From Fusobacterium massiliense (GTDB lineage: Bacteria > Fusobacteriota > Fusobacteriia > Fusobacteriales > Fusobacteriaceae): a DNA stretch of 64,000 bases. Shown here piece by piece: positions 1 through 64,000 of the stretch. The translations under genes were made by a program, and so were the position numbers. The DNA is taken from positions 744,001 through 808,000 of the forward strand of contig NZ_LT608327.1 in NCBI RefSeq assembly GCF_900095705.1, read 5' to 3'. Numbering within the stretch: the first letter of the stretch is position 1; each line of letters starts with the position of its first letter. The notes below the pieces were generated by a model, which searched no databases, was not told the origin of the DNA, and saw only the letters and a program-made list of their open reading frames with translations.

Positions 1-598
1 AATTTTCTATGTGAACATCTTTTTGAGTAACTGTTTGTGATACTAAAAGTGCATCAGCTTTAAGCTCTATTGCTTTTTTAATAAAATCTTCGTTCGGAAC
101 TTGACTTCCTAAATTATAAGCTCTAACTCCTTTATATCTTTCAAGTCCATAATGTCCAGCATAACCTTTCATATTCATAATGGCATCAATACCAACTGTA
201 TGAGCGTCTGTTCCTGTACTTGCTCCAACCATTACTACTTCTCTACCAATATTTTCTTCTATATATTTTTCACATTCATGCATATCCATAGTATCTATTT
301 CTAATGCTTGAACTTTTATCGAAGTATAATCTACACTAAAAGAAGTTGCTCCATAAACTACATAAAATGAAAATTCTTTATCAAGTGCTTCAGAAAATGC
401 TACAGCAGGATTTATAAATCCCATTTTTCTAGCAAGTTGCAAAGCCGCTTCTATTCCTTTTTCATTACAAGGAACTGGTAAAGTAAAACTCATTTGAATT
501 TTACCATCATTCATTGTATCTCCATAAGGTCTAACTTGAGTCAAATCAAGTGTTGTATCAAAATCTCTTTTTTCTGTTGAATATAAACCTGAACTCAT
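1..598 (-). CDS. kamE: Lysine 5,6-aminomutase beta subunit (partial, C-terminus beyond window)
   Basis: This is the first 199 codons of the cobalamin-binding subunit of D-lysine 5,6-aminomutase, which moves the terminal amino group in lysine fermentation. Residues 131-136 read DAHTVG, the base-off B12-binding DxHxxG motif with the axial histidine at position 133. Lys144 follows and is the PLP Schiff-base position known in the characterised clostridial enzyme. The ATG shares one base with the kamD stop (TAATG), so the two subunits are translationally coupled. The gene is cut by the window edge; the rest of the Rossmann B12 domain lies outside. Confidence 0.96.
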   Translation of the reverse strand, partial: MSSGLYSTEKRDFDTTLDLTQVRPYGDTMNDGKIQMSFTLPVPCNEKGIEAALQLARKMGFINPAVAFSEALDKEFSFYVVYGATSFSVDYTSIKVQALEIDTMDMHECEKYIEENIGREVVMVGASTGTDAHTVGIDAIMNMKGYAGHYGLERYKGVRAYNLGSQVPNEDFIKKAIELKADALLVSQTVTQKDVHIEN

Positions 599-2154
599 TA
601 TTTATCCCCTCCTAACATCAATGGAATGAAAGGATTAAAATATGTACTATCTTTTTCAAATACACCAGCAAGACCTTTTCCACCATCTATAGGTCTTCTA
701 ACCCCACCAAATATACCTTTTTCTATTGTTTTAAATATTCCTATGCTTTCTATTGTTTTTAATAAATCAGCTGCTTTTTTAAGAACTTCTTGAGCTCTTG
801 TATTCATTATTCCACCTTTTTTAAATTCTATATCATTTCCAAAATCTTTTAAATTATTGAAAATATATCTTGCATTTTCTATAGATAATGCTCTGTCAGA
901 CATAAAAGGTGTATGAATTGCTTCTGTAAGCATTCCTAATAAGTGAACTTTTTGTCCTGTTGTTATTGTAACAATATTAAATAAAGCATCTTGTATATGC
1001 CCTTTAAATATATTTCCTGTCATAAATTTTGTAGGTGGCATATATTTTAAAGGTGCTTTAGGGAATATTTCTCTTGCCATTTGTGCTTGAGCAAGTTCTA
1101 ATAAAAATCCGTTTTCAGTTCCTGGTTCCATTTCAAAAGCATGTCCAAGTCCCATTTGTTCTTCAGGTAAACCAGCAATCAATGCAAATTGCTCGTTGAT
1201 AAATTGAGAAGCTAAAACTGTATGAGCTTCTTCTATTGCATCAGCTGTTGTTAAATAGTTGTCTTCCCCTGTATTTATAATAACTCCAGCAAATCCATTA
1301 ATAATTCTTGAGAAGAATTGATCAACCAATGTTCTTTTCATATTTATATCTCTAAATAGTATTCCGTATAAAGCGTCATTTAACATCATATCAAGTCTTT
1401 CTAATGCTCCCATTGCTGCTATTTCTGGCATACAAAGTCCAGAGCAATAGTTGCATAGTCTTATGTATCTTCCAAGTTCAACTCCAACATCATCAAGGGC
1501 TTTTCTCATTATCCTAAAGTTTTCTTGAGTTGCCATTGTTCCCCCGAAACCTTCAGTTGTTGCTCCAAATGGAACAAAGTCTAGTAAAGATTGACCTGTT
1601 GTTCTAATAACAGCAACAACATCTGCTCCTTGTCTAGCTGCTGCAACTGCTTGAGTAACATCTTCATATATATTTCCTGTTGCAACTATAACATAGATAT
1701 AAGGTCCTTTTTTATCTCCACCAAATTGTTCTAAATAATTTTCTCTAGCCTTTCTATTAGCCTTTATTCTCTCTACTGTACTATGAGTTATATCCTTTAA
1801 GGCTAACTTGATATCAAAATCATCATGCCAACTAAATTTTGTTATATCCAATTCTTTTTTTGCAATTTTTTCAGCTATTTCTTGAGGTTGTAGCTTAGTT
1901 TCTATCATAGCATTCCCAATATATTTTGCTACTCCTAGACTTATATTTCCATTGTCTTTTATGAAATCTACAACAACATTTGGTAAAGGAACACCAAACT
2001 CATCTACACCATCTATTCCTAATAATCTACAAATTGTTCTTTCTACTGTAACTGTACTATGTGCATCAATAAAAACTTGGGCATCAGCTGCTATCTTTTT
2101 TGCAGACTCACGAGCTTCTTTAACTAAACCCCAGTCAAGATCCAATTTCGCCAT
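598..2154 (-). CDS. kamD: Lysine 5,6-aminomutase alpha subunit
   Basis: The large, PLP-binding TIM-barrel subunit (518 aa from the chosen start), partner of KamE in the adenosylcobalamin- and PLP-dependent 5,6-aminomutase. It acts after KamA in anaerobic lysine breakdown. Full-length similarity to the KamD family is obvious, for example the RLCNYCSGLCMPE stretch and the C-terminal GGVRRPIDGGKGL stretch. A longer reading from 2172 exists, but the ATG at 2154 has GGGAGG six bases upstream and gives the usual MAKLDLD start. The gene begins inside the last codons of kamC, a 20-base overlap. Cytoplasmic. Confidence 0.96.
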   Translation of the reverse strand: MAKLDLDWGLVKEARESAKKIAADAQVFIDAHSTVTVERTICRLLGIDGVDEFGVPLPNVVVDFIKDNGNISLGVAKYIGNAMIETKLQPQEIAEKIAKKELDITKFSWHDDFDIKLALKDITHSTVERIKANRKARENYLEQFGGDKKGPYIYVIVATGNIYEDVTQAVAAARQGADVVAVIRTTGQSLLDFVPFGATTEGFGGTMATQENFRIMRKALDDVGVELGRYIRLCNYCSGLCMPEIAAMGALERLDMMLNDALYGILFRDINMKRTLVDQFFSRIINGFAGVIINTGEDNYLTTADAIEEAHTVLASQFINEQFALIAGLPEEQMGLGHAFEMEPGTENGFLLELAQAQMAREIFPKAPLKYMPPTKFMTGNIFKGHIQDALFNIVTITTGQKVHLLGMLTEAIHTPFMSDRALSIENARYIFNNLKDFGNDIEFKKGGIMNTRAQEVLKKAADLLKTIESIGIFKTIEKGIFGGVRRPIDGGKGLAGVFEKDSTYFNPFIPLMLGGDK

Positions 2155-3616
2155 TATTTTCCTCCCATTCATACTCTCTATAAATTACTTCCGATATATC
2201 GTCATCCAACCCTATTAATTTTGCTATATTCAAAGCATCTTTAGGAACTTCAGTTTCTACACTTTCTTCCAAAGTAAAGTCCATATTATCTTGAATTAAC
2301 TCTAAAGAATTATTTACCTTCAATTTATTTTTTAAACTTTCAAAATCTATATTTTTTAAACCTACAACTTGATAATGTTTCATATTTCTTTCAACAACAG
2401 AATCAAAATGTGTAGTTATAATAGAAATACTTGTTTTATCATTAAGATATTTTGCCAAAGCTCTAACGAACTTTTGTCCTTCTTTTGGATTTGTTCCTCT
2501 TGCAAACTCATCAAAAACCACAAGCCCAGTTCCATTTTTTATATATTCATTTACTTCTTTTAATTTTATTATTTCCGCTCCAAAAGTACTAAGCCCTTTT
2601 GATATATCTTGCATATCATCTGATACAAAAAATACAAAATCTAAAAGAGGTATACTTGAATATTCTGCAAAAACAAAAAATCCCATTTGAAAAAGTAACA
2701 CATTTTCTGCTATTGTCTTCAATGCAACACTTTTCCCACCCATATTAGCTCCCGTAATCATAGTTGTTCCCGTATCTAATTCTACACTTATAGGAGTATA
2801 CTTTTTATTTTTTGTTTCTAGATATTCTCTAACTTCTATATTTACTGCATTTTTTAAGATTATTTTTTTTTCTTTTGAAACTTTTGGCTTTACTCCCCCA
2901 AATTCTCTTGCAAATTTAACCTTTCCTAAAATAAAGTCTAAATCTCCAATTTTCTTTATATTTTCTAAATAATCTTCTGCATATTTTTTCAAAGTTTCAC
3001 ATAAATTTTTTCTGATTTTAAATTCTTCTTTTTCTTCATCAACCAAGATAGATAATCTTTCATCTTTTAATCTTTTTATAACATCATAGTCATTTTCAGA
3101 AAACAATCTATTTTCTACTTCTTTCTTTTGTCTACGAATTTCTTTTAAAATCACAGAATATTTTTCATAAATATAAAAAGTTGCTACTTTTTCATCATTA
3201 GGATCTAAAATTCTATTTAACTCATCTAATTCCTTAGGAATAAAATCAAAAAATACTTCGTTGTATTCTTTTAAACAAACCGATAAGTCTTTCATAGATA
3301 AAAGTTGTGCTTTTATCTCAAATAAATCTACTGTATCCAAAACTATATCATTCATAGAATTTTCAACTATTTTTCTTATATCTTTGAATCTATGTAAAAT
3401 AGTTTCTATTTCTAAAGTAGCTTTTTTATTTTCTGAAATGAATTTATAAATTCTTTCCATTTTTAAAAACTCATTATTTAATTCTTCTTCCTCACCTATT
3501 TTAAAATTTTTTATACTATTTAATCTATTTTTCCCATAGGCTGATAATATTTCAATTTTTGATAACAAGCCCTTAAAATTTAATCTATTTAAAGTATTTT
3601 CATCTATAAATTTCAT
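2135..3616 (-). CDS. kamC: Lysine 5,6-aminomutase reactivase ATPase, MutS-like
   Basis: A 493-aa protein with a long helical N-terminal region (about residues 40-220) and a MutS-type ATPase core: Walker A GANMGGKS at 289-296, Walker B ending VVFDEFARGTNP, and a TTHFD switch motif. It lacks the mismatch-recognition domain of true MutS. Its place between kamB and kamD identifies it as the ATPase proposed to reactivate the B12-inactivated 5,6-aminomutase. GGAGA precedes the ATG, and only one base separates it from the kamB stop. The reactivase role is family knowledge; the ATPase motifs are seen directly. Confidence 0.88.
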   Translation of the reverse strand: MKFIDENTLNRLNFKGLLSKIEILSAYGKNRLNSIKNFKIGEEEELNNEFLKMERIYKFISENKKATLEIETILHRFKDIRKIVENSMNDIVLDTVDLFEIKAQLLSMKDLSVCLKEYNEVFFDFIPKELDELNRILDPNDEKVATFYIYEKYSVILKEIRRQKKEVENRLFSENDYDVIKRLKDERLSILVDEEKEEFKIRKNLCETLKKYAEDYLENIKKIGDLDFILGKVKFAREFGGVKPKVSKEKKIILKNAVNIEVREYLETKNKKYTPISVELDTGTTMITGANMGGKSVALKTIAENVLLFQMGFFVFAEYSSIPLLDFVFFVSDDMQDISKGLSTFGAEIIKLKEVNEYIKNGTGLVVFDEFARGTNPKEGQKFVRALAKYLNDKTSISIITTHFDSVVERNMKHYQVVGLKNIDFESLKNKLKVNNSLELIQDNMDFTLEESVETEVPKDALNIAKLIGLDDDISEVIYREYEWEENNGEIGS

Positions 3617-3617
3617 T

Positions 3618-4634
3618 TTAATCTCCTAAAACATTAATAACTGGAATAGATAGTCCATTTTCTAGTCTTAGTTTAAAGTCATCTTTATTAAAATCTATAC
3701 CTAATGGAGAATGAGGATTTATCGTTACAAATAATAAATTTATCTTATTTAAAACTTTAAACTCTATTCCACATAATTTAGCTTTTTTTAACAATGAACT
3801 ATCTAAAAAGAACTTTGTTCCATCTTCAGCTAAAAGAATCATATTTTTATAATTTCCTCTGTTATCTATAAAAGTTTCAATTATTTTAGGTGTTATTGCT
3901 CCTTTTATATAAAAATATTCTAAATCTTCTCTCAAATATTCTTTTAAAACCTTAGATAAATCTATTGAATTTGTAACATTTAAAATTTTAATTTCATTAT
4001 TTTTATAAAATAATATTGCTTTTTCAGAATTATATTTATTTACTTGTGATTTTATATTCTCATCTACTTCTTTTAGCTCTAAAAAATAAACTGTTTTTTT
4101 TGTTTCTTCAATAACTTTTAACATATCTAAAGATAAAGCTGCACCTGTAGATAAAATCGTTGCATCACTTACTTCACTTATAGCTGTACTCTTTCTTCCT
4201 AAAGCCCCATCTACTATTGAAATTTCACTTCCAAATTTTTCCATAAGCTCAACAACAAATTTTACCTGTTTATTATAAGATGGTCCTGCTACATCTACAT
4301 AGCCATCTGATAATGCTCTGACTATCACTATATCTCCCATAGGAGTGGTAAAGTCTGTTACATATAAAATTTCTTTTGTTATATCACATCTGTTCAAACA
4401 ATCTCTAGCTGTTGCAACAATACTTCCTTCTCTCACATATATTCTTGGTTTATCTGTACTTGTAACAACGTCAACATCTTCACCATCTCTACCTATGGAA
4501 GTCAGACCTAACTTTTTCTTTTTACCAATATCTGTTATAAGTTTATTTAGGAGAGTCGTCTTCCCGACATTTTTTTCCATGCCAATTATAGATATTCTCT
4601 TATACTTTTCAATAAACTTATAAGTATCTAACAT
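3618..4634 (-). CDS. kamB: Lysine 5,6-aminomutase reactivase subunit KamB
   Basis: A 338-aa P-loop protein. The nucleotide-binding loop GMEKNVGKTT lies at residues 18-27, near the N-terminus. The rest resembles no common enzyme, but the gene is a constant neighbour of kamA, kamC, kamD and kamE in lysine fermenters. It is taken to work with KamC in restoring aminomutase whose cobalamin cofactor has been damaged. It starts three bases after the kamA stop and ends one base before the kamC start, so it is clearly co-translated with both. No signal peptide or membrane segment. The name rests on context more than on a diagnostic active site. Confidence 0.85.
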   Translation of the reverse strand: MLDTYKFIEKYKRISIIGMEKNVGKTTLLNKLITDIGKKKKLGLTSIGRDGEDVDVVTSTDKPRIYVREGSIVATARDCLNRCDITKEILYVTDFTTPMGDIVIVRALSDGYVDVAGPSYNKQVKFVVELMEKFGSEISIVDGALGRKSTAISEVSDATILSTGAALSLDMLKVIEETKKTVYFLELKEVDENIKSQVNKYNSEKAILFYKNNEIKILNVTNSIDLSKVLKEYLREDLEYFYIKGAITPKIIETFIDNRGNYKNMILLAEDGTKFFLDSSLLKKAKLCGIEFKVLNKINLLFVTINPHSPLGIDFNKDDFKLRLENGLSIPVINVLGD

Positions 4635-4637
4635 TTC

Positions 4638-5915
4638 TTATTTTGCTCCTTCAGCTTCAGCTCTCTTTCTATTTCTTTCATGTCTTGCTAAGTGGCTAGG
4701 TTCAAGTGCCATTTGTTTTCCTTCATCTAGCATATAAACTCCACTTACTTCATACATTTTTTCAAATTTTTCTTCATCATAACAAGGTTCATGAACATAA
4801 TCTGTAGGTTCAGTATAAGTTGTTATAACTCCTTCAAAATTTCTCAAAACTACTCTTCCAGGAGCTTGAGAAATTACATATTGAGGCATTACAGGAGTCT
4901 TTCCTCCTCCACCTGGTGCATCAACAACAAATGTTGGTACTGCATATCCAGAAGTATGTCCTCTTAAACCTTCAATTATTTCTATACCTTTAGAAACTGG
5001 TGTTCTAAAGTGTTCAAGTCCCATAGATAAATCACATTGATAAATATAATAAGGTCTTACTCTCATCATTACTAAATCATGCACAAGTCTTTTCATAACA
5101 GGAACACTATCATTAATTCCTCTTAGTAATACTGTTTGGTTTCCTAAAGGTATACCAGCATCAGCTAACATTTCACAAGCTTTTTTAGCTTCTGGAGTTA
5201 CTTCTTGTGGGTGATTGAAGTGAGTATTCAACCAAATTGGATGGTATTTCTTCAACATATTACATAATTCTGGAGTAATTCTTTGAGGTAAAACAACTGG
5301 TGTTCTACTTCCTATTCTTATTACTTCAACATGAGGTATAGCTCTTAATTTTTTTATTATTCCTTCTAATTTTTTATCAGATACAAGTAAAGCATCTCCT
5401 CCTGATAACAACACATCTCTTACTTGAGGAGTTCTTGCTATATATTCTATAGCTTTATCTATTCTATCCATAGGCATTGCATCATCACTTGAACCAGCAA
5501 ATCTTCTACGAGTACAATGTCTACAATACATAGAACACATATCTGTTATTAGTAATAAAACTCTATCTGGATATCTATGAGTTAACCCTGGTACTGGAGA
5601 ATCTTCATCTTCATGTAATGGGTCTAACAAATCTGCATCTGCTTGATGTATTTCTTGAATAGTTGGTATAGCTTGTTTTCTAACAGGACATCTATCACTG
5701 TCCATATCTATTAATGAAAAATAATATGGAGTAATAGCCATTCTTAATGTTTCAAGAGTTTTCTTAACTCCTTCTTCTTCTTCTTCACTTAAATTAACAT
5801 ATTTTTTTAAATCATCAATTTTTTCTATCCTATTTTTTACTTGCCATGTCCAATCATTCCACTCTTCATCTGTTACATTTGGAAAAAACTTAGCTCTTGT
5901 GTTAACAGTATTCAT
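4638..5915 (-). CDS. kamA: L-lysine 2,3-aminomutase, radical SAM
   Basis: Converts L-lysine to L-beta-lysine, the first step of the pathway. The 425-aa sequence carries the radical SAM cluster motif CSMYCRHC (C127, C131, C134), the SGGDALL motif near 171-177, and the PLP-lysine motif PGGGGK ending at Lys339. Length and ends match clostridial KamA. The ATG at 5915 is preceded by an AAGGAGATGAT site. It is separated from kdd by 113 bp, the widest gap inside the operon, where no terminator is evident; an internal promoter there is possible but not shown. Confidence 0.97.
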   Translation of the reverse strand: MNTVNTRAKFFPNVTDEEWNDWTWQVKNRIEKIDDLKKYVNLSEEEEEGVKKTLETLRMAITPYYFSLIDMDSDRCPVRKQAIPTIQEIHQADADLLDPLHEDEDSPVPGLTHRYPDRVLLLITDMCSMYCRHCTRRRFAGSSDDAMPMDRIDKAIEYIARTPQVRDVLLSGGDALLVSDKKLEGIIKKLRAIPHVEVIRIGSRTPVVLPQRITPELCNMLKKYHPIWLNTHFNHPQEVTPEAKKACEMLADAGIPLGNQTVLLRGINDSVPVMKRLVHDLVMMRVRPYYIYQCDLSMGLEHFRTPVSKGIEIIEGLRGHTSGYAVPTFVVDAPGGGGKTPVMPQYVISQAPGRVVLRNFEGVITTYTEPTDYVHEPCYDEEKFEKMYEVSGVYMLDEGKQMALEPSHLARHERNRKRAEAEGAK

Positions 5916-6028
5916 AATATCATCTCCTTATAACCTTACAATAAATAATAAATTTTCCTTATTAAATTCATTTCTTACAATTTATAATTCTCACACCAAT
6001 TTTGAATATCTTCTACTTATTATTTTTC

Positions 6029-7066
6029 TTATAAATATAGTTCATTGAAAATTTCTCTTAATACTGAACTTTCTCTTAATTCTTCTAAAGTTATTGCTGC
6101 ATGGTCTACTGTATATCCATTACCAACTATCATAGTTATATCTTTTCCTACTCCTTCAGCACCTAATGCAGCTTTAGAGAATCCAGTTGCCATAGAGAAG
6201 AAATAAGCTATTCCAAATTCTTTAACTGGTAAAATTGTTGACATTTCTGTGTTTGTAACATTTACACAGTTTATAGCTACATCTACTTCTTTACCGTTAT
6301 TAGCTTCAAGAACTGCATTTAATACTTCCATAGGTTTTGTAGCATCTGCTATAACAACTTTTACTTTTGAGCTTACTCTTTCAAGTAATGCCTTTTCTTT
6401 TTCATTTCTTACAACACCTATAACTTTTCCAGTAGGTCCCACTCTCTTTACTGCTTCATAAGCACAAAGCATTCCAGATTTTCCTGCCGAACCTAAAATT
6501 GCAACTGATTGACAAGGTTTTACAAGTTTTGCAACTTGTGCTGGTGCTCCTGCAACATCAAGTGCTGCTAAAGCAAGATTTTCTGGCATATCTTCTGGTA
6601 ATACTGCATATATTCCACTTTCAAATAAAATTGCTTTACCCTTGATTTCTACTCTATCTATTGCAGGTTTAATATCTATTATTTCATCTATTCTTAATGG
6701 AGTTAATGAAAGTGAAACTAAAGTTGCTATTTTATCTCCAACTTTCAAATCAGTCTCTCCAACTAAATCATCACCAATTTTTTCTATTTTCCCTATTAAC
6801 ATTCCTCCAGAACCAGTTACTGGATTTTGCATTTTCCCTCTTTCAGCAACTATTTCTTTTATTTTATTTTTTATCTTTTCTACATCATGCCCAGCTTCTT
6901 CTTCTATTTGAGTGAAAGATGCTGAATCTATATTAAGAGCAATTACATCTATTAAAATTTCATTTGAGAAAATTTCCATGTCATTTGATATTTTTAAAGC
7001 TGGTTGTGGTAAAACTCCAGCAGGTTCAATAACCCTATGTGTACCATATTTACACCCTTTCTTCAT
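6029..7066 (-). CDS. kdd: L-erythro-3,5-diaminohexanoate dehydrogenase
   Basis: Oxidises 3,5-diaminohexanoate to 3-keto-5-aminohexanoate with NAD(P), step three of the lysine pathway. The 345-aa protein has an alcohol-dehydrogenase-like nucleotide fold (AILGSAGKSGMLCAYEA in the middle third). The ATG at 7075 sits one base after GGAGG and is too close. The ATG at 7066 (MKKGCKYG) has a ten-base spacing and fits the family start better. It lies 28 bp downstream of kce in the same operon. Assignment rests on overall similarity and on being flanked by kce, kal and kamA. Confidence 0.93.
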   Translation of the reverse strand: MKKGCKYGTHRVIEPAGVLPQPALKISNDMEIFSNEILIDVIALNIDSASFTQIEEEAGHDVEKIKNKIKEIVAERGKMQNPVTGSGGMLIGKIEKIGDDLVGETDLKVGDKIATLVSLSLTPLRIDEIIDIKPAIDRVEIKGKAILFESGIYAVLPEDMPENLALAALDVAGAPAQVAKLVKPCQSVAILGSAGKSGMLCAYEAVKRVGPTGKVIGVVRNEKEKALLERVSSKVKVVIADATKPMEVLNAVLEANNGKEVDVAINCVNVTNTEMSTILPVKEFGIAYFFSMATGFSKAALGAEGVGKDITMIVGNGYTVDHAAITLEELRESSVLREIFNELYL

Positions 7067-7094
7067 ATTAATCATTCCTCCCTTAAATTTTAAC

Positions 7095-7910
7095 TTATTT
7101 TTTTAAACTTAATATTTCTCTTGCTTCATCAGGTGTTGCAATTTCTCTACCTAGCTCCTTTGCTAGTCTTACAACTCTTTCAACAAGTTCTCCATTTGAT
7201 TTTGCTAAAACTCCTTTGTCTATATATACATTATCTTCAAATCCAACCCTTACATGTCCTCCCATAACTATTGCTAAGGCAGCCATTTGGAATTGATGTC
7301 TTCCTACACCTGCAACAGTCCAAGTAGAACCTTCTGGTATGCTTTCAGACATAAATACTAAATCTCTTGCAGATGCTGACATTTGTACACCTAATACAAA
7401 ATCAAAATGCATTGGTTTTTGTATAAATCCTTGTTTTTGATATCTTATAGCATAATCTATCATACCTTTATCAAAAACTTCTATTTCTGGTTTTACTCCT
7501 CTTTCAATAAGAATTTTTCCAAAATTTTTAATTGTATTTTCTGTATTTACAAAAACTTCATCTCCACCAAAATTACAAGTTCCACAATCTAACGTTGCCA
7601 TTTCTGGATGCAACTCTGTAGGTTGTAATCTTTCTAAATCTGTCATTCCTACAGCTCCACCAGTAGATGGTTGTATTATTACATCAGGACATTTTTCTCT
7701 TATTGCATCTATACATTTTTTAAATCTTTCTTTATCTTGAGTTGGAGTTCCGTCGTCTTCTCTAACATGTAAATGAATTATACTGGCTCCAGCTTTATAT
7801 GCTGACTCTGCTTCTCTTGCTATTTCTTCAACAGTATAAGGAACGGCAGGATTATGTTCTTTTGTTACCTCAGCTCCACAAATAGCTGCTGTTATTATTA
7901 ATTTTTCCAC
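7095..7910 (-). CDS. kce: 3-keto-5-aminohexanoate cleavage enzyme
   Basis: A 271-aa TIM-barrel BKACE-family enzyme. It uses acetyl-CoA to split 3-keto-5-aminohexanoate into 3-aminobutyryl-CoA and acetoacetate. The Zn-binding pair H46 and H48 lies in HLHVRED, and a conserved acidic residue (E225 in VGFED) lies near the C-terminus, as in characterised Kce. The DGTPTQ loop after the histidines is also typical. It is preceded by GAGGG (GGAGGGTATAAG before the ATG) and lies 24 bp after kal. Confidence 0.95.
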   Translation of the reverse strand: MEKLIITAAICGAEVTKEHNPAVPYTVEEIAREAESAYKAGASIIHLHVREDDGTPTQDKERFKKCIDAIREKCPDVIIQPSTGGAVGMTDLERLQPTELHPEMATLDCGTCNFGGDEVFVNTENTIKNFGKILIERGVKPEIEVFDKGMIDYAIRYQKQGFIQKPMHFDFVLGVQMSASARDLVFMSESIPEGSTWTVAGVGRHQFQMAALAIVMGGHVRVGFEDNVYIDKGVLAKSNGELVERVVRLAKELGREIATPDEAREILSLKK

Positions 7911-7934
7911 TTATACCCTCCTCAATCAACTTTT

Positions 7935-8321
7935 TTATTTTTTACCTCTTTGTTTGTTTTTAGGTGTTACACAAGTTCCTGTTGCTCTACAAACAACTAT
8001 AGGTTCTGCCAAAACATCAGCAGCTGATTCAGAAATATCTGGTCTTGGAACTATAACTTTTCTTGCTTCAAACACCATTTTTCTTGAGCTATTTCCTACA
8101 TTTACTATTTCACCAACAGCTTCAATATAGTCTCCAGCAAAAACAGGAGCCATAAATTCAACACTGTCATAGGCTTTAAATAATCCTTCATCTCCATCTA
8201 ATTGAATTAAAAGCTCAGTTGCTACATCTCCAAAAAGTTGTAACATTCTTGCTCCATCAACTAAATTTCCACCATAATGTGCATCGTGAGAACTCATTCT
8301 CAATCTGATTAATGATTTCAT
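7935..8321 (-). CDS. kal: 3-aminobutyryl-CoA ammonia lyase
   Basis: A 128-aa hotdog-fold protein. It removes ammonia from L-3-aminobutyryl-CoA to give crotonyl-CoA, linking lysine breakdown to the butyrate pathway. It is first in the operon: AAGGAGGATGGT precedes the ATG, and the leader upstream holds the lysine riboswitch. Length and the N-terminal [13 protein letters not shown] stretch match Kal. It is the smallest gene of the set and would be hard to name without its neighbours, but with kce and kdd adjacent the assignment is secure. Confidence 0.94.
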
Positions 8322-8339
8322 ACCATCCTCCTTAAAATA

Positions 8340-8602
8340 AACCTAACCTAATAATAAAAATAGAGGTATACATGGTTTGCCCAATCCTATTCTGTATCGA
8401 TTAAAGAAAAACTATAAAATAGCTCTCCATACTCAAAAAGAATATGACAGTCAATGTTCGTTTACATTGACCAAGAAACTTAACTATAAGCAGTTAATGT
8501 TCTTTCGGCAACTATGCTCTTCGAAACAAAGTATCGAGGCTTATCTCTTAACAACTTTGCTCTACCTTACATACATGCACCTCTATTTTTCATTATTTAT
8601 TT
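8340..8602 (-). promoter_or_regulatory. Lysine riboswitch (L-box) in the leader of the lysine-fermentation operon
   Basis: Read on the minus strand, the leader begins with AAAATAGAGGTGCATG, contains the L-box hallmark GCCGAAAG, and closes with GGAGAGCTATTTT. The 5' AAAATAG (8583-8589) pairs with CTATTTT (8416-8422) to form P1 of the aptamer, spanning about 8412-8590. Arms with clear self-complementarity lie between, for example GTCAATGT/ACATTGAC. The downstream part (8340-8411) is the expression platform. It contains AGAATAG (8387-8393) and a second CTATTTTT (8356-8363). It sits between the operon promoter (8650-8677) and kal. Confidence 0.9.
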
Positions 8603-8649
8603 AATTGTATTTTTGTATGGACACTATCTATCCCTCTTTTAATACTTAA

Positions 8650-8677
8650 ATTATATTATTTAAAAAAATAATGTCAA
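8650..8677 (-). promoter_or_regulatory. Sigma70-type promoter of the lysine operon
   Basis: On the minus strand TTGACA (8677-8672) is followed after 16 bases by TATAAT (8655-8650). Both hexamers are perfect. Transcription would begin near 8643, about 50 bases before the riboswitch aptamer. Confidence 0.85.
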
Positions 8678-8796
8678 ACTATTTTTTAAAAAATAGTAAT
8701 ATTTTATAAAAAATAAAACTATAAGTTCTAAAATAAAACATTTATAATTTATTTATTAAAAAAGTAAAGAATTAAAATTTTATTAAATCTATATAA

Positions 8797-8832
8797 AAAA
8801 CTATGATATTATTAGGTTAATATCATAGTTTT
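8797..8832. repeat. 14-bp perfect dyad (hairpin or operator)
   Basis: AAAACTATGATATT at 8797-8810 is repeated in inverse at 8819-8832 around an 8-base loop. On the minus strand it is followed by a T-rich run, so it could terminate leftward transcription. On the plus strand it lies ten bases before the start of the 48-aa ORF and could be an operator. The sequence does not decide between these. Confidence 0.5.
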
Positions 8833-8842
8833 AGAAGATCAT

Positions 8843-8989
8843 ATGGAACAAAAAGAGACTCTAGATAAAAATAAAGCAAAAGAAATAATTTTTACTAAAG
8901 AGTATATGAGACTTATACCTAAGGAATTTGAGGATAAAAAAGAATTTATTTTAAATATTATTGTGAAAGAAATAAAAAAAGTCTCTTGA
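8843..8989 (+). CDS. Possible small protein, 48 aa, unknown
   Basis: An ATG at 8843 opens 48 codons of charged, helix-prone sequence (it starts MEQKETLDKNKAKE), and its TGA stop lies inside the adjoining dispersed palindrome. Codon use is Fusobacterium-like and the composition looks protein-like. The ribosome site is weak (AGAAGAT) and no clear promoter is seen. It may be a genuine small gene or the remnant of a longer one whose 3' end was replaced by the repeat. No family recognised. Confidence 0.35.
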   Translation: MEQKETLDKNKAKEIIFTKEYMRLIPKEFEDKKEFILNIIVKEIKKVS

Positions 8990-9090
8990 CAGCCGTATGA
9001 GTTTTTACGAGCTCAATGAAATACTCTCCAGAGTAATACGGACGTCGGAGACTAATTTTTATACTAAATTTATACTCTCCTATAGAAAAA
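8980..9090 (+). repeat. Dispersed palindrome copy 1 (hybrid loop) with right flank
   Basis: Core 8980-9053 begins AGTCTCTTGACAGCCGTATG and ends ATACGGACGTCGGAGACT. Its left inner arm is like the common loop type and its right inner arm like the rarer one. The AT-rich flank with the TATACTctCCTATAGAA motif follows to about 9090. Confidence 0.9.
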
Positions 9091-9093
9091 AAT

Positions 9094-9120
9094 AAGAGAT
9101 TCTTAATTGAATCTCTTTTA
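9094..9120. terminator. Bidirectional intrinsic terminator
   Basis: AGAGATTC (9095-9102) and GAATCTCT (9109-9116) form an 8-bp stem with a 6-base loop. It has T-rich tails on both strands, and lies between the tRNA-Leu gene and the dispersed palindrome. Confidence 0.7.
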
Positions 9121-9240
9121 ATTTTGTCTGTTGTAATTTTTATATTTTATATAATTTTGTAAAAGCTTATTAATCTTTCAACAGTTTGAACTTATGATTT
9201 TAAGTAACTTTAAGATTTTATAAAACTTTACTAAATAATA

Positions 9241-9327
9241 TGGTGCCTGAGGCGGGACTCGAACCCGCAAGGTACAAATACCGGCAGATTTTGAGTCTGC
9301 TACGTTTACCAATTTCGTCACTCAGGC
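9241..9327 (-). tRNA. tRNA-Leu (anticodon CAA)
   Basis: On the minus strand the 87-nt sequence has a GCCTGAG/CTCAGGC acceptor stem, a GCAGA/TCTGC anticodon stem around loop CTCAAAA (anticodon CAA, reading UUG), a long class II variable arm, a GCGGGTTCGAGTCCCGC T arm, and an encoded CCA end. Confidence 0.97.
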
Positions 9328-9440
9328 TTGCTAGATAATGATACACTCTTTTAATAAAAAAGTCAATATAAAATTTTCATTACCCTCCATTTTTTCGTCT
9401 CTATTATTAGATATGAATTATAAATATTTAAAATTTTAAA

Positions 9441-10313
9441 CTAATTTGAAGTATCAATTTTTTTTCTATTATGAAAATATAAGAAAATAGCTGTTGTTAT
9501 TATCATTGTCCCACCTATAAAACTGAATAAATCTGGAATAGTTGTAAATAATACATAATCCATTATCATACTCGTTATTATAATTACATAGTTATAAATA
9601 GAAACTTCCGATGCTGGAGCAAATGTATACGCATATGTAAGTCCGAACTGTCCTAATGCTGCTGAAATACCTATTCCACCTAATAATATCATAAATTCTA
9701 CTAAGGAAGGTTTTACAAAATTTGATATCATCATTGGAAAAGCACAAATGACAGATAGTAATGAAAAATAAAACACATTTATTTCTGATTTAACCTTACC
9801 ATTAAGATATCTTATTATAGTATAAGAAAAACCAGCTAAAACAGCTGAAAACAAGCCCACTAAACTAGGAATAACTGCTGGTGAAATACTAGGTTTTATT
9901 ACAAAAACTACAGCTATTAACATTAAAATTATTCCTATAATTTGTTTTTTATCAACTTTTTCTTTCAAAAATATACAAGCACAGATTGTCACAAAAACAG
10001 GAGATAATTTGTTCAACATATTTGCTTCTGCCATCGTTAAATTCTCAAGAGCATAAAAATTAGCTACCATTCCAACGAAACCAAAAAAAGATCTCCCAAA
10101 AACAAATGGTATATTTTTTTTCTCAACTTTTATAGTTTCATGTTCTTGAAACAAGACAAAAGCTGACACTAAAAAACTTACAGAATTTCTAAAAAATACT
10201 TTTTCATATGTTGGTATATTTGGTAAATATTTTACTGCTATCCCCATAAATGTGAATCCAATTACAGATATTAACATCCAAAATATACCTTTAGTTTTTT
10301 TACTTATTGTCAT
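9441..10313 (-). CDS. EamA/DMT-family inner-membrane transporter
   Basis: A 290-aa protein of about ten hydrophobic segments arranged as two EamA halves. The first half shows the usual AxxxNxLSPVFVTI stretch around residue 95-110. It belongs to the drug/metabolite transporter superfamily, whose members export or import amino acids, nucleosides or other small metabolites; the substrate cannot be told from sequence. It starts at ATG 10313 with GAGGCG about 12 bases upstream. It stands alone: tRNA-Leu lies downstream and a dispersed palindrome (10369-10485) separates it from the outer-membrane gene upstream. Confidence 0.88.
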   Translation of the reverse strand: MTISKKTKGIFWMLISVIGFTFMGIAVKYLPNIPTYEKVFFRNSVSFLVSAFVLFQEHETIKVEKKNIPFVFGRSFFGFVGMVANFYALENLTMAEANMLNKLSPVFVTICACIFLKEKVDKKQIIGIILMLIAVVFVIKPSISPAVIPSLVGLFSAVLAGFSYTIIRYLNGKVKSEINVFYFSLLSVICAFPMMISNFVKPSLVEFMILLGGIGISAALGQFGLTYAYTFAPASEVSIYNYVIIITSMIMDYVLFTTIPDLFSFIGGTMIITTAIFLYFHNRKKIDTSN

Positions 10314-10368
10314 ACTACTGTCGCCTCACTTTGCATAATAATAGTATTAGTATCTTAAAAATAAAAAG

Positions 10369-10485
10369 AGTCTCTTGACAGCCGTATGAGTTCTACGAGC
10401 TCAATAAACACAGGCTCTTCGAACTAATACGGACGTCAGAGACTAACTTTGTTATTTGATTTTATGCTTTCCTATAGAATAAAAA
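10369..10485 (+). repeat. Dispersed palindrome copy 2 with right flank
   Basis: Core 10369-10444 is one of the best-preserved copies, with AGTTC/GAACT inner arms. The flank containing TTTATGCTTTCCTATAGAAT runs up to the stop codon of the outer-membrane gene at 10486. Confidence 0.92.
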
Positions 10486-11223
10486 TTAGAATGTATATTT
10501 CAATCCCAATCCTGTTTTATTTATTAATTTATTTTCAACTATTGGAGATTTAGTTACCTCTGATCCATATTTTGTAACATCTATAAATGCAAAAGCCGAA
10601 AGTGATTTTGTAAAATAAAACTCTCCATATAAGTTTGCTGAAACTGAATAAGACATTTTTGGTGAGTATTCCTTTGTTATATTTCCACCTATCTCATTTT
10701 TATCAACTCCAAAATAATAATCAGTATATTTTTCTGAATAAATATTTGAACTTACAGATGGAACTATAACTAATCTTTCTACTGGCATAAAGAATGTAGA
10801 TAACTTAGCTCCTCCAATTGCTCCTCTTTTTCCCAAACTAAAATAAGGACTTAAAGTTACATCTTTTGAGATTATTTTAAGTTTTATATCAGCTTTTAGA
10901 CCAATAGATTGTTGAAAACTTCTTCTATTTATAGTGGAATAACCCGGATTCATTCTTGAACCTTTTATTGAATGTCCATCTTGAAGTTGAGCAAAAACAA
11001 AAGCATCAAAATTATCTTTATCTAAAAATTTTGCTCCAATTTCACTTCCTTGTAAATATAAATTTTCATATTTTAAATTAGCCCAAATTGGAAGAGGAAG
11101 AATTTCTCTTCCTTTATAAAGTGAATCCCTCTTACTTATCATTGTAGAAACAGATCCCTTAACTTCAGAAGCTACTGAATTTATCGATAATAAAGCTAAA
11201 CTTAGCAATAAAATTTTTTTCAT
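10486..11223 (-). CDS. Putative outer-membrane beta-barrel protein, unknown function
   Basis: A 245-aa exported protein. Residues 1-19 form a signal peptide (MKKILLLSLALLSINSVAS) with likely cleavage after Ala-Ser near position 19. The mature part alternates hydrophobic and polar residues in strand-like segments and ends GLGLKYTF with a terminal phenylalanine, the classic C-terminal signal for outer-membrane insertion. No named family recognised. The start is six bases downstream of the glycosyltransferase/deacetylase fusion, so the two are probably co-transcribed. It could be a small autotransporter-like barrel or a porin-like protein. Confidence 0.75.
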   Translation of the reverse strand: MKKILLLSLALLSINSVASEVKGSVSTMISKRDSLYKGREILPLPIWANLKYENLYLQGSEIGAKFLDKDNFDAFVFAQLQDGHSIKGSRMNPGYSTINRRSFQQSIGLKADIKLKIISKDVTLSPYFSLGKRGAIGGAKLSTFFMPVERLVIVPSVSSNIYSEKYTDYYFGVDKNEIGGNITKEYSPKMSYSVSANLYGEFYFTKSLSAFAFIDVTKYGSEVTKSPIVENKLINKTGLGLKYTF

Positions 11224-11229
11224 AAATAT

Positions 11230-13029
11230 CTAATTCTCCTTATTTTTCTTTTTTTCTCTTTTTATTTTTTTAAAATTATAATTTCCTGCAACTTTTCTTT
11301 TAAAACTAAATAGATTAGTATTAGGAAATATTGCTATCCTTCTTATTTGATATAAATCATCTGAAAGACAAACTGAACCCGAATCAGTTGAAACTGTAAA
11401 AGTATAGCCTGCTTCCCTTGCCATTTTTTTTGCATAGTCATTTAAAATACCATAAGGATAGGCAAAAGTTATAATTTCTTTTTCAATTTTTTCTTCTAAA
11501 GGTTTCTTTACATCTACAATCTGATGTCTTATTCCTTCTTCTGATAATTTATTTAATTTTGGATGATTAAATGTATGAGCTCCGAATTCAATTCCATAAT
11601 CTTGCATTTCTTTAATCATAAATTTATCCATAAGCTCGAACTTTTTTTCTCCTCCAGCATTAACGTCCCATTCATTATAAGTAGACTCCCCCATTAAAAA
11701 TATGGTAGCTTTAAAACCAAATTCTTTTAATATTGGAAAAGCTAAATTATAGTTATCGACATAACCGTCATCAAAAGTTATCATAATATATTTTTTATTT
11801 CTTTGAAATCTATTTCTCCAACCAATTTTATTTAAATCTTCAAATGTAATAACATCGAAGTTATTATCTTTTAAATATTGCATATGTTGTCTAAAAATAT
11901 TTTCATAGATATATGTTCCATATATTCCCTCATTTTCTGAATTATTTATAACTCTGTGATACATTACAACTGGAACTTCATATTTTTTCTTATCTACATA
12001 CAAAGAGAAATATTTCTTTTCAATTTTGTCAACTATATGTTTCAAATTAGTTTTTAAAAATACCTTGTTTTTTAATTTTTCTTTCTCTTCTAATCCTAAT
12101 TTTAAGGCTTTTTCTAAATCATTTAGCACAATATTTTTATCTATTATAGGATATTTCATAGAACCTATATCTCCAAAATTTGATGTAAGAGCAAGGTCTA
12201 TATTTTGAGAGTCTATACAACCTATATATTCTGTTTCTCCTACTGCTATCACTGGTCTTTTATTTAATATTGATTCAAAAGCTACTCTTCCCGCTCCAAT
12301 AACAACATCAGCTTCTAAAAATTTTAATTGTAAATCATTTACATATCCTAAAAATTCTATTCCCTTTTCTTTAAATTTTAAAAATTTTTCTGGAATATCT
12401 TTTCCACCAATTAATTTTATTTGGAAGTTTTTCAAAATTTCATCTTGAGCTAAAATTTCCAACAAATCGTAAGCTACATCACCTTTAGGTCCTGATAATC
12501 TACCTATAATAGAAATATTTTTTTTTGAATTTTCATCTTTTTTAAATTCTTTTTCAACAAAATTTATCGGATTTAAAATAACAGAAATTTTATTTTCATT
12601 GTATCCTATGTCATTTACCATATGTTTTTTTATATTTTCACAAACAGCTATTGAATAATCTCCAAATGCCTTTATTAATTTTCTACTAAAATGTACAGGT
12701 TGTCTACCATGGGTTGTTGTAATCAAAGGTATTCCAGCTAATTTACAAGCAATTTGACAACTCCATGAAGAGGCTCTTGAATTAGCATGAACTATATGTA
12801 TATCTTTTTCTTTAATTATTTTATATAATTCTTTTATATGCTTTATTCTTTGTAATAAACTTCTTTTATTAAATTCTAATTTTATATATTCAGCTTTTGT
12901 TGGTATCGTTAAAGTATCAGAAACAATAAAAACATTATTTCCTCTTGCAATAAGTTCATCTGCTATTGTTGCTGCATATACTTCAGCTCCAGTTATTTCA
13001 AGCTGAGATAAAGCCATAAGTATATTCAT
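11230..13029 (-). CDS. GT4 glycosyltransferase fused to polysaccharide deacetylase
   Basis: A 599-aa two-domain protein. Residues 1 to about 340 are a GT-B glycosyltransferase of family 4: N-terminal GAEVYAATIADEL, a nucleotide-sugar half with SIIGRLSGPKGDVAYDLLE, then GAGRVAFESILNKRPV. Residues from about 350 are a NodB-homology polysaccharide deacetylase: VVMYHRV, the catalytic ITFDDGYVDN, then the metal-binding GAHTFNHPKL and FAYPYG motifs. No signal peptide is seen, so both activities are probably cytoplasmic or on the inner face. It probably makes and N-deacetylates a surface glycan. The adjacent outer-membrane protein gene starts right after it. Confidence 0.87.
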   Translation of the reverse strand: MNILMALSQLEITGAEVYAATIADELIARGNNVFIVSDTLTIPTKAEYIKLEFNKRSLLQRIKHIKELYKIIKEKDIHIVHANSRASSWSCQIACKLAGIPLITTTHGRQPVHFSRKLIKAFGDYSIAVCENIKKHMVNDIGYNENKISVILNPINFVEKEFKKDENSKKNISIIGRLSGPKGDVAYDLLEILAQDEILKNFQIKLIGGKDIPEKFLKFKEKGIEFLGYVNDLQLKFLEADVVIGAGRVAFESILNKRPVIAVGETEYIGCIDSQNIDLALTSNFGDIGSMKYPIIDKNIVLNDLEKALKLGLEEKEKLKNKVFLKTNLKHIVDKIEKKYFSLYVDKKKYEVPVVMYHRVINNSENEGIYGTYIYENIFRQHMQYLKDNNFDVITFEDLNKIGWRNRFQRNKKYIMITFDDGYVDNYNLAFPILKEFGFKATIFLMGESTYNEWDVNAGGEKKFELMDKFMIKEMQDYGIEFGAHTFNHPKLNKLSEEGIRHQIVDVKKPLEEKIEKEIITFAYPYGILNDYAKKMAREAGYTFTVSTDSGSVCLSDDLYQIRRIAIFPNTNLFSFKRKVAGNYNFKKIKREKKKNKEN

Positions 13030-13066
13030 AAGCTCTCCTTTTTAAAATTCACACTTTTCTATAAAT

Positions 13067-13960
13067 TTATAAAAATCTATAATTATTTACATTGATAGCT
13101 TCATTCTCTATAGCATAATCAATTTCTTTTATCATTCTTGGGATATCCTCAGGTAAATTTCCCTTTAAATTTAAGTAATTTGAAGCATGATTAGCCCTAA
13201 AAATTATCGGACTTGTTATTTTAGAAATATCCATATTTGAAAGTATTAATTTCATTTCTTTTAGAACATCAATACCTTCCATATAGTCATATTTTCCTTC
13301 TTGCATAAGTTTATATAATTCTGTTCCTTCATATAATCTTAAATTTAAAATACTTGCATATTTTGGAGATATGTCTACTATAATTTTTGCTGTATTTATT
13401 GCATGCATCTTATTATCTTGATATTTCCCTAGTAAACCTGCTATCAAAGTTATAGATAAATCTATTCCTACACTCATAATTTTTTTTGAAAGTTCAACTA
13501 TTTTTTCAGCTTTAATTCCTTTTTTAATAAACTTTAAAGCTTCATCATCTCCACTTTCCACACCTAAATATACTAGAGTTAATCCTTTTTCGTATAAAAG
13601 TTTTAATTCCTCAATAGACTTTTGATGAATAGCTATAGCTGTTCCATAAACTGAAACTCTCTTACATTCCGGAAAAACTTCTTTTATATAATCTAGTATC
13701 TCAACAAGAATTTTTGTTGGAACTACTAGTGCATCTCCATCGGCTAGGAATATTTTTTCCACTTCTCTATTTCTATACATTGCTCTAAAAGCATCTATAT
13801 CTTCTTTTATTTTTTCTATCGGTTTTATAACAAATTTTTTATCCTTATACATACTACAAAAAGTACATCTATTATGTGAACACCCCAAAGTTATTTGAAT
13901 AATCAAGCTATATGCTTCACTTGGTGGTCTGTATAATGGAAAATCATATAAATCGTACAT
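13067..13960 (-). CDS. Radical SAM protein, unknown reaction
   Basis: A 297-aa radical SAM enzyme. The cluster motif near residue 26 reads CSHNRCTFC, with four residues between the first two cysteines instead of the usual three. This spacing is known in a group of uncharacterised Elp3/MiaB-like radical SAM proteins. Downstream are VEKIFLADGDALV, LTLVYLGVESGDDEAL and LIAGLLGKY, matching the SAM-binding barrel. No auxiliary cluster or B12 domain is evident. It lies between the glycosyltransferase fusion and the HAD phosphatase, with gaps of 37 and 18 bp. Substrate unknown. Confidence 0.85.
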   Translation of the reverse strand: MYDLYDFPLYRPPSEAYSLIIQITLGCSHNRCTFCSMYKDKKFVIKPIEKIKEDIDAFRAMYRNREVEKIFLADGDALVVPTKILVEILDYIKEVFPECKRVSVYGTAIAIHQKSIEELKLLYEKGLTLVYLGVESGDDEALKFIKKGIKAEKIVELSKKIMSVGIDLSITLIAGLLGKYQDNKMHAINTAKIIVDISPKYASILNLRLYEGTELYKLMQEGKYDYMEGIDVLKEMKLILSNMDISKITSPIIFRANHASNYLNLKGNLPEDIPRMIKEIDYAIENEAINVNNYRFL

Positions 13961-13978
13961 ATTTTTGTATCCTTCCTT

Positions 13979-14779
13979 TTATATTTCAAAAATCTCTTGC
14001 AATTTTTTCCCTATTGCATCTTCATTATTATTACCAATTACTTCTACATTTGGTAAACTTTCAATCAATCTCTTATTTGCATTTCCCATAATAAAAGGTT
14101 TCCCAACAAAACTAAGCATTTCATAGTCATTCATGCTATCTCCAAAAGCAATAACTTCATTTGGACTTATATCCAATATTTTTAAAACTTTTTTTAATGT
14201 CTCAGCTTTATTAACACCTTTTTTCATAAATTCTAAGCAATATGGAGATGATATTGTAATACTTAAATCATTTTCTAAATCTTTCACTAATTTTTTTTCT
14301 AATTTTTCTAAATCATTTTCCTCTGCTAAAAAAAATATTTTTGTAACAGCTCCATTTTTAAATTTATCTAAATCTGTTATCTGAAATTGAAATCCAGATT
14401 CCTCATGAAATTCTCTAAGTCCCTCAATTTCATATTCAATAAACCAATCATTGTCTAAATAAATATTTCTATGATATTTTTTTCTATCTAAATCATAGGA
14501 TAACAATTTTTCTGTAAATTTTTGTGGTATATCTTCTGCAACAATAACTTCATTTTTTTCATTATGGGCTCTAGCTCCATTTGATGTTATTAAAAATGAA
14601 GATAAATTTAAAGTATCTCTATAGTGTTTTGCATCTAAAAATGGTCTTCCAGTAGCTATTAAAAATTTTACTCCTTTTTTTTCAATTTTTTTTATAATAT
14701 CTGCTGTGTAATCAGAAATTCTATGTTGAGATGTAAGTAATGTCCCATCCATATCACATACAACTAATTTATAACTCAT
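13979..14779 (-). CDS. Cof-type HAD-superfamily phosphatase
   Basis: A 266-aa HAD-IIB (Cof-like) hydrolase. Motif I is VCDMDGTLLT (nucleophile Asp9, acid/base Asp11), motif II is FLITSNGA, and motif IV is FGDSMNDYEML. The cap domain lies between. Members dephosphorylate sugar phosphates, pyridoxal phosphate or FMN precursors; the substrate cannot be predicted. It starts at ATG 14779 with AAGGAG upstream and a TATAAT box at 14807-14812 on the minus strand. The -35 region is not clear. Confidence 0.9.
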   Translation of the reverse strand: MSYKLVVCDMDGTLLTSQHRISDYTADIIKKIEKKGVKFLIATGRPFLDAKHYRDTLNLSSFLITSNGARAHNEKNEVIVAEDIPQKFTEKLLSYDLDRKKYHRNIYLDNDWFIEYEIEGLREFHEESGFQFQITDLDKFKNGAVTKIFFLAEENDLEKLEKKLVKDLENDLSITISSPYCLEFMKKGVNKAETLKKVLKILDISPNEVIAFGDSMNDYEMLSFVGKPFIMGNANKRLIESLPNVEVIGNNNEDAIGKKLQEIFEI

Positions 14780-14867
14780 TAATAACTCCTTAAAAATAAT
14801 AATTTTATTATATCATAAACACGAAATAAAAAAAGACCATTGTAATTTTGAATATAAAAGATAAAAG

Positions 14868-15035
14868 TCAAATAAATTACTAGCGTAGATTTTATATAAA
14901 ACCAAAGTAAGTAAATCATATAAATTTTGGCATGTTTGAGTATAATAAGTTTACCAAATTTAGAATAAATATTGTTTTTATCATTAAAAATCCACTCAGT
15001 AATAAATTATTTTTTTATTTTTTACTAAACTACAA
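14868..15035. repeat. Decayed copy of the large inverted-repeat element (family II)
   Basis: The 298-bp gap between the HAD gene and the methyltransferase holds no gene. From about 14868 it follows the element at 28421-28592 in order (TTTGGCATGTTTGAG, then TTTACCAAATTTAGAATA, then a TTTTTATCATTAAAAATC arm), with many substitutions and one arm largely lost. Confidence 0.6.
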
Positions 15036-15077
15036 CAGCCCCTCTATTATATTTGATGTAATATGTAAGATTTAATC

Positions 15078-16625
15078 TTAACCCTCGGTATTAAAGAAAT
15101 TTTCTTCAACCAAATTCCTTAACGCAGAAATAAAGTTTTTTAGATTATTTTCTACAGTTATTTCATCTTCTCCCTTTACATTAATTTCTTTATTTTCTAC
15201 TTTTTTCTTTAATATTCCATATATATCATCATCTGTTTTTGTCCCATCAAACAATGATACTATCATGAAAATTTTAAATTTCATATCCTCAACTTCGTAT
15301 GTTAAACCTAATATATTTGAAAAAGAAATAATCGGATTCTTTGAAGTAGCAAAATATTCCAAATATCTTTTATATTTTGGTATAATATTCAATTTCTCCT
15401 GTCTTTCTAAAATCTTTTTCTTATTAAATATTTCAATATCTTGTGAATAAATTAATTCCAAAATTAAAGTTGCTACTTCTTTTAATTCTATTTTATTGTT
15501 TAATTTTTCTACAATCTCATCTAAACTTAAAGTTTCTGGATATATATTACTTAATAAGTCCAATATTTCTTCTAAATGGCTATTATTTGTCAATTTTATC
15601 TTATTTGAAAGTAAATATTTTCTATCTTCATTTTTAAAATATCTCCCTCTATAAAATAATTCTTTTAAATTAGAAATTTTTATATCTTTAGAAATATTTA
15701 TATTCTTTAAATTATCAGCATGTGTAATAATACTACTTCTAAATTGGGTATCATTTATATAGTCATAATATTGCTCTTTTGCAATATAATCCTCTCCACA
15801 TTCATTATTTATCTTTTTTTCTACCTCTTCATCTAAAAGTGGAAATGACTTCATAAATTGAGAATCTACAACGTGAACTAATTCATATTCTTTTAATTTT
15901 TCTGCGAAGTTATAAATATATAGTGGTTTATTATATAATTCAAAATATTCATGAAGAATATAATAATCATTTTTATTTAAAATTTCTTTAATACTTTTTT
16001 TCACTCTATCATTTTGCTGAGAATGATTAAGTATAAATTCTATAGCTCCCTTTCCAAAAGACACTCTATTTTCATTTGTTACTTCTACTCCTTTTTTTGA
16101 TAAATATTTATCTCTAAAAGTCATAATATCCTTTGCTATTTCCATATTTTTCCATCCTGGATAAACATTATATGAAATCACAGCAACTCCATTTTTTGAT
16201 AGAGATTTTTTTATTACATCTAAGATAGCATTTTGAACCTCTTCTGGAACCCAACTATAAACTCCATGGCAGATTATATAATCAAATTCTCCAAATTCTC
16301 CTTTATAATCTACAATATTTTTCTGATAAAGTTTTATATTATCTGCTCCTAAGCTATCTATCAATTTATTACCTTCATCAACTTGTACTTTCGATAAATC
16401 TAATCCTATTACTTTTGATTTTGGATTAGCTAAAGCAAAAGGGATTATATTTCCCCCAAATGAACAACCTATTTCTAATACCCTTGCTGTTTCTGTATCT
16501 GGTGTTTCAAAATTCAGTAATTTAAGATTCGATTTTAATTTATTTGGTTGTGTATTATAAAAAGTTTTTGATATATAAGGAACTTCATCATAACTCATTT
16601 CTAATTTTTTCGTATTTTCTATCAT
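15078..16625 (-). CDS. SAM-dependent methyltransferase with methyltransferase-regulatory domain
   Basis: A 515-aa protein. The N-terminal half is a class I methyltransferase, with motif I VLEIGCSFGGNIIPFA and a following acidic strand VIGLDLSKVQ. The middle and C-terminal parts match the methyltransferase regulatory domain arrangement often found with it. The longer reading back to 16700 runs into a decayed palindrome. The ATG at 16625 (MIENTKKLEMSYDEVPY) follows TTGGAGGAAGAAAAAT and is the true start. Substrate is unknown; relatives are often annotated only by family. It stands alone between the family II remnant and secF. Confidence 0.85.
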   Translation of the reverse strand: MIENTKKLEMSYDEVPYISKTFYNTQPNKLKSNLKLLNFETPDTETARVLEIGCSFGGNIIPFALANPKSKVIGLDLSKVQVDEGNKLIDSLGADNIKLYQKNIVDYKGEFGEFDYIICHGVYSWVPEEVQNAILDVIKKSLSKNGVAVISYNVYPGWKNMEIAKDIMTFRDKYLSKKGVEVTNENRVSFGKGAIEFILNHSQQNDRVKKSIKEILNKNDYYILHEYFELYNKPLYIYNFAEKLKEYELVHVVDSQFMKSFPLLDEEVEKKINNECGEDYIAKEQYYDYINDTQFRSSIITHADNLKNINISKDIKISNLKELFYRGRYFKNEDRKYLLSNKIKLTNNSHLEEILDLLSNIYPETLSLDEIVEKLNNKIELKEVATLILELIYSQDIEIFNKKKILERQEKLNIIPKYKRYLEYFATSKNPIISFSNILGLTYEVEDMKFKIFMIVSLFDGTKTDDDIYGILKKKVENKEINVKGEDEITVENNLKNFISALRNLVEENFFNTEG

Positions 16626-16688
16626 ATTTTTCTTCCTCCAAAAAGTTTTTTCATTACATAAGAAAGTACAACTTAAAATACTAAAAAT

Positions 16689-16754
16689 AGTCTCTGGCAT
16701 CCATATCAGTTAAAAAAATCATATATTTATCAAGCTATAGGGATGTCAAGAGAA
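16689..16754 (-). repeat. Dispersed palindrome copy 3 (decayed)
   Basis: AGTCTCTGGCATCCATATCA at the left and GGGATGTCAAGAGA at the right keep the outer arms. The inner loop has decayed to AT-rich sequence. It lies upstream of the methyltransferase start and downstream of nothing else on that strand. Confidence 0.65.
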
Positions 16755-16844
16755 ATTTATTTAATAAATAATAGTGATTATTTTTATCCTAAGTTTTTAT
16801 AAAATAAAAATTAAATTTTAATACAAACTTCTAACTATAATTTA

Positions 16845-17798
16845 TTAAACTAATATTTTTTCTACTCTTTTATCTTCTTTATTTTCTTCTTCTTTAAACA
16901 TATCATTCATATTATTACCTTTTCTTTTGTTTAGTAAATAAACTATTGGTGTTGCAACGAATATTGAACTATATGTACCAGCTAAGATTCCTATTAAAAG
17001 AGTCATTATAAAAGTTTTTAAACTTGCTCCTCCAAAAACTAATATTGCTACAACCGAGAATAATGTAGTTATTGATGTATTTAAAGATCTTACCATAACT
17101 TCATTTACCGAATCATTCATAACATCTTCGAGAGAACCACCAGTTTTAGCTTTTCTTCTTAAATTTTCTCTTATTCTATCATAAATTACTATTGTATCAT
17201 TTATTGAATATCCAAGTATCGTTAATATTGCTGCTATAAATGGTGTATCCACTTCATAACCCATAAGTGCTATAAATCCAACAGCTATTATAATGTCATG
17301 TAATAAAGATAAAATTCCTCCAATAGCAAAGCTAAATTCAAATCTTAATGTTATGTATAACACTATCAAAATAGAACCTATCACAAGTGAATAAATTGCA
17401 GCTTTTTTCAAGTCATCTCCAACACTAGCACCAACTTTTTCTTCTTTATCAAGTGTATAAGTCCCTAATTTTTGTAAATTTTCCATAACTTTATCTTGTT
17501 CTGCTTTAGTTAATTCTGGAACTCTTATAATTACTGTTCCATCATCTGAAATTTGAACCTTTCTACTATTTGAATTAACTTGTGGTAATTCTCCTGATAA
17601 TTCATCTAAATTTTCATTTATTTGTGGCAATGTCATAGCAACATCATTATATTTTAATTGAAATAAATTCCCTCCAGAAAAATCTATACCATAATTTAAG
17701 CCTTTTGTAAAAAATATTACTATTGATAAAGCTACTAAAACTATAGATATTGAAAGATATATTTTTATATTTTTTATAATATTTAAATTAGTTTTCAT
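16845..17798 (-). CDS. secF: Protein translocase subunit SecF
   Basis: A 317-aa inner-membrane protein with six membrane segments. It shows the SecF N-terminal GLNYGIDFSGGNLFQLKY motif and the conserved GYSINDTIVIYDRIREN segment. With SecD it uses the proton gradient to pull secreted proteins through SecYEG. Its ATG lies inside the end of secD (11-base overlap) behind AAAGGAGG, so the pair is translationally coupled. It is the last gene of the long mutS-to-secF run; a decayed palindrome lies downstream. Confidence 0.97.
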   Translation of the reverse strand: MKTNLNIIKNIKIYLSISIVLVALSIVIFFTKGLNYGIDFSGGNLFQLKYNDVAMTLPQINENLDELSGELPQVNSNSRKVQISDDGTVIIRVPELTKAEQDKVMENLQKLGTYTLDKEEKVGASVGDDLKKAAIYSLVIGSILIVLYITLRFEFSFAIGGILSLLHDIIIAVGFIALMGYEVDTPFIAAILTILGYSINDTIVIYDRIRENLRRKAKTGGSLEDVMNDSVNEVMVRSLNTSITTLFSVVAILVFGGASLKTFIMTLLIGILAGTYSSIFVATPIVYLLNKRKGNNMNDMFKEEENKEDKRVEKILV

Positions 17799-19026
17799 TA
17801 TTTGCCTCCTTTAAAGATACTCCAAACAATTTAGGATCTTTAAAATTAAACATACTTACAAATGTTAAAAGTAATATTTTAGTTGCTGTAATTGCTGTAA
17901 ACATAGATGCAAGTGTACCTATTGCAAGAGTTACTGCAAATCCTTTTATTGGTCCTGTACCAAAAACAAATAATATTGCTGTAATTATTAAAGTAGTTAA
18001 ATTTGAGTCAAATATTGCAACAAACCCTTTATTAAATCCAGATTCTATTGAATTTTTTATCGTATTTCCAAATCTTAATTCTTCTTTTATTCTTTCAAAA
18101 ATAATAACATTAGCATCTACTGCCATACCAAGTGATAAAATAAATCCTGCTATACCTGGTAAAGTTAAAGTTGCATCTATAAAATTCAAACAAGCAAAAG
18201 TTATAAATCCAAATAAAATTATTACTAAATCTGCTATAATTCCAGGAAGTCTATAGAATATCAACATAAATACCCATATTAAAATTATTGCTACCATACC
18301 TGCATTTTTACTTTGAGCTATTGATTCATCTCCAAGTGTAGCTCCTACAGTTCTAGTTTCTACTATTTCTGCTTTTATTGGTAATGCTCCTGCATTTAAT
18401 AATGCTGCTGTTCCCTTAGCTTCTTCAACAGAATAATTTCCAGTAATAGCACCATTTCCACTAGGAATTTCTGTATTTATTTTTGGTGCTGTTTGAACAA
18501 CTCCATCAAGAGTTATTGCAAGTTGTCTTCCTATATTCTCTCTTGTTATCTTTGCAAACTCTTGAGCACCTTCTGCAGTCATTTCAAAGGAAATTTGTGG
18601 TCTACCTAAATTATCATATGAAACATCAGCTTTTTTTAATGCTGAACCTGTAAGTAAAGTTTCTCCTAAAGTACCATCTTCATTCATTATTTTAAATTCC
18701 ATAAGAGCAGTCTTACCTATCAAATTGATTGCATCCTCCGTATTTTGAAGACCTGGTAATTCTATAATTACTCTATTATCTCCAGCTTTTTGTATTGAAG
18801 ACTCTGCAACTCCTATTCCATTAATTCTTCTGTTTAAAACTTCTATCAATCTATTCATAGCTTCATTATCTATTTTTGTTTTTCCATCATCTACGGCTTC
18901 AAGCACAACATAAGCTCCACCTTTTAAATCTAATCCCAATTTAATAGGTTTCATTAAGCTAAACCATAAAGATACAGCAAAAATTCCAATAACTAAGAAC
19001 AATCTTAAAACTAGTTTCTTACTCAT
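17788..19026 (-). CDS. secD: Protein translocase subunit SecD
   Basis: A 412-aa partner of SecF. It has an N-terminal membrane anchor, the periplasmic P1 domain beginning at GLDLKGGAYVVLEA, and a C-terminal six-segment SecD/SecF membrane domain with SLGMAVDANVIIFERIKEE. A reading from 19038 is possible, but its ATG overlaps the GGAGG site that serves the ATG at 19026, five bases downstream of GGAGG, so the shorter form is preferred. It follows ruvX by about 15 bp. Confidence 0.97.
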   Translation of the reverse strand: MSKKLVLRLFLVIGIFAVSLWFSLMKPIKLGLDLKGGAYVVLEAVDDGKTKIDNEAMNRLIEVLNRRINGIGVAESSIQKAGDNRVIIELPGLQNTEDAINLIGKTALMEFKIMNEDGTLGETLLTGSALKKADVSYDNLGRPQISFEMTAEGAQEFAKITRENIGRQLAITLDGVVQTAPKINTEIPSGNGAITGNYSVEEAKGTAALLNAGALPIKAEIVETRTVGATLGDESIAQSKNAGMVAIILIWVFMLIFYRLPGIIADLVIILFGFITFACLNFIDATLTLPGIAGFILSLGMAVDANVIIFERIKEELRFGNTIKNSIESGFNKGFVAIFDSNLTTLIITAILFVFGTGPIKGFAVTLAIGTLASMFTAITATKILLLTFVSMFNFKDPKLFGVSLKEANNEN

Positions 19027-19041
19027 CTTTTCCTCCATCTT

Positions 19042-19458
19042 TTATTTTTTCATATCTAAATATGTTTGTAATATAATTGAGGCAGCAACTTTATCAACTA
19101 CCTTTCTCTTTTCAATAGCTCCCTTTGTATTAAGCTCAGTTAATATATTATCAGCTATTACTGTTGAAAATCTCTCATCAACTTCTATTATTTCAGCATT
19201 AGGTATTTCTTTTTTTATCTTTTCTATATATTCTCTTACCTTCTCAGCTTGTCTTTTTTCTTCTCCGTTTAAGCTTTTCGGTATTCCTACAACTATAGAT
19301 TCTGTATTATTTTCTTTACATATTTCTACTATTCTTTTAACGGATTTTACTTTTTTTCTATTAATAGTTTCAAGTGGAGTAGCTATTATACCCATAATAT
19401 CAGATCTTGCTACTCCTATTCTTACATCTCCAATATCAAGAGCTATATATCTTTTCAT
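19042..19458 (-). CDS. ruvX: Holliday-junction resolvase-like YqgF/RuvX
   Basis: A 138-aa RNase H-fold protein: ALDIGDVRIGVARSD at the start, VVGIPKSLNG in the middle, and VDERFSTVIAD with the later catalytic acid. The family acts as a putative Holliday-junction resolvase and in 16S pre-rRNA 5'-end processing. It lies 24 bp after alaS, a common neighbourhood for this gene. Length is standard. Confidence 0.93.
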   Translation of the reverse strand: MKRYIALDIGDVRIGVARSDIMGIIATPLETINRKKVKSVKRIVEICKENNTESIVVGIPKSLNGEEKRQAEKVREYIEKIKKEIPNAEIIEVDERFSTVIADNILTELNTKGAIEKRKVVDKVAASIILQTYLDMKK

Positions 19459-19482
19459 TATACCTCTCTTTTATTTTATAAC

Positions 19483-22089
19483 TTATATTTTTAATTGATT
19501 TTCTATAATAGTTCTAACTTCTGCAAAAGCATCTAAAAGTTTAGTTTCATCTTTTCCACCAGCTTGAGCAAAATCAGGTCTTCCTCCACCTTTTCCACCA
19601 GTTATTTCAGCTAATTTTTTAACTAAATCTCCAGCTTTTAATTTATCAGTTAAATTTTTTGTAACTCCAACAGCAAAACCTAGTTTTTCTTGTGTTGTTG
19701 CAAGAACTACTACTGCTTTTTCATAACTATCTTTGATAGTATCTATCATAGTTCTTAAATCTTCAGATGATTTATCTTTGAATGCAGCTATTAACACTTT
19801 AGTTCCATTTACTTCTTCCATTCCAGTTAACGCAGCCTTTGTTTCAAACAAAGCAAGTTTTTGTCTTAAAGTTTCTAATTCCTTTTCAGTTTCTTTTAAA
19901 CTTTCTAAAGTTTTTTCAACTTTATCAACTAAATTAGTAGTATTAGCTTTCAATTTCTTTTCAATTTCTCCTAAAACATTAGCTTCCTCTCTTTCTAACA
20001 AGTAAGCTCCGAATCCTGTTTTAGCTTCAATTCTTCTAACTCCTGCTGCAATACCACTTTCAGATGTAATTTTAAACATTCCTATTTTTCCTATGTTATC
20101 TATATGTGTCCCTCCACATAATTCTGTTGAAAATCCTGGAACATCAATAACTCTTACAACATCTCCATATTTGTCACCAAATAACATCATAGCTCCAAGT
20201 TTCTTTGCTTCTTCTATACTATGATGACTAATTCCAACATCTATTCCCTCTCTTATTTTTTCATTAACAATCAATTCAATTTTCTTTAATTGTTCTTCTG
20301 TTAATGCTTCATAATGACTAAAGTCAAATCTTAGTTTATCTGGTTCTACAAGTGATCCAGCTTGTTGAACATGAGTTCCCACAACTTCTCTTAATGCTTT
20401 GTGTAATAAGTGAGTAGCAGTATGATTTTTAGCAGTGTCTAATCTTCTAAGAGCATCTATTTCTAAAGTATACTCTTGATTTTCAATAGCTTCTCCTTTT
20501 TCAATTTCAACAGTATGTATAAAAATATCTTTTTGCTTTTGTACATCTAAAACTTTTGCTGAAAAATTGTTTGAATAAATTTTTCCTTGGTCTCCAACTT
20601 GACCACCAGATTCAGCATAAAAAGGAGTTTTATCAAATATTAATAAATATTTACCATCTTTCCCTTCTCTACTACTTAAAAGTCTTCCATTATCTTTTAT
20701 ATTAAAATAACCTGTAAATTCAGTAATACCATGTTTATCATAAAATTCTTCTATAAAGCTATCTTGCCCTTTTTCCATTACAACTTCTCTAGCTGATCTA
20801 GCTTTTTCTTTTTGTTCTTCCATTTTAGCTTCAAACTCTTCTTTTAAAACTACTATTCCTCTTTCTTCAGCTATTTCCTCAGTAAGTTCGTAAGGGAATC
20901 CATAAGTATCATACAATTTAAAAGAGATTTCTCCACTTAATTTATTTTCTTTTTTTGCAATTAAATTATCTATTTCTTGATTAACAAGTTGTATACCTTG
21001 ATCCAGTGTATATGAGAATTTTTCTTCTTCAATTTTTACAATTTTTTTAATATTTTCAATATTTTTCTTTAAATCTGGATAAGCATTTCCAAAATGTTCA
21101 ACAACAGTATCAACCAATTTATACATAAATAAATTTTTGTATCCTAGAAGTCTTCCATGTCTTACAGCTCTTCTTAAAATTCTTCTTAATACATAACCTC
21201 TTCCTTCATTTGATGGAATTACACCGTCATTCACTAAGAAAGTTACTGCTCTTACATGATCAGTTATAACTTTTAATGAAAAATTTACATCTTTATTTTC
21301 CCCATATTTTCTTCCTGTTATTTCTCCAGCTTTTTCTAAAATTGGAAATAACAAATCTGTTTCAAAATTATTAGATTTTCCTTGGACAACAGCAGCTATT
21401 CTTTCAAGTCCAGCTCCTGTATCTATATTTTTTTTAGGTAATGGTTGTAAACTTCCATCTTCCATTTTATTCCATTCAGTAAACACTAGGTTCCAAATTT
21501 CTATAAAACGATCATCAGTTCCTTCATCTCCAATTTTTGTGTTTTCATCTCCACCATATTCAACACCTAAATCCACATGAATTTCAGAACAAGGTCCACA
21601 AGAACCAGTAGGCCCTGCTGACCACCAGTTTTCACTTTCCCCCATTCTAACTATTCTTTCTTTAGGAAAATTACATTTTTCTATCCATATTTTTTCTGCT
21701 TCATCATCTGTAGTAAATACAGTTACCCAAAGTTTATTTTTATCTAATTTTAAAACCTCTGTAACAAATTCCCAAGACCACATAATAGCTTCTTCTTTAA
21801 AATAATCTCCAAATGAAAAGTTTCCTAACATTTCAAAGAAAGTATGATGTCTTGCTGTTCTTCCAACGTTTTCTAAGTCGTTTGTTCTTATACATTTTTG
21901 ATAAGTTGTAACTCTTGGACAAGGAGCTTCTTTTTGTCCTAAAAAATATGGTTTAAATGGTACCATCCCGGCAACTGTTAAAAGTAGAGTTGGATCATCT
22001 GGAATAAGTGATGCACTTTCAAAATGTTTATGTTGTTTTTCCATAAAAAACTCTATAAATTTTTCTCTAATCTCATTTCCTGTTAACAT
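19483..22089 (-). CDS. alaS: Alanyl-tRNA synthetase
   Basis: A full-length 868-aa class II synthetase. The aminoacylation domain has TARHHTFFEMLGNFSFGDYF, the editing domain has the zinc-binding HTATHLLHKAL and CGGTHIDNIG motifs, and the C-terminal region contains a coiled coil (about 690-740) and the DHHA1 domain ending GGGRPDFAQAGG. AGGAGGAAATTA precedes ATG 22089. No T-box leader is present; the gene follows lptB by 14 bp inside the operon. Confidence 0.98.
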   Translation of the reverse strand: MLTGNEIREKFIEFFMEKQHKHFESASLIPDDPTLLLTVAGMVPFKPYFLGQKEAPCPRVTTYQKCIRTNDLENVGRTARHHTFFEMLGNFSFGDYFKEEAIMWSWEFVTEVLKLDKNKLWVTVFTTDDEAEKIWIEKCNFPKERIVRMGESENWWSAGPTGSCGPCSEIHVDLGVEYGGDENTKIGDEGTDDRFIEIWNLVFTEWNKMEDGSLQPLPKKNIDTGAGLERIAAVVQGKSNNFETDLLFPILEKAGEITGRKYGENKDVNFSLKVITDHVRAVTFLVNDGVIPSNEGRGYVLRRILRRAVRHGRLLGYKNLFMYKLVDTVVEHFGNAYPDLKKNIENIKKIVKIEEEKFSYTLDQGIQLVNQEIDNLIAKKENKLSGEISFKLYDTYGFPYELTEEIAEERGIVVLKEEFEAKMEEQKEKARSAREVVMEKGQDSFIEEFYDKHGITEFTGYFNIKDNGRLLSSREGKDGKYLLIFDKTPFYAESGGQVGDQGKIYSNNFSAKVLDVQKQKDIFIHTVEIEKGEAIENQEYTLEIDALRRLDTAKNHTATHLLHKALREVVGTHVQQAGSLVEPDKLRFDFSHYEALTEEQLKKIELIVNEKIREGIDVGISHHSIEEAKKLGAMMLFGDKYGDVVRVIDVPGFSTELCGGTHIDNIGKIGMFKITSESGIAAGVRRIEAKTGFGAYLLEREEANVLGEIEKKLKANTTNLVDKVEKTLESLKETEKELETLRQKLALFETKAALTGMEEVNGTKVLIAAFKDKSSEDLRTMIDTIKDSYEKAVVVLATTQEKLGFAVGVTKNLTDKLKAGDLVKKLAEITGGKGGGRPDFAQAGGKDETKLLDAFAEVRTIIENQLKI

Positions 22090-22103
22090 TAATTTCCTCC
22101 TAA

Positions 22104-22829
22104 TTAATCTAATTTAAATTTTTCTCCTAAATATATTCTTTTAGCTTCTTCATTATTTGCTATTTCCCTAGCAGTTCCTTCTATAAGAACTTTCCCTTTT
22201 GACATAATATAAGACTTATCTGTTATACTCAAAGTTTCTCTTACATTATGATCCGTTATTAAAATTCCTAATCCTCTTTTTTTCAAATATCTTATTATAT
22301 TTTGTATATCTTCAACAGCTATAGGGTCAACACCGGCAAAAGGTTCATCAAGCAAAATAAAACTAGGATTGTTCGCAATTGTTCTTGCTATCTCAATTCT
22401 TCTTCTTTCTCCACCTGACAACGAATAACCTAAAGAATCTTTCACATGCGTTAATTTAAATTCTTCAAGCAATCTATCCACAGTTTCTTTTTGCTCTTTT
22501 TTTGAAATATTTTTCATCTCAAGTACAAGCTCTATATTTTCTTCCACAGTTAAATTTCTAAAAACTGATGGTTCTTGAGCCAAATACCCTATTCCCATAT
22601 TAGCTCTCTTGTACATAGGTAATGTCGTTATTTCTTGTTCTCCACAAATAACTTGCCCCTCATCTGGTTTTACTATCCCTGTTATCATATAAAAAGTTGT
22701 CGTTTTTCCAGCACCATTAGGACCTAAAAGTCCAACTATTTCACCCTTATTTACCTCTAAGCTAACCTTATTTACAACCTTTCTATTTTTATAGCTTTTT
22801 ACAAGATTGTTAGCACTCAAACTAATCAT
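22104..22829 (-). CDS. lptB: LPS export ABC transporter ATP-binding protein
   Basis: A 241-aa ABC ATPase with Walker A GPNGAGKT (residues 36-43), Q-loop LAQEPSVFRN, signature LSGGERRRIEIAR and Walker B FILLDEPFAGVDP. The sequence matches LptB, which drives lipopolysaccharide extraction from the inner membrane by LptFG. Its ATG overlaps the stop of the LptA/LptC-like gene (TAATG), directly linking the ATPase to its periplasmic partner. lptF and lptG are not in this window. Confidence 0.95.
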   Translation of the reverse strand: MISLSANNLVKSYKNRKVVNKVSLEVNKGEIVGLLGPNGAGKTTTFYMITGIVKPDEGQVICGEQEITTLPMYKRANMGIGYLAQEPSVFRNLTVEENIELVLEMKNISKKEQKETVDRLLEEFKLTHVKDSLGYSLSGGERRRIEIARTIANNPSFILLDEPFAGVDPIAVEDIQNIIRYLKKRGLGILITDHNVRETLSITDKSYIMSKGKVLIEGTAREIANNEEAKRIYLGEKFKLD

Positions 22830-25501
22830 TATTTAGCTCCTTTTTTACTATTCATTGCATCATTTAAACTAGTTCCTATAGATTTAGCTGTTACATAATC
22901 AACATGAACATTTCCTTTTGCTTTAATTTTTCTAGTAGTCATATCATAGTGCCCTTCATTTGCTATCATTACTGCATCTTTAGTAACTACTTTTACATTT
23001 CCATAAACATCAGCTATAGTTCTTGTAACACTTCCTCTATTAGCTGTCAATACTGTCTCTTCATTTTTTTCATTTATATCTCTTATATGAACATCTTTAT
23101 TTAAATTTATAAGCTCTTTATCTATAAATCCTGTTACACTTTCAGATTTTACAACAGTTTTCCCCTTATTAGCGTTATCTATTGTTAAAACGGGAGTATT
23201 CTTTGCATAAACTTCATTTTTAACTAAATCTAGTTCTATATAATTTGAATCAATTCTCTTATTAGTTTGAGTAAATACTGATTTATCATTTACTATAACT
23301 TTTTTAGCTTTATAAGAGCCTCCTTGTTTTTCTAAATACAAGTCTGCTTTATCTCCTTTGAAAGTTACATCTCCTTCTTTTTGTTTTGCTTTTCCTTTCA
23401 CATCTCCAGTGAAACGAATTAAGCCATCATTTATATTTCCCTTCGTTTGATTTGCTTGAAACTCATTTCCATCAGTAGATACAACTTTAGAATTTTTAGA
23501 AAAAATTTCTCCTGTCTCTTTATTAACTTTTCCATAGCTTGTATTTAATGTGTATTTATCATATTTTATAACTCCACTTGATGGAAGTTCTGCATCTTTA
23601 CTATCTAAATTATATACAATCTTAGGTCCTGTGACACTGTCTTTTCCTGAACTCAAATAAGCATTTCCAATCAATTCCAAAACTTTTGTCTTATTATTCA
23701 TAATCACAGTATTTCCTCTAGCACTTCTATTTGTTTCTTTCATATTAAAAGAATTTCCTTTAAATACAGAAGTCTTAGGATCATATGTTGCATTACTTAC
23801 ACTTCCTACCATACTTCTTGATGGATCTGATAGTTTTATAGGTGTATCTGAATGCATTAGTTCATCTTTATATGAATATCTTGCATTAGCTAAAGCTATT
23901 TTCATATTATTTTGTTTTAAATCTATCGGTCCTACTAAAGTAACATGATCTCCTCTTTTTATTTGAATTTCTTTAGCACTTCCAGACATATTATCTGTTT
24001 TATTTTCAAGAGTAATAGGTCCTTCTAATTTACCTAAAGATGTCAAATTATTATAAGTTAAATCGTGCCCTCTCATAATTGTACCTTTAGAATTTAAAAT
24101 TATATTTCCAGGGCTTACAAGTTCCCCTGTCTTTTTATTATAAGTTATACTATTACCATTAATAATTGTAGTTTCATCAGAAGATTTTATAACATATGGT
24201 TCAGGGACATTTAAAATGCCTGTTTCTTCTACATAAGTTACATTTTTGCTTGTTAAACCATAATCTTTACTTTTTACAGTTATTTCCTCTTTAGATGAGA
24301 AATTTTTAGTAGAAAGATTGTATAATAAGTTTGTTCCTGTTACTCCTTCTCCTTTATCATTCCAAGAGTTAAAATATTTATTTGTACTTAAATCCTTAGT
24401 TACTGTATTGTAGTGAATATACTCAGCTTCTAAATTATTAGTTGGTGATGTATACAAGATTTTATTACCATACATATCTATTTCTTTTGTTTCACTAGAA
24501 TAGATGAAATTATCTACCAATAATTTCTCTCCTTTTTGTGATGTTGCTTGTACATTATTAAATATTCTGAATTTTTTATCAGTCATATTATATTCAGCAT
24601 TATCTGCTTCTAGTTTATATTCTGGGTTTCCACCTTTTATTTTTCCATAAACATTGATTAAGTCACTATTAGGTGTTTTTTCAATATAGTTTACATCAAA
24701 CACATAATCTTGATACGTAAATTGAACATCTCCTGTAACTTTAAAACTTTGAGTCTCTTCGTTAAGTACTATATCCTTTCCTTTCAATCCTACATCAGAA
24801 TATTTCATTTCAAAACCATCAGTTGCATAAATATTTTTTTCATCTACATTAAGATATAATTTTGAAAAATTTCCTGATATCTCTCTATTTTTCTTAGTAC
24901 TTTCTGTGTCTTTTTCTTTAGAACTATTTGTTATTTTAATATTCCCATCTAAAAATATTTTTTTATCCTTGTCGTTATAATTAGCTCTGTCAGCTAATAT
25001 AGAAAAATACTGATTCTTTATTACAACATTTCCTTCAAGACTTATATTGTCCATTGCAACTGTTGTCTTAAAAGTATTTCCTGATATTTCTATCCCTTTT
25101 TCTTCATTAATTGCTGACAATGGTTGTGTTGAAATAAGTTCTTCTGTTTCTCTGTTATACTTCAATTCACTTGCATTTATTTTCCAACCATTAGGGCTAA
25201 TTCCAACAATATTAGAATTTAGTAACAAATTTCTAGCTTTATCTAAAAATACATTATCTCCACTTAAAAGCATTCCTTTTATTTTAGCCTTAGCTTTTTC
25301 AAACTTACTTTCTTTTTCATCGATATAGTCTATTTCTTTTTCTGCCTCAACATAATAATCTTCATTTTCATAAACAGCATTAGTTGTTTCCATTATTTTC
25401 TTTACATTTCCTATATCTTTGTCTGAACCAAAATAGTTGAAATATCCTAAAATCACTGCAGCTATTCCAATCCCTGTGTACAACATTTTCTTTTTATTCA
25501 T
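22829..25501 (-). CDS. Giant LptA/LptC/OstA-like LPS-transport protein
   Basis: An 890-aa protein with one N-terminal membrane anchor (about residues 5-24, no clear cleavage site). It is followed by a long run of short repeated beta units typical of the OstA/LptA jelly roll (recurring patterns such as TYNKKTGELVSPGNI, KDVTYVEETGILNVP and LTANRGSVTRTIADVYGNVKV). It reaches several times the length of a usual LptA or LptC. It probably forms a periplasmic bridge for LPS between the LptB2FG pump and the outer membrane. It overlaps mutS by 8 bases and lptB by one. Which Lpt subunit it replaces is inference. Confidence 0.82.
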   Translation of the reverse strand: MNKKKMLYTGIGIAAVILGYFNYFGSDKDIGNVKKIMETTNAVYENEDYYVEAEKEIDYIDEKESKFEKAKAKIKGMLLSGDNVFLDKARNLLLNSNIVGISPNGWKINASELKYNRETEELISTQPLSAINEEKGIEISGNTFKTTVAMDNISLEGNVVIKNQYFSILADRANYNDKDKKIFLDGNIKITNSSKEKDTESTKKNREISGNFSKLYLNVDEKNIYATDGFEMKYSDVGLKGKDIVLNEETQSFKVTGDVQFTYQDYVFDVNYIEKTPNSDLINVYGKIKGGNPEYKLEADNAEYNMTDKKFRIFNNVQATSQKGEKLLVDNFIYSSETKEIDMYGNKILYTSPTNNLEAEYIHYNTVTKDLSTNKYFNSWNDKGEGVTGTNLLYNLSTKNFSSKEEITVKSKDYGLTSKNVTYVEETGILNVPEPYVIKSSDETTIINGNSITYNKKTGELVSPGNIILNSKGTIMRGHDLTYNNLTSLGKLEGPITLENKTDNMSGSAKEIQIKRGDHVTLVGPIDLKQNNMKIALANARYSYKDELMHSDTPIKLSDPSRSMVGSVSNATYDPKTSVFKGNSFNMKETNRSARGNTVIMNNKTKVLELIGNAYLSSGKDSVTGPKIVYNLDSKDAELPSSGVIKYDKYTLNTSYGKVNKETGEIFSKNSKVVSTDGNEFQANQTKGNINDGLIRFTGDVKGKAKQKEGDVTFKGDKADLYLEKQGGSYKAKKVIVNDKSVFTQTNKRIDSNYIELDLVKNEVYAKNTPVLTIDNANKGKTVVKSESVTGFIDKELINLNKDVHIRDINEKNEETVLTANRGSVTRTIADVYGNVKVVTKDAVMIANEGHYDMTTRKIKAKGNVHVDYVTAKSIGTSLNDAMNSKKGAK

Positions 25502-28136
25502 TATTTCCTCCAGTAAGAATTTTTTTCATCTCACTCAATTTTAATAAGCTTTCTAAAGGACTCATCGAATTTAAATCCATTTCTTTAAGTATTTCTAAAA
25601 CTTTATTTTCTTCTTCTGAAAAATTTTCTATGATTGTTTCTTCAACTTCTTGCTCATCAACCTCAGAGAAATCTCCAAATAACATCATCTGTTCTGCTTT
25701 TATCTTACTTTCTATTAAATTCTTTCTATTTTCTAATTTCTTTAGTATTTTTTTTGAACGATTTAAAACTTCATTAGGTACTCCAGATAATCTAGCAACT
25801 TCTATTCCATATGATTTATCTGCTCCACCTTTTACAATTTCTCTTAAAAAAACTATATTTTTCCCATTTTCCTTCACTTCAACTCTAAAATTTACAGCTT
25901 TTTCCAACTCTTTTTCAAGCTCAGTTAATTCATGATAATGAGTTGCAAATATAGTTTTAGCTCCAATATTGTTGTGTATATATTCTGTTATTGCCGTTGC
26001 AATAGAAATCCCATCATATGTAGATGTGCCCCTTCCTATTTCATCTAAAACAATAAAAGACTTTTCTGTTGCACTATTTAATATACTTGCAACCTCCGTC
26101 ATCTCTAACATAAATGTAGATTGACCACTTATCAAATCATCACTTGCTCCAACTCTTGTAAAAATTTTATCTATAATGGGTATCTTTGCATAATCCGCTG
26201 CTACATAAGAACCAATATGAGCCATAATAATATTAAGTGCAATTTGCTTCATATATGTTGATTTACCTGACATATTTGGTCCTGTTAAAATTATTAAATT
26301 TTTTTCATTGTCTAAGATTACATCATTTTTAACATAATCTCCACTTGAAATTAATTTTTCTACAACAGGATGTCTGCCACCTTTTATTTCTAAAATATTT
26401 TCTTTTGTCATTTCAGGTTTTACATAAGAATTTTTAACTGCTATATGAGCAAAATTTGAAATCACATCTAAATTAGAAATATTTTTTGATAAACGATAAA
26501 TACTTTCAATCTTTCCTTTTATTTCAGAAGAAAGTTTTTTAAAAATTTCATATTCTAAGGCTTCTATTTTACTTTTAGCCGTAATAACTTTTTCTTCATA
26601 TTCCTTTAAATCTTGAACTATATATCTCTCACTATTTACTAAAGTTTGTTTTCTAATATAATCCTCTGGCACTAAATCTTGATTCGCTTTTGTTATTTCT
26701 ATAAAGTAGCCAAACACTTTATTATATTTAATTTTTAGACCTTTTATACCTGTTCTTTCCCTTTCTCTTTGTTCTATTTCAAGTATAAAATCTTTTCCCA
26801 ATTTGGAAATTCTTCTTAATTCATCTAATTCTTGACTAAAGTTATCTTTAATAATTTCCCCTTCTCTTATTGAAAAAGGAGCATTTTCATCTATAGTAAT
26901 TTCTATCTTGTTATAAATATCTAGTAAAGTTTCTAAATCTAACTCAAATATATCTTTTATATCTTGATGTTCTTTCAAAATTTTATATATTTCTATCGAT
27001 TTTCTTATTGATTCTTTTAAAAATAGAAGGTCTTTTCCATTTTCAGTACCGTATATTATTTTCCCTGCTATTCTTTCAATGTCGTATATTTCTTTTAGCT
27101 TTTCTCTTACACTTTCTCTTAAAAGAACATTTTTGAAAAAATAATCAACATAAAATTGTTTTTTTCTTATTTTATCTATATCTAAATAAGGGTTTTTTAT
27201 TATTTTTTTTAGTTCTCTACTACCTATTGATGTCATACAATCATCAAGAACTCCAAAAAGCGTTCCTCTCGCTTCCTCATTTCTTTTAGGAACTAAACTC
27301 AAATTATTTTGAGTGCTTATATTTAATTCCATTATATCTTCAATATTTTTGTATTTTATCTGCTTAAAAGTTAATTCATTTCCCTTTTGTAACTCATCAA
27401 CATATTTAAGTAAATTTGCTGAAGCTGAAATCGATATTTCTTTATTCTTTAAAGCAAATGTCTCTGTTGAAATAATATTAAAATGATTTGTTATGTACTC
27501 TTCAGCCTTTCTTACATTTATTATTTTTGTAAATTTTACTCCTGCCAAAGAAGTTCTATCTTGTAAATTAGCCTTGTATTCATCGTAAGTTTTTTCATCT
27601 AAAACTATTTCACTAGGAGCAATTTTATTTATCTCTCCCAAAGTTTTTTCAAAGAAATTTTTTCCATTTATTTGAAAAACAGAAAATTCTCCGGTTGTTA
27701 TATCCGCATAAGAAATTCCCACTAAATTTTCTGCTGTATTTATTTTTATACAAGCTATATAATTATTATTTTTTTTATCTAGAAAATCTGTGTCTATTAT
27801 TGTTCCAGGAGTTATTACTCTTGTCACTTCTCTTTTTACTATTCCAACAGCTGTTTTAGGATCCTCAACTTGTTCACAAATAGCTACACTGTATCCTTTC
27901 TCAACAAGTTTTGCTATATATGATGCTACACTGTGATAGGGAACTCCTGCTAAAGGCACATCATAGTCTTTTTCTCTATTTCTTGTCGTAAGGGTAAGTC
28001 CTAACTCTTTCGCTGATATCTTTGCATCTTCAAAAAACATTTCATAAAAATCTCCCAATCTAAACATCAGGATTTCATTTTTATATTCTTCTTTAATTTT
28101 CTTATATTGTTGCATTAAAGGTGTATCAGCAGACAT
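25494..28136 (-). CDS. mutS: DNA mismatch repair protein MutS
   Basis: An 880-aa full-length MutS1. The mismatch-binding domain carries the conserved FRLGDFYEMFFEDA motif (Phe-x-Glu near residue 30); the connector, core and clamp domains follow. The ATPase has Walker A GPNMSGKSTYMKQ, SFIVLDEIGRGTSTYDG and the FATHYHEL switch. GGGG lies before ATG 28136, and a promoter is seen at 28198-28225. It heads the operon leading to the LPS-transport genes, alaS and secDF. No mutL is nearby. Confidence 0.98.
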   Translation of the reverse strand: MSADTPLMQQYKKIKEEYKNEILMFRLGDFYEMFFEDAKISAKELGLTLTTRNREKDYDVPLAGVPYHSVASYIAKLVEKGYSVAICEQVEDPKTAVGIVKREVTRVITPGTIIDTDFLDKKNNNYIACIKINTAENLVGISYADITTGEFSVFQINGKNFFEKTLGEINKIAPSEIVLDEKTYDEYKANLQDRTSLAGVKFTKIINVRKAEEYITNHFNIISTETFALKNKEISISASANLLKYVDELQKGNELTFKQIKYKNIEDIMELNISTQNNLSLVPKRNEEARGTLFGVLDDCMTSIGSRELKKIIKNPYLDIDKIRKKQFYVDYFFKNVLLRESVREKLKEIYDIERIAGKIIYGTENGKDLLFLKESIRKSIEIYKILKEHQDIKDIFELDLETLLDIYNKIEITIDENAPFSIREGEIIKDNFSQELDELRRISKLGKDFILEIEQRERERTGIKGLKIKYNKVFGYFIEITKANQDLVPEDYIRKQTLVNSERYIVQDLKEYEEKVITAKSKIEALEYEIFKKLSSEIKGKIESIYRLSKNISNLDVISNFAHIAVKNSYVKPEMTKENILEIKGGRHPVVEKLISSGDYVKNDVILDNEKNLIILTGPNMSGKSTYMKQIALNIIMAHIGSYVAADYAKIPIIDKIFTRVGASDDLISGQSTFMLEMTEVASILNSATEKSFIVLDEIGRGTSTYDGISIATAITEYIHNNIGAKTIFATHYHELTELEKELEKAVNFRVEVKENGKNIVFLREIVKGGADKSYGIEVARLSGVPNEVLNRSKKILKKLENRKNLIESKIKAEQMMLFGDFSEVDEQEVEETIIENFSEEENKVLEILKEMDLNSMSPLESLLKLSEMKKILTGGNNE

Positions 28137-28197
28137 TTTTTCCCCTTTCTTTGTTTTATTTATATTTTTAATAATAAAAACATTTTTACATCATTAT

Positions 28198-28225
28198 ATT
28201 TTACCAATAATACAACAAATGTCAA
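28198..28225 (-). promoter_or_regulatory. Promoter of the mutS-to-secF operon
   Basis: On the minus strand a perfect TTGACA (28225-28220) is followed after 16 bases by TAAAAT (28203-28198), about 60 bases before the mutS ATG. Confidence 0.7.
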
Positions 28226-28333
28226 TGAATTTTTATATACTTTTGCATATGAGTAAATTGAAATTTTAAAAACTGATACTAACTTTAAAAATCTAATTTT
28301 GATTTGTAAATTTTAATTTGTCAACCTTATTAT

Positions 28334-28407
28334 AGCCCCTGATAGCCGTATGAGTTCTACGAGCTCAATAAACACAGGCTCTTCGAACTAATACGGACAT
28401 CGGGGCT
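28334..28407 (+). repeat. Dispersed palindrome copy 4 (changed stem ends)
   Basis: Same loop and inner arms as the common type, but the outer ends are AGCCCCTGATAG and ATCGGGGCT instead of AGTCTCTTGACAG and GTCAGAGACT. Both sides changed together, so the stem is kept. A TTTT run follows. The usual AT-rich flank is absent. Confidence 0.92.
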
Positions 28408-28420
28408 ATCTTTTGGATAA

Positions 28421-28592
28421 TTTAAAAATAAGTGAGTTATTTTTCCAGATTTTAGATTAAAAATCAAATAGAGTGAGCCGAACAAATCTTGGCGTGTCTG
28501 AGCTAACTTGTTAGCGAGTTTTGCCAAATTTGTAGCGAACTCTTGATTTTTAATCGTTAAGAAATCTGGTTATAACGAACTATTTTTAAATC
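28421..28592. repeat. Large inverted-repeat element (family II), best copy
   Basis: The arms 28421-28473 and 28538-28592 are about 50 bases each and pair with few mismatches (TTTAAAAATA, CCAGATTT and GATTAAAAATCAA blocks in the same order). Inside is a second stem (ACAAATCTTGGC against GCCAAATTTGT) and a small GCTAA-CTTG-TTAGC hairpin. No open reading frame. It has the shape of a miniature inverted-repeat element. Confidence 0.8.
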
Positions 28593-28666
28593 AACAAATT
28601 AAAATTTATCTGACTCGTAAAACTCATACAACTGTATAAATCTTTATTTAAATAAAAAATATAAAC

Positions 28667-28696
28667 TTGATTTCTAATAGAAAAAAATTATATAAT
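28667..28696 (+). promoter_or_regulatory. Promoter of the plsY-dnaN operon
   Basis: TTGATT (28667-28672) and TATAAT (28691-28696) are separated by 18 bases. AAAGGAGA follows, seven bases before the plsY ATG. Confidence 0.75.
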
Positions 28697-28740
28697 AATA
28701 CAACAAAGAACAAATCACATTTTTTTAAAGGAGATACAAA

Positions 28741-29325
28741 ATGCTTTTTATTTGGTTATTAATATTAAGTTATGTTATAGGTGCTATTCCTACTGGAGTA
28801 TGGTTAGGAAAAATTTTAAAAAATAAAGATGTTAGAAATTATGGAAGTAAAAATAGTGGTGCTACGAATTGTTACAGAGTTTTAGGAAAAAAAATTGGTA
28901 TAGCAGTATTAGTTGGAGATGTATTAAAAGGTTTTTTACCTTTGCTTATTGCTTCAAAATATCTACCTAATAAAAATCTATTAATAATTTTAGGTCTTGT
29001 TTCAATATTAGCTCATACTTATTCTGTTTTTATTGCATTCAAAGGTGGAAAAGGTGTTGCAACAAGTTTAGGAGTTTTCTTGTATTTTATACCAAAAATT
29101 ATCATATTACTTGTAGCTATTTTTGCTATGATAGTTTATTTCACTAAATATATATCACTAGGTTCTGTAACCGTTGCAATTTTACTACCTGTTTTTGTTT
29201 TCATGATGAATGATAATTTTTATTTATTCTTATTATCATTAATAGTATCTATTTTTGTAATATACAGACACAAAGAAAATATATTAAGATTACTTAATGG
29301 AACTGAAAATAAATTTAATTTATAG
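28741..29325 (+). CDS. plsY: Acyl-phosphate glycerol-3-phosphate acyltransferase
   Basis: A 194-aa inner-membrane enzyme with about five membrane spans that makes lysophosphatidate from acyl phosphate and glycerol-3-phosphate. The family motifs are visible: GAIPTGVWLGK, YGSKNSGATNCYRVLGKK and the glycine-rich AFKGGKGVATSLG. It is first gene after the 28667 promoter. It ends eight bases before dnaN, an unusual partner for a phospholipid gene. Confidence 0.96.
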   Translation: MLFIWLLILSYVIGAIPTGVWLGKILKNKDVRNYGSKNSGATNCYRVLGKKIGIAVLVGDVLKGFLPLLIASKYLPNKNLLIILGLVSILAHTYSVFIAFKGGKGVATSLGVFLYFIPKIIILLVAIFAMIVYFTKYISLGSVTVAILLPVFVFMMNDNFYLFLLSLIVSIFVIYRHKENILRLLNGTENKFNL

Positions 29326-29333
29326 GAGGGGCT

Positions 29334-30479
29334 ATGCATATAAAAGTTAATAGACAAGATTTTTTAAACTCTATAAGAATTGTTGAGAAAGCAATAAAAG
29401 AAAGTAAAATAAAACCGATTATTTCTTGTGGATATGTAAAAGTAAAAGATAATAGGTTGTATTTTACAGGAACAAATTTAGAAACTACAATAAAAACATC
29501 TATTTTTGTAGAAGAAGTGTATACTCCTGGGGAGATAGTTTTTTATCCGTCTATTATAGATGAATATATAAAAGAAATAAAAGATGAGTTTATCACACTT
29601 AAATTATCAAATAATAATGTGTTATCTATAGAAACTCAAGATTCTGTGACAGAATATGATGTTTTTAAAAGTGATGACTATCCAAATACATTTGAAAATA
29701 TTGTGTTAGATAGTAAAAACTTTGTTTTTCAATTTAAAAGTGAAGAACTAGTTAGTATATTTGAAAAAGTATTGTTTTCTGCAGATACACCTGACAATAT
29801 AGGTTTAAATTGTATTAGAATTGAAAGCATAGATAATAACTTACATTTTGTCTCTACTAACACTTATAGATTAACTTTTCTAAGAAAAACAATTGATAAG
29901 AGTATTGATAATTTTCAAGTTAGTGTGTTAGCTGAAACTGTCTCATATCTAATAAAAATAATAAAAGGTCTTCCTAACGATGATATAAGTATTTATAACG
30001 AAGGTGGCCATCTATATTTTCAATATAGAGATACTACAATAATTAGTAAATTACTAGAATTAAAATTCCCTGATTATGCTGGAATTTTTGAAAATATAGT
30101 GTATGACAAAAAATTAACTATAAAAAATGAAATATTGTTAAATCTATTAAAAAGAGTACTTATTTTTTCAAGAACTAATATGGAATCAAAATATTCATCA
30201 ACTTATGATTTTAAAATCAGAGCTAATGGTGAGAAAAAACTAACTCTTTCTGCTTTAAATGAAGTTGCAAGAATAAACGAAGTTATAGATGTTGAGTACG
30301 AAGGAGAAGACTTAAAAATTTCTTTAAACTCTAAATACTTACTTGAATTTATACAAAATATTCCTAGAGACAAAGAAATTGAGTTAGAACTTAGATACCC
30401 TAACTCAGCAGTAAAAGTAACAGAAAAAGGTAATAATGATTATGTATACATCATAATGCCTTTAGCATTAAGAGATTAA
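29334..30479 (+). CDS. dnaN: DNA polymerase III beta sliding clamp
   Basis: A 381-aa three-domain clamp. The N-terminal ILVKNRQDFL-like start, the middle LRLTFLRKT segment and the C-terminal ending YIIMPLALRD are all typical of DnaN, where the C-terminal M-P-x-R/L residues help form the peptide-binding pocket. AGGAGGGGCT precedes the ATG. It is encoded away from dnaA in this window, behind plsY. The protein rings DNA and tethers the polymerase. Confidence 0.95.
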   Translation: MHIKVNRQDFLNSIRIVEKAIKESKIKPIISCGYVKVKDNRLYFTGTNLETTIKTSIFVEEVYTPGEIVFYPSIIDEYIKEIKDEFITLKLSNNNVLSIETQDSVTEYDVFKSDDYPNTFENIVLDSKNFVFQFKSEELVSIFEKVLFSADTPDNIGLNCIRIESIDNNLHFVSTNTYRLTFLRKTIDKSIDNFQVSVLAETVSYLIKIIKGLPNDDISIYNEGGHLYFQYRDTTIISKLLELKFPDYAGIFENIVYDKKLTIKNEILLNLLKRVLIFSRTNMESKYSSTYDFKIRANGEKKLTLSALNEVARINEVIDVEYEGEDLKISLNSKYLLEFIQNIPRDKEIELELRYPNSAVKVTEKGNNDYVYIIMPLALRD

Positions 30480-30515
30480 CTAGAACAAATATTAAATATA
30501 AATTTGGGGTGAATT

Positions 30516-31802
30516 ATGGAAGAAAATAAAATAGAAAAAGTTCTTAGAATTTTAGAAGAAGAAATAATTGCAGCTGAAGGTTGTACTGAGCCTATCGCTT
30601 TGTCTTATGTTGCAGCAAAAGCTAGAAAAATTTTAGGTAAAATCCCAACAAAAGTTAATGTATTTTTATCTGGAAATATAATCAAAAATGTAAAAAGTGT
30701 GTTAATTCCTAGTAGTAATGGAATGGTTGGAATTGAAGCAGCTATTGCTATGGGGCTTATAGCTGGAGATGATGAAAAAGAATTAATGGTTATAAGTAAT
30801 GTTAACCAAGATGATTTAGTAGCTGTACAAAATTACTTAGATAAAAAAATAATCAAAACTTCTTTAGAGCCTGGGGATATCAAATTATATATCAGACTAG
30901 AAATTTCTGAAGGTTCTGATGAAGTAGTGCTTGAAATAAAACATACTCATACAAACATCACTAAAATAACAAAAAACGGCAAAATTCTGCTAGAACAAGT
31001 TTGTAACGATGGAGATTTTAATTCATCATTAACAGACAGAAAAGTTTTATCTGTTAAATTTATATATGATTTAGCAAAGAATATAGATATTGATTTAATA
31101 AGACCTATTTTTAAAAAAGTTATTACCTATAACTCAGCTATAGCTGAAGAAGGTCTAAAAGGAAAATATGGTGTCAATATCGGAAAAATGATACTTGATA
31201 ACATTGAAAAAGGTATTTATGGAAATGACATTAGAAATAAAGCTGCTAGTTATGCAAGTGCAGGTAGTGATGCTAGAATGAGTGGTTGTGCTCTTCCTGT
31301 TATGACAACTAGCGGTAGTGGAAATCAAGGTATGACTGCCTCTTTACCTATTATAAAATTTGCTGCTGAAAAAAATTTATCTGAAGAGGAATTAATAAGA
31401 GGTTTATTTGTTTCTCATTTAACAACAATACATGTAAAGACAAATGTAGGAAGACTATCTGCATATTGTGGAGCTATTTGTGCAGCTGCTGGTGTTGCAG
31501 CTTCTCTTACATACTTACATGGTGGTAGTTATGAAATGGTCTGTGATGCTATTACAAATATTTTAGGAAATTTATCAGGAGTTATTTGTGATGGAGCTAA
31601 AGCCTCTTGTGCTATGAAAATATCTTCTGGAATTTACTCTGCCTTTGATGCTACAATGCTTGCTTTACATAAAGATGTTTTGAAATCAGGAGATGGTATT
31701 ATTGGTGTTGATATTGAAGAAACAATAAAGAATGTTGGAGAACTTGCTCAAAATGGAATGAAAACAACAGATACAAAAATTTTGGAAATTATGACAAAAT
31801 AA
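30516..31802 (+). CDS. L-cysteine desulfidase / serine dehydratase alpha-like protein
   Basis: A 428-aa protein of the CyuA/YhaM (UPF0597) family, related to the alpha chain of iron-sulfur L-serine dehydratase. Conserved elements are AAEGCTEPIALSYVAAKA near the N-terminus, SGSGNQGMTASLP, and a cysteine-rich C-terminal part (YCGAICAAAG, VICDGAKASCAMK) that would hold the iron-sulfur cluster. Family members split cysteine to pyruvate, ammonia and hydrogen sulfide, which fits an oral H2S producer, but serine or another amino acid is possible. It lies 36 bp after dnaN. Confidence 0.85.
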   Translation: MEENKIEKVLRILEEEIIAAEGCTEPIALSYVAAKARKILGKIPTKVNVFLSGNIIKNVKSVLIPSSNGMVGIEAAIAMGLIAGDDEKELMVISNVNQDDLVAVQNYLDKKIIKTSLEPGDIKLYIRLEISEGSDEVVLEIKHTHTNITKITKNGKILLEQVCNDGDFNSSLTDRKVLSVKFIYDLAKNIDIDLIRPIFKKVITYNSAIAEEGLKGKYGVNIGKMILDNIEKGIYGNDIRNKAASYASAGSDARMSGCALPVMTTSGSGNQGMTASLPIIKFAAEKNLSEEELIRGLFVSHLTTIHVKTNVGRLSAYCGAICAAAGVAASLTYLHGGSYEMVCDAITNILGNLSGVICDGAKASCAMKISSGIYSAFDATMLALHKDVLKSGDGIIGVDIEETIKNVGELAQNGMKTTDTKILEIMTK

Positions 31803-31823
31803 AAAAGTAAGAGGGTGTAAAAA

Positions 31824-32201
31824 ATGTTAAAAAAGTTTTCAGAAGCACAAAAGTTAAATTATAACTATATGCTTTTTATTGAAATAGGAACTTTAAGCTC
31901 TGAAGATGATATTTCTAGTTTACAAGTTAAAGCTGTTACAATAGAAGGTTATTTTGAAACAATTAAACAAATTTATGATTATATCGAAAGTATGGAATTT
32001 ATTTCAACTGAGAAAATAGATAATAAATGGGAATGTGAAATTTCAAATATCTATGATGTTAGTAGAAAAATATATTTCATAAAAAATGAAGGAGTTACTT
32101 TTAACGAAGTTGATGATACAGATATTGTTGATAGAATAGTCAATAGAGGTCCAAACAAATTAGTTAATAAGAGTAAAGAATATTTAGAGGCTAGGGTCTA
32201 A
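31824..32201 (+). CDS. Hypothetical protein, 125 aa
   Basis: A soluble, acidic protein with no signal peptide or membrane segment and no family recognised. It begins 21 bp after the desulfidase gene with GAGGGTG upstream, and ends one base before the next small gene. Codon use is that of the neighbours. Probably cytoplasmic; being the penultimate gene of the plsY-dnaN transcript gives no clear role. Confidence 0.75.
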   Translation: MLKKFSEAQKLNYNYMLFIEIGTLSSEDDISSLQVKAVTIEGYFETIKQIYDYIESMEFISTEKIDNKWECEISNIYDVSRKIYFIKNEGVTFNEVDDTDIVDRIVNRGPNKLVNKSKEYLEARV

Positions 32202-32202
32202 A

Positions 32203-32520
32203 ATGAAAAGATTTCAAAATTCTACAATAGAGTATTCTTTAGAAAAAAATGAATTAGTTATAAGAGATGCTAACACTAATGGTATTTTTTTTGCAATAGA
32301 TTTTTTTAATGACAAGCAAATAAAAAGAATTTTCTCATTATATCCAGTGAATGTTGAATTACAATTTGATGATAATCTTGAGTTGAAATTCTCTATTGAA
32401 ACAAAAAACCATGAGCACAATGTTTTAACCTTGCTTTTCAACTTAAAGGAACTAACAGCTGATAAAAAATCAGTAATTAATATTCCTGATGAAGATGTAA
32501 ATAATATTACTTTTAACTAA
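32203..32520 (+). CDS. Hypothetical protein, 105 aa
   Basis: A 105-aa soluble, strand-rich protein starting one base after the preceding stop, so the two small genes are co-translated and may act together. No family recognised. It contains alternating hydrophobic and charged residues (NVELQFDDNLELKFSIETK) suggesting a beta-sheet fold. A strong intrinsic terminator follows 62 bases later and ends the transcript. Confidence 0.72.
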   Translation: MKRFQNSTIEYSLEKNELVIRDANTNGIFFAIDFFNDKQIKRIFSLYPVNVELQFDDNLELKFSIETKNHEHNVLTLLFNLKELTADKKSVINIPDEDVNNITFN

Positions 32521-32582
32521 TAAAAACTAGTAAACTATATTCAGATATATTATTTTTAATTTTATCACTTTATAATATCTAT

Positions 32583-32620
32583 AAATGCTATTGTTCAAAA
32601 TTTAACAATAGCATTTTTTA
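32583..32620 (+). terminator. Intrinsic terminator of the plsY operon
   Basis: AAATGCTATTGTT (32583-32595) pairs perfectly with AACAATAGCATTT (32604-32616) around an 8-base loop and is followed by a T run. Confidence 0.9.
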
Positions 32621-32631
32621 TTCTAAAATAA

Positions 32632-32750
32632 AGTCTTTTGATAGCCGTATGAGTTCTACGAGCTCAATAAACATAGGCTCTTCGAACTAATACGGACGCC
32701 AGAGACTAACTTTTATTATTTAAATTTATACTTTCCTATAGAGTAAAAAA
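32632..32750 (+). repeat. Dispersed palindrome copy 5 with right flank
   Basis: Core 32632-32707; the left arm reads AGTCTTTTGATAGCCGTATG. The flank with TTTATACTTTCCTATAGAGT runs to about 32750. It lies just behind a separate strong terminator, so it is not needed to end that transcript. Confidence 0.92.
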
Positions 32751-32779
32751 ACTTTTTTTAAATTTTATCTTAGAAGTCA

Positions 32780-32808
32780 TTGATTGATTTCAATAACTAT
32801 GATACAAT
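32780..32808 (+). promoter_or_regulatory. Promoter of the L,D-transpeptidase gene
   Basis: TTGATT (32780-32785), 17-base spacer, TACAAT (32803-32808), 46 bases before the chosen start. Confidence 0.6.
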
Positions 32809-32853
32809 AATACCTAACAAATTAAATTAAGAATTAAATTTATGGAGGAAACA

Positions 32854-34053
32854 ATGTATAAATATAAAAAAATATTATTAGGGTTTTTTCTTTTAGTTTC
32901 TACTCCTATTTTAACAAAAGCAGCATCTTTTGTTGAAACTTTAAACAATGATAAAATAGAAGTAATTGCAACTTATGATAATAAAATGCCTAGTGCTATA
33001 GAAAATATATATAAACCAAAATATACTATAGAAAAACCTATGTATTTAGATTATGTTTTTATTACATCTAGAGTGGCTAATTTAAGAAAACAACCTGATA
33101 CTAATTCAGAAATTTTAGGAAAATATACTTATGACAACAAACTAAAACTTTTGAAGAAGATAAAATATGAAGGTAATATCTGGTATCTTGTAGAAGATGA
33201 AAATGGAGTACAAGGATATATAGCAGCTAGTGTTACTAAAAAAAGAGATTTTAGATTTCAAATGGCTGTAGATAAAATACATGATTTAGAAAACTTTATA
33301 TCTTCTTCTCTAGATCAAGGTTATAAACTATCTACAACTCATACTTACATCCCAAATCCAAGCAATGCTAATGCACAAAGACAAAAAGATAAGTATGGTA
33401 CGAGTTTAGATCAAAATTTACTTGGTATAAGTGCAAAAGGAGAAGAAATAATAATTCCTGACAGATCTGTAGTAAAAATTCTTGAAGATAGAGGTGATAA
33501 AGTTCTAGTTAAAGCTCTTTCTATCCCAGAAGAATTAGAGATACCTAAAGCTAGATTAACTAATTATCCTACTGTTAAAAAAGGATTTAGAAAGGTCGTA
33601 GCAATAGACATAGAAAATCAAAATTTTATGGTTTTTGAAAAATCTAAATCAACAGATCAATGGGAAATGATTAGTTATGTTTACACAAAAACCGGTATTG
33701 ATAGTGAGTTAGGATATGAAACTCCAAGAGGTTTCTTTAATGTTCCTACTGTTAAGTATGTTATGCCTTACACAGACGAAACAGGTCAAAAACAAGGTTC
33801 AGCAAGATATGCTATAAGATTCTGTGGTGGTGGATATCTACATGGTACACCTATAAATGTTCAAGAAGAAATAAATAAAGAATTTTTTATAAAACAAAAA
33901 GAATTTACTCTTGGAACATATACAGGAACAAGAAAATGTGTTAGAACAACTGAAGAACATGCTAAATTTTTATTTGATTGGCTAGTTAAAAATCCAAATA
34001 AAAATTCTAATGAACAAAAACCAACTGAAGATATCTATTTTATAGCTTTTTAA
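32854..34053 (+). CDS. L,D-transpeptidase with SH3 domain, exported
   Basis: A 399-aa cell-wall enzyme. The N-terminal signal peptide (YKKILLGFFLLVSTPILTKA) is followed by an SH3-like domain (about 60-130: VANLRKQPDTNSEILGKY through GVQGYIAASV). A C-terminal YkuD domain carries the GGYLHGTPINV histidine and the TGTRKCVRTTEEH catalytic cysteine, a variant of the usual SxGCxR. It probably cross-links or modifies periplasmic peptidoglycan. A reading from 32842 would start inside the GGAGG site, so ATG 32854 is preferred. It precedes the pal gene, another envelope function. Confidence 0.88.
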   Translation: MYKYKKILLGFFLLVSTPILTKAASFVETLNNDKIEVIATYDNKMPSAIENIYKPKYTIEKPMYLDYVFITSRVANLRKQPDTNSEILGKYTYDNKLKLLKKIKYEGNIWYLVEDENGVQGYIAASVTKKRDFRFQMAVDKIHDLENFISSSLDQGYKLSTTHTYIPNPSNANAQRQKDKYGTSLDQNLLGISAKGEEIIIPDRSVVKILEDRGDKVLVKALSIPEELEIPKARLTNYPTVKKGFRKVVAIDIENQNFMVFEKSKSTDQWEMISYVYTKTGIDSELGYETPRGFFNVPTVKYVMPYTDETGQKQGSARYAIRFCGGGYLHGTPINVQEEINKEFFIKQKEFTLGTYTGTRKCVRTTEEHAKFLFDWLVKNPNKNSNEQKPTEDIYFIAF

Positions 34054-34073
34054 TCCTATAATATAGATAAAAA

Positions 34074-34190
34074 AGTCTCTTAACAGCCGTATGAGTTCTA
34101 CGAGCTCAATAAACACAGGCTCTTCGAACTAATACGGACGTCAGAGAATAATTTTTGCTATTTAAATTTATACTTTCCTATAGATTAAAA
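34074..34190 (+). repeat. Dispersed palindrome copy 6 with right flank
   Basis: Core 34074-34148, flank to about 34190. The flank motif TATACTTTCCTATAGATT ends only a few bases before the GGAGG of pal, so this copy supplies the upstream region of pal. Confidence 0.92.
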
Positions 34191-34203
34191 AAATGGAGGA
34201 TTT

Positions 34204-34752
34204 ATGAAAAAATTAATTATATTAGGGCTTTTAGGAATATTAGCTACAGCTTGTAGTAGTACAAAATCTTATGATAACATCAAGAGTTTAGGTGTTGACT
34301 CAAATAGTGACTATTCTCTTGAAGATACTGGAAGTCAAAAGAAAAAATTAGAAGATATTATAGTTTTCAATGAAAAAGGTGTTTCAATTAGAAGAGAAGG
34401 AAATAATCTTATTTTATCAATGCCAGAATTAATCTTATTTGACTTTGATAAATATGCAATAAAAGATGGAATAAAACCATCACTTTCTACTTTAGCTAAA
34501 GCATTAGAAGAAAATAAAGACATACATATTAAAATTGATGGTTATACTGATTTTATAGGTAGTGAAGGATATAACTTAGAATTATCTGTTAAAAGAGCTA
34601 GAGCTATAAAAGATTATTTAACATCAAAAGGAGCTATTGAAGATAATATTTCAATAGAAGGTTATGGAGAACAAAATCCAACTGCTGATAATAGCACTGA
34701 AACTGGAAGAGCTAGAAATAGAAGAGTTGAATTTATTATCTCTAGAGGATAA
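34204..34752 (+). CDS. OmpA-family peptidoglycan-associated lipoprotein (Pal-like)
   Basis: A 182-aa lipoprotein with signal and lipobox LATAC (Cys17). The C-terminal OmpA/MotB domain (about 75-180) has LILFDFDKYAIKDG, the peptidoglycan-binding IDGYTDFIGSEGYNLELS and the ending GRARNRRVEFII. It anchors the outer membrane to the cell wall. The gene follows the L,D-transpeptidase and is preceded directly by a dispersed palindrome flank and ATGGAGG. A terminator follows the gene. Confidence 0.93.
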   Translation: MKKLIILGLLGILATACSSTKSYDNIKSLGVDSNSDYSLEDTGSQKKKLEDIIVFNEKGVSIRREGNNLILSMPELILFDFDKYAIKDGIKPSLSTLAKALEENKDIHIKIDGYTDFIGSEGYNLELSVKRARAIKDYLTSKGAIEDNISIEGYGEQNPTADNSTETGRARNRRVEFIISRG

Positions 34753-34770
34753 AATATAAAAACAAATTAT

Positions 34771-34817
34771 AGCTCCAGAACAGAAATGAATATATTTCAT
34801 AAAGCTGGGGCTTTTTT
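34771..34817 (+). terminator. Intrinsic terminator of the pal gene
   Basis: AGCTCCAG (34771-34778) pairs with CTGGGGCT (34805-34812), with an internal AAAT/ATTT stem, followed by six Ts. Confidence 0.85.
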
Positions 34818-34858
34818 GATACAACAAATTAGCTTTATTTAAAAATTTAGGAGGAAAT

Positions 34859-36106
34859 ATGTTAGCAAAAAGGTATACAGGGAAGAAATTAATCGATAAT
34901 ATTTTTACAACAAGTAGGAAAGCTAAACAAGCCATTGCAAAGTTTGGTAAGGAAAATGTTATAAATGCAACAATAGGGTCTCTGTATAATGAAGATGAAA
35001 AATTAGCAGTTTATAGTGTAGTGGAAGAAGTTTATAGAAATTTAGCTCCTGAAGACTTATATGCTTATTCTACAAATGTTATAGGAGAAGATGAATATCT
35101 TGAAGAAGTTATAAAAACTTTATTTTCTGAAAATTATACTGAAGAAATGAAAGGTATGCATATAGCTTCTATTGCTACTCTTGGTGGTACTGGTGCTATA
35201 TCAAACACTATAAAAAACTACATGGATACTGGAGATAAAGTTTTATTGCCTAATTGGATGTGGGGAACTTATAAAAATATCGCTATTGAAAATGGTGGAA
35301 ATTTCGAAACTTATGAACTTTTTAATGAAAAGAGAGGTTTTAATTTTGATAATTTTAAAACTAAAATTTTAGAACTTGCTAAAACTCAAACAAATGTAGT
35401 TGTAATCATAAATGAGCCTAGTCATAATCCAACAGGATTTAGAATGACTTATGAAGAATGGGAAAATTTATATAGTTTCTTTAAAACAATAAAAGATACT
35501 AATATAATTTTAATAAGAGATGTTGCTTATTTTGAATATGATGATAGATCAGAAGAAGAAAATAATAAAATTAAGGCTTTACTTTTAGATTTACCTAAAA
35601 ATATCCTTGTTATTTATGCTTTCAGTTTATCTAAATCTTTATCTATCTACGGTATGAGAATGGGGGCTCAAATTGCTGTCTCTACTGATGCAGAAGTTAT
35701 CCAAGAATTTAAAGATGCTACTTCATTTTCTTGTAGAACAACTTGGTCTAATGCTCCTAAAGGTGCTATGAAGTTATTCTCAACTATAATGAAAACTCCT
35801 GAACTAAAAGAAAGATTTCTAAAAGAAAAACAAGAATATATGAATCTATTAAATGAAAGAGCTAATATTTTCTTAAATGAAGCTAATGAAATTGGACTAG
35901 AATATTTACCTTATAAAAGTGGATTTTTTATCACTTTACCTGTGGGTGAAATAGTAGATAAGGTAATAGAAGATTTAGAAGAAAAAAATATATTTGTTAT
36001 AAAATTTGACACAGGTATAAGAATAGGTTTATGTAGTGTTCCAAAAGTAAAAATAAATGGTCTTGCAAAAAAATTAAAAGATTCTATTGATAAATTTAAG
36101 AAATAA
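34859..36106 (+). CDS. PLP-dependent class I/II aminotransferase
   Basis: A 415-aa fold-type I aminotransferase. Seen are NEPSHNPTGF around residue 180-190, the RDVAYFEYD aspartate/tyrosine segment and the PLP-lysine region AFSLSKSLSIYGMRMGA. The C-terminal FDTGIRIGLCSVP carries the substrate-carboxylate arginine. It resembles aromatic/aspartate aminotransferases, but the amino-acid specificity cannot be fixed. AGGAGGAAAT precedes the ATG. Its stop overlaps the glpP start by one base, so the two are coupled even though their roles look unrelated. Confidence 0.88.
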   Translation: MLAKRYTGKKLIDNIFTTSRKAKQAIAKFGKENVINATIGSLYNEDEKLAVYSVVEEVYRNLAPEDLYAYSTNVIGEDEYLEEVIKTLFSENYTEEMKGMHIASIATLGGTGAISNTIKNYMDTGDKVLLPNWMWGTYKNIAIENGGNFETYELFNEKRGFNFDNFKTKILELAKTQTNVVVIINEPSHNPTGFRMTYEEWENLYSFFKTIKDTNIILIRDVAYFEYDDRSEEENNKIKALLLDLPKNILVIYAFSLSKSLSIYGMRMGAQIAVSTDAEVIQEFKDATSFSCRTTWSNAPKGAMKLFSTIMKTPELKERFLKEKQEYMNLLNERANIFLNEANEIGLEYLPYKSGFFITLPVGEIVDKVIEDLEEKNIFVIKFDTGIRIGLCSVPKVKINGLAKKLKDSIDKFKK

Positions 36107-36666
36107 TGGGAATTAAAAAACTTTTGGAAAGAAACCCTGTTATACCTGCTGTTAAAGATAGTATAACTCTTGAAAAGGCCTTATGCTCTAGTAATGAAAT
36201 AGTTTTCATTATTATGTCAAATATAATAAATATAAAAGATTACTGTGAAAAATTAAAACTAAAAGGAAAAAAGGTCTATATACACATAGACATGATAGAT
36301 GGTCTAAACAGTACTAACAATGGGATTGACTATATTGTTAATTCTGTAAAACCTGAAGGAATTTTAACTACAAAATCAAATGTTGTGGCTCATGCCTATA
36401 AAAATAACATAAATGTTATTCAAAGGTTTTTTATCTTAGATAGCCTTTCTTATGAAAAAGCTCTACAAAATATAAAAGAAAATAAAATAGTTGCTGCTGA
36501 GATTATGCCAGGTTTAATGCCTAAAATTATTAAAAAAATCTCTTCTCAAACTAATGTTCCAATTATAACTGGAGGTCTTATCAAAGAAAAAGAAGATATT
36601 ATTAATGTAATCAATGCTGGAGCTCTATCTGTTTCTACAACAGAAGTTGAATTATGGGATATATAA
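36106..36666 (+). CDS. glpP: Glycerol-3-phosphate-responsive antiterminator
   Basis: A 186-aa GlpP-family protein with a TIM-barrel-like fold: IPAVKDSITLEKAL at the N-terminus, HIDMIDGLNSTNNGIDYI in the middle, and AEIMPGLMPKII with PIITGGLIKEKEDI towards the C-terminus. In Bacillus this protein binds glycerol-3-phosphate and stops termination in glp leader RNAs. It starts by TAATG overlap with the aminotransferase gene. The likely target in this window is the hairpin leader of the glp operon at 50469-50519, 14 kb away. Confidence 0.9.
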   Translation: MGIKKLLERNPVIPAVKDSITLEKALCSSNEIVFIIMSNIINIKDYCEKLKLKGKKVYIHIDMIDGLNSTNNGIDYIVNSVKPEGILTTKSNVVAHAYKNNINVIQRFFILDSLSYEKALQNIKENKIVAAEIMPGLMPKIIKKISSQTNVPIITGGLIKEKEDIINVINAGALSVSTTEVELWDI

Positions 36667-36783
36667 AGTCTCTTGACAGTCGTATGAGTTCTACGAGCTT
36701 AATGAACACAGATTCTTCAAAATAATATGGATATCAGAGAGTAATTTTAGATATTTAATTTTATACTTTTTTATAGAATAAAA
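36667..36783 (+). repeat. Dispersed palindrome copy 7 (partly decayed) with flank
   Basis: Core 36667-36742 keeps AGTCTCTTGACAG and most of the left arm. The right arm has several changes (ATATGGATATCAGAGAGT). The flank TTTTATACTTTTTTATAGAAT follows. It begins one base after the glpP stop codon. Confidence 0.85.
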
Positions 36784-36785
36784 CT

Positions 36786-36808
36786 GAGGATTAAAAGTCC
36801 TCTTTTTT
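36786..36808 (+). terminator. Short intrinsic terminator after glpP
   Basis: GAGGA (36786-36790) and TCCTC (36798-36802) around a 7-base loop, then six Ts. Confidence 0.65.
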
Positions 36809-36922
36809 ATTTAGAAATTTATTTCAAAAAATGTTATAATTATAAAGTTAAAATAATAAAATGTAAATAATTTATTAATTTTATAAAGTCTTATAAATGA
36901 ATAAAAATAACTGGAGGTCTAA

Positions 36923-38227
36923 ATGCTAAGAGAAGATGGAAGAAAATTTAATGAAGAAAGAAAAATAAAAATAACAAAAGATGTTAATATTTATGCAGAA
37001 GGTTCTGTTTTAATTGAAGTTGGAAATACAAAAGTTATCTGTACTGCAAGTGTTAGTGAGAAAGTTCCTCCATTCTTGAGAGGAACAGGTAAAGGTTGGG
37101 TAACTGCTGAATACTCTATGTTACCGAGAGCAACAGGTGAAAGAAATCAAAGAGAAGCAAGTAAGGGAAAACTAAGTGGTAGAACCGTTGAAATTCAAAG
37201 ACTTATTGGTAGGGCTTTAAGATCTGCTATTGATTTAGAGAAATTAGGAGAGAGATTAATTACTATTGACTGTGATGTTATACAAGCTGATGGTGGAACA
37301 AGAACTTCATCAATAAGTGGTGGTTATGTTGCCCTAGCTCTTGCTATAAAAAAACTATTAAAAGAAGGTATTTTAGAAGAAAATCCAATAATCTCGAATG
37401 TTGCTGCAATTAGTGTTGGAAAATTAAATTCAGATTTAATTGTTGATTTAAAATATTCAGAAGATTCAGCAGCTGAAGTTGATATGAATGTTATTATGAA
37501 TAAAAAAGGAGAGTTTATTGAAATTCAAGGAACTGGAGAAGAAGCTACTTTTTCAAGAAAAGAATTAAATGGACTTTTAGATTTAGCTGAAAGTAGCATA
37601 AATAGAATTATAGAATTACAAGATAATATTATTAATGATGATGAATTAAAAATATTTTTAGCCACAGGAAATCAACATAAAATAGATGAAATAACTAAAA
37701 TTTTTTCTGATATAAAAAATGTAAAAATTCTTTCAACTAAAGATGGTATATCTATTCCAGAAGTTGAAGAAGATAGAGATACTTTTGAGGGAAATTCTCA
37801 AAAAAAGGCTTTAGAAATTGCTAAGTATCTTAATATGATTGCTATTGCTGATGATTCAGGGCTTTGTGTTGATGCTTTAAATGGTGAACCTGGTATTTAT
37901 TCTGCAAGATATAGTGGTACTGGTAATGATTTAGATAATAATAACTTATTAATCAAAAATTTACAAGGTAAAAATGATAGGAATGCTAAATTCGTATCAG
38001 TAATAAGTCTAGCTAAACCAAATGGAGAAGTTTACTCTTTTAGAGGAGAAATTGCTGGAAAAATTATAGATGAACCTAAAGGTAATACTGGATTTGGATA
38101 TGACCCTCATTTCTTTGTTGGAGAATTTCAAAAAACTTTAGCAGAATTACCTGAACTTAAAAACAAAATAAGTCATAGAGCTAAAGCATTAGAAAAACTA
38201 AAAAAAGAATTAAAAGAAATTTTATAA
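36923..38227 (+). CDS. Fused ribonuclease PH and XTP/dITP diphosphatase
   Basis: A 434-aa fusion. Residues 1 to about 237 are RNase PH, the phosphorolytic 3' exoribonuclease of tRNA maturation ([37 protein letters not shown]). From about residue 248 follows the RdgB/HAM1 house-cleaning pyrophosphatase that removes XTP and d[41 protein letters not shown] and [10 protein letters not shown]. Both active regions look intact. In most bacteria these are separate genes; the fusion is known from Fusobacterium. GGAGGT precedes the ATG, with a TATAAT at 36835-36840 upstream. Confidence 0.95.
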
Positions 38228-38274
38228 TTTTATAAATGATATTTATTTAACTTTATATTTTTCTGTATAAAGAA

Positions 38275-38390
38275 AGTCTCTGACGTCCGTATTAGTTCGA
38301 AGAGCCTATGTTCATTGAGCTCGTAGAACTCATACGGCTGTCAAGAGACTAATTTTTCTATTTAATTTTATACTTTTCTACAGAATAAAA
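38275..38390. repeat. Dispersed palindrome copy 8, core flipped relative to its flank
   Basis: Core 38275-38350 is in the reverse orientation (AGTCTCTGACGTCCGTATTA first), but the AT-rich flank TTTAATTTTATACTTTTCTA still lies on the right (38351-38390), as in forward copies. Confidence 0.9.
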
Positions 38391-38425
38391 AATCTAAATC
38401 ACATATTATTTGATAATAAAAATAA

Positions 38426-38454
38426 TTGACTTTTAACTATATTTAGTATATGAT
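38426..38454 (+). promoter_or_regulatory. Promoter of the small exported protein gene
   Basis: TTGACT (38426-38431), 17-base spacer, TATGAT (38449-38454); AGGAGG follows before the ATG at 38487. Confidence 0.7.
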
Positions 38455-38486
38455 ATTAGATATTATAATACTTAGGAGGTCTAATT

Positions 38487-38891
38487 ATGAAAAAATATTT
38501 ACTATCATTCTTACTTTTAAGTTCTATTTCAGCTGCTGCTGCACAATATGCTGATGGAACTTATAGAGGACTTTATATTTCTAAACAAGAAACTGAAGTT
38601 GAAGTTCAATTTGATCTAAAAGACGATGTAATTACTAAAGCTACTTACAGAGCATTACATTACAAAGGAAATGACTGGTTAAAAGATCCAGAATATGTAG
38701 CAAAAAATGGTGGATATATAAAACTTCTTGATGAAATAACTGGTAAAAAAATTCAAGCTGTTTTACCTACTCTTTACAACACAGAAGAAATTGAAACAGC
38801 TGGTGCTACTGTAAGAGAAACTAAAGTTAGAGCCGCTTTACAATATGGACTTAACCTTGGACCTTTTAGATTACCAAAAAAAGCTAAATAA
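38487..38891 (+). CDS. Exported small protein, FMN-binding-domain-like
   Basis: A 134-aa protein with a signal peptide (residues 1-19, ending AAAA-Q). The mature part begins YADGTYRGLYISKQETEVEV and ends with a GATVRETKVRAALQYGL segment. This order, DGTY start and a late G-A-T followed by a helix, resembles the FMN-binding domain of extracytoplasmic flavoproteins. The threonine of GAT would be the flavin attachment site, but the match is loose. A perfect 12-bp terminator follows. It has its own promoter and stands alone, suggesting a well-expressed periplasmic protein. Confidence 0.6.
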   Translation: MKKYLLSFLLLSSISAAAAQYADGTYRGLYISKQETEVEVQFDLKDDVITKATYRALHYKGNDWLKDPEYVAKNGGYIKLLDEITGKKIQAVLPTLYNTEEIETAGATVRETKVRAALQYGLNLGPFRLPKKAK

Positions 38892-38910
38892 AATTTTTTA
38901 ATTTTTTAAT

Positions 38911-38954
38911 ACAACACCCCTCTAACTAAAAGTATGAGGGGTGTTGTATTTTTA
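38911..38954 (+). terminator. Strong intrinsic terminator
   Basis: ACAACACCCCTC (38911-38922) pairs perfectly with GAGGGGTGTTGT (38936-38947), followed by ATTTTTATT. Confidence 0.93.
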
Positions 38955-39062
38955 TTCTATAGGAAAGTATAAAAATAAATAGCAAAATTAGTCTCTGATG
39001 TCCATATTACTCTGGAGAGCATTTCAGTGAGCTCGGAAGAGTCATACGGCTGTCAGGAGACT
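38949..39062 (-). repeat. Dispersed palindrome copy 9 (second loop type), reverse
   Basis: Core 38990-39062 with inner arms ACTCT/AGAGT instead of AGTTC/GAACT. The flank (TTCTATAGGAAAGTATA on the plus strand) lies to the left at 38949-38989, as expected for a reverse copy. Confidence 0.92.
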
Positions 39063-39075
39063 TTATTTATTAATC

Positions 39076-39999
39076 CTAGTATAATCCTTCCAGTAATCTT
39101 ATTATTTCATCATAATCATCAATCTGATTTATTTTTCTCTTTGCTTCTGTTGAGTTTTCTAGACCTTTTAAATACCAAGATATATGTTTTCTAACATCAA
39201 AAACAAATTTTTCATCATTATCAAGTCTAGTTCTTTTCAAATGTTCTATTGCCATTTTAATTTTATCTTCTTTTGTAGTTGGAGTTTTTATTTCTCCATA
39301 TTCTAAAATTTCTCTAATATCTTCAATAAGCCAAGGATTTCCAAATATTCCTCTAGCTAACATAACTCCATCAACATTAGAATAAGATATTTTTTCAAGA
39401 GCATCTTCACCAGTAAAAATATCTCCATTTCCTATAACTGGGATAGAAATATTATCTTTTACTTCCTTTATATATTGCCAATCAGCTTTCCCAGAATATA
39501 GTTGTTCTCTAGTTCTACCATGGACTGTTATATGATCACAACCAATTTCTTCAGCAATCTTTCCAATTTTAATATAATTTTCTGGCTCTTTATAACCTAT
39601 TCTAATTTTTATAGAAATTTTTGTGTCGTCTTTTAAACATGATCTCAATTCTGATAAAATAGTCCTTATTTTTTCTGGTTCTTTTACAAGAGCTGCTCCA
39701 TAACCACAATTTACTATTTTTTTCATGGGGCAACCACAATTTAAATTGATATGTTTAACTCCTAAATTTTCAATATATTTTGCACTTGATTTTATTTTTT
39801 CAATATCTTCTCCAAAAATTTGAACAGCATTTCCTTCTCTTAATCTTAAAATTTTTGAAATTGTCTTATCATTCAAAACAGAAAGTGCATTTACACTGAC
39901 CATTTCTGTAAAAATTAAATCTGGTTTAAATTCTTCTAATATTCCTCTAAAAGTATAATCTGTTACTCCAGCAATGGGAGCTATATATATTTTTTTCAT
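39076..39999 (-). CDS. dus: tRNA-dihydrouridine synthase
   Basis: A 307-aa flavoenzyme that reduces uridines in the tRNA D-loop. The FMN-binding TIM barrel starts IAPIAGVTDYTFRG. The catalytic cysteine lies in NLNCGCPMKKIVNCGYGAAL, and VHGRTREQLYSGKADW contacts the flavin and substrate. The C-terminal helical domain follows. It is transcribed alone against its neighbours, with a palindrome copy on each side (copies 9 and 10). Which Dus subtype is not clear. Confidence 0.95.
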   Translation of the reverse strand: MKKIYIAPIAGVTDYTFRGILEEFKPDLIFTEMVSVNALSVLNDKTISKILRLREGNAVQIFGEDIEKIKSSAKYIENLGVKHINLNCGCPMKKIVNCGYGAALVKEPEKIRTILSELRSCLKDDTKISIKIRIGYKEPENYIKIGKIAEEIGCDHITVHGRTREQLYSGKADWQYIKEVKDNISIPVIGNGDIFTGEDALEKISYSNVDGVMLARGIFGNPWLIEDIREILEYGEIKTPTTKEDKIKMAIEHLKRTRLDNDEKFVFDVRKHISWYLKGLENSTEAKRKINQIDDYDEIIRLLEGLY

Positions 40000-40069
40000 A
40001 TTTTCTCCGTTCTTATATAATAAATAAGATTAATTTTATCATATTTTTTATAAAAAATCTAATAATTAA

Positions 40070-40188
40070 AGTCTCTGACGTCCGTATTAGTTCGAAGAGC
40101 CTATGTTCATTGAGCTCGTAGAACTCATACGGCTGTCAAGAGACTAATTTTCATTATTTAATTTTATACCTTCCTATAAAATAAAAAA
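40070..40188. repeat. Dispersed palindrome copy 10, core flipped relative to its flank
   Basis: Core 40070-40145 is reversed, while the flank (TTTAATTTTATACCTTCCTA) lies on the right to about 40188. Same arrangement as copy 8 and nearly identical core. Confidence 0.9.
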
Positions 40189-40235
40189 ACTTTTTTAATT
40201 AATGTACATTATTTATGGATTTTAAAAAATTAAGT

Positions 40236-40265
40236 TTGCCTTTATTTTATTATTTATGATAGAAT
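40236..40265 (+). promoter_or_regulatory. Possible promoter of the transketolase pair
   Basis: TTGCCT (40236-40241), 18-base spacer, TAGAAT (40260-40265). A moderate match. Confidence 0.5.
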
Positions 40266-40321
40266 AAAAGTAGAAATTATTTAATAATCTAAAATATTGA
40301 TTTAAAATGAGAGGAGACAAA

Positions 40322-41134
40322 ATGAAAGATATTAGTTTTTTAAAAGAAAAAGCTAAAGAAATTAGAAGATCTATTGTTTCTATGATAGCTGAAGCAAAAT
40401 CAGGACATCCAGGTGGTTCTTTATCTGCAACTGATATACTTACTGCTTTATATTTTTCTGAAATGAATATAGATCCTAATAATCCAAAAATGGAGGGAAG
40501 AGATAGATTTGTTTTATCAAAAGGACATGCTGCTCCTGCAATCTATTCTACTTTAGCTGAAAAAGGATATTTTTCTAAAGATGAACTATTAACTTTAAGA
40601 AAATTTGGAAGTAGATTACAAGGTCACCCTGATATGAAAAAACTTCCAGGTATTGAAATTTCTACTGGTTCACTAGGGCAAGGGTTATCTGTTACTAATG
40701 GTATGGCTCTAAATGCAAAAATTTATGATGAAAAATACAGAACTTACATCGTATTAGGAGATGGAGAAATACAAGAAGGTCAAATTTGGGAAGCTGCAAT
40801 GACAGCGGCTCACTATAAACTAGATAATCTATGTGCTTTCCTTGATCATAACAATCTACAAATTGACGGTAACGTTTCTGAAATTATGGGTATTGAGCCT
40901 GTAAATAAAAAATGGGAAGCTTTTGGTTGGAACGTTATTGAAATAGATGGGCATAACTTTGAAGAAATTTTATCTGCATTAGATAAAGCTAAAGAGTGTA
41001 AAGGTAAACCTACTATAATTATTGCTAAAACAATAAAAGGTAAAGGAGTTTCATTTATGGAAAATGTTTGTGGTTTCCATGGAGTTGCTCCAACAGCAGA
41101 TGAATTATCAAGAGCATTGGCTGAATTAGTTTAA
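40322..41134 (+). CDS. Transketolase N-terminal subunit
   Basis: A 270-aa subunit holding the thiamine-diphosphate-binding half of a split transketolase: SGHPGGSLSATDIL, LSKGHAAPA, and the TPP motif GDGEIQEGQIWEA followed by the DHNNLQIDG metal-binding part. It moves two-carbon units in the pentose-phosphate pathway with its partner next door. A reading from 40307 would overlap the GAGGAG site; ATG 40322 is preferred. The C-terminal subunit begins 23 bp later. Confidence 0.95.
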   Translation: MKDISFLKEKAKEIRRSIVSMIAEAKSGHPGGSLSATDILTALYFSEMNIDPNNPKMEGRDRFVLSKGHAAPAIYSTLAEKGYFSKDELLTLRKFGSRLQGHPDMKKLPGIEISTGSLGQGLSVTNGMALNAKIYDEKYRTYIVLGDGEIQEGQIWEAAMTAAHYKLDNLCAFLDHNNLQIDGNVSEIMGIEPVNKKWEAFGWNVIEIDGHNFEEILSALDKAKECKGKPTIIIAKTIKGKGVSFMENVCGFHGVAPTADELSRALAELV

Positions 41135-41157
41135 ATTTAAATTTTAGGAGGATTATT

Positions 41158-42087
41158 ATGAGTAAAAAGTCTACAAGACAAGCCTATGGAGAAGCCTTAG
41201 TAGAACTTGGTAAAATAAATAATGACATAGTAGTTTTGGATGCTGATTTAAGTAAGTCTACAAAAACAGATTTATTTAAAAAAGAATTTCCAAAAAGACA
41301 TATAAATATAGGAATTGCAGAAGCAGATTTAATAGGTACAGCTGCTGGACTTGCAACTTGTGGAAGAATTCCATTTGCATCAACATTTGCTATGTTTGCT
41401 GCCGGAAGAGCATTTGAACAAATAAGAAATACTGTTGCTTATCCAAAATTAAATGTTAAAATAGCTCCAACACATTCAGGAATATCTGTTGGAGAAGATG
41501 GTGGTTCTCACCAATCAATAGAAGATATTTCTCTTATGAGATCTATCCCTGGTATGATAGTACTATCTCCTTGTGATGCTATAGAAACTAAAAAAATGGT
41601 TTTTGCTGCTGCTGAATATAATGGACCGGTTTATTTAAGACTTGGAAGATTAGATGTTGAAACAATATTAGATGATAACTATGATTTTCAAATTGGTATA
41701 GCTAATACTTTAAAAGATGGTAAAGATGTAACTATTATCTCAACAGGACTTCTAACTCAAGAAGCAATGAAAGCTGCTCAAGAACTTGAAAAAGAAAATA
41801 TTTCTATTAGAGTTATAAATATGGGAACTATAAAACCATTAGATGGAGAAACTGTATTAAAAGCTGCTCAAGAAACTAAATTTATAATAACTGCTGAAGA
41901 ACATTCTGTTATTGGTGGTTTAGGTTCTGCTGTTTCTGAATTTTTATCAGAAACTCATCCAACTCTTGTAAAAAAACTTGGAGTTTATGATAAATTTGGA
42001 CAAAGTGGTAAGGGAGCTGAAATGCTTGAAAAATATGAACTTACTGCAGCTAAATTAATTTCTATGGTTAAAGAAAATTTAAAATAA
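41158..42087 (+). CDS. Transketolase C-terminal subunit
   Basis: A 309-aa partner of the preceding gene with the pyrimidine-binding domain (NIGIAEADLIGTAAGLA, HSGISVGEDGGSHQSIEDI) and the transketolase C-terminal domain (FIITAEEHSVIGGLGSAV). Together the two make one enzyme; the split form is common in anaerobes. TTAGGAGGATTATT precedes the ATG. Two palindromes in tandem follow the stop codon, and no separate classical terminator is seen, so copy 11a may act as one. Confidence 0.95.
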   Translation: MSKKSTRQAYGEALVELGKINNDIVVLDADLSKSTKTDLFKKEFPKRHINIGIAEADLIGTAAGLATCGRIPFASTFAMFAAGRAFEQIRNTVAYPKLNVKIAPTHSGISVGEDGGSHQSIEDISLMRSIPGMIVLSPCDAIETKKMVFAAAEYNGPVYLRLGRLDVETILDDNYDFQIGIANTLKDGKDVTIISTGLLTQEAMKAAQELEKENISIRVINMGTIKPLDGETVLKAAQETKFIITAEEHSVIGGLGSAVSEFLSETHPTLVKKLGVYDKFGQSGKGAEMLEKYELTAAKLISMVKENLK

Positions 42088-42111
42088 AAATTTATATTTT
42101 TTCTATAAATA

Positions 42112-42184
42112 AAGTCTCTGATGTCCATATATTAGTTCTATGAGCCAATAAATAAGCTCTTAAATTAATATGAATGTCAGAGAT
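42112..42184 (-). repeat. Dispersed palindrome copy 11a (decayed)
   Basis: The outer arms are kept (AGTCTCTGATGTCCATAT at the left, ATGAATGTCAGAGAT at the right) and the inner loop has changed. It is followed by a T run after the transketolase stop codon. Confidence 0.8.
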
Positions 42185-42297
42185 TTTTTTATTCTATAGA
42201 AAAGTATAAATTTAATATGAAATTAGTCTCCGACATCCGTATTACTCTGGAGAACATTTCGGTGAGCTCGAAAGAGTCATACGGCTGTCAGGAGACT
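42185..42297 (-). repeat. Dispersed palindrome copy 11b (second loop type), reverse
   Basis: Core 42225-42297, flank TTCTATAGAAAAGTATAAAT at the left. It directly abuts copy 11a, giving a tandem of two elements. Confidence 0.9.
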
Positions 42298-42317
42298 TTA
42301 TTTATTTAAATCAACAT

Positions 42318-42346
42318 TTGATTTTTAAAGAAAAATAATATATAAT
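42318..42346 (+). promoter_or_regulatory. Promoter of the 42389 gene
   Basis: TTGATT (42318-42323), 17-base spacer, perfect TATAAT (42341-42346), 43 bases before the ATG. Confidence 0.75.
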
Positions 42347-42388
42347 GAACAAAAATAGTATTTAATAAATATATGAGAGAGGAAGCTT

Positions 42389-42718
42389 ATGTATAGGAAA
42401 TTTATTTTATTATTTTTATCTGTGTTTTCATTTACTTATGCAGTAGATGAAATAGAAAATAAATATATTGAAAATGGATATATTACTACAAAAGTTGGAC
42501 TTGATATAAGCAAGTCTGATTTTGAAATTGGTAAGATATCCATTTTTGTTTTAGAAGGAAAAATAGCTAAAGTTATATATGGAAGAGGGGCTATTTTAAA
42601 TAACTCTAGAGGTTTAACACAAAGTCAATTAGAAAAACTAAGTGAAATAGGTTCAAAATATATAAAAGATCCTATTTTTCAAAATATATACAAATTCAAA
42701 AGGAGGAAAACTAACTGA
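42389..42718 (+). CDS. Small exported protein, unknown
   Basis: A 109-aa protein with a signal peptide (residues 1-18, ending TYA). The mature part of about 90 residues is rich in charged residues and has a basic tail (KFKRRKTN). No family recognised. AGAGAGGAAGC precedes the ATG, and a good promoter lies at 42318-42346. It is the first gene of the accessory stretch that runs to 46504. A ribosome-site-like AAAGGAGGA lies within its last codons, although no gene begins right after it. Confidence 0.65.
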   Translation: MYRKFILLFLSVFSFTYAVDEIENKYIENGYITTKVGLDISKSDFEIGKISIFVLEGKIAKVIYGRGAILNNSRGLTQSQLEKLSEIGSKYIKDPIFQNIYKFKRRKTN

Positions 42719-42756
42719 AAGTTATATCATAAGTATCTTAAAGGAGGAGGCATATC

Positions 42757-43218
42757 GTGAACAATTTTAGTGAAAATTTTATGTATAATTTAAAATATTT
42801 TTTAACTTTAATAACTACTATAGATCTATCTATTTCAGAATTTTTCCTTGTTTATTATATAATATTTTCATTTTGTATTATAAATTTTCTCCAAATAAAA
42901 TTTTGTAAGAAACTTTATAATGAAGTAAAAATTGAAATAATATTATTACCTAAGTTAACTTATTTAATTCCAGGTATATACAGAATATACATGTATATAT
43001 TAGGAATATTTATATTAATAATTTTAAAAATAAAGTATAAGAAAAATATTAAAGAAGTTTTTTTCTTTTTTTTAATATATTATGAAACTTTATTAGTGAA
43101 TGCTGTAGTTGTTTCAATTGAGTTAATATATTATCTGTTTAATCAAGAACTTTTCATTGATGCGATTAATGAAAATTTTGAGTTATATAAAAATATGTCA
43201 TTAGAATTTTATTTTTAA
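42757..43218 (+). CDS. Membrane protein, unknown (GTG start)
   Basis: A 153-aa protein of at least three or four hydrophobic segments (FFLVYYIIFSFCIINFL; YLIPGIYRIYMYILGIFILI; VFFFFLIYYETLLVNAVVV). The start is GTG at 42757 behind an excellent AAAGGAGGAGG site six bases away, which makes the frame credible. No family recognised. It lies between the small exported protein and a broken fragment, in a region that looks like a collection of orphan toxin or immunity modules; an immunity or membrane accessory role is possible but unproved. Confidence 0.6.
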   Translation: MNNFSENFMYNLKYFLTLITTIDLSISEFFLVYYIIFSFCIINFLQIKFCKKLYNEVKIEIILLPKLTYLIPGIYRIYMYILGIFILIILKIKYKKNIKEVFFFFLIYYETLLVNAVVVSIELIYYLFNQELFIDAINENFELYKNMSLEFYF

Positions 43219-43228
43219 AAAATTAAAC

Positions 43229-43555
43229 AAGTATCAGTAATGATAAGTTATTAAATGATGTACTAAGAGCAAAAGTCTATAAAGAACCAGATATAAAAAT
43301 GGGACTAACAAATAAGATCCAAACAGACATAAACATGATAATATCGGATATAATGAGGATAACTACAATTTAAATAGACAATCAGGTATATATAAAAGAA
43401 AAACAATAAAAGCAAGAATAAAGGGCAAAGAAGAAAAGATAGCAGTACCAAATTATGAATATAAAATAGGCGAAATGGATGGAAAAGATATGAGAAGTAT
43501 AATAGAAAGATGGGAAGATAAAAGAGTCCAAGAAAGAAGGTATGGAGGTAAATAA
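43229..43555 (+). pseudogene. Frameshifted C-terminal gene fragment
   Basis: Frame one encodes NDVLRAKVYKEPDIKMG and continues through GLTNKIQTDIN, then stops. From about 43330 the coding signal continues in another frame (YNEDNYNLNRQSGIYKRK through SIIERWEDKRVQERRYGGK) up to a TAA that overlaps the next ATG. One frameshift would join the two. It looks like the tail of a larger secreted protein whose 5' part is gone. The family cannot be named. The TAATG overlap with the lipoprotein gene suggests that the complete gene was coupled to it. Confidence 0.6.
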
Positions 43556-44076
43556 TGAAAAAAATATTTATAAGCTTAGTGTCTTTATTAGTTTTTACAT
43601 CATGTATATTACATGTGTATAGTTATTATCCAATTAGTAGTTATGGAATTGATAAACTTTCTATATCAGCAGAATTGATAAATCATGAAGATGAAAATTC
43701 CCCAATTAAATATATAGGGGTATCAGATGTTAGAAGTAGTGTTAATACTCCTCATAAGGTTAAGATATTATCTTCAACAATAAAAATAGTTGATAACAAA
43801 AATAAGGAATATATAGTAAAAACTAACTCAAATAGTGGATATATACATACATATAAGCAAGGAGTAGTAATAACAGATGATTTTAAAGCTTATATAGGAA
43901 AAGTCCAATTAGATGATGGAACAATAATAGATATACCTCCACTTTCATTTAAAAAAAATGTCTATGTAGAAAAATATAGTGTAATTTTGGATACAATAAA
44001 TGCAGGAGCGCGAGCAAAAATATTATTTAATGGAACAATAGAAGAATATAAAGAATACAAGAATCTAAAGGAATAA
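43555..44076 (+). CDS. Lipoprotein, unknown, possible orphan immunity protein
   Basis: A 173-aa lipoprotein with signal and lipobox VFTSC (Cys17). The mature protein looks strand-rich (VKILSSTIKIVDNKNKEYIV) and has no recognised domain. Its ATG overlaps the stop of the broken upstream fragment, and GGAGGT within that fragment serves as ribosome site. Small lipoproteins placed directly behind a toxin-like gene are often immunity or accessory proteins, but here that is inference from position only. Confidence 0.65.
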   Translation: MKKIFISLVSLLVFTSCILHVYSYYPISSYGIDKLSISAELINHEDENSPIKYIGVSDVRSSVNTPHKVKILSSTIKIVDNKNKEYIVKTNSNSGYIHTYKQGVVITDDFKAYIGKVQLDDGTIIDIPPLSFKKNVYVEKYSVILDTINAGARAKILFNGTIEEYKEYKNLKE

Positions 44077-44126
44077 GTAATAATTAATAATTAATTTTTT
44101 ATAGGTAGTCTAAGAAATTAAACTTA

Positions 44127-44265
44127 AAGGAGAAATTTTTCTAAAAAATCTGAAAATATCACAGGTAATGATGTAAATATAAATGTAGCAAATTTACATC
44201 TTGAAAGTTTATAAGATAAAGAGAAATCAAGACATAATAGTTTCAATGTTTCAGTTGGAAATTTA
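44127..44265 (+). pseudogene. Filamentous-haemagglutinin/CdiA-like remnant
   Basis: About 46 codons read KSENITGNDVNINVANLHLE, then SL, an in-frame TAA, and DKEKSRHNSFNVSVGNL. The pattern GxDVNI..NLxxESLQDKxKS..SxSVG is typical of the repeat region of filamentous haemagglutinin and CdiA proteins; the TAA stands where that family has a CAA-encoded glutamine. The frame is then cut by the IS at 44266. Without the IS it would run in frame into the lipoprotein ORF at 45836. Confidence 0.65.
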
Positions 44266-44331
44266 GGTTGTATACTAAATGGTGTTGATAGAAAAGAATT
44301 TCTATTAATGCCATTTTTTAATAAAAAAAAA

Positions 44332-44360
44332 TTGAGACAATGAAATTTTCCTGTTAAAAT
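44332..44360 (+). promoter_or_regulatory. Transposase promoter inside the IS
   Basis: TTGAGA (44332-44337), 17-base spacer, TAAAAT (44355-44360), upstream of the transposase start. Confidence 0.6.
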
Positions 44361-44397
44361 TAAATCGCTCAAAATAACCATAAAGGAAGTGATTTCA

Positions 44398-45675
44398 TTG
44401 TCTCTATCTGATTTTATCAAAAATATCTTAAATATTCAAGATAATAATATTTCTTTTCCAGAAGAAAACTATTTTCAAATTGTTAAAAAAAACGATTTCT
44501 TTATTAAAGTTTTTAAAGGATTTCTTAAATCTAATCACTGCGCTTGTCCACATTGTAACTCTAAAAATATTGTTAAAAATGGTTCGAGAATTCGTAAAGT
44601 TAAATATATTCCTTACCAGAATTACAATATTGAACTTGAGCTTACTGTACAAAGGTATATTTGTAAGGATTGTAAAAAAACTTTTTCACCTTCCACTAAT
44701 ATTGTTAGTAACAATTCTAGTATATCTAATAATCTTAAATATACTATCGCGCTTGAACTTCAAAAAAATATTTCTCTTACATCTATTGCTAAGAGATATA
44801 GTATTTCTGTCTCTTCTGTACAAAGAATTATGGATATCTGCTATTCTAATTTTAAGGTTAATAGAGAACATTTACCAGGAACTATTTGTATTGATGAATT
44901 TAAATCTGTTAAAAATATTGATGGCGCTATGTCTTTTGTTTTTGCTGACTTTCAAAGTAAGAGCATTATCGATATAGTGGAAGATAGAAGACTTCGTTCT
45001 CTTACAGAATATTTTTCAAGATTTTCTTTAAAAGCTAAAAATAATGTGAAATATATTTGTATGGATATGTATGCTCCATATATTAGCTTAGTTAAATCTA
45101 TCTTTCCTAATGGAGAAATAGTTCTAGATAAATTTCATATTGTTAACCTTATTAACAGAGCATTTAATCAAACTAGAATATATATTATGAACTCTATTCA
45201 AGATCCTTCTTTAAAAAGAAAATTAAAGAGATTTTGGAAGTTATTATTAAAATATTATCCTGACCTTTGCGAAATAAAATACTACTGTCAAAGTTTTAAG
45301 TACAAATTAAGTAGTAAAGATAAAGTAGATTATATTCTTGATAAAATACCTGAATTAGAAATTAATTTTAATATATATCAAGATATTATCCAAGCAATTA
45401 AACATAATAATTTTAAAAGATTTGAAGGAATAGTAGAAAAATATCTTGGAAGTAAAGAAAAAATTTCTGAGAAAATGAGAGTTGCTTTAAAAACTCTTAA
45501 AAAATATATGGAATATATTAAAAATATGTTTGAAACTAATATTACTAATGGAGTAATAGAAGGTTTAAATAATAAAATTAAATCAATAAAAAGAACTGCA
45601 TTTGGATATTCAAAATTTAACAATTTCAAAAAGCGTATATTAATTCAAGAAGGAATTGTTTCAATTAATGCTTAA
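44398..45675 (+). CDS. tnp: ISL3-family transposase
   Basis: A 425-aa transposase. An N-terminal zinc ribbon (CACPHCNSKNIVKNGSR ... YICKDCKKTF) and a helix-turn-helix (LTSIAKRYSISVSSVQRIM) are followed by the DDE catalytic domain: first Asp in TICIDEFKS, second in YICMDMYAPYI, and Glu in GVIEGLNNKIKSIKRTAFGY. The family ends with that GLNNKIK segment. A GTG at 44389 would overlap the ribosome site AAGGAAG; the TTG at 44398 gives the usual MSLSDFIKNIL start. The gene appears intact, so the IS may be active. An AAGAGAATTTT inverted repeat (45714-45751) follows. Confidence 0.95.
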   Translation: MSLSDFIKNILNIQDNNISFPEENYFQIVKKNDFFIKVFKGFLKSNHCACPHCNSKNIVKNGSRIRKVKYIPYQNYNIELELTVQRYICKDCKKTFSPSTNIVSNNSSISNNLKYTIALELQKNISLTSIAKRYSISVSSVQRIMDICYSNFKVNREHLPGTICIDEFKSVKNIDGAMSFVFADFQSKSIIDIVEDRRLRSLTEYFSRFSLKAKNNVKYICMDMYAPYISLVKSIFPNGEIVLDKFHIVNLINRAFNQTRIYIMNSIQDPSLKRKLKRFWKLLLKYYPDLCEIKYYCQSFKYKLSSKDKVDYILDKIPELEINFNIYQDIIQAIKHNNFKRFEGIVEKYLGSKEKISEKMRVALKTLKKYMEYIKNMFETNITNGVIEGLNNKIKSIKRTAFGYSKFNNFKKRILIQEGIVSINA

Positions 45676-45835
45676 TTTTTTTATGCAATAATGAATTTTA
45701 ATAATAATAAAAAAAGAGAATTTTCAAGTTTTTATTCTCAAAAATTCTCTTAATTATGCTAAGTCATAGTCTAAACTTTTTCATCAACACTATTTGACAA
45801 ATAGCCGAAATTTATCAATAGAGGAGCTGATAAAA

Positions 45836-46504
45836 ATGATAAAAAATAGTTTTAAATTTATAATTTCGATTATTTTAATTATGACTACTAGTGCTTGTTC
45901 TAGTAATAATTTTTGGGGATTATTTAAACCACATTTTTTAACTGGAACCTATATAGATGCTTATGCAATAATAGAGGATGGTAAGATAAATAGAATGGGA
46001 ATACCTAAAGAAGATATAGATAAAATGGATAATATAATAAATAATAAATATGGAATTCGATTTATAAATGATGAGCGAATATACGCCCTTAAAGGAGGTG
46101 ATGAAAATTATGAAATAAAATTTTATAATGACTTTAAAATGACAGTAAATGGAAAAGAATACATAATGCCTAAAGAAAAAATAAGAGAATATTCTGATAA
46201 TAATTATTTCTATGATTTACCAATAGAAATAACAAATACAGAGTATAATGAATATATATTAGATATAGGAGAAATAGAAATTATTGATACAGATGGAAAA
46301 ATAATAAGACCAAGAACTAAAATACCACCAATATTATTTAAAAAAACTATTTTTAGAAGATTTGTAAATGACATAAATGGGAATAATTATGATGTGTATT
46401 ATAGAGGTTGGGCAGAAGATTATCCAAAGGATCCAAGTACTTTAAAAAAGATATATAATAATCTTGAGAAAAATTATGGTAATTTAAAAATTATAAAAAA
46501 ATAA
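45836..46504 (+). CDS. Lipoprotein, unknown, possible orphan immunity protein
   Basis: A 222-aa lipoprotein. The signal peptide runs from MIKNSFKFIISIILIMTT to the lipobox TSAC (Cys21). The mature part has no recognised domain. A reading back to 45794 crosses the IS end; ATG 45836 follows GAGGAGCTGATAAAA. The insertion left about 30 bases upstream of the start and would have separated the gene from its old promoter. Like the 43555 gene it sits behind a degraded secreted-protein fragment, the arrangement of orphan toxin/immunity cassettes. Confidence 0.65.
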   Translation: MIKNSFKFIISIILIMTTSACSSNNFWGLFKPHFLTGTYIDAYAIIEDGKINRMGIPKEDIDKMDNIINNKYGIRFINDERIYALKGGDENYEIKFYNDFKMTVNGKEYIMPKEKIREYSDNNYFYDLPIEITNTEYNEYILDIGEIEIIDTDGKIIRPRTKIPPILFKKTIFRRFVNDINGNNYDVYYRGWAEDYPKDPSTLKKIYNNLEKNYGNLKIIKK

Positions 46505-46521
46505 ATAGTTTAATTTTTGAG

Positions 46522-46559
46522 GAGACTGTGAACTTTTTTTCGAGACTGTGAACTTTTTT
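46522..46559. repeat. Tandem 20-bp direct repeat
   Basis: GAGACTGTGAACTTTTTT occurs twice with a 20-base period (46522-46540 and 46542-46559), just after the lipoprotein gene. The rest of the gap to 46713 is AT-rich, and no gene, terminator or further repeat is seen in it. Confidence 0.8.
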
Positions 46560-46713
46560 CTGTAAATTTTATTCTTCTATGATTAGAATTACTTAATTAA
46601 GTTTTAACATATTAATATAATATTTTTTATCTGTCAAGATTAAGGTATTCATTTTTGGGTACCTTTTTCTTTTTATGCTCCAAATCTACCTTCATACATT
46701 ATACTAAATTCTC

Positions 46714-46878
46714 CTAAGCAAAAAATAATGAACACTTTTTAAATAACCATGTACATAGAAATATCATTAAAATTACACTTAAACAACCACAAGTAACTTT
46801 TCCTAAGTAATAGATAATAACCCCTGCTATTACCCCCCATATTACTAACATCACTAAACCAAATAAAATATCATCCAT
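46714..46878 (-). CDS. Small membrane protein, 54 aa
   Basis: An ATG at 46878 opens 54 codons encoding two hydrophobic helices (ILFGLVMLVIWGVIAGVIIYY, split by LGKVTCGC, then LSVILMIFLCTWLF) with a short KK-containing tail. It begins only four bases after the stop of the 47110 gene, which supports translation as a pair. The ribosome site is weak (AAAGATG). No family recognised. Confidence 0.5.
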   Translation of the reverse strand: MDDILFGLVMLVIWGVIAGVIIYYLGKVTCGCLSVILMIFLCTWLFKKCSLFFA

Positions 46879-46882
46879 AATA

Positions 46883-47110
46883 TCACATCTTTTTATATAA
46901 TCTTACACCATTTCTGTTTGTGTAAAAACTTGCTATTCTTTTTGTTTCTACTTCTCTTTTTACAGAATTATAAAAATCTCTGTATAAATATTCTCCCATA
47001 CAGGCTTGAACTGCTAATAAATCTTCTAAAGCAAATTCAATTCCTTTTGTGTATCTCATTTCAATTTCAGCAATAGCTTTTGCTACTTGACCTTTCATAT
47101 CTCTTATCAT
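46883..47110 (-). CDS. Hypothetical protein, 75 aa
   Basis: A short soluble, helical, charged protein (MIRDMKGQVAKAIAEIEM...). A reading from 47131 exists, but ATG 47110 lies about ten bases after AAAGGAG, which suits the later start. It contains one cysteine and a basic C-terminal part ending RLYKKM. No family recognised. It is coupled to the small membrane protein gene four bases downstream. The pair lies between the accessory region and the glp operon. Confidence 0.6.
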   Translation of the reverse strand: MIRDMKGQVAKAIAEIEMRYTKGIEFALEDLLAVQACMGEYLYRDFYNSVKREVETKRIASFYTNRNGVRLYKKM

Positions 47111-47191
47111 TTTAAAGCAACTCCTTTGCATTAAATATTATTTAAGACTATTATATTTGAAAAAAATTATATTTTCAATTCTTTTTACAGA

Positions 47192-47225
47192 AAAATCTGC
47201 TGTATTTTACTTTACAACAGATTTT
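47192..47225 (-). terminator. Hairpin downstream of the glp operon
   Basis: AAAATCTG(C)TGTA at 47192-47204 pairs with TACA(A)CAGATTTT at 47213-47225. A T run follows on the minus strand, downstream of palindrome copy 12. Confidence 0.6.
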
Positions 47226-47239
47226 CTATGAATTATTTT

Positions 47240-47350
47240 TTTATTTATAAATAAAGTATAAATTTAATATAAAAATTAGTCTCCGACGTCCGTATTACTC
47301 TGGAGAGCATTTCGGTAAGCTCGGAAGAGTCATACGGCTATCAAGAGACT
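47240..47350 (-). repeat. Dispersed palindrome copy 12 (second loop type), reverse
   Basis: Core 47278-47350 with ACTCT/AGAGT inner arms; a shortened flank lies to the left (47240-47277). It starts about 23 bases after the stop of the DUF1667 gene. Confidence 0.9.
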
Positions 47351-47373
47351 TTATTTATAAAGTTAAAATTAAT

Positions 47374-47718
47374 CTACATATCTTTTGTTACAACAACATC
47401 TGCCCCTGTTCCAAAGACATCTTTAATTACAATATCTCCTCTTTTTACTGGAGCTACAAGTTCAACATTTTTTAACTCTTCCATAAGTTTAAAATTCATT
47501 TCTTTTGGTATAGCCTTATTAGTCTTTATTGGACATCTATGGTCTAAAGCATTTTTTATTTTTACAGTTGAAGTTACAACTCTTTTAGGAGCTGTTAATT
47601 CTTCTTTTCCATAAACTGCCCCTCTAGGACAAGAATTTCCTTTTACTTCGTAAGTTTCTGTGTTAACTTTTATATGACAACCAACAGGACAAACTATACA
47701 TATCATTTCCTTTTCCAT
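47374..47718 (-). CDS. DUF1667 iron-sulfur-like protein of the glp operon
   Basis: A 114-aa protein with an N-terminal CIVCPVGCHI motif and a second CPRGAVYGKEE cysteine (four cysteines in all in the first 35 residues) that probably bind a metal or cluster. It matches the DUF1667 family always found next to this kind of FAD oxidoreductase. Its start overlaps the stop of the preceding gene by one base. It may be a small electron-carrier subunit of the glycerol-3-phosphate dehydrogenase complex; this is inferred from context. Confidence 0.85.
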   Translation of the reverse strand: MEKEMICIVCPVGCHIKVNTETYEVKGNSCPRGAVYGKEELTAPKRVVTSTVKIKNALDHRCPIKTNKAIPKEMNFKLMEELKNVELVAPVKRGDIVIKDVFGTGADVVVTKDM

Positions 47719-48983
47719 TATTTATCCCCCTCTACAACTTCTACAACGATTTTATCAGAATCAATTTTTCTTAAAATAGTTTTAGATAAAGTAATTTTTT
47801 CCATTTCTCCAGGAGCCATATGAGCTTTTTTAACTGAATGAATTACAAAGTCATTTGACTTCACAACTATTTTTACATCTTTATATATTTGTCTAACTCT
47901 CATAGAAAGTTCAAGATTTTTTTCTATATTTTCCATTCTAAACTTTTGTGGAACAGTATAACCTATGCCATTTCCTGTTTGTACTTCTATATACTTACCA
48001 TCTGTAACTTCACCTTTTATATATCTTGCAGCAGCTTTTCCAGCTTTTCTTGATTCGATACTAACAAAGTCTACAAGGTCATGAACATGAACAACATTTC
48101 CAGATGCAAATATTCCTTCAATACTTGTTTCCATAAGTTCATTTACTATTGGTCCATTTGTTCTAGGATCTATTTTAATTCCTGTTGCTCTTGATATATC
48201 GTTTTCTGGAATAAGTCCAACAGATAAAAGTAAAGTATCACATTCATATTCAATTTCTGTTCCAGGTATAGGTTTTTTATTTTCATCAACTTTAGCTATT
48301 ATAACTTTTTCAACCCTATCTTTCCCTATTATATCTACAACAGTATGACTTAAGTATAAAGGAATATTATAGTCTTCCAAACATTGAACTATATTTCTCA
48401 TTAGTCCTCCAGAGAAAGGCATAAGTTCTGCAACAGCTAAAACTTTTGCACCTTCAAGTGTAAGTCTTCTTGCCATTATAAGTCCAATATCTCCAGAACC
48501 TAAAATAACTACTCTCTTCCCAACCATATATCCTTCCATATTGATATATCTTTGAGCTGCTCCAGCTGTAAATACTCCAGCAGGTCTGTCACCAGGAATA
48601 GCTATTGCTCCTCTTGTTCTCTCTCTACAACCCATAGTTAAAACAACAGATTTTGCTTCAATTATCATATATCCATCAACAGAGTTTATAGCTTGAACTA
48701 TTTTATTTTCAGATACTTCCAAAACCATTGTATCTAATTTATATTCAATATTTAATTCAAATAATTGATCCATAAATCTTTGAGCATATTCAGGACCTGT
48801 TAATTCTTCTTTAAATTCATGTAGACCAAAACCATTGTGAATACATTGTTGTAAAATTCCACCTAATTCCTTAGCTCTTTCTATAACAAGTATACTATCT
48901 ACTCCATTCTTTTTTGCTTCTATTGCAGCAGCAAGACCTGCAGGGCCTCCTCCAACAACAACTAAATCATATTTCATATTCAT
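47718..48983 (-). CDS. FAD-dependent oxidoreductase, glp operon second subunit
   Basis: A 421-aa two-dinucleotide-domain flavoprotein: FAD-binding DLVVVGGGPAGLAAAIEAKK at the N-terminus, a middle NAD-binding RVVILGSGDIGLIMARRL, and a late GIFASGNVVHVHDLVD FAD contact. It resembles the NADH-dependent partner of clostridial GlpA-type enzymes and probably passes electrons from the glycerol-3-phosphate dehydrogenase subunit to another carrier. GGGGGAACGAT precedes the ATG, 11 bp after the upstream stop. Confidence 0.87.
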   Translation of the reverse strand: MNMKYDLVVVGGGPAGLAAAIEAKKNGVDSILVIERAKELGGILQQCIHNGFGLHEFKEELTGPEYAQRFMDQLFELNIEYKLDTMVLEVSENKIVQAINSVDGYMIIEAKSVVLTMGCRERTRGAIAIPGDRPAGVFTAGAAQRYINMEGYMVGKRVVILGSGDIGLIMARRLTLEGAKVLAVAELMPFSGGLMRNIVQCLEDYNIPLYLSHTVVDIIGKDRVEKVIIAKVDENKKPIPGTEIEYECDTLLLSVGLIPENDISRATGIKIDPRTNGPIVNELMETSIEGIFASGNVVHVHDLVDFVSIESRKAGKAAARYIKGEVTDGKYIEVQTGNGIGYTVPQKFRMENIEKNLELSMRVRQIYKDVKIVVKSNDFVIHSVKKAHMAPGEMEKITLSKTILRKIDSDKIVVEVVEGDK

Positions 48984-48993
48984 ATCGTTCCCC

Positions 48994-50424
48994 CTATTTA
49001 GTCTTTCCTGTCAAAATGTATGAGTCTTTTTGTTCCATAACTATATCTTCCAAGTCTTTTCCTAATTCTCTTGCTAATATTTCTTGTACACGAGGTCCAC
49101 AGAAACCTCCTTGACATCTTCCAGCACCTGGTCTGACTCTTCTTTTAATTCCGTTTAATGTTCTACCTCCACATTTTCTATGGATAGCATCTACAATTTC
49201 TCCCTCTGTTATATTTTCACATCTACAAATTATTCTTCCATATCTAGGATCTTTTTCTATAACTTTAGCTTTTTCTTCTGGAGATAAAGTTATAAAATGT
49301 ATCATTTTTCTATTTTTAATAAAGTTTTCTTTTTTCTTAACATTTCCAAAACTATCCACAACCATTTTTGCTAAATCAACAGCCATAGCTGGTGCAGATG
49401 TAAGTCCTGGAGATTTAGTTCCTGCCATATTAAAGAAACCTTTCACATCTTCAGCTTCTCCTAAAATAAAATCTCCTGTGTCTGCTTCGGCTCTAAGACC
49501 AGCAAAATTTCTTATATTATCTCTAAAATTAACATCTTTTATACTTTTTACAGCAAACTTTCTAATTGTTTCAAAACCTTCTAAAGTATCTCCAACATCG
49601 TCTTTATCTTCAACATCTGAAGCTGTTGGACCAGCTATTATATTTCCATGAGCTGTCTTAGCTACTAAAATTCCTTTCCCCATTTCAGTTGGACATTGGA
49701 AAATTACACTATCTGTTAAATATCCTTGAACTTTATCAAGTAAATAATATTCTCCTATTCTTGGTGTAATTTTGAATTTTTTATTAGATAACATATTATT
49801 TATAAAATCTGCATAAACTCCAGCAGCATTTATAACCTTTTTAGTTTTTATTATTTCTCCACTTTTTAATTTTATTTCAAAACTATCATCAATTTTTTTT
49901 ATATTTTCAACTTCTGCATTAAGTTTTAATTCTACTCCATTTTCCATAGCATTTTCTACAAGTTTTATAGCAAATTCCCATGGACCTGTTATTCCAGCAG
50001 TACCTGCATATAGTGCTGCAACTGCTTCTTTACTTACATGTGGTTCTCTTCTTTGAATTTCTGCTGCATCTATAATTTCCATTTCTGGAACTCCGTTAGC
50101 AATTCCTCTTTTATAAAGCATTTCTAAATGTTCTTTTTCTTTTTCAGAAAATGCTAATACATAAGAACCAACTCTTCTAAATGGAGCGTCAACTTCCTTA
50201 CATAAAGCTTCATACATTGCATTTCCTTCAACATTGTACTTTGCCATAAGAGAACCCTCTTTTGCATCATATCCAGCATGTACTATAGCTGAATTTGCTT
50301 TTGTTGTTCCACAAGAAACATCGTTCTCTTTATCTAACAACAAAATATTCAATTCGTATTTTGATAATTCTCTTGAAACTGCTGCTCCCATTATTCCAGC
50401 ACCAATAACAACTACATCAAACAT
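48994..50424 (-). CDS. glpA: Glycerol-3-phosphate dehydrogenase-like FAD protein with [2Fe-2S] domain
   Basis: A 476-aa protein with a DAO-type FAD domain (VVVIGAGIMGAAVSRELSKY; SCGTTKANSAIVHAGYDA) and a C-terminal BFD-like domain with cysteines in ICRCENITEGEI and GRCQGGFCGPRV that should bind a [2Fe-2S] cluster. This domain order is that of anaerobic glycerol-3-phosphate dehydrogenase subunit A and related enzymes, which oxidise glycerol-3-phosphate to dihydroxyacetone phosphate; a 2-hydroxyglutarate-type activity cannot be excluded. It is the first gene of the three. Its leader holds a terminator hairpin likely controlled by GlpP. Confidence 0.85.
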   Translation of the reverse strand: MFDVVVIGAGIMGAAVSRELSKYELNILLLDKENDVSCGTTKANSAIVHAGYDAKEGSLMAKYNVEGNAMYEALCKEVDAPFRRVGSYVLAFSEKEKEHLEMLYKRGIANGVPEMEIIDAAEIQRREPHVSKEAVAALYAGTAGITGPWEFAIKLVENAMENGVELKLNAEVENIKKIDDSFEIKLKSGEIIKTKKVINAAGVYADFINNMLSNKKFKITPRIGEYYLLDKVQGYLTDSVIFQCPTEMGKGILVAKTAHGNIIAGPTASDVEDKDDVGDTLEGFETIRKFAVKSIKDVNFRDNIRNFAGLRAEADTGDFILGEAEDVKGFFNMAGTKSPGLTSAPAMAVDLAKMVVDSFGNVKKKENFIKNRKMIHFITLSPEEKAKVIEKDPRYGRIICRCENITEGEIVDAIHRKCGGRTLNGIKRRVRPGAGRCQGGFCGPRVQEILARELGKDLEDIVMEQKDSYILTGKTK

Positions 50425-50468
50425 ATCGTTCCTCCTTTTATATTCCCCTTAAAATTAGTGTTTCTAAA

Positions 50469-50519
50469 TAAAAAAGTCACGAAAAAACCACAGAATCTCT
50501 TCTGCTATTTTTCATGACT
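50469..50519 (-). terminator. Attenuator hairpin in the glp leader
   Basis: On the minus strand AGTCATGAAAAA pairs with TTTTTTCGTGACT, the inner AGCAGAA and TTCTGT pair as well, and six Ts follow. It sits between the promoter (50555-50583) and the glpA start (50424), so transcription must read through it to express the operon. A GAAGAGTGAG stretch precedes the stem. Confidence 0.85.
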
Positions 50520-50554
50520 CACTCTTCACTAGTCTAATATTCTATTATATTAAC

Positions 50555-50583
50555 ATTATATATATTTATCAAATAACTGTCAA
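50555..50583 (-). promoter_or_regulatory. Promoter of the glp operon
   Basis: On the minus strand perfect TTGACA (50583-50578), 17-base spacer and perfect TATAAT (50560-50555). Confidence 0.9.
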
Positions 50584-50627
50584 GTGTAATATTATTTGAA
50601 ATATCGTTCTATTTGTGTAATAAATAC

Positions 50628-50703
50628 AGTCTCTTGACAGCCGTATGAGTTCTACGAGCTCAATGAACACAGGCTCTTCGAACTAATATGGACGTCAGAG
50701 ACT
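50628..50703 (+). repeat. Dispersed palindrome copy 13, forward
   Basis: A near-consensus core with AGTTC/GAACT arms. There is no AT-rich flank: the right edge overlaps the galU stop codon (minus-strand TAG at 50704-50702), which is formed partly by the repeat. Confidence 0.92.
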
Positions 50704-51589
50704 AATTTATGTTTTCTACTACTAATTCTTTTAAATATTTTTTTATTTCTTCTTTAGTTTCTTCATTTCTAAGACCAAATTCAATATTAGCTTTTAAAAG
50801 CCCTGATTTACTTCCAATATCATATCTCTTTCCAGAGAAATTATAAGCCAGTACCTCTTCTTCATCTTTCATCATAGCAAGTATTGCATCTGTTAATTGA
50901 ATTTCTCCATTTTTACCTGGTTTTGTGTTTTCTAAATATTTAAAAATCTTTCCTGACAATAAATATCTTCCTAAACAAGCCATTCTAGATGGAGCATCTT
51001 TTTCTGACGGTTTTTCTAAGAAATCTGACATTTTAAAAGTTACATCATCTAAAACTCCATCTAATTTTGCTATACCATATTTAGAAACATCTTTAATATC
51101 AACTTCTTGACAACCTATTAAGCTTTTCCCATAAGCATCATATTTTTCTATCATTTGTTTTGTTACAGGTTTTTCAGGATTATAAATTATGTCATCTCCT
51201 AATGCAATGACAAAAGGTTCATCACCAACAAATGATTTTGCCTTTAAAATGGCATGTCCAAGTCCTAAAGGTAAATTTTGTCTTACATAACAAATATTTG
51301 CCATATTTGAAATATGAGAAACCTTATTTAACAATTCTATTTTACCATCATTTTTTAAAGTGTTTTCTAATTCATAAGAAAAATCAAAATGGTCTTCAAT
51401 AGAATTTTTATTTCTACCTGTTACAATAACTATATCTGTAATTCCAGATTCAACTAATTCTTCAACTATATATTGTAAAGACGGTTTATCAACTATTGTT
51501 AACATTTCTTTGGGTAGTGCTTTTGTTGCTGGAAGAACTCTCGTTCCAAGTCCAGCAGCGGGAATAACAGCCTTAGTAACTTTTTTCAT
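50702..51589 (-). CDS. galU: UTP-glucose-1-phosphate uridylyltransferase
   Basis: A 295-aa nucleotidyltransferase making UDP-glucose for LPS and capsule. N-terminal AVIPAAGLGTRVLPATKALPK binds UTP. LGLGHAILKAKSFVGDEPF, VIALGDDII and the YDIGSKSGLLKANIEFGL ending are typical. The start lies behind AAAGGAGATTTT; upstream is the flank of palindrome copy 14. The last codon and stop fall in palindrome copy 13, so the C-terminus may be slightly altered relative to other strains. Confidence 0.97.
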   Translation of the reverse strand: MKKVTKAVIPAAGLGTRVLPATKALPKEMLTIVDKPSLQYIVEELVESGITDIVIVTGRNKNSIEDHFDFSYELENTLKNDGKIELLNKVSHISNMANICYVRQNLPLGLGHAILKAKSFVGDEPFVIALGDDIIYNPEKPVTKQMIEKYDAYGKSLIGCQEVDIKDVSKYGIAKLDGVLDDVTFKMSDFLEKPSEKDAPSRMACLGRYLLSGKIFKYLENTKPGKNGEIQLTDAILAMMKDEEEVLAYNFSGKRYDIGSKSGLLKANIEFGLRNEETKEEIKKYLKELVVENIN

Positions 51590-51608
51590 AAAATAAAATC
51601 TCCTTTCA

Positions 51609-51722
51609 TTATTCTATAGGAAAGTATAAAGATAAATAGCAAAATTAATCTCTGATGTCCGTATTAGTTCGAAGATTCTGTATTTATTAAGTTCTTAGAA
51701 CTCATACGGTTATCAAGAGACT
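51609..51722 (-). repeat. Dispersed palindrome copy 14 (partly decayed), reverse
   Basis: Core 51647-51722 (AATCTCTGATGTCCGTATTA at the left). The flank TTCTATAGGAAAGTATAAAG lies at 51609-51646, directly before the galU ribosome site when read on the minus strand. Confidence 0.85.
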
Positions 51723-51726
51723 TTTT

Positions 51727-53637
51727 TTATTTTATAATAGCTCCAGACTCAACACTTTTATCTATTTTAACTAAAGAAATTCCATTTTTATCTTCAGTTG
51801 TTAGTAACATACCTTGTGATAGTTCACCTTTCAACTTAGTAAATTTTAAATTAGCTACAGCCATAACTTTTTCTCCAATTAATTTCTTATATTCCGGATA
51901 ATATTTAGCTATTCCTGATATTATTTGTCTTTCAAATTCTCCATCAAAAACTTTAAATTTTAGAAGTTTATCTGCTCCTTCAACTTTATCAACATCTAAA
52001 ATTTCAACAACTTTTATTTCTACCTTATTAAAATCTTTTATGTCAATAGGATTTTCTATTTTTAATTCTTTCTTAGTTTCTTTTTCTTCTTCTTTTTCTA
52101 TTTCAATTCTTGGGAATATAGGACTAGCTTCTCCTAATTTATGACCTTCTTTAAATATATTCCACTCTTTTATTTCTTCATATTGAAGTTTTGTAACATC
52201 GTTTTCAAAACCTAATTGATTAATTATTTTTTGAGAAGATTCCGGCATAAATGGTGCTATCATAAATGCAATTTTATATAGTCCTTCACATAAAATATTC
52301 ATTACTGCTGCCAATCTTCCTTTTTTAGCTTCATCTTTAGCCAAAGCCCAAGGTTCATTTTCATCTATATATTTATTAAGTCTTGAAACAAATTTCCAAA
52401 TAGTTTCCAATGCTTTAGAAAACTCAAAATAATACATATAATTCTTAACATCTTCTATTGTAGATGTAAACATAGTTTTAATTTCATTATCAATAAATTG
52501 TTCTTCTTGAGATGAAACAACAACTCCAGAAAAATATTTTTTATACATTCCTAAAGTTCTGTTTAAAAGATTACCTAAGTCATTTGCTAAATCTGAGTTT
52601 AATCTTCCAACAACTCCTCTTGTTGAATAATCTCCATCTGTTCCAAAACTAGCCTCTCTCAATAGATAATATCTAAATGCATCAACTCCATATTTTTTAA
52701 TTTCATTGTAAGGGTCAACTACATTTCCTTTAGATTTAGACATCTTTTCTCCTTCTGATGTCCACCAACCATGAGCCACTATGCTATCTGGTAATTTTAT
52801 TCCAGCAGACAATAACATACAAGGCCAAATTATAGCATGGAATCTAATTATATCTTTTCCTATTAAATGAACAACTCTTGATTTATTCCAAAATTTATTA
52901 AATTTTTCTTCATCATTTTCAAATCCGGCAGATGTTAAATAGTTAGTTAAAGCATCAAACCATACATAAGTTATATGACCCGGTGCAAAATCTATTGGTA
53001 TTCCCCATTTAAAAGTATTTCTTGATATAGATAAATCCTGAAGACCTTGTTTTATAAAAGAAATTACTTCATTTCTACGAGAATGAGGTAAAATAAAATC
53101 TGGGTTTTCATCTATATGTTTAAGTAATTCATCTGCATATTTCGACATTTTAAAGAAATATGATTCTTCTTTTAAAATTGTAAGTTCTTTTCCACAATCT
53201 GGGCATTTATTACTACCATTTAATTGATTTTCTGGGAAAAATGTTTCACAAGAAATACAATATTTCCCTTCATATTCTCCTTTATAAATATCACCTTTTT
53301 CATGAACTATATCTAATATTCTTTTTACAGCTTTTTTATGTCTATCTTCAGTTGTTCTTATAAAATCATCATATTTAATATCTAAAGCTGACCACATATT
53401 TTTAAAATTAGGTGTCATTTTATCTGTCCATTGTTGAGGTGTGTAACCATTTTTTTCCGCTGCTTGTTCAACTTTTTGACCGTGTTCATCAAGTCCAGTC
53501 ATAAAATGAGTATCTTGTCCCATAGATTTCCAATATCTATTAATTACATCAGCTGCTATTGTTGTATATGCACTACCAACATGTGGATCTCCGTTCACAT
53601 AATAAATCGGTGTACTAACAAAAAAGTTTTTTTTCAT
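51727..53637 (-). CDS. metG: Methionyl-tRNA synthetase with C-terminal tRNA-binding domain
   Basis: A 636-aa class I synthetase. The HIGH-like motif is in STPIYYVNGDPHVGSAYT. A zinc knuckle lies near 130-150 (CISCETFFPENQ, then CPDCGKEL), KMSKSKGNVVDPY is present, and an anticodon-binding helical domain follows. The last about 110 residues are an OB-fold EMAP/Trbp-type tRNA-binding domain (VEGADKLLKFKVFDGE; ANLKFTKLKGELSQGML). No T-box leader is seen. It starts 50 bp after the acyltransferase-like gene and may be co-transcribed. Confidence 0.97.
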   Translation of the reverse strand: MKKNFFVSTPIYYVNGDPHVGSAYTTIAADVINRYWKSMGQDTHFMTGLDEHGQKVEQAAEKNGYTPQQWTDKMTPNFKNMWSALDIKYDDFIRTTEDRHKKAVKRILDIVHEKGDIYKGEYEGKYCISCETFFPENQLNGSNKCPDCGKELTILKEESYFFKMSKYADELLKHIDENPDFILPHSRRNEVISFIKQGLQDLSISRNTFKWGIPIDFAPGHITYVWFDALTNYLTSAGFENDEEKFNKFWNKSRVVHLIGKDIIRFHAIIWPCMLLSAGIKLPDSIVAHGWWTSEGEKMSKSKGNVVDPYNEIKKYGVDAFRYYLLREASFGTDGDYSTRGVVGRLNSDLANDLGNLLNRTLGMYKKYFSGVVVSSQEEQFIDNEIKTMFTSTIEDVKNYMYYFEFSKALETIWKFVSRLNKYIDENEPWALAKDEAKKGRLAAVMNILCEGLYKIAFMIAPFMPESSQKIINQLGFENDVTKLQYEEIKEWNIFKEGHKLGEASPIFPRIEIEKEEEKETKKELKIENPIDIKDFNKVEIKVVEILDVDKVEGADKLLKFKVFDGEFERQIISGIAKYYPEYKKLIGEKVMAVANLKFTKLKGELSQGMLLTTEDKNGISLVKIDKSVESGAIIK

Positions 53638-53686
53638 TTTCCTCTTCTTCTCCTTTTTTTTATTAAATAATATTACAATTAATATT

Positions 53687-54361
53687 TTAATCTACATAGC
53701 ATCTTTTGTATAGTTGTTCAAATTTTTTATCAACTTTGTTTGCAATATTATTTAATTCTTGCACTTTATTTTCAACAATTTCTGTAAATTCATCTAAATT
53801 ATTTTCTTCTTTTACTTCTATAGGCTCTCCTAAAATAACTCTTACAATAGAAAATGGTTTTGGAATTTGAAATTTATCCCAAGTTTTTTCTAAAATCCAT
53901 TTTTTACTATAAGCAATACCTACAGGTATCAAAGGAATAGCTGTCTTTTGTGAAAGATATAAAAGTCCTTTTTTTGTTTTTTCTCTTGGACCTTTTGGAC
54001 CATCTAAAGGTGTTCCCATAGAATAACCCTTCTTCAAATATTTTAAAAGTGTTATAGTACTAGAAATTTGATTTTTATCTGATGAACCTCTCACTAAAAG
54101 ATAACCCATTTTTTCAAGAGGGACACTTATTAACTCTCCATCTTTTGTTGGACTGGATAAGGCTACTTTTTTTTCAACATTTTTAAAAAAGATAGGAGTT
54201 ATAAAAAGTTTACTATGCCAAAAACCATAGATATAAGTTTTTCTCATATCTACTTTACCTTCATTTACAACTTCAATTTTTAAAGTTGAAGCAATAATTC
54301 TTAAAATAAAATAAAGTAGAGTTCCTAAAATTCTATATTTTTTATTATCTTGTTTTTCCAT
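53687..54361 (-). CDS. DUF374 lysophospholipid acyltransferase-like protein
   Basis: A 224-aa protein of the DUF374 group of acyltransferases, with a hydrophobic N-terminal helix (ILGTLLYFILRIIASTLKIE). GFWHSKLFITP contains the H-x4-D-like catalytic region, followed by PLDGPKGPREKTKKGLLYLSQ and IPLIPVGIAYSKKW. DUF374 proteins occur in Gram-negative bacteria and are thought to acylate LPS or phospholipid precursors; the exact substrate is not known. It stands between metG and palindrome copy 15. Confidence 0.8.
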   Translation of the reverse strand: MEKQDNKKYRILGTLLYFILRIIASTLKIEVVNEGKVDMRKTYIYGFWHSKLFITPIFFKNVEKKVALSSPTKDGELISVPLEKMGYLLVRGSSDKNQISSTITLLKYLKKGYSMGTPLDGPKGPREKTKKGLLYLSQKTAIPLIPVGIAYSKKWILEKTWDKFQIPKPFSIVRVILGEPIEVKEENNLDEFTEIVENKVQELNNIANKVDKKFEQLYKRCYVD

Positions 54362-54381
54362 TTATTTTCTCCATTAATTAA

Positions 54382-54500
54382 AGTCTCTTGACAGCTGTAT
54401 GAGTTCTACGAGATCAATAAACACAGGCTCTTCGAACTAATACGGACGTCAGAGACTAATTTTTCATATTTAATTTTATACTTTCCTGTATAATTAAAAA
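54382..54500 (+). repeat. Dispersed palindrome copy 15 with right flank
   Basis: Core 54382-54457, close to consensus. The flank TTTATACTTTCCTGTATAAT runs to about 54500, where it meets the ybaB terminator. Confidence 0.92.
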
Positions 54501-54530
54501 AATACTCAAGAGAAAATAAATCTCTTGAGT
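54493..54530 (-). terminator. Intrinsic terminator of ybaB
   Basis: On the minus strand ACTCAAGAGA (54530-54521) and TCTCTTGAGT (54513-54504) pair perfectly around a 7-base loop, then A and a run of seven Ts. Confidence 0.9.
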
Positions 54531-54555
54531 CTAATTTTCTCAATCTTTTTAAGAC

Positions 54556-54903
54556 TTAGAATAATCCTGGAATATTAATTCCACCTGTTACTTTAGACAT
54601 TTCACTTTCAGCAAGTTCTTCAGCTTTAGCCATAGCATCTTTTATAGCTGTAAGAATTAAATCTTCTAACATTTGTTTATCGTTAGCAGCATCTTTTATT
54701 ACTTCATCTGACAATTTAATTTCAATAATTTCTTTTTGTCCATTAGCTTTAACAGAAACTGCTCCCCCACCAACAGATGATTCAACTTCTTTAGTTTTTA
54801 ATTCTTCTTGAATTTGTAACATTTGTTGTTGCATAACTTGTGCTTGTTTTACGATATCAGCTTGATTTCCAGCTGGTTTTGAACTTTTTAGTTTTCTAAC
54901 CAT
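54556..54903 (-). CDS. ybaB: YbaB/EbfC-family nucleoid-associated protein
   Basis: A 115-aa DNA-binding protein: an N-terminal helical part VKQAQVMQQQMLQIQEEL, the family core VGGGAVSVKANGQKEIIEIKL, and DLILTAIKDAMAKAEELAES. It forms dimers that bind and bridge DNA. The longer reading from 54945 has no ribosome site; AGGAGGATTAAA precedes ATG 54903. It follows sppA by about 80 bp with no terminator between them seen on the minus strand, and its own terminator lies downstream. Confidence 0.93.
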   Translation of the reverse strand: MVRKLKSSKPAGNQADIVKQAQVMQQQMLQIQEELKTKEVESSVGGGAVSVKANGQKEIIEIKLSDEVIKDAANDKQMLEDLILTAIKDAMAKAEELAESEMSKVTGGINIPGLF

Positions 54904-54983
54904 TTTAATCCTCCTAAAAGTTTTACTTACTGCTTTATTATACACAGTTTTTTCTAATAATTCAATATAATTTTATTTCATAT

Positions 54984-56717
54984 TTAATCTAATAAATCAT
55001 AAGGTAAATATGTTACAGGTTTATTATACAAATAATTATCAAATAAAATCTCTTTTATCAATTCTTTTTTATCAATTTTTAAATATTTAGAATATTTTTT
55101 ATATATATTATTAATATTAAAATTATCCTTACTTATCACAACTGCATAATTATCCCAACCATTATCATCAGCCAAAGTAAAAATAGTCTCGTTCAAACCT
55201 GCTATTCCATCTGCTAAACCATTTTTAATAGCTTCTTCCCCTGTCCAAACTCTTCCTTCAGCTAAAGTTTTTAATTTTCCTAAATCAATTTTTCTTCCCT
55301 TAGATACAACATTTAAAAAATCTTGGTATACTTTTAAATTTGAATTATATATTTTATTATATTTTTTTTCATTAAAAGTATTAGCTGAATATAAATCAGA
55401 ATATTCTCCTTGAGAAACGCTTTCAATATTTACTCCATTTTCTTTTATTAATTTTGAAAAATCTGGCATAATACTTACAACTCCTATTGAGCCTGTTATA
55501 GTATTTCTATCAACAAAAATAGCATTAGCATTTGCTGATATATAATATCCTCCTGATGCAGCAACCCCTGACATAGATACATAAACCGGCTTTTTCTCTG
55601 ATAGCTCTTTAACTTTCTTAGCAATTATATCAGATGTAAGAGCTGAACCTCCAGGAGAGTTAATTCTTAAAACAACTCCCTTAATCTTTTTATTATTACT
55701 TGCTTTTTCTAATTTATCTATAGTTTCATTGACATTTATTTCAGAATTATTAGATAAAATTTCAGTTTGACTATCGACAATCTCTCCCTCTAAAGGAATA
55801 ACATATATTATATTTTCTGAGCTATCCATATTGTCTTCTATTAATGAGTTATCAGCATATTCTTGAATAGATACCATCTTGTCTTTTCCTATTAAATTTT
55901 CAAAGTCAGACCAATAAAAATATTTGTCTATCATTTTATTTTCTAATAAATCTACCGATGAAGCTGCTACTAAATCTCCACTTTGTATAATTTTATTCAA
56001 ATTATCTCTGTCTATTTTTCTGTTAATAGAAACAATATCTAAAAAATTATTGTAATTTTCTTCAAAAATTCTAGTTTTATCTTCTCTTGCTTCCTTAGAC
56101 ATATTTTCATTATTTAAATTTTCCATATAACTTTTATAGTTTCCAACATGGATTACATTAAATTTTACTCCTAACTTATCAGTTAATCTTTTCCAATAAA
56201 AATCCTCTGTAAAATAGGGATAAATATTTACATTTGTTGAATTTGCACTAGGCATGTATATCTCAGTTGCATATGAAGCTAGATAATAATTTTTTCTATT
56301 CACATTTTCAAAATATGCCACAACTTTTTTATCATTAGCTTTTAATCTTGATATTTCTTGAGCTAACTCTTCACTCTGAGCATAGCTTAAAGTATCTCCA
56401 TCAAGTTTTAATATAAGCCCATCTATTTTATCATCATAAGAAATATTTTCTACTGCTTTTAGTAGTGAGTAAAAGTTTAAACTATTTTCCTCAAATGGAT
56501 TAGAGTTTATTTGTTTCTCATTAAACTTAGTTGCTAAATCTAATACAACATAGCTTTTATCTTTTATATCAATCGTTGGTTTTTGATTATATTTAGAAAA
56601 AATTGCACCTATAAAAATAATAAAAATTAATAAAAACAAAAAAAACTTTATGAAAAAAGAAATGATTTCTTTCACTACAAATAATAAAGCTCTTTTTAAA
56701 TACTGTAATACTAACAT
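54984..56717 (-). CDS. sppA: Signal peptide peptidase SppA, 67-kDa type
   Basis: A 577-aa membrane-anchored S49 protease with a duplicated SppA fold. A single N-terminal membrane segment (about residues 12-34: VVKEIISFFIKFFLFLLIFI) is followed by the N-terminal half and the C-terminal half, whose catalytic serine lies in VSMSGVAASGGYYISANA. The lysine partner lies in the first half, as in E. coli SppA. It degrades cleaved signal peptides in the membrane. A TTG at 56735 could extend it, but GGGGGA before ATG 56717 is the better start. Confidence 0.93.
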   Translation of the reverse strand: MLVLQYLKRALLFVVKEIISFFIKFFLFLLIFIIFIGAIFSKYNQKPTIDIKDKSYVVLDLATKFNEKQINSNPFEENSLNFYSLLKAVENISYDDKIDGLILKLDGDTLSYAQSEELAQEISRLKANDKKVVAYFENVNRKNYYLASYATEIYMPSANSTNVNIYPYFTEDFYWKRLTDKLGVKFNVIHVGNYKSYMENLNNENMSKEAREDKTRIFEENYNNFLDIVSINRKIDRDNLNKIIQSGDLVAASSVDLLENKMIDKYFYWSDFENLIGKDKMVSIQEYADNSLIEDNMDSSENIIYVIPLEGEIVDSQTEILSNNSEINVNETIDKLEKASNNKKIKGVVLRINSPGGSALTSDIIAKKVKELSEKKPVYVSMSGVAASGGYYISANANAIFVDRNTITGSIGVVSIMPDFSKLIKENGVNIESVSQGEYSDLYSANTFNEKKYNKIYNSNLKVYQDFLNVVSKGRKIDLGKLKTLAEGRVWTGEEAIKNGLADGIAGLNETIFTLADDNGWDNYAVVISKDNFNINNIYKKYSKYLKIDKKELIKEILFDNYLYNKPVTYLPYDLLD

Positions 56718-56799
56718 CAAAAATCCCCCTAACAAATAAAAATAAAAAGCTGTCTTATATTTTATAATATTTCTTAAAATTTATCAAATAATAAAATAA

Positions 56800-56895
56800 A
56801 GTCTCTTGACAACCATAAGTTCTATGAGCTCAATAAACATAGGCTCTTCAAACTAATACGGACGTCAGAGACTCATTTTAAATTTATACTTTTCT
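56800..56895 (+). repeat. Dispersed palindrome copy 16 (partly decayed)
   Basis: Core 56800-56873, with a shortened left arm (GACAACCATAAGTTCTATGA). The short flank AAATTTATACTTTTCTGATT follows. It lies between tsaD (upstream in the direction of transcription) and sppA. Confidence 0.88.
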
Positions 56896-56927
56896 GATTA
56901 AAACAAAGTTTTAAAATATATTATTTT

Positions 56928-57950
56928 TTATATTGTTTCATCACTAACCATTAAACTTGCAACACCATTTAAGTCTAAATCAGCAAAAACTTCTTCTTTA
57001 TTTTTTGCATTCATTAATTTATAATAACCTGCTTGAGCTATCATAGCAGCATTATCTGTACATAATTTCATACTTGGATATATAACTTTTATCCCTTTTT
57101 CTTCTGCCATTTTTGTTAATTGACTTCTTAAAAGGGAATTAGCTGCAACTCCTCCAGCTATCATAATCGTTTTTACATTTTTTTCTACTGCTGCACCAAC
57201 TGTTTTTTCACATAATATATCTACAACTGTTCCTAAAAATGAAGCTGCTAAATCTTCTTTTTTATACTCTTGATTTTTCATTTTCATATTATTATCAAAA
57301 TTTATAATAGCTGTTTTTATTCCAGAAAAACTGAAATCATATTTTGAAACTTTTGGTTTAGTTATCTTTAAAAAATTTCTATCCCCTTGATAATACATCT
57401 TATCTATCACAGGACCTCCTGGATAACCTAAACCTAGAACTCTTGCAACTTTATCACAACTTTCTCCCACTGCATCATCTAGTGTTTCTCCAATATTAAT
57501 AAAATTATGTTCCTTATCAATATAAATTATATTTGTATGCCCTCCAGAAACAACTAGAGAAATACAAGGTAATTCAACATCATGCTCTAAAAAGTTTGCA
57601 TACATATGTCCTTTTATATGATGTACAGGTATTATTGGAATATTCTTAGCATAAGATAATCCTTTTGCAAAAGAAATTCCCACTAATAATGCTCCTATAA
57701 GACCAGGTGCATATGTCACTGCTATATAATCAACATCATCTAAAGTTATTCCTGCTTGTTCTAAGCTTTCTTCAAGAACAGTTGCTATATTTTTAATATG
57801 TTGTCTTGAAGCTATTTCAGGAACAACTCCTCCATATTCTTTATGTATCTCTATTTGAGACGAGATATTATTAGATAAAATTTCTTTTCCATCTTTTACA
57901 ACAGCTATAGAAGTTTCATCACAAGAACTCTCTATACCTAATATTATCAT
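56928..57950 (-). CDS. tsaD: tRNA N6-threonylcarbamoyladenosine synthase subunit TsaD
   Basis: A 340-aa ASKHA-fold enzyme that transfers threonylcarbamoyl to A37 of ANN-decoding tRNAs. Motifs: [28 protein letters not shown], the metal-binding [19 protein letters not shown], and the late [14 protein letters not shown]. Length is standard. Its ATG overlaps the recX stop by four bases, and it is the last gene of the LPS-core/recA transcript before palindrome copy 16. Confidence 0.97.
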
Positions 57951-58516
57951 TCTTCCTCCTCTTCTAATAAAGATATTGCTTCCTTAATATCTTTGTATAA
58001 GAACCCTTTCCTTAAAAGACTTTCTATTTTTTTTCTTTCTTCTCTTTCTCCTAATTTAAGCCATAGTGCTTTTATTCTTTCTATTTCCTCATCTTTTTCA
58101 TCTTCCAAAATTTCAGAAATAATATCTCTATCTATTCCCATTTGATAAAAAATATATGATAATTTTTTCGCACCATAATTAGGATGTTGTTCAGCATATG
58201 ATTTAGCTTTTTCATAATCATCAAGATAACCTTTTTTAGATAATTCATCAATGACATTATCAACTATGTTAGGAAAACCTATTTTCTCTATTAACTTATC
58301 TCTTAATTCTTTTGTAAAATATTCTCTTTTTATAAGTAAATTATATGCTGATAATTTAATTCTAAAATATAGAATTTCCTCAAGTAAGTTATCTTCAATT
58401 ATTTTTTTATCTTTTAAATCAAATCTACTTATCATTTCTTGAGTCAAATAAATTAAAGTGCCATCTTCTAAGAAAAGCTTATTTCCTTTAATTATTATCT
58501 TCTTCACTTTCTTCAC
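57947..58516 (-). CDS. recX: Regulatory protein RecX
   Basis: A 189-aa helical protein of three tandem three-helix units (LKRE-like [43 protein letters not shown]; and the last [24 protein letters not shown] unit). It binds and restrains RecA filaments. Its ATG lies inside the 3' end of recA (29-base overlap), an unusually deep overlap for this pair. It is coupled downstream to tsaD. Confidence 0.93.
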
Positions 58517-59663
58517 TCATCATATCTTCATCAAATTCTAAACCAATATCTGGAATATCATTATCTTGTTCTTCATCATCTTTAGATGCCTTCTTAGATT
58601 TTTTACCTTTTTTCTTTTCAACAGGTCCTTTTGCTATTGCTTCTTTTAATTTTTCTTCAATTTCAGCTAACAAAGTTGGATTATTTTCTAATTCTTTTCT
58701 AACATTTTCTTTACCTTGAGCCAGACTTGAGTTGTTGTAATTATACCAAGAACCAGCTTTTACTAAGATTTCATTAGCTTCAGCTGCATCTATAATTTCT
58801 CCAATTCTTGAAATTCCTTTTCCATATAAAATCTCAAATTTTGCTTCTTTAAATGGAGGTGCAACTTTATTTTTTGTTACTTTTACAACAGTTTCATTTC
58901 CTAAGATTTCTTCTCCTTGTTTTACAGCTCCTATTCTTTTCACTTCTAATCTAACTGATGAATAGAATTTTAAAGCTTTTCCCCCTGTTGTTGTTGTTTG
59001 AGGCCCTCCATAACTTGGCATTCCTCCTATTTTTTCTCTTATTTGGTTAATAAACACAAGAGTTGTCTTATACTTATTAAGATTTCCTGTTAATTTTCTA
59101 AGTCCTTTTGACATAAGTCTTGCTTGTAATCCCATTTGTTGATCTGTCATTCCAGCTTCTATTTCTGTTTTTGGAACTAATGCAGCAACTGAGTCTATAA
59201 CTATTAAATCTATTGCTCCTGATCTAACTAAAGTATCAGCTATTTCTAATGCTTGTTCTCCATAATCTGGTTGAGAAATCAATAACTCATCAACATCAAC
59301 ACCTAAAGCTCTAGCATAAACTGGATCTAGTGCATGTTCAGCATCTATAAAAGCTACTATTCCTCCTTTTTTTTGACATTCAGCAATAATATGTAATGAA
59401 AGCGTAGTTTTCCCTGAACTTTCTGCTCCATACACTTCTATAATTCTTCCTTTAGGTATTCCACCTATTCCTAATGCCATATCAAGATTTATACTTCCTG
59501 TTGAAATAGATTCAACATTCATTACAGTTCTTTCTCCCAATTTCATTATCATTCCATTACCGAATTCTTTAGTAATTTTTCCCATTGCTTCTTCTACTGC
59601 ATTTTTTTTTGCTTCCTTATCCGTTATCTTAGTTTCAGCTGTTTTTTCTTTTTTTGCTGCCAT
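58488..59663 (-). CDS. recA: Recombinase RecA
   Basis: A 391-aa DNA strand-exchange ATPase: Walker [12 protein letters not shown], Walker [11 protein letters not shown], the DNA-binding loop region [16 protein letters not shown] and L1 loop, ending in a strongly acidic tail ([16 protein letters not shown] and after). Somewhat longer than E. coli RecA because of the basic then acidic C-terminal tail. It begins one base after the stop of a heptosyltransferase-like gene, so it is transcribed from the LPS-core operon unless an internal promoter exists; no LexA-box-like operator was found before it. GGGAGGAGAAG precedes the ATG. Confidence 0.98.
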
Positions 59664-59664
59664 A

Positions 59665-60669
59665 TTACTTCTCCTCCCTTTCTACTATTAAATCAAAAAT
59701 ATATTTATAACTCAATTCTTCCATACACTTAAAATGTTTTTTAGGACAATCTTTATCTCCATGTAAACTGCACGGAGAACATCTTACATCTCTATTATAC
59801 ACAAGTATTTCATTCTCTGCAAACTCAAACATTTTAGGACTTGTAGGTCCAAAAATAACATAAGTTCTACACGAAACTCCTCTTGCAATATGAAAAGGTC
59901 CTGAATCATTTGTCACTAAAAATTTTGCTCTTGAAAGCAAAGCTCCTGTTTCTTTTAGTGAAAGTTTCCCTGATAAATCTATAACTGAATTTTCACTTAT
60001 TTCTTCTATCTTTTTACATCTATCTATATCTTCTTTTCCACCTATAAGTATAACTTTTTTATTATATTTTTTATATAATTCTTTTGCTAAATTTCCAAAA
60101 CCATTTACAGTCCATTTTTTTGTTTCTTTAGATGCCCCAACAGCAAATACAGGATAATCTACATATTTTTCAAATTTATCTTTTAATTCTTCTTCAAATG
60201 AAAAATTTAACTTTTCTCCTTTGTATTCAAGCTTAAAATCCTTAAAAGCTGAAAAATAATTTTTTACTATTGTATTATCAACTTCATATTTTATAAATTT
60301 CATATTTACTAACAACGATTTCCAAAAAGCTCTCTTCTTATAACTGAAAGTCTTTATATGATAAATTTTTTTTAATACAAATGTCAGTATTTTAGAACGA
60401 AATTTTGAATGTATATCAAAAACATAATCATATTTATTCTTAGAAAGCATTTTAGAATATCTAATTAAATTTACTATACCATCATTTTTTTTCTTATCAA
60501 AGACTAATAAATTATCAACATAAGGAGATAATCTTATGGCTTCCTGAAATTTATCCATAACTAAAAAATCTATTATAGAATCTGGATATTTTTCTTTAAA
60601 AGCCCTTAAAACTGCTGTTGAAAGTATGACATCTCCTATTGAACTCAATCTTATAACCAATATTCTCAA
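59665..60669 (-). CDS. GT9 heptosyltransferase-like glycosyltransferase (third in operon)
   Basis: A 334-aa GT-B enzyme of family 9: [23 protein letters not shown] binds the sugar donor side at the N-terminus, and [20 protein letters not shown] with [14 protein letters not shown] form the C-terminal donor site. Cysteines lie near the C-terminus ([15 protein letters not shown], then FKCMEEL), typical of one WaaF-like subgroup. It adds a heptose or heptose-like sugar to the LPS core; which residue cannot be told. It starts one base after the kinase gene and ends one base before recA. Confidence 0.88.
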
Positions 60670-60670
60670 C

Positions 60671-61303
60671 TTATCTTCTCCTAATTATATTTTTAATTTT
60701 TGAAAAAAATGTCAAATAATTTCTAAATGCTAAAGCCATTTTATAATAAAAAGAATTTCTATCAAGCTCTATTTTAAAACCTAAACTATCTTCAAGATAC
60801 ATTAATTCAAATATCTCTCCAAACTTACCATATTTATTTTTTTGAAATTTAGAATCTATTATATATACTATCTTCTCACTTTTATCAGATATTAAAAAAT
60901 TATCTAAATGAGAATCCCCATGTAAGTATCCTAAAGAATGTATTTTTTTCAATTCTTCAACTACATTATTAACTTCATCTAAGTCCGGTTTATGTCCCTC
61001 AATAAACTCATAAATTAAAAATTCTTTTTCAAAGTAAATTGGAGTAGCTGTTTTCAATCCTAACATATTTATTTTTTTCATTTGAAAAAATTCTCTTTTA
61101 CTTTCACTACCTCTAAAAAAGTTTAAAAATTTTTGCCATTTTCTATTGTTTTTTTCTTTAGGTTCTTTATATACATATTTTTTATTATCTAGTTCAAACA
61201 TATATACATAACTTCTGTGGTCATTTTTTAAAACTTTTAGTATTTTTTTGTCTCTAGTTGGTTCTTCTAAAAATTTTTTTATATTTTCTGTTACATTAAT
61301 CAT
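60671..61303 (-). CDS. LPS core sugar kinase-like protein (WaaY/RfaY family)
   Basis: A 210-aa protein-kinase-like fold protein: YVYKEPKEKNNRKWQKF (ATP-binding lysine side), the catalytic loop HGDSHLDNFLIS and the metal-binding YIIDSKFQ in place of the usual DFG. This order matches LPS core heptose kinases, which phosphorylate core heptose. A reading from 61315 lacks a ribosome site; GGAGATTAAT before ATG 61303 supports the shorter form. The start overlaps the previous gene's end region closely. Confidence 0.82.
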   Translation of the reverse strand: MINVTENIKKFLEEPTRDKKILKVLKNDHRSYVYMFELDNKKYVYKEPKEKNNRKWQKFLNFFRGSESKREFFQMKKINMLGLKTATPIYFEKEFLIYEFIEGHKPDLDEVNNVVEELKKIHSLGYLHGDSHLDNFLISDKSEKIVYIIDSKFQKNKYGKFGEIFELMYLEDSLGFKIELDRNSFYYKMALAFRNYLTFFSKIKNIIRRR

Positions 61304-61304
61304 A

Positions 61305-62333
61305 TTAATCTCCAACTTTACTTCTAATATTTTCTAAATATTTTAAAATTTTTTCTTCCACAAATTCTGGTAAAATTTCTTTCATACATCTAAAATGTTC
61401 TTCAGGGCATTTTTTACCCCCATGAATTGCACAAGGGCGACAATACAATCCATTTACTTCTAAGACCTCACTATTAATCGACCAAGGAAAAAATCCAAAT
61501 TCTCTTACTGTTGGTCCAAATATCCCCAAAACTCTAGTCTCCCTAAAAGCTGAAGCTATATGTATTGGAGCCGAATCATTTGAAACAACTATTTTTGCTC
61601 TTTTACACAACTCAGCCAAATCCAATAAATTTATCTCTCCTCTTAAATCTAAAGTATTTTTGGGTAGCTCTAATTCTATCTCTTTTTCTTCGTTTCCACC
61701 TGTTATAACTAATAAAATCTCATCTCTTAAAGAAAGATTTTTTATTAATTTTTTAAAATATTCAGCTGGCCATTTTTTAGTATGCCATTTGCTACCTGGA
61801 GCTATAACAATTAGTTCTTTATCCCTATAATCTTTTAAAAAACTATCTATTTTTATTTTATTCTCTTCAACTGGATAAAGCTCTAATTCATATCTTTCAT
61901 TTTCAGTAGAACATTTATCATCAATAAAAGATAATAATTTTTCTACTTCATGTTTGGTTTTATCATATTTAATTTTCTTATTATATATAAATGATAAATT
62001 AGCAATATCATAACCTATTCTTATTTTTGCTCCACTAAAAAATGTTAATAAACTACTTCTTAAATATCTGTGTGGAGTTATGCATACATCTATTTTTAAA
62101 GCTCTTATATCTTTTATCATTCTAAAAAAAGCTTTAATTCCTTTGTCTTTTTTATTTTTATCATAAACTATAATATCTTTTATCTTAGGATTATTTTTTA
62201 ATACTTCTTTTCCTAAAGGTGTCGTTAAGAAATATATATTTGAATCAGGATATTTATTTTTTAATTTCGATACCAAAGCCGTTGCTAAAACAATATCTCC
62301 AATAAAAGCAGTATGAACTATTAATATATTCAT
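61305..62333 (-). CDS. GT9 heptosyltransferase-like glycosyltransferase (second)
   Basis: A 342-aa family 9 enzyme with MNILIVHTAFIGDIVLATALVSKL at the start and KRAKIVVSNDSAPIHIASAF with LGIFGPTVREFGF at the donor site. It has the C-terminal cysteine cluster (GLYCRPCAIHGGKKC). The longer start at 62375 lies in the upstream gene; AGAGGGGCTTCA before ATG 62333 is the ribosome site, and the ATG overlaps the upstream stop (ATGA). LPS core assembly on the cytoplasmic face of the inner membrane. Confidence 0.88.
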   Translation of the reverse strand: MNILIVHTAFIGDIVLATALVSKLKNKYPDSNIYFLTTPLGKEVLKNNPKIKDIIVYDKNKKDKGIKAFFRMIKDIRALKIDVCITPHRYLRSSLLTFFSGAKIRIGYDIANLSFIYNKKIKYDKTKHEVEKLLSFIDDKCSTENERYELELYPVEENKIKIDSFLKDYRDKELIVIAPGSKWHTKKWPAEYFKKLIKNLSLRDEILLVITGGNEEKEIELELPKNTLDLRGEINLLDLAELCKRAKIVVSNDSAPIHIASAFRETRVLGIFGPTVREFGFFPWSINSEVLEVNGLYCRPCAIHGGKKCPEEHFRCMKEILPEFVEEKILKYLENIRSKVGD

Positions 62334-63349
62334 TGAAGCCCCTCTACTAAATAGTTTACAGTTTTCTCTATCCATTTTTCATCAAAATTATCAAAATATT
62401 TATTTTTGTAATTTTCTTTAGGATTATCTTCATCAGGAATTACATATTTTACATTATCGTTGTTTAATACTCCCCATCTAGTTGGACTTTGTGTGTTTTT
62501 TCTAGGATATATTGCCACAATTTTCTTTCCTAAGGCTCCAGCTATATGAGTTGGTCCTGTAGATCCTCCAAAATATAAATCTGCTCTCTCTATTATACTT
62601 GCTGTATTTAAAATACTAGCCCCATTAGCAAAAACAAATACTTTGTCACTTCCTATAGATTGTTTAAGATTTTCTGCTCTCTCTTCATCTGAGATATGAC
62701 AAGTTATTATAATATTTAAATTTTCAACTTTTTGTAAAAGAATTTTTAATACTATTGAATATTCATCATCACTAATGTTTTTAGCTGATCCTCCCATAAA
62801 AGGATTAACCACTAAGACTTTTCCAACTATCTTGTTTTCTTGAAAATATAAACTTGCTACTTTTCTATTTTCTTCAGTTAGCTCAATTTTTGTATTAAGT
62901 TCAAATAATTTTTTATATAATTCACTATCTAACTTTTCAATTAAATCTAAATTATATTCTCCTTCATTTTTAATTGACTTAGATCTTTTTTGAATAATCC
63001 CTTTATTATATGTAAAAAAAGAACATAATTTTGAAATTGGTCCTATCTTTATTTTAGCTTTACTTGCTTTAGCAAGTAATGATATAAAACTATCATTATA
63101 TAAAGCTATGAAAACATCTGCCTTAAAATATTCTATTTTTGTTAAAAGCTCTGCTTTTGTGTAATCATCAATTTTTATAACCCTATCTATATATGATAAA
63201 TTTCTCACAATATCTGCATTGTAATCTCTAACTAAAACTACAAGTTCTGCATTAGGATACATCTTTTTCAACATAAAAAAACTTGGTATTGATAATACTA
63301 AATCTCCTATTTTATCTGTTCTTGAAACTAAAATTCTTTTAATTTCCAT
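62330..63349 (-). CDS. GT9 heptosyltransferase-like glycosyltransferase (first)
   Basis: A 339-aa GT9 enzyme with RILVSRTDKIGDLVLSIPSFF at the N-terminus and ERADLYFGGSTGPTHIAGALG with KIVAIYPRKNTQSPTRWG at the donor site. It is more divergent than the other two: it lacks their C-terminal cysteine cluster and has the GGSTGPTHIAG form of the motif. Its start overlaps the end of the GT2 gene by 11 bases, and its stop overlaps the next start by four. Confidence 0.87.
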   Translation of the reverse strand: MEIKRILVSRTDKIGDLVLSIPSFFMLKKMYPNAELVVLVRDYNADIVRNLSYIDRVIKIDDYTKAELLTKIEYFKADVFIALYNDSFISLLAKASKAKIKIGPISKLCSFFTYNKGIIQKRSKSIKNEGEYNLDLIEKLDSELYKKLFELNTKIELTEENRKVASLYFQENKIVGKVLVVNPFMGGSAKNISDDEYSIVLKILLQKVENLNIIITCHISDEERAENLKQSIGSDKVFVFANGASILNTASIIERADLYFGGSTGPTHIAGALGKKIVAIYPRKNTQSPTRWGVLNNDNVKYVIPDEDNPKENYKNKYFDNFDEKWIEKTVNYLVEGLQ

Positions 63350-64000
63350 TTTTTTCTTCCCTCTTTATATAGCTATTATTCTTATATATTTCTCTTAATT
63401 TGTAGTATTTTACCATTGTATATAGTGAACTCGTTATTGCTAAAATAAATCCCTCTAGTCCATCTAAAAATCCTAATCTTAAAATATACATTCTTAAAAA
63501 TTTATATATTGGACTAAAAACTATAGATAATATTCCAGCTCTTTTTTTCTTTTTATAGTATTCTATAGCTCCTAATGTTGTATACTTATTAAACTTCTCA
63601 AAATAATCTGCTAAATCTGAATAACTATGATGATAAATATACTCTTTTATCTTTCCAATTTCTTCTTTTGTAACAAATTCTTCATGTACATTGTTTTCAT
63701 TAAATCTTCCTGATGATTTTTTAAATAATCTTATCCTGTATGTATTACTCCAACCACCGTGTTTTATTTTTTTTGAAAAACACACAGACATAAAATTTAT
63801 TTTATACACAGAAAATTTAGTCTTATTTTCTTTTATATTTATTATTTCTTTAGCTAGTTCTTCAGAAATTTCTTCATCAGCATCTATATTTAACACCCAT
63901 TCAGAATTAGCTAAATCTATAGCTTTATTTCTTTGTGGACCATATCCAAGCCACTTTTGATACACAAAATTAGCCCCAAAAGATTTTGCTATATCTTCAG
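63339..64000 (-). CDS. GT2 LPS core glycosyltransferase (partial, N-terminus beyond window)
   Basis: The last about 220 residues of a family 2 glycosyltransferase similar to WaaE/KdtX, which adds a beta-glucose or related sugar to core heptose. The visible part has LGYGPQRNKAIDLANSEWVLN, the metal/donor motif NIDADEEI, HGGWSNTYRIRLFKK and NENNVHEEF. It ends with a hydrophobic, basic C-terminal region. The reading frame continues without stop to base 64000, so the GTG at 63965 is not the start. First visible gene of the LPS-core operon in this window. Confidence 0.9.
   Translation of the reverse strand, partial: EDIAKSFGANFVYQKWLGYGPQRNKAIDLANSEWVLNIDADEEISEELAKEIINIKENKTKFSVYKINFMSVCFSKKIKHGGWSNTYRIRLFKKSSGRFNENNVHEEFVTKEEIGKIKEYIYHHSYSDLADYFEKFNKYTTLGAIEYYKKKKRAGILSIVFSPIYKFLRMYILRLGFLDGLEGFILAITSSLYTMVKYYKLREIYKNNSYIKREEKNGN

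What the first reader, a model, noticed from the sequence alone, without database searches (positions are those of the whole stretch)
8340..8602. Lysine riboswitch in front of a complete lysine-degradation operon
The leader carries the L-box hallmarks (AGAGGTGC, GCCGAAAG, closing P1) and lies directly before kal-kce-kdd-kamABCDE. Lysine riboswitches usually repress lysine synthesis or uptake when lysine is high; here the controlled genes destroy lysine, so the expected sense is the opposite, or the control serves another purpose. The motif and its position are seen; the sign of control is inference. Regulation of fusobacterial catabolic genes by L-boxes may already have been noted in comparative surveys.
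Basis: partly seen in the sequence, partly recalled or inferred. Interest (0 to 1): 0.72.

Follow-up and report, generated by a model that had tools for sequence, protein, structure and literature searches.

The report
Lysine-sensing RNA likely switches on lysine breakdown
A real lysine-sensing RNA sits before the genes this Fusobacterium uses to ferment lysine, and its anatomy, unlike the usual lysine switches in the same bacteria, suggests that lysine turns these genes on by stopping the RNA's own front end from building a "stop transcription" hairpin.

Summary
RF00168 hits window 8593-8412 (minus strand) full length, 75 bits against a cut-off of 30, 90 nt before kal-kce-kdd-kamABCDE; seven of the eight proteins in the window and the whole KamE match their NCBIfam equivalogs.

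The riboswitch-kal link is already published, including in F. nucleatum, with "positive regulation" stated on the basis of a review.

What I add is the likely mechanism. In 19 of 19 Fusobacteriaceae kal leaders analysed, the six bases before the U-run pair with the aptamer's own 5' strand (P1-J1/2-P2). In most, an inner helix also pairs the P2 3' strand with the platform. A flush local terminator is weak or absent (median -3.8 kcal/mol). Thirty-two other lysine riboswitches of the same family, before transport or biosynthesis genes, have strong local terminators (median -13.1; 28 of 32 local). This includes a second lysine riboswitch beside the operon, before an NhaC-like antiporter.

Best reading: without lysine, a terminator wraps around the dismantled aptamer; lysine locks the aptamer and transcription proceeds (ON). 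Clostridial kal leaders also read as ON, but through the P1 3' strand.

No binding or transcription data exist here. Judged a new variant of a known kind.

The parts
8650..8677 (-). sigma-70 promoter TTGACA-N16-TATAAT; spacer holds the palindrome ATTATTTTTTTAAATAAT, a possible CarR box
   Evidence: 12 of 12 consensus matches; CarR-box idea is inference from PMC12186487
8412..8593 (-). lysine riboswitch aptamer (RF00168), P1-P5
   Evidence: 75 bits, full length
8574..8590 (-). segment 1: aptamer 5' strand (P1 5' - J1/2 AGAGGUGC - start of P2)
   Evidence: pairs with 8374-8356 in the unconstrained fold
8507..8511 (-). segment 2: end of P2 3' strand / J2/3 (UUGCC)
   Evidence: pairs with 8381-8377
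8377..8381 (-). segment 3: platform GGCAA, complement of segment 2
8356..8374 (-). segment 4 plus U-run (CAUGUAUACCUCUAUUUUU): 3' arm of the proposed wrap-around terminator
   Evidence: duplex with segment 1 -18.9 kcal/mol, z -4.2 against shuffles
8327..8333 (-). Shine-Dalgarno AAGGAGG of kal
   Evidence: sequence; unpaired in the predicted fold
7935..8321 (-). kal, 3-aminobutyryl-CoA ammonia lyase
   Evidence: NF052388, 197 bits, cut-off 160
7095..7910 (-). kce, 3-keto-5-aminohexanoate cleavage enzyme
   Evidence: NF052387
6029..7075 (-). kdd, L-erythro-3,5-diaminohexanoate dehydrogenase
   Evidence: NF052381
4638..5915 (-). kamA, lysine 2,3-aminomutase
   Evidence: TIGR03820
3618..4634 (-). 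kamB, lysine 5,6-aminomutase reactivase subunit
   Evidence: NF052386
2135..3616 (-). kamC, lysine 5,6-aminomutase reactivase ATPase
   Evidence: NF052383
598..2172 (-). kamD, lysine 5,6-aminomutase alpha
   Evidence: NF052384
1..598 (-). kamE, lysine 5,6-aminomutase beta (cut by window edge; whole in L001 1805-2593)
   Evidence: NF052385

Best explanation
This is a lysine riboswitch that turns the lysine-fermentation operon ON when lysine is present, by transcription control. Shown by sequence: an intact lysine aptamer; a platform with segment 4, complementary to the aptamer's 5' strand and flush with the U-run; segment 3, complementary to the P2 3' strand; no strong local terminator. Inferred: without lysine, the platform invades the aptamer as it is transcribed. 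Segment 3 takes the P2 3' strand, freeing the 5' strand, which captures segment 4 exactly at the U-run. The resulting wrap-around terminator encloses the rest of the aptamer and stops transcription. With lysine bound before segment 4 is made, P1/P2 are locked, segment 4 stays free and RNA polymerase reads into kal. The terminated fold is predicted 14-27 kcal/mol more stable, so the choice would be kinetic.
For: Full RF00168 match. Unconstrained folds of the 19 analysed Fusobacteriaceae kal leaders have the 5' strand paired with the pre-U segment: 19/19 against 3/32 control lysine riboswitches; local pairing at the U-run 0/19 against 28/32; flush local terminator median -3.8 against -13.1 kcal/mol. 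Segment 1:4 duplex -11.4 to -20.9 kcal/mol; z against shuffles -0.9 to -5.9, against a mean of +0.07 for controls. Clade-swap test of both helices: 43 of 40,320 permutations as good. Compensatory change at J1/2 position +5 (U-A to A-U in genus g14), a base unpaired in the aptamer; further two-sided changes at 2:3 positions -3, -2, -8 and 1:4 positions +10, +13, +14, +16. Apo fold favoured by 14-27 kcal/mol. Fifteen clostridial kal leaders show ON-type platforms using the P1 3' strand. Controls sit before NhaC-type, YfcC-like, lysA, lysC and related genes. Gene logic: the operon destroys lysine.
Against: No binding or transcription data. The 5' strand pairs with the platform in the predicted fold of 13/32 control riboswitches too, so pairing alone is not diagnostic. 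Segment 1:4 is AU/GU-rich; in genus g4 its z is only about -0.9 to -1.7, and 2:3 is no better than shuffles in g6 and absent from the full fold of g6 and of one g14 leader. Two near relatives (L117, L118) have a possible local hairpin (about -10) at a second U-run. One kal leader with a riboswitch (L132) has no qualifying U-run and was left out. A terminator spanning over 200 nt is unusual. Folding ignores tertiary contacts. In F. nucleatum an rnfC mutant has raised lysine but lower kamA RNA (PMC10790702), and CarR also binds this promoter (PMC12186487), so lysine is not the only input.
Confidence: 0.72

Rival explanations
1. Ordinary OFF switch: with lysine bound, a local hairpin before the U-run terminates; without lysine the 5' strand sequesters the terminator's 3' arm and acts as antiterminator.
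For: A weak local hairpin (AGAAUAGG/UCUAUUUU, -3.8 kcal/mol flush) exists in the window; about -10 at a second U-run in L117/L118; 5'-strand pairing also occurs in some riboswitches read as OFF.
Against: Flush local hairpins in kal leaders are 0 to -7 kcal/mol while 28/32 control riboswitches of the same family have clear local terminators; the 5'-strand helix would itself be flush with the U-run; it would shut lysine fermentation down when substrate is plentiful.
Confidence: 0.12
2. Control is not by termination but by translation or RNA decay (as in E. coli lysC): the rearrangement changes ribosome access or RNase sites.
For: The rearranged fold covers much of the aptamer, as reported for E. 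coli lysC-type models (PMC13273304).
Against: The window's kal Shine-Dalgarno is unpaired in the predicted full-leader fold; a U-run sits exactly at the end of the switching helix in all 19 analysed leaders.
Confidence: 0.1
3. The aptamer is a relic or senses something else (for example a pathway intermediate), with the real control at the promoter by CarR.
For: CarR binds the F. nucleatum lysine-degradation promoter (PMC12186487); the score (75 bits) is lower than those of most family members.
Against: All consensus core motifs are intact, and the aptamer stays upstream of kal in all 20 of the best-matching Fusobacteriaceae Kal loci and in at least 15 clostridial loci.
Confidence: 0.06

Closest known systems
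Lysine riboswitch upstream of kal (F. nucleatum, C. sticklandii, Thermoanaerobacter), Mukherjee et al. 2017, PMC5584792
   Same: Same RNA family, same gene, same phylum; positive control already stated there, citing the review by Serganov and Patel 2009
   Different: The passages I read give no expression-platform mechanism, and it describes a single kal gene rather than the eight-gene operon; the wrap-around platform is not described in the passages I could read
Classical L-box OFF switch (B. subtilis lysC; here L001 before the NhaC-like gene)
   Same: Same aptamer, transcription control, U-run near the start of the gene
   Different: OFF switches have a strong separate terminator hairpin; it is missing in kal leaders
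ON switches of the pbuE adenine type, and clostridial kal leaders found here
   Same: Ligand prevents a terminator that would consume an aptamer strand
   Different: There the P1 3' strand is the terminator's 5' arm (for kal; pbuE from general knowledge); here the aptamer's 5' strand is used, with an inner helix taking the P2 3' strand
E. coli lysC lysine riboswitch / full lysine covariation model (PMC13273304)
   Same: Rearrangement reaches deep into the aptamer
   Different: E. coli lysC is a translational and RNA-decay OFF switch (PMC5584792)

Membership tests
Lysine riboswitch (RF00168) | Covariance-model score above the curated threshold | tested here: met
   75.0 bits against 30, full length
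Lysine riboswitch (RF00168) | Conserved ligand-core motifs of J1/2, J2/3, J3/4, J4/5, J5/1 | tested here: met
   AGAGGUGC, GCCGAA, UUGG, GACUGUCA, GGAGAGCUA in the cmscan alignment
Lysine riboswitch (RF00168) | Binds L-lysine | not testable with these tools
   needs in-line probing or calorimetry
OFF-type L-box | Strong local intrinsic terminator downstream of the aptamer | tested here: not met
   best flush hairpin -3.8 kcal/mol in the window, against a median of -13.1 in 32 controls
P1-3'-strand ON switch (pbuE type, clostridial kal) | Terminator 5' arm includes the P1 3' strand | tested here: not met
   pre-U-run bases pair with the aptamer 5' strand instead; met in clostridial kal leaders
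Transcriptional ON riboswitch (general) | Terminator and ligand-bound aptamer are mutually exclusive | tested here: met
   segments 1 and 2 are shared between P1/P2 and helices 1:4 and 2:3; computational only
Lysine fermentation (3,5-diaminohexanoate) operon | kal, kce, kdd, kamA, kamB, kamC, kamD, kamE in one run | tested here: met
   NCBIfam equivalogs above cut-off for all eight

The most novel reading that the evidence does not exclude
Fusobacteriaceae kal leaders use an undescribed expression-platform design: a terminator that wraps around the aptamer. Its 5' arm is the aptamer's own 5' strand, released by a nested invasion of the P2 3' strand, giving a kinetically decided natural lysine-ON switch. 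Lysine catabolism in Fusobacteriaceae and Clostridia would then use the same aptamer with ON platforms of at least three different architectures.
Probability: 0.55. Interest if true: 0.62.

Novelty: new variant of a known kind. Interest (0 to 1): 0.47.

Why it matters
If true, one aptamer class is wired in opposite senses within one bacterium by different platforms: OFF for the NhaC-like gene, ON for lysine fermentation. The terminator would be built from the far end of the aptamer, which is not the usual design. It gives a directly testable natural lysine-ON switch, and a mechanism for control of a pathway that affects coaggregation and fitness of F. nucleatum (PMC10790702).

Tried and rejected
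Searches for experimental work on a natural lysine-ON riboswitch found none in the library; Rodionov 2003 and Serganov and Patel 2009 are not held, so earlier descriptions there cannot be excluded. I considered an OFF platform and rejected it on the weak local hairpin. A forced-flush folding constraint had no effect and was replaced by an explicit hairpin scan. For L117 the local value listed (-7.1) comes from another U-run. The segment 2:3 signal is not uniform (no better than shuffles in g6), so I rest the case mainly on 1:4 and the missing terminator. Ten Fusobacteriaceae Kal loci (L136-L145, 77-81% identity) have no riboswitch within the stretch fetched. Two planned tests were not done: a formal covariance model of the platform, because lengths vary too much between genera, and a phylum-wide family search, because of an accession format error.

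Full report
1. Observation. The minus strand at 8593-8412 matches the Rfam lysine riboswitch over its full length with 75 bits (threshold 30), and nothing else in the window matches a riboswitch family. A perfect sigma-70 promoter lies just upstream. The aptamer is followed after 90 nt by kal and then kce, kdd, kamA, kamB, kamC, kamD and kamE on the same strand; each is confirmed by its NCBIfam equivalog above cut-off (kamE taken whole from L001). The genome is from Fusobacteriaceae: one genus mate has the same contig coordinates for kal and riboswitch as a record titled Fusobacterium sp. (L036). No further name is available.

2. A second lysine riboswitch. The genome holds exactly two RF00168 hits. 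The second lies 320 bp before the window start, between kamE and an NhaC-family antiporter gene. It has an ordinary local terminator AACUUUGC...GCAAAGUU followed by a U-run, as expected of an OFF switch for uptake.

3. Comparative set. Of 61 held genomes of the family, 59 have RF00168 hits and 31 have Kal. The 20 best Kal loci examined all have the riboswitch directly upstream; ten more distant ones do not, within the stretch fetched. As controls I took the 32 lysine riboswitches L001, L003 and L006-L035 from the same family. They precede NhaC-type antiporters, YfcC-like transporters, lysA, lysC and a few others (families named by sequence resemblance, only L001 tested by HMM).

4. Platform anatomy. 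Reading the kal leaders showed that the bases before the U-run are complementary to the aptamer's 5' strand. Unconstrained folds of the analysed leaders share this helix (1:4), and most share a second nested one (2:3) between the P2 3' strand and the platform. One leader with a riboswitch, L132, lacks a qualifying U-run and was left out, leaving 19. In these, helix 1:4 is worth -11.4 to -20.9 kcal/mol and in the window -18.9. Against shuffles the window scores z = -4.2; controls average +0.07. In the predicted fold the six bases before the U-run pair with the 5' strand in 19 of 19 kal leaders and 3 of 32 controls; they pair locally in 0 of 19 and 28 of 32. Flush local terminators have median -3.8 against -13.1 kcal/mol, Mann-Whitney p = 1.7e-8. 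The leaders fall into about eight clades, so that p-value overstates independence.

5. Covariation. Swapping platforms between eight clade representatives gave a total pairing energy as good as the real combination in 43 of 40,320 permutations (1:4 alone 837; 2:3 alone 264). The cleanest single change is at J1/2 position +5, which Rfam shows unpaired in the aptamer: U-A in most genera becomes A-U in genus g14, with AGAGGUGC changing to AGAGGAGC. Other two-sided changes lie in P2 and could partly reflect P2 itself.

6. Energetics. Aptamer plus open platform is less stable than the rearranged fold by 14-27 kcal/mol, more than a lysine affinity in the usual range would pay back (general knowledge). 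So if this works, lysine must bind before segment 4 is transcribed. In the window the rearranged fold starts to win about 44 nt beyond the aptamer and reaches -17 at the end of the U-run.

7. Independent lineages. Fifteen clostridial kal leaders have a different platform. The P1 3' strand forms a hairpin that is itself the terminator (L037, L038, L039, L073, L079, and probably L113), or forms a hairpin upstream of a separate terminator (most others), which I read as an anti-antiterminator. Both give ON logic by standard reasoning. So catabolic kal leaders converge on ON with different architectures; this is inference from structure.

8. What is known. Mukherjee et al. 2017 report lysine riboswitches before kal in F. 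nucleatum, kal-kce in C. sticklandii and a kal-kce operon in Thermoanaerobacter, and say the genes are positively regulated, citing Serganov and Patel 2009 (PMC5584792). The finding is therefore not new as an association. A 2024 review calls the switching sequence most commonly part of the first helix (PMC10907184). A 2026 full-riboswitch covariation study reports aptamer-platform overlap for lysine matching E. coli lysC (PMC13273304). I found no description of a terminator built from the aptamer 5' strand in the passages read, but the library is incomplete.

9. Other inputs. CarR binds the lysine-degradation promoter in F. nucleatum (PMC12186487), and kamA RNA falls in an rnfC mutant despite raised lysine (PMC10790702). 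The riboswitch is thus probably one of several controls.

10. Verdict. The feature is real and the association known. The ON sense is well supported computationally (about 0.85 for ON by any route), and the specific wrap-around terminator is my best explanation (0.72).

Noticed in passing
window 8975-9060 (+); other copies near 38984-39067, 42220-42302, 47271-47355 (-): An about 85-nt element with inverted ends (GTCTCTTGACAGCCGTATGAG...GGAGACT) has 51 matches in this 1.8-Mb genome, most 81-92% identical, and has no Rfam gathering hit; a fusobacterial repeat of unknown nature.
   Followed up: partly
L001 1501-1675 (G000:C6:743506-743680, just outside the window): Second lysine riboswitch between kamE and an NhaC-like antiporter, with a classical OFF-type terminator, so one locus seems to carry lysine switches of opposite sign.
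   Followed up: yes
L135 1-135 and 243-421; G052:C2:239140-239309 and 239374-239545: Lysine aptamers in tandem: a contig-cut one plus a full one before kal in one species, and two about 65 nt apart in another.
   Followed up: no
window 8650-8677 (-): The spacer of the perfect promoter is a palindrome (ATTATTTTTTTAAATAAT) resembling the CarR boxes listed in PMC12186487.
   Followed up: no
L136-L145: Ten Fusobacteriaceae Kal loci with 77-81% identity to this Kal lack any lysine riboswitch nearby, although those genomes mostly have lysine riboswitches elsewhere.
   Followed up: no
window 8800-8832: Inverted repeat AACTATGATATTA/TAATATCATAGTT between the operon promoter and the repeat element.
   Followed up: no

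Follow-up and report, generated by a model that had tools for sequence, protein, structure and literature searches.

The window, a stretch of 64,000 nucleotides from Fusobacterium massiliense, carries 15 good copies of an imperfect hairpin (Table 1), all of them members of a repeat unit of about 120 nt located in intergenic DNA. The unit consists of a T-rich left end, a bulged hairpin of 75 nt and an AT tail, in the layout [T]AAATAAA-hairpin(75)-AT tail, and the hairpin is built of 7 bp, a bulged T, 3 bp, a 2x2 mismatch, 6 bp, a 1x1 mismatch, 5 bp, an internal loop, 4-5 bp and a loop. Neither of the conserved ends, AAATAAA and CTATAGAA, is an inverted copy of the other, and the unit, which is too short to code, has no terminal inverted repeats. 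Its strong palindrome lies about 8 nt from the left end, and none as strong was seen at the right end. The ORFs that enclose the copy at 51649 are presumably GalU-like and MetG-like; the protein of ORF 50702-51589 has its nearest named matches, at 74-78% identity, in Cetobacterium MAGs and Fusobacterium mortiferum, which place it in that neighborhood.

Table 1. Hairpin copies and neighboring features, in positions of the window.
Feature	Position	Strand	Remark
Hairpin copy, A/B hybrid, inner stem mispaired	8980..9053	+	left inner arm A-like, right B-like
Hairpin copy, type A, forward	10369..10443	+	hairpin byte-identical at 12 loci including this one
Degenerate hairpin copy	16690..16753	-	nhmmer E 0.003
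Copy 4, type G hairpin	28334..28407	+	outer stem TAGCCCC/GGGGCTA, T-A at pair 16-82
Second large imperfect palindrome	28420..28600	+	right part of ~300-nt composite repeat holding copy 4
Hairpin copy, type A, forward	32632..32706	+	
Hairpin copy, type A, forward	34074..34148	+	
AT tail example (element right end), TAATTTTTGCTATTTAAATTTATACTTTCCTATAGAT	34149..34185	+	
Hairpin copy, type A, forward, decayed	36667..36741	+	inner arms AGTTC/AAAAT
Hairpin copy, type A, inverted relative to own tail	38276..38350	-	tail start 38351, + strand
Hairpin copy, type B, forward	38992..39062	-	
Hairpin copy, type A, inverted relative to own tail	40071..40145	-	
Degenerate hairpin copy	42114..42183	+	nhmmer E 0.0005
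Hairpin copy, type B, forward	42227..42297	-	
Hairpin copy, type B, forward	47280..47350	-	
Hairpin copy, type A, forward	50628..50702	+	
Hairpin copy, type A, forward	51649..51722	-	gap between ORFs 50702-51589 and 51727-53637
Hairpin copy, type A, forward	54382..54456	+	
Hairpin copy, type A, forward	56800..56872	+	

A half-hairpin pattern has 402 matches in the 1.81-Mb genome and 11 in a reversed control, from which the copy number is estimated at about 390-400. Within 550,229 nt examined, in stretches picked because they hold copies, nhmmer gave 193 matches, and the genomic alignment comprises 174 copies. The hairpin model found 0 matches across 95 other genomes of the order, and the exact pattern 0 in a genome-contig collection from which near records may be absent. 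Carriage by a phage or plasmid was considered and rejected, viral contigs (exact pattern), plasmids and phages having given no match in sets that may omit records near this genome.

Gaps between genes are shorter in same-genus genomes at most comparable sites, while some sites show the opposite. At window position 51649 the gap measures 137 nt, against 19 and 0 in two genus relatives, and elsewhere the figures are 137 vs 12, 153 vs 2 and 230 vs 100. Three copies, recognized by eye, are nested in the hairpin loops of others (C5:319411, C6:141012 and C6:61253); all three carry their own tail, so the unit can also move whole. Right ends adjoin terminator-like hairpins in 39 of 104 tested copies, where 11.2 are expected, and left ends in 10 (8.8 expected). 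A target duplication was sought in the 104 copies over all end offsets and lengths, with no convincing signal: the flank-to-flank match exceeds expectation by no more than 0.04 at any offset tried, and individual nested cases admit both readings. A hairpin-less tail as the empty target was likewise rejected, since only 2 of 82 tail matches lie away from nhmmer copies, both with hairpin remnants by eye. By the repeated unit, the shorter gaps and the nested copies, the palindromes are the hairpin part of a small non-autonomous mobile element; we lean slightly toward the fuller account that adds the exchange between loci described below.

The initial annotation had described copy 4 as changed on both sides of its stem, which is correct: it reads AGCCCCTGAT...ATCGGGGCT, where the other window copies mostly read AGTCTCTTGAC...GTCAGAGAC(T), some with single-base variants. 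The two matched inner-arm versions it had listed, AGTTC/GAACT and ACTCT/AGAGT, are both present, apart from the copies at 36667 and 8980-9053; in the latter the left inner arm AGTTTTT is unmatched to the right AGAGT, giving a different fold. Among the 174 genomic copies three versions occur, A (139-140), B (21-22) and G (13), the ranges reflecting one copy that can be classified either way. Version B has a new inner stem and version G the outer stem of copy 4. Over 25 stem pairs, the consensus of A differs from that of B by 4 two-sided and 0 one-sided changes, and from that of G by 6 and 0. Of the 174 copies, 168 have the bulged T, which is nowhere a gap in the alignment, and the mismatches A17.C81, G18.A80 and G27.A73 are kept in 155, 152 and 155. 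Because the founder changes are all two-sided and such asymmetric features persist in most copies, the hairpin plan has been kept while its arms changed.

The inner 61 nt of copy 4 are identical to two ordinary A copies, and its outer stem is one block that differs jointly with the flanks, arms and flanks coming from another repeat. By its sequence, copy 4 is a chimera of an A inner hairpin within the outer arms and flanks of that repeat. The 13 G copies, with 0.934 identity in the 34-nt right flank, look to have spread as one unit. The idea that the hairpin inserts into a wide range of other hairpins was rejected, only 2 paired-arm frames (A/B and G) being found among 173 matches.

For the 15 window copies (14 distinct), two-sided cells number 15 against 5.7 in shuffles, the covariation score is 0.185 against 0.125, and paired cells reach 94.3% against 90.9%, values attained by 0 of 500 shuffles in each case. 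The two measures that relatedness inflates least are both weak: 6 pairs show a two-sided change against 4.0 (26/500 shuffles reach this) and 15 further pair types are found against 14.9 (335/500). On the tree, all copies together show 20 co-substitutions, 11 of which keep the pair, against a null of 15.8 (P 0.15), and A alone shows 18, 9 keeping the pair, against 12.5 (P 0.086). The reading of the initial annotation is partly supported, the founder changes being two-sided and the excess on the tree small. Judged from these comparisons, the paired changes are a few founder or block events and not running compensation. Of the claim that the folded form had mattered during spread or retention, the first part is plausible, and folding probably has a role while the element spreads; retention of an RNA type is not supported, although paired positions vary somewhat less than unpaired ones.

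Selection of a structured RNA or a transcription terminator at each locus, a transcript-level function, might also conserve such a stem, and fold z-scores of about -6 on both strands (one type A copy tested), T-rich DNA after the stems and an enrichment of convergent gaps (36 vs 18.1 expected, P 1.5e-5, in stretches chosen for copies) would fit it. However, gap types in the window alone are near expectation, the orientation of the hairpin is variable and copies decay. Moreover, one-sided changes comprise 83 wobbles and 148 mismatches, with 81 C>T and 74 G>A, and therefore carry neither an RNA signature nor a strand bias. A search of the palindromes against Rfam gave no family at the gathering score, and two copies had only sub-gathering matches there (best E 0.049). 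We regard a function of this kind as very unlikely.

About as improbable is gene conversion from arm to arm within the palindrome, which would make paired changes without selection on folding and which the initial annotation had set against its own reading. Double changes do exceed expectation (221 vs 80 in all copies, 69 vs 32 in A), with unpaired columns at only 0.87 and 0.93 of expectation, and in the decayed copy C5:374449 the inner arms are almost perfect. In the 174 copies a pair replaces the usual mismatch as A-T at 17/81 in 12, as T-A at 18/80 in 6 and as T-A at 27/73 in 2, but each of the 12 with A-T is a single C>T change, the most frequent kind of mutation in these copies (C>T or G>A make up 390 of 659 type A mutations). 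If one arm were regularly copied onto the other, the bulged T and the 2x2 and 1x1 mismatches would be lost, and their persistence in most copies largely contradicts this explanation and makes frequent copying of that kind unlikely.

Tails give a different view of the family. One hairpin sequence recurs at 12 loci, in both orientations. In 126 pairs with identical hairpins, mean tail identity is 0.725 for the same and 0.715 for different orientation, and reaches at least 95% in 1 pair; for hairpins differing at 6-10 sites it is 0.709 and 0.704, and unrelated flanks give 0.50, in a comparison that takes in some copies with no recognizable tail. Hairpin and tail correlate weakly in the 134 orientation-classified A copies (Mantel r 0.19, P 0.014) and hardly in 56 near-consensus copies, 34 forward and 22 inverted (r 0.04, P 0.34). 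A hairpins are also found on B-typical tails, and inverted hairpins stand beside tails of three types told apart by eye as well as beside unclassed ones. Hairpin and tail thus appear nearly uncoupled. Among the 140 type A copies, 101 are forward, 33 inverted and 6 unclassified; inverted copies have fewer differences than forward ones (median 2 vs 4, P 0.0004) and are, by this measure, younger. B hairpins are inverted in 0 of 19 cases against 33 of 134 for A (P 0.014), an absence that is unexpected under free exchange. In-place site-specific inversion was rejected as the general cause of flipping, because the inverted copies are younger, not older, and no B is inverted. Tail identity between B copies (0.728) nearly equals that between B and inverted A (0.727), which fits exchange and fits fast-drifting tails too.

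An ordinary subfamily history, in which the palindrome moves as one unit, folding is needed for mobilization, each master that took over has compensated arms and the AT tail drifts quickly as neutral sequence, is possible but on the whole doubtful. The founder changes are two-sided without exception, paired sites vary less than unpaired ones (9.0% vs 11.5% for G/C, 2.5% vs 4.5% for A/T), the tail is included in nested insertions, and REPs are described in the cited text as having like sub-families with alternative complementary stem residues (PMC3733652). Against it, sharing an identical hairpin does not make the tails of two loci more alike than those of other pairs, the remaining hairpin variants of near-consensus copies are unlinked to tails, and some identical 30-nt tails bear an A hairpin at one site and a B hairpin at another, in a family with both hairpin orientations. 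Part of the pattern could also arise if many masters were active, each with its hairpin under constraint and its AT tail changing fast.

That hairpin and tail are all but unlinked suggests instead that hairpins are exchanged between loci. The element of about 120 nt inserts intergenically, often with a terminator-like hairpin next to its tail end, and the hairpin exists as three founder versions whose arms changed together. A successful hairpin would then be laid over those of other loci by gene conversion or by cassette exchange via the symmetric outer arms, and would end up beside diverse tails in either orientation; copy 4 may be the product of a like exchange, with an A inner hairpin framed by arms and flanks from a different repeat. 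Selection to keep the hairpin plan would act mainly on spreading copies, and settled copies would decay with a C>T/G>A bias. That this amounts to a new mobile unit, whose folded hairpin is a cassette copied over resident hairpins through the outer arms, in either orientation and with the tails staying, whose carrier inserts beside intrinsic terminators, and whose tail motif recurs in a related species with another body, is a tentative proposal that we think rather unlikely to hold in full.

Searches of this genome for a mobilizing enzyme with Y1_Tnp, Resolvase, Transposase_20 and RVT_1 found none. Pfam Y1_Tnp has a single match, in a 47-aa frame, and Resolvase a single match whose 3.3-kb locus holds no element copy; Transposase_20 has no match. 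The one remnant, which we take to be IS605-type, has an end hairpin different by eye from that of the element and lies in a 3.1-kb locus free of element copies. A lost or external Y1 enzyme may have acted.

Paired changes in repeats are easily mistaken for proof of selection on folding, and hundreds of copies let founder events, block exchange and decay be told apart. If exchange moves hairpins without their flanks, such a control is needed wherever covariation is counted in a repeat family, and the genome would be a natural assay of the hairpin features needed by the mobilizing or recombining activity, the bulge and mismatches being kept while arm sequence and orientation are free.

Several known systems share features with the element. 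Group IIC introns target terminators and so share the preference for terminator-like hairpins, but RVT_1 matches nothing in this genome or in the two genus relatives, and the element is 120 nt long and no intron. In IS200/IS605 (Y1) elements the hairpin lies on one defined strand relative to the ends, whereas the type A hairpin occurs in both orientations (101 forward, 33 inverted). The likeness to integron attC sites is formal only, an imperfect hairpin with a bulge and a spacer. Unlike a MITE, the element lacks terminal inverted repeats and a clear target duplication of a known transposon. The SMRs of Haloquadratum, as the cited text presents them, likewise have no clear target duplication, no known mobilizer and a targeting preference, but possess terminal inverted repeats (PMC3119063), where the element ends in an AT tail. 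REPs, in the account cited, are palindromes of 20-40 nt tagged GTAG or CGTC at one end and served by RAYT transposases (PMC3733652); like the element, they are high-copy intergenic palindromes, often downstream of genes, with compensated sub-families (PMC3733652). The element, in contrast, is a 75-nt hairpin with a tail and has no terminal GTAG or CGTC tag (an internal CGTC occurs in most type A hairpins and is changed in G; it is not conserved over the family, column 82 being A in 51 of 174 copies), and no intact Y1-type transposase was found in the genome. PATEs, from the description cited, have palindromes near their termini related to IS605-type ends, and share with the element short length, the lack of a transposase gene, of terminal inverted repeats and of a clear target duplication, a palindrome near an end, many copies and nested insertions (PMC3119063). 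In the element, by contrast, the left palindrome alone is strong, no link to the ends of IS605 was seen, and the hairpin stands in both orientations relative to the ends.

The hairpins of the window, in whose copies the matched arm sequences described by the initial annotation were found, belong to a repeated element of about 120 nt, made up of a T-rich left end, a 75-nt bulged hairpin and an AT tail. The window (24-32% GC per 4 kb) holds 15 good and two degenerate hairpin copies, and a covariance model built from those 15 matched at least 150 places in the 1.81-Mb Fusobacterium massiliense genome, none in 40 relatives and, under stricter filters, none in 95 other genomes of the order, a set that overlaps the 40. 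A half-hairpin pattern with up to three mismatches gave 402 matches in the genome versus 11 for its reversed control. The DNA examined in detail (the window, 20 stretches of 20 kb and loci of about 3 kb, merged to 550,229 nt) contained 193 hairpin matches, although the stretches were picked for dense matches and copy densities there are biased upward; 175 matches were near full length, and the 174 with enough flank were aligned. A literature search covering titles, abstracts and passages of PMC3119063, PMC7290912 and PMC3733652, with most subscription journals outside its coverage, returned no description of such a hairpin-tail element.

In flank profiles, the left end is conserved as AAATAAATAA, the right end is a tail of about 37 nt terminating in TATACTTTCCTATAGAA, mostly then TAAAA, and no conserved sequence lies further out. 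Copies also occur in tandem (by eye) and nested in one another. Among 17 copy-relative comparisons of syntenic gaps, bounded by genes from our own ORF calls with uncurated starts, most, not all, favour insertion of the element, as judged from gap length (Table).

Table. Features of the window (C6:744001-808000) and of places elsewhere on contigs C5 and C6, with syntenic gaps given as length here vs in relatives. I, relative shorter by about an element or more; II, relative shorter, by less than an element; III, relative longer.
Feature	Position	Gap (nt)	Remark
Lysine riboswitch	8412-8593 (-)		Rfam RF00168, 75 bits
Hybrid hairpin	8980-9053		A/B mixed arms
tRNA-Leu	9241-9327 (-)
GC skew segment	28001-44000		sign opposite to most of window; coincides with gene-direction switch
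Copy 4	28334-28407		type G
Second large palindrome	28420-28600		adjoins copy 4
Palindrome without the hairpin	C5:126097, C5:353971
ORF, presumably GalU-like	50702-51589		protein 77 and 78% identical to counterparts in G001 and G002 (genus relatives); nearest named matches Cetobacterium MAGs and Fusobacterium mortiferum
Gap	51649	137 vs 19 and 0	I
Gap		137 vs 12	I
Gap		161 vs -28	I; overlapping frames
Gap		153 vs 2	I
Gap		150 vs 48	I
Gap		230 vs 100	I
Gap		264 vs 113	I
Gap		573 vs 356	I; two copies, counted twice
Gap		193 vs 108	II
Gap		194 vs 140 and 148	II
Gap		185 vs 214	III
Gap		278 vs 429	III; two copies in one gap
Gap		149 vs 439	III
Nested copies	C5:319411, C6:141012, C6:61253		inside other copies' loops (by eye)
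A copies sharing G's inner 61 nt	C6:126514, C5:303625
Copies flanking one bidirectional terminator-like hairpin	C6:622625, C6:622812		both tails towards it

The paired-change signal resides in the founder versions of the hairpin: type A, type B with a new inner stem, and type G with the outer stem of copy 4. The A and B consensus sequences differ by four two-sided and no one-sided stem changes plus nine differences at unpaired positions, and A and G by six two-sided, no one-sided and no further changes; the random-placement probabilities of about 3e-7 (A-B) and 2e-9 (A-G) assume independent changes, which copy 4 contradicts. The initial annotation had noted paired changes between copies, and raw counts look strong: when all 174 copies are taken, the 25 stem pairs show 221 co-changes where the mutation loads of columns and copies predict 80, and within A the figures are 69 and 32; unpaired columns reached 0.87 (all) and 0.93 (A) of expectation. 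In a G-test ranking of 3003 column pairs, however, the top 25 included only four stem pairs for all copies and two within A (0.21 expected in each). The copies are also related, and on a single FastTree tree the signal fades to 20 co-substitutions against 15.8 expected (P 0.15), or 18 against 12.5 within A (P 0.086), in a test weakened either way by the poor resolution of trees from such short sequences. The events per stem pair (0.80, against 0.37 per unpaired column pair) differ mostly because of column and branch rates.

One-sided changes yield 83 wobbles and 148 mismatches and include 81 changes of C>T and 74 of G>A, so neither strand is favoured as RNA. Pair 17/81 is A-T in 12 copies and pair 18/80 is T-A in six. 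Conservation is moderately higher at paired than at unpaired sites. Gene conversion between arms, which would also create paired changes, is unlikely in a frequent form because the bulged T and three mismatches are kept in most copies. RNA folding gave z of -6.1 to -7.5 on both strands for the one A and the one G copy tested, -5.7 and -3.6 on the two strands of a B copy and -4.0 on one strand of the hybrid, and four single-stranded DNA folds gave -3.1 to -6.4. Selection would act on the hairpin plan during spread.

Copy 4 is the left part of a composite repeat of about 300 nt; a DNA search located 11 full-length or nearly full-length occurrences of the repeat, the window's own included (82-100% identity). 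Its type G hairpin is carried by 13 aligned copies, whose inner 61 nt are identical to one another and to two A copies, the differences from type A being confined to the outer seven pairs and flanks. Among 173 matches, paired arms were seen in no third frame. A single block event is therefore the best reading of five of copy 4's six paired changes; the sixth, at pair 16-82, also occurs in 23 A copies. The adjoining palindrome belongs to a family at 13 genomic places, with one relative in G001 (72% identity).

Hairpin and tail are nearly unlinked. Across 134 A copies, tail identity is 0.70-0.73 for hairpin divergence of up to 10 differences and 0.66-0.68 beyond (unrelated flank 0.50), and the Mantel r is 0.19 (P 0.014) over the whole of A, 0.04 (P 0.34) among its 56 near-consensus copies and, within B, 0.05 (P 0.33); in G, the 34 nt right of the hairpin show 0.934 identity. 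The main rival to hairpin exchange is that constrained hairpins stand beside fast-drifting tails. Both orientations relative to the tail occur: among 153 A and B copies classified (eight unclassified), 101 A hairpins are forward and 33 inverted, and all 19 B hairpins are forward. Twelve loci with an identical hairpin comprise eight forward and four inverted, and nine further loci with an identical hairpin two and seven. Inverted copies are younger than forward ones, and five of six A hairpins at the B-typical tail are inverted, with tail classes assigned by eye and 108 of 153 copies unclassed. Under exchange, hairpins would move between element loci, and we infer from these patterns an exchange limited to the hairpin.

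The element prefers the side of terminators. Among 104 copies with a placeable tail end (92 A, 12 B), right ends adjoin terminator-like hairpins in 39 (11.2 expected from letter shuffling) and left ends in 10 (8.8 expected); DNA 45 nt further right has one in 5 of 100 (10.7 expected). With gap types from our own ORF calls, the window and stretches hold 36 copies in convergent gaps (18.1 expected), 67 in tandem (71.4) and 28 in divergent ones (41.4; P 1.5e-5), and between tandem genes the tail runs opposite to the genes in 43 versus 24 (P 0.027). The window alone has no bias in gaps (convergent 2, tandem 13, divergent 2; expected 3.0, 11.6, 2.4) or in tail direction (6 versus 7).

The tail motif TTATACTTTCCTATATAATAAAA was also found in other genomes, with none in Markov controls. 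It occurs 10 times in 460,000 nt of G002, seven of these beside a terminator-like hairpin (1.0 expected), and there is a single occurrence each in 324,460 nt of G001 and 200,000 nt of G019; seven named loci and 200,000 nt of G007 gave none; several G002 motifs (L170-L172, L175-L194) are joined to a different repeated body with GCTGACTTCGTCAGC-type hairpins (by eye). The 3.3-kb locus L205 has one serine-resolvase-like frame (PF00239, partial) and contains no copy of the element. Another locus, L081, holds a decayed remnant with a short Y1 transposase fragment, a long TnpB-like frame and a GTGGGAG-type end hairpin, which we take to be of IS605 type.
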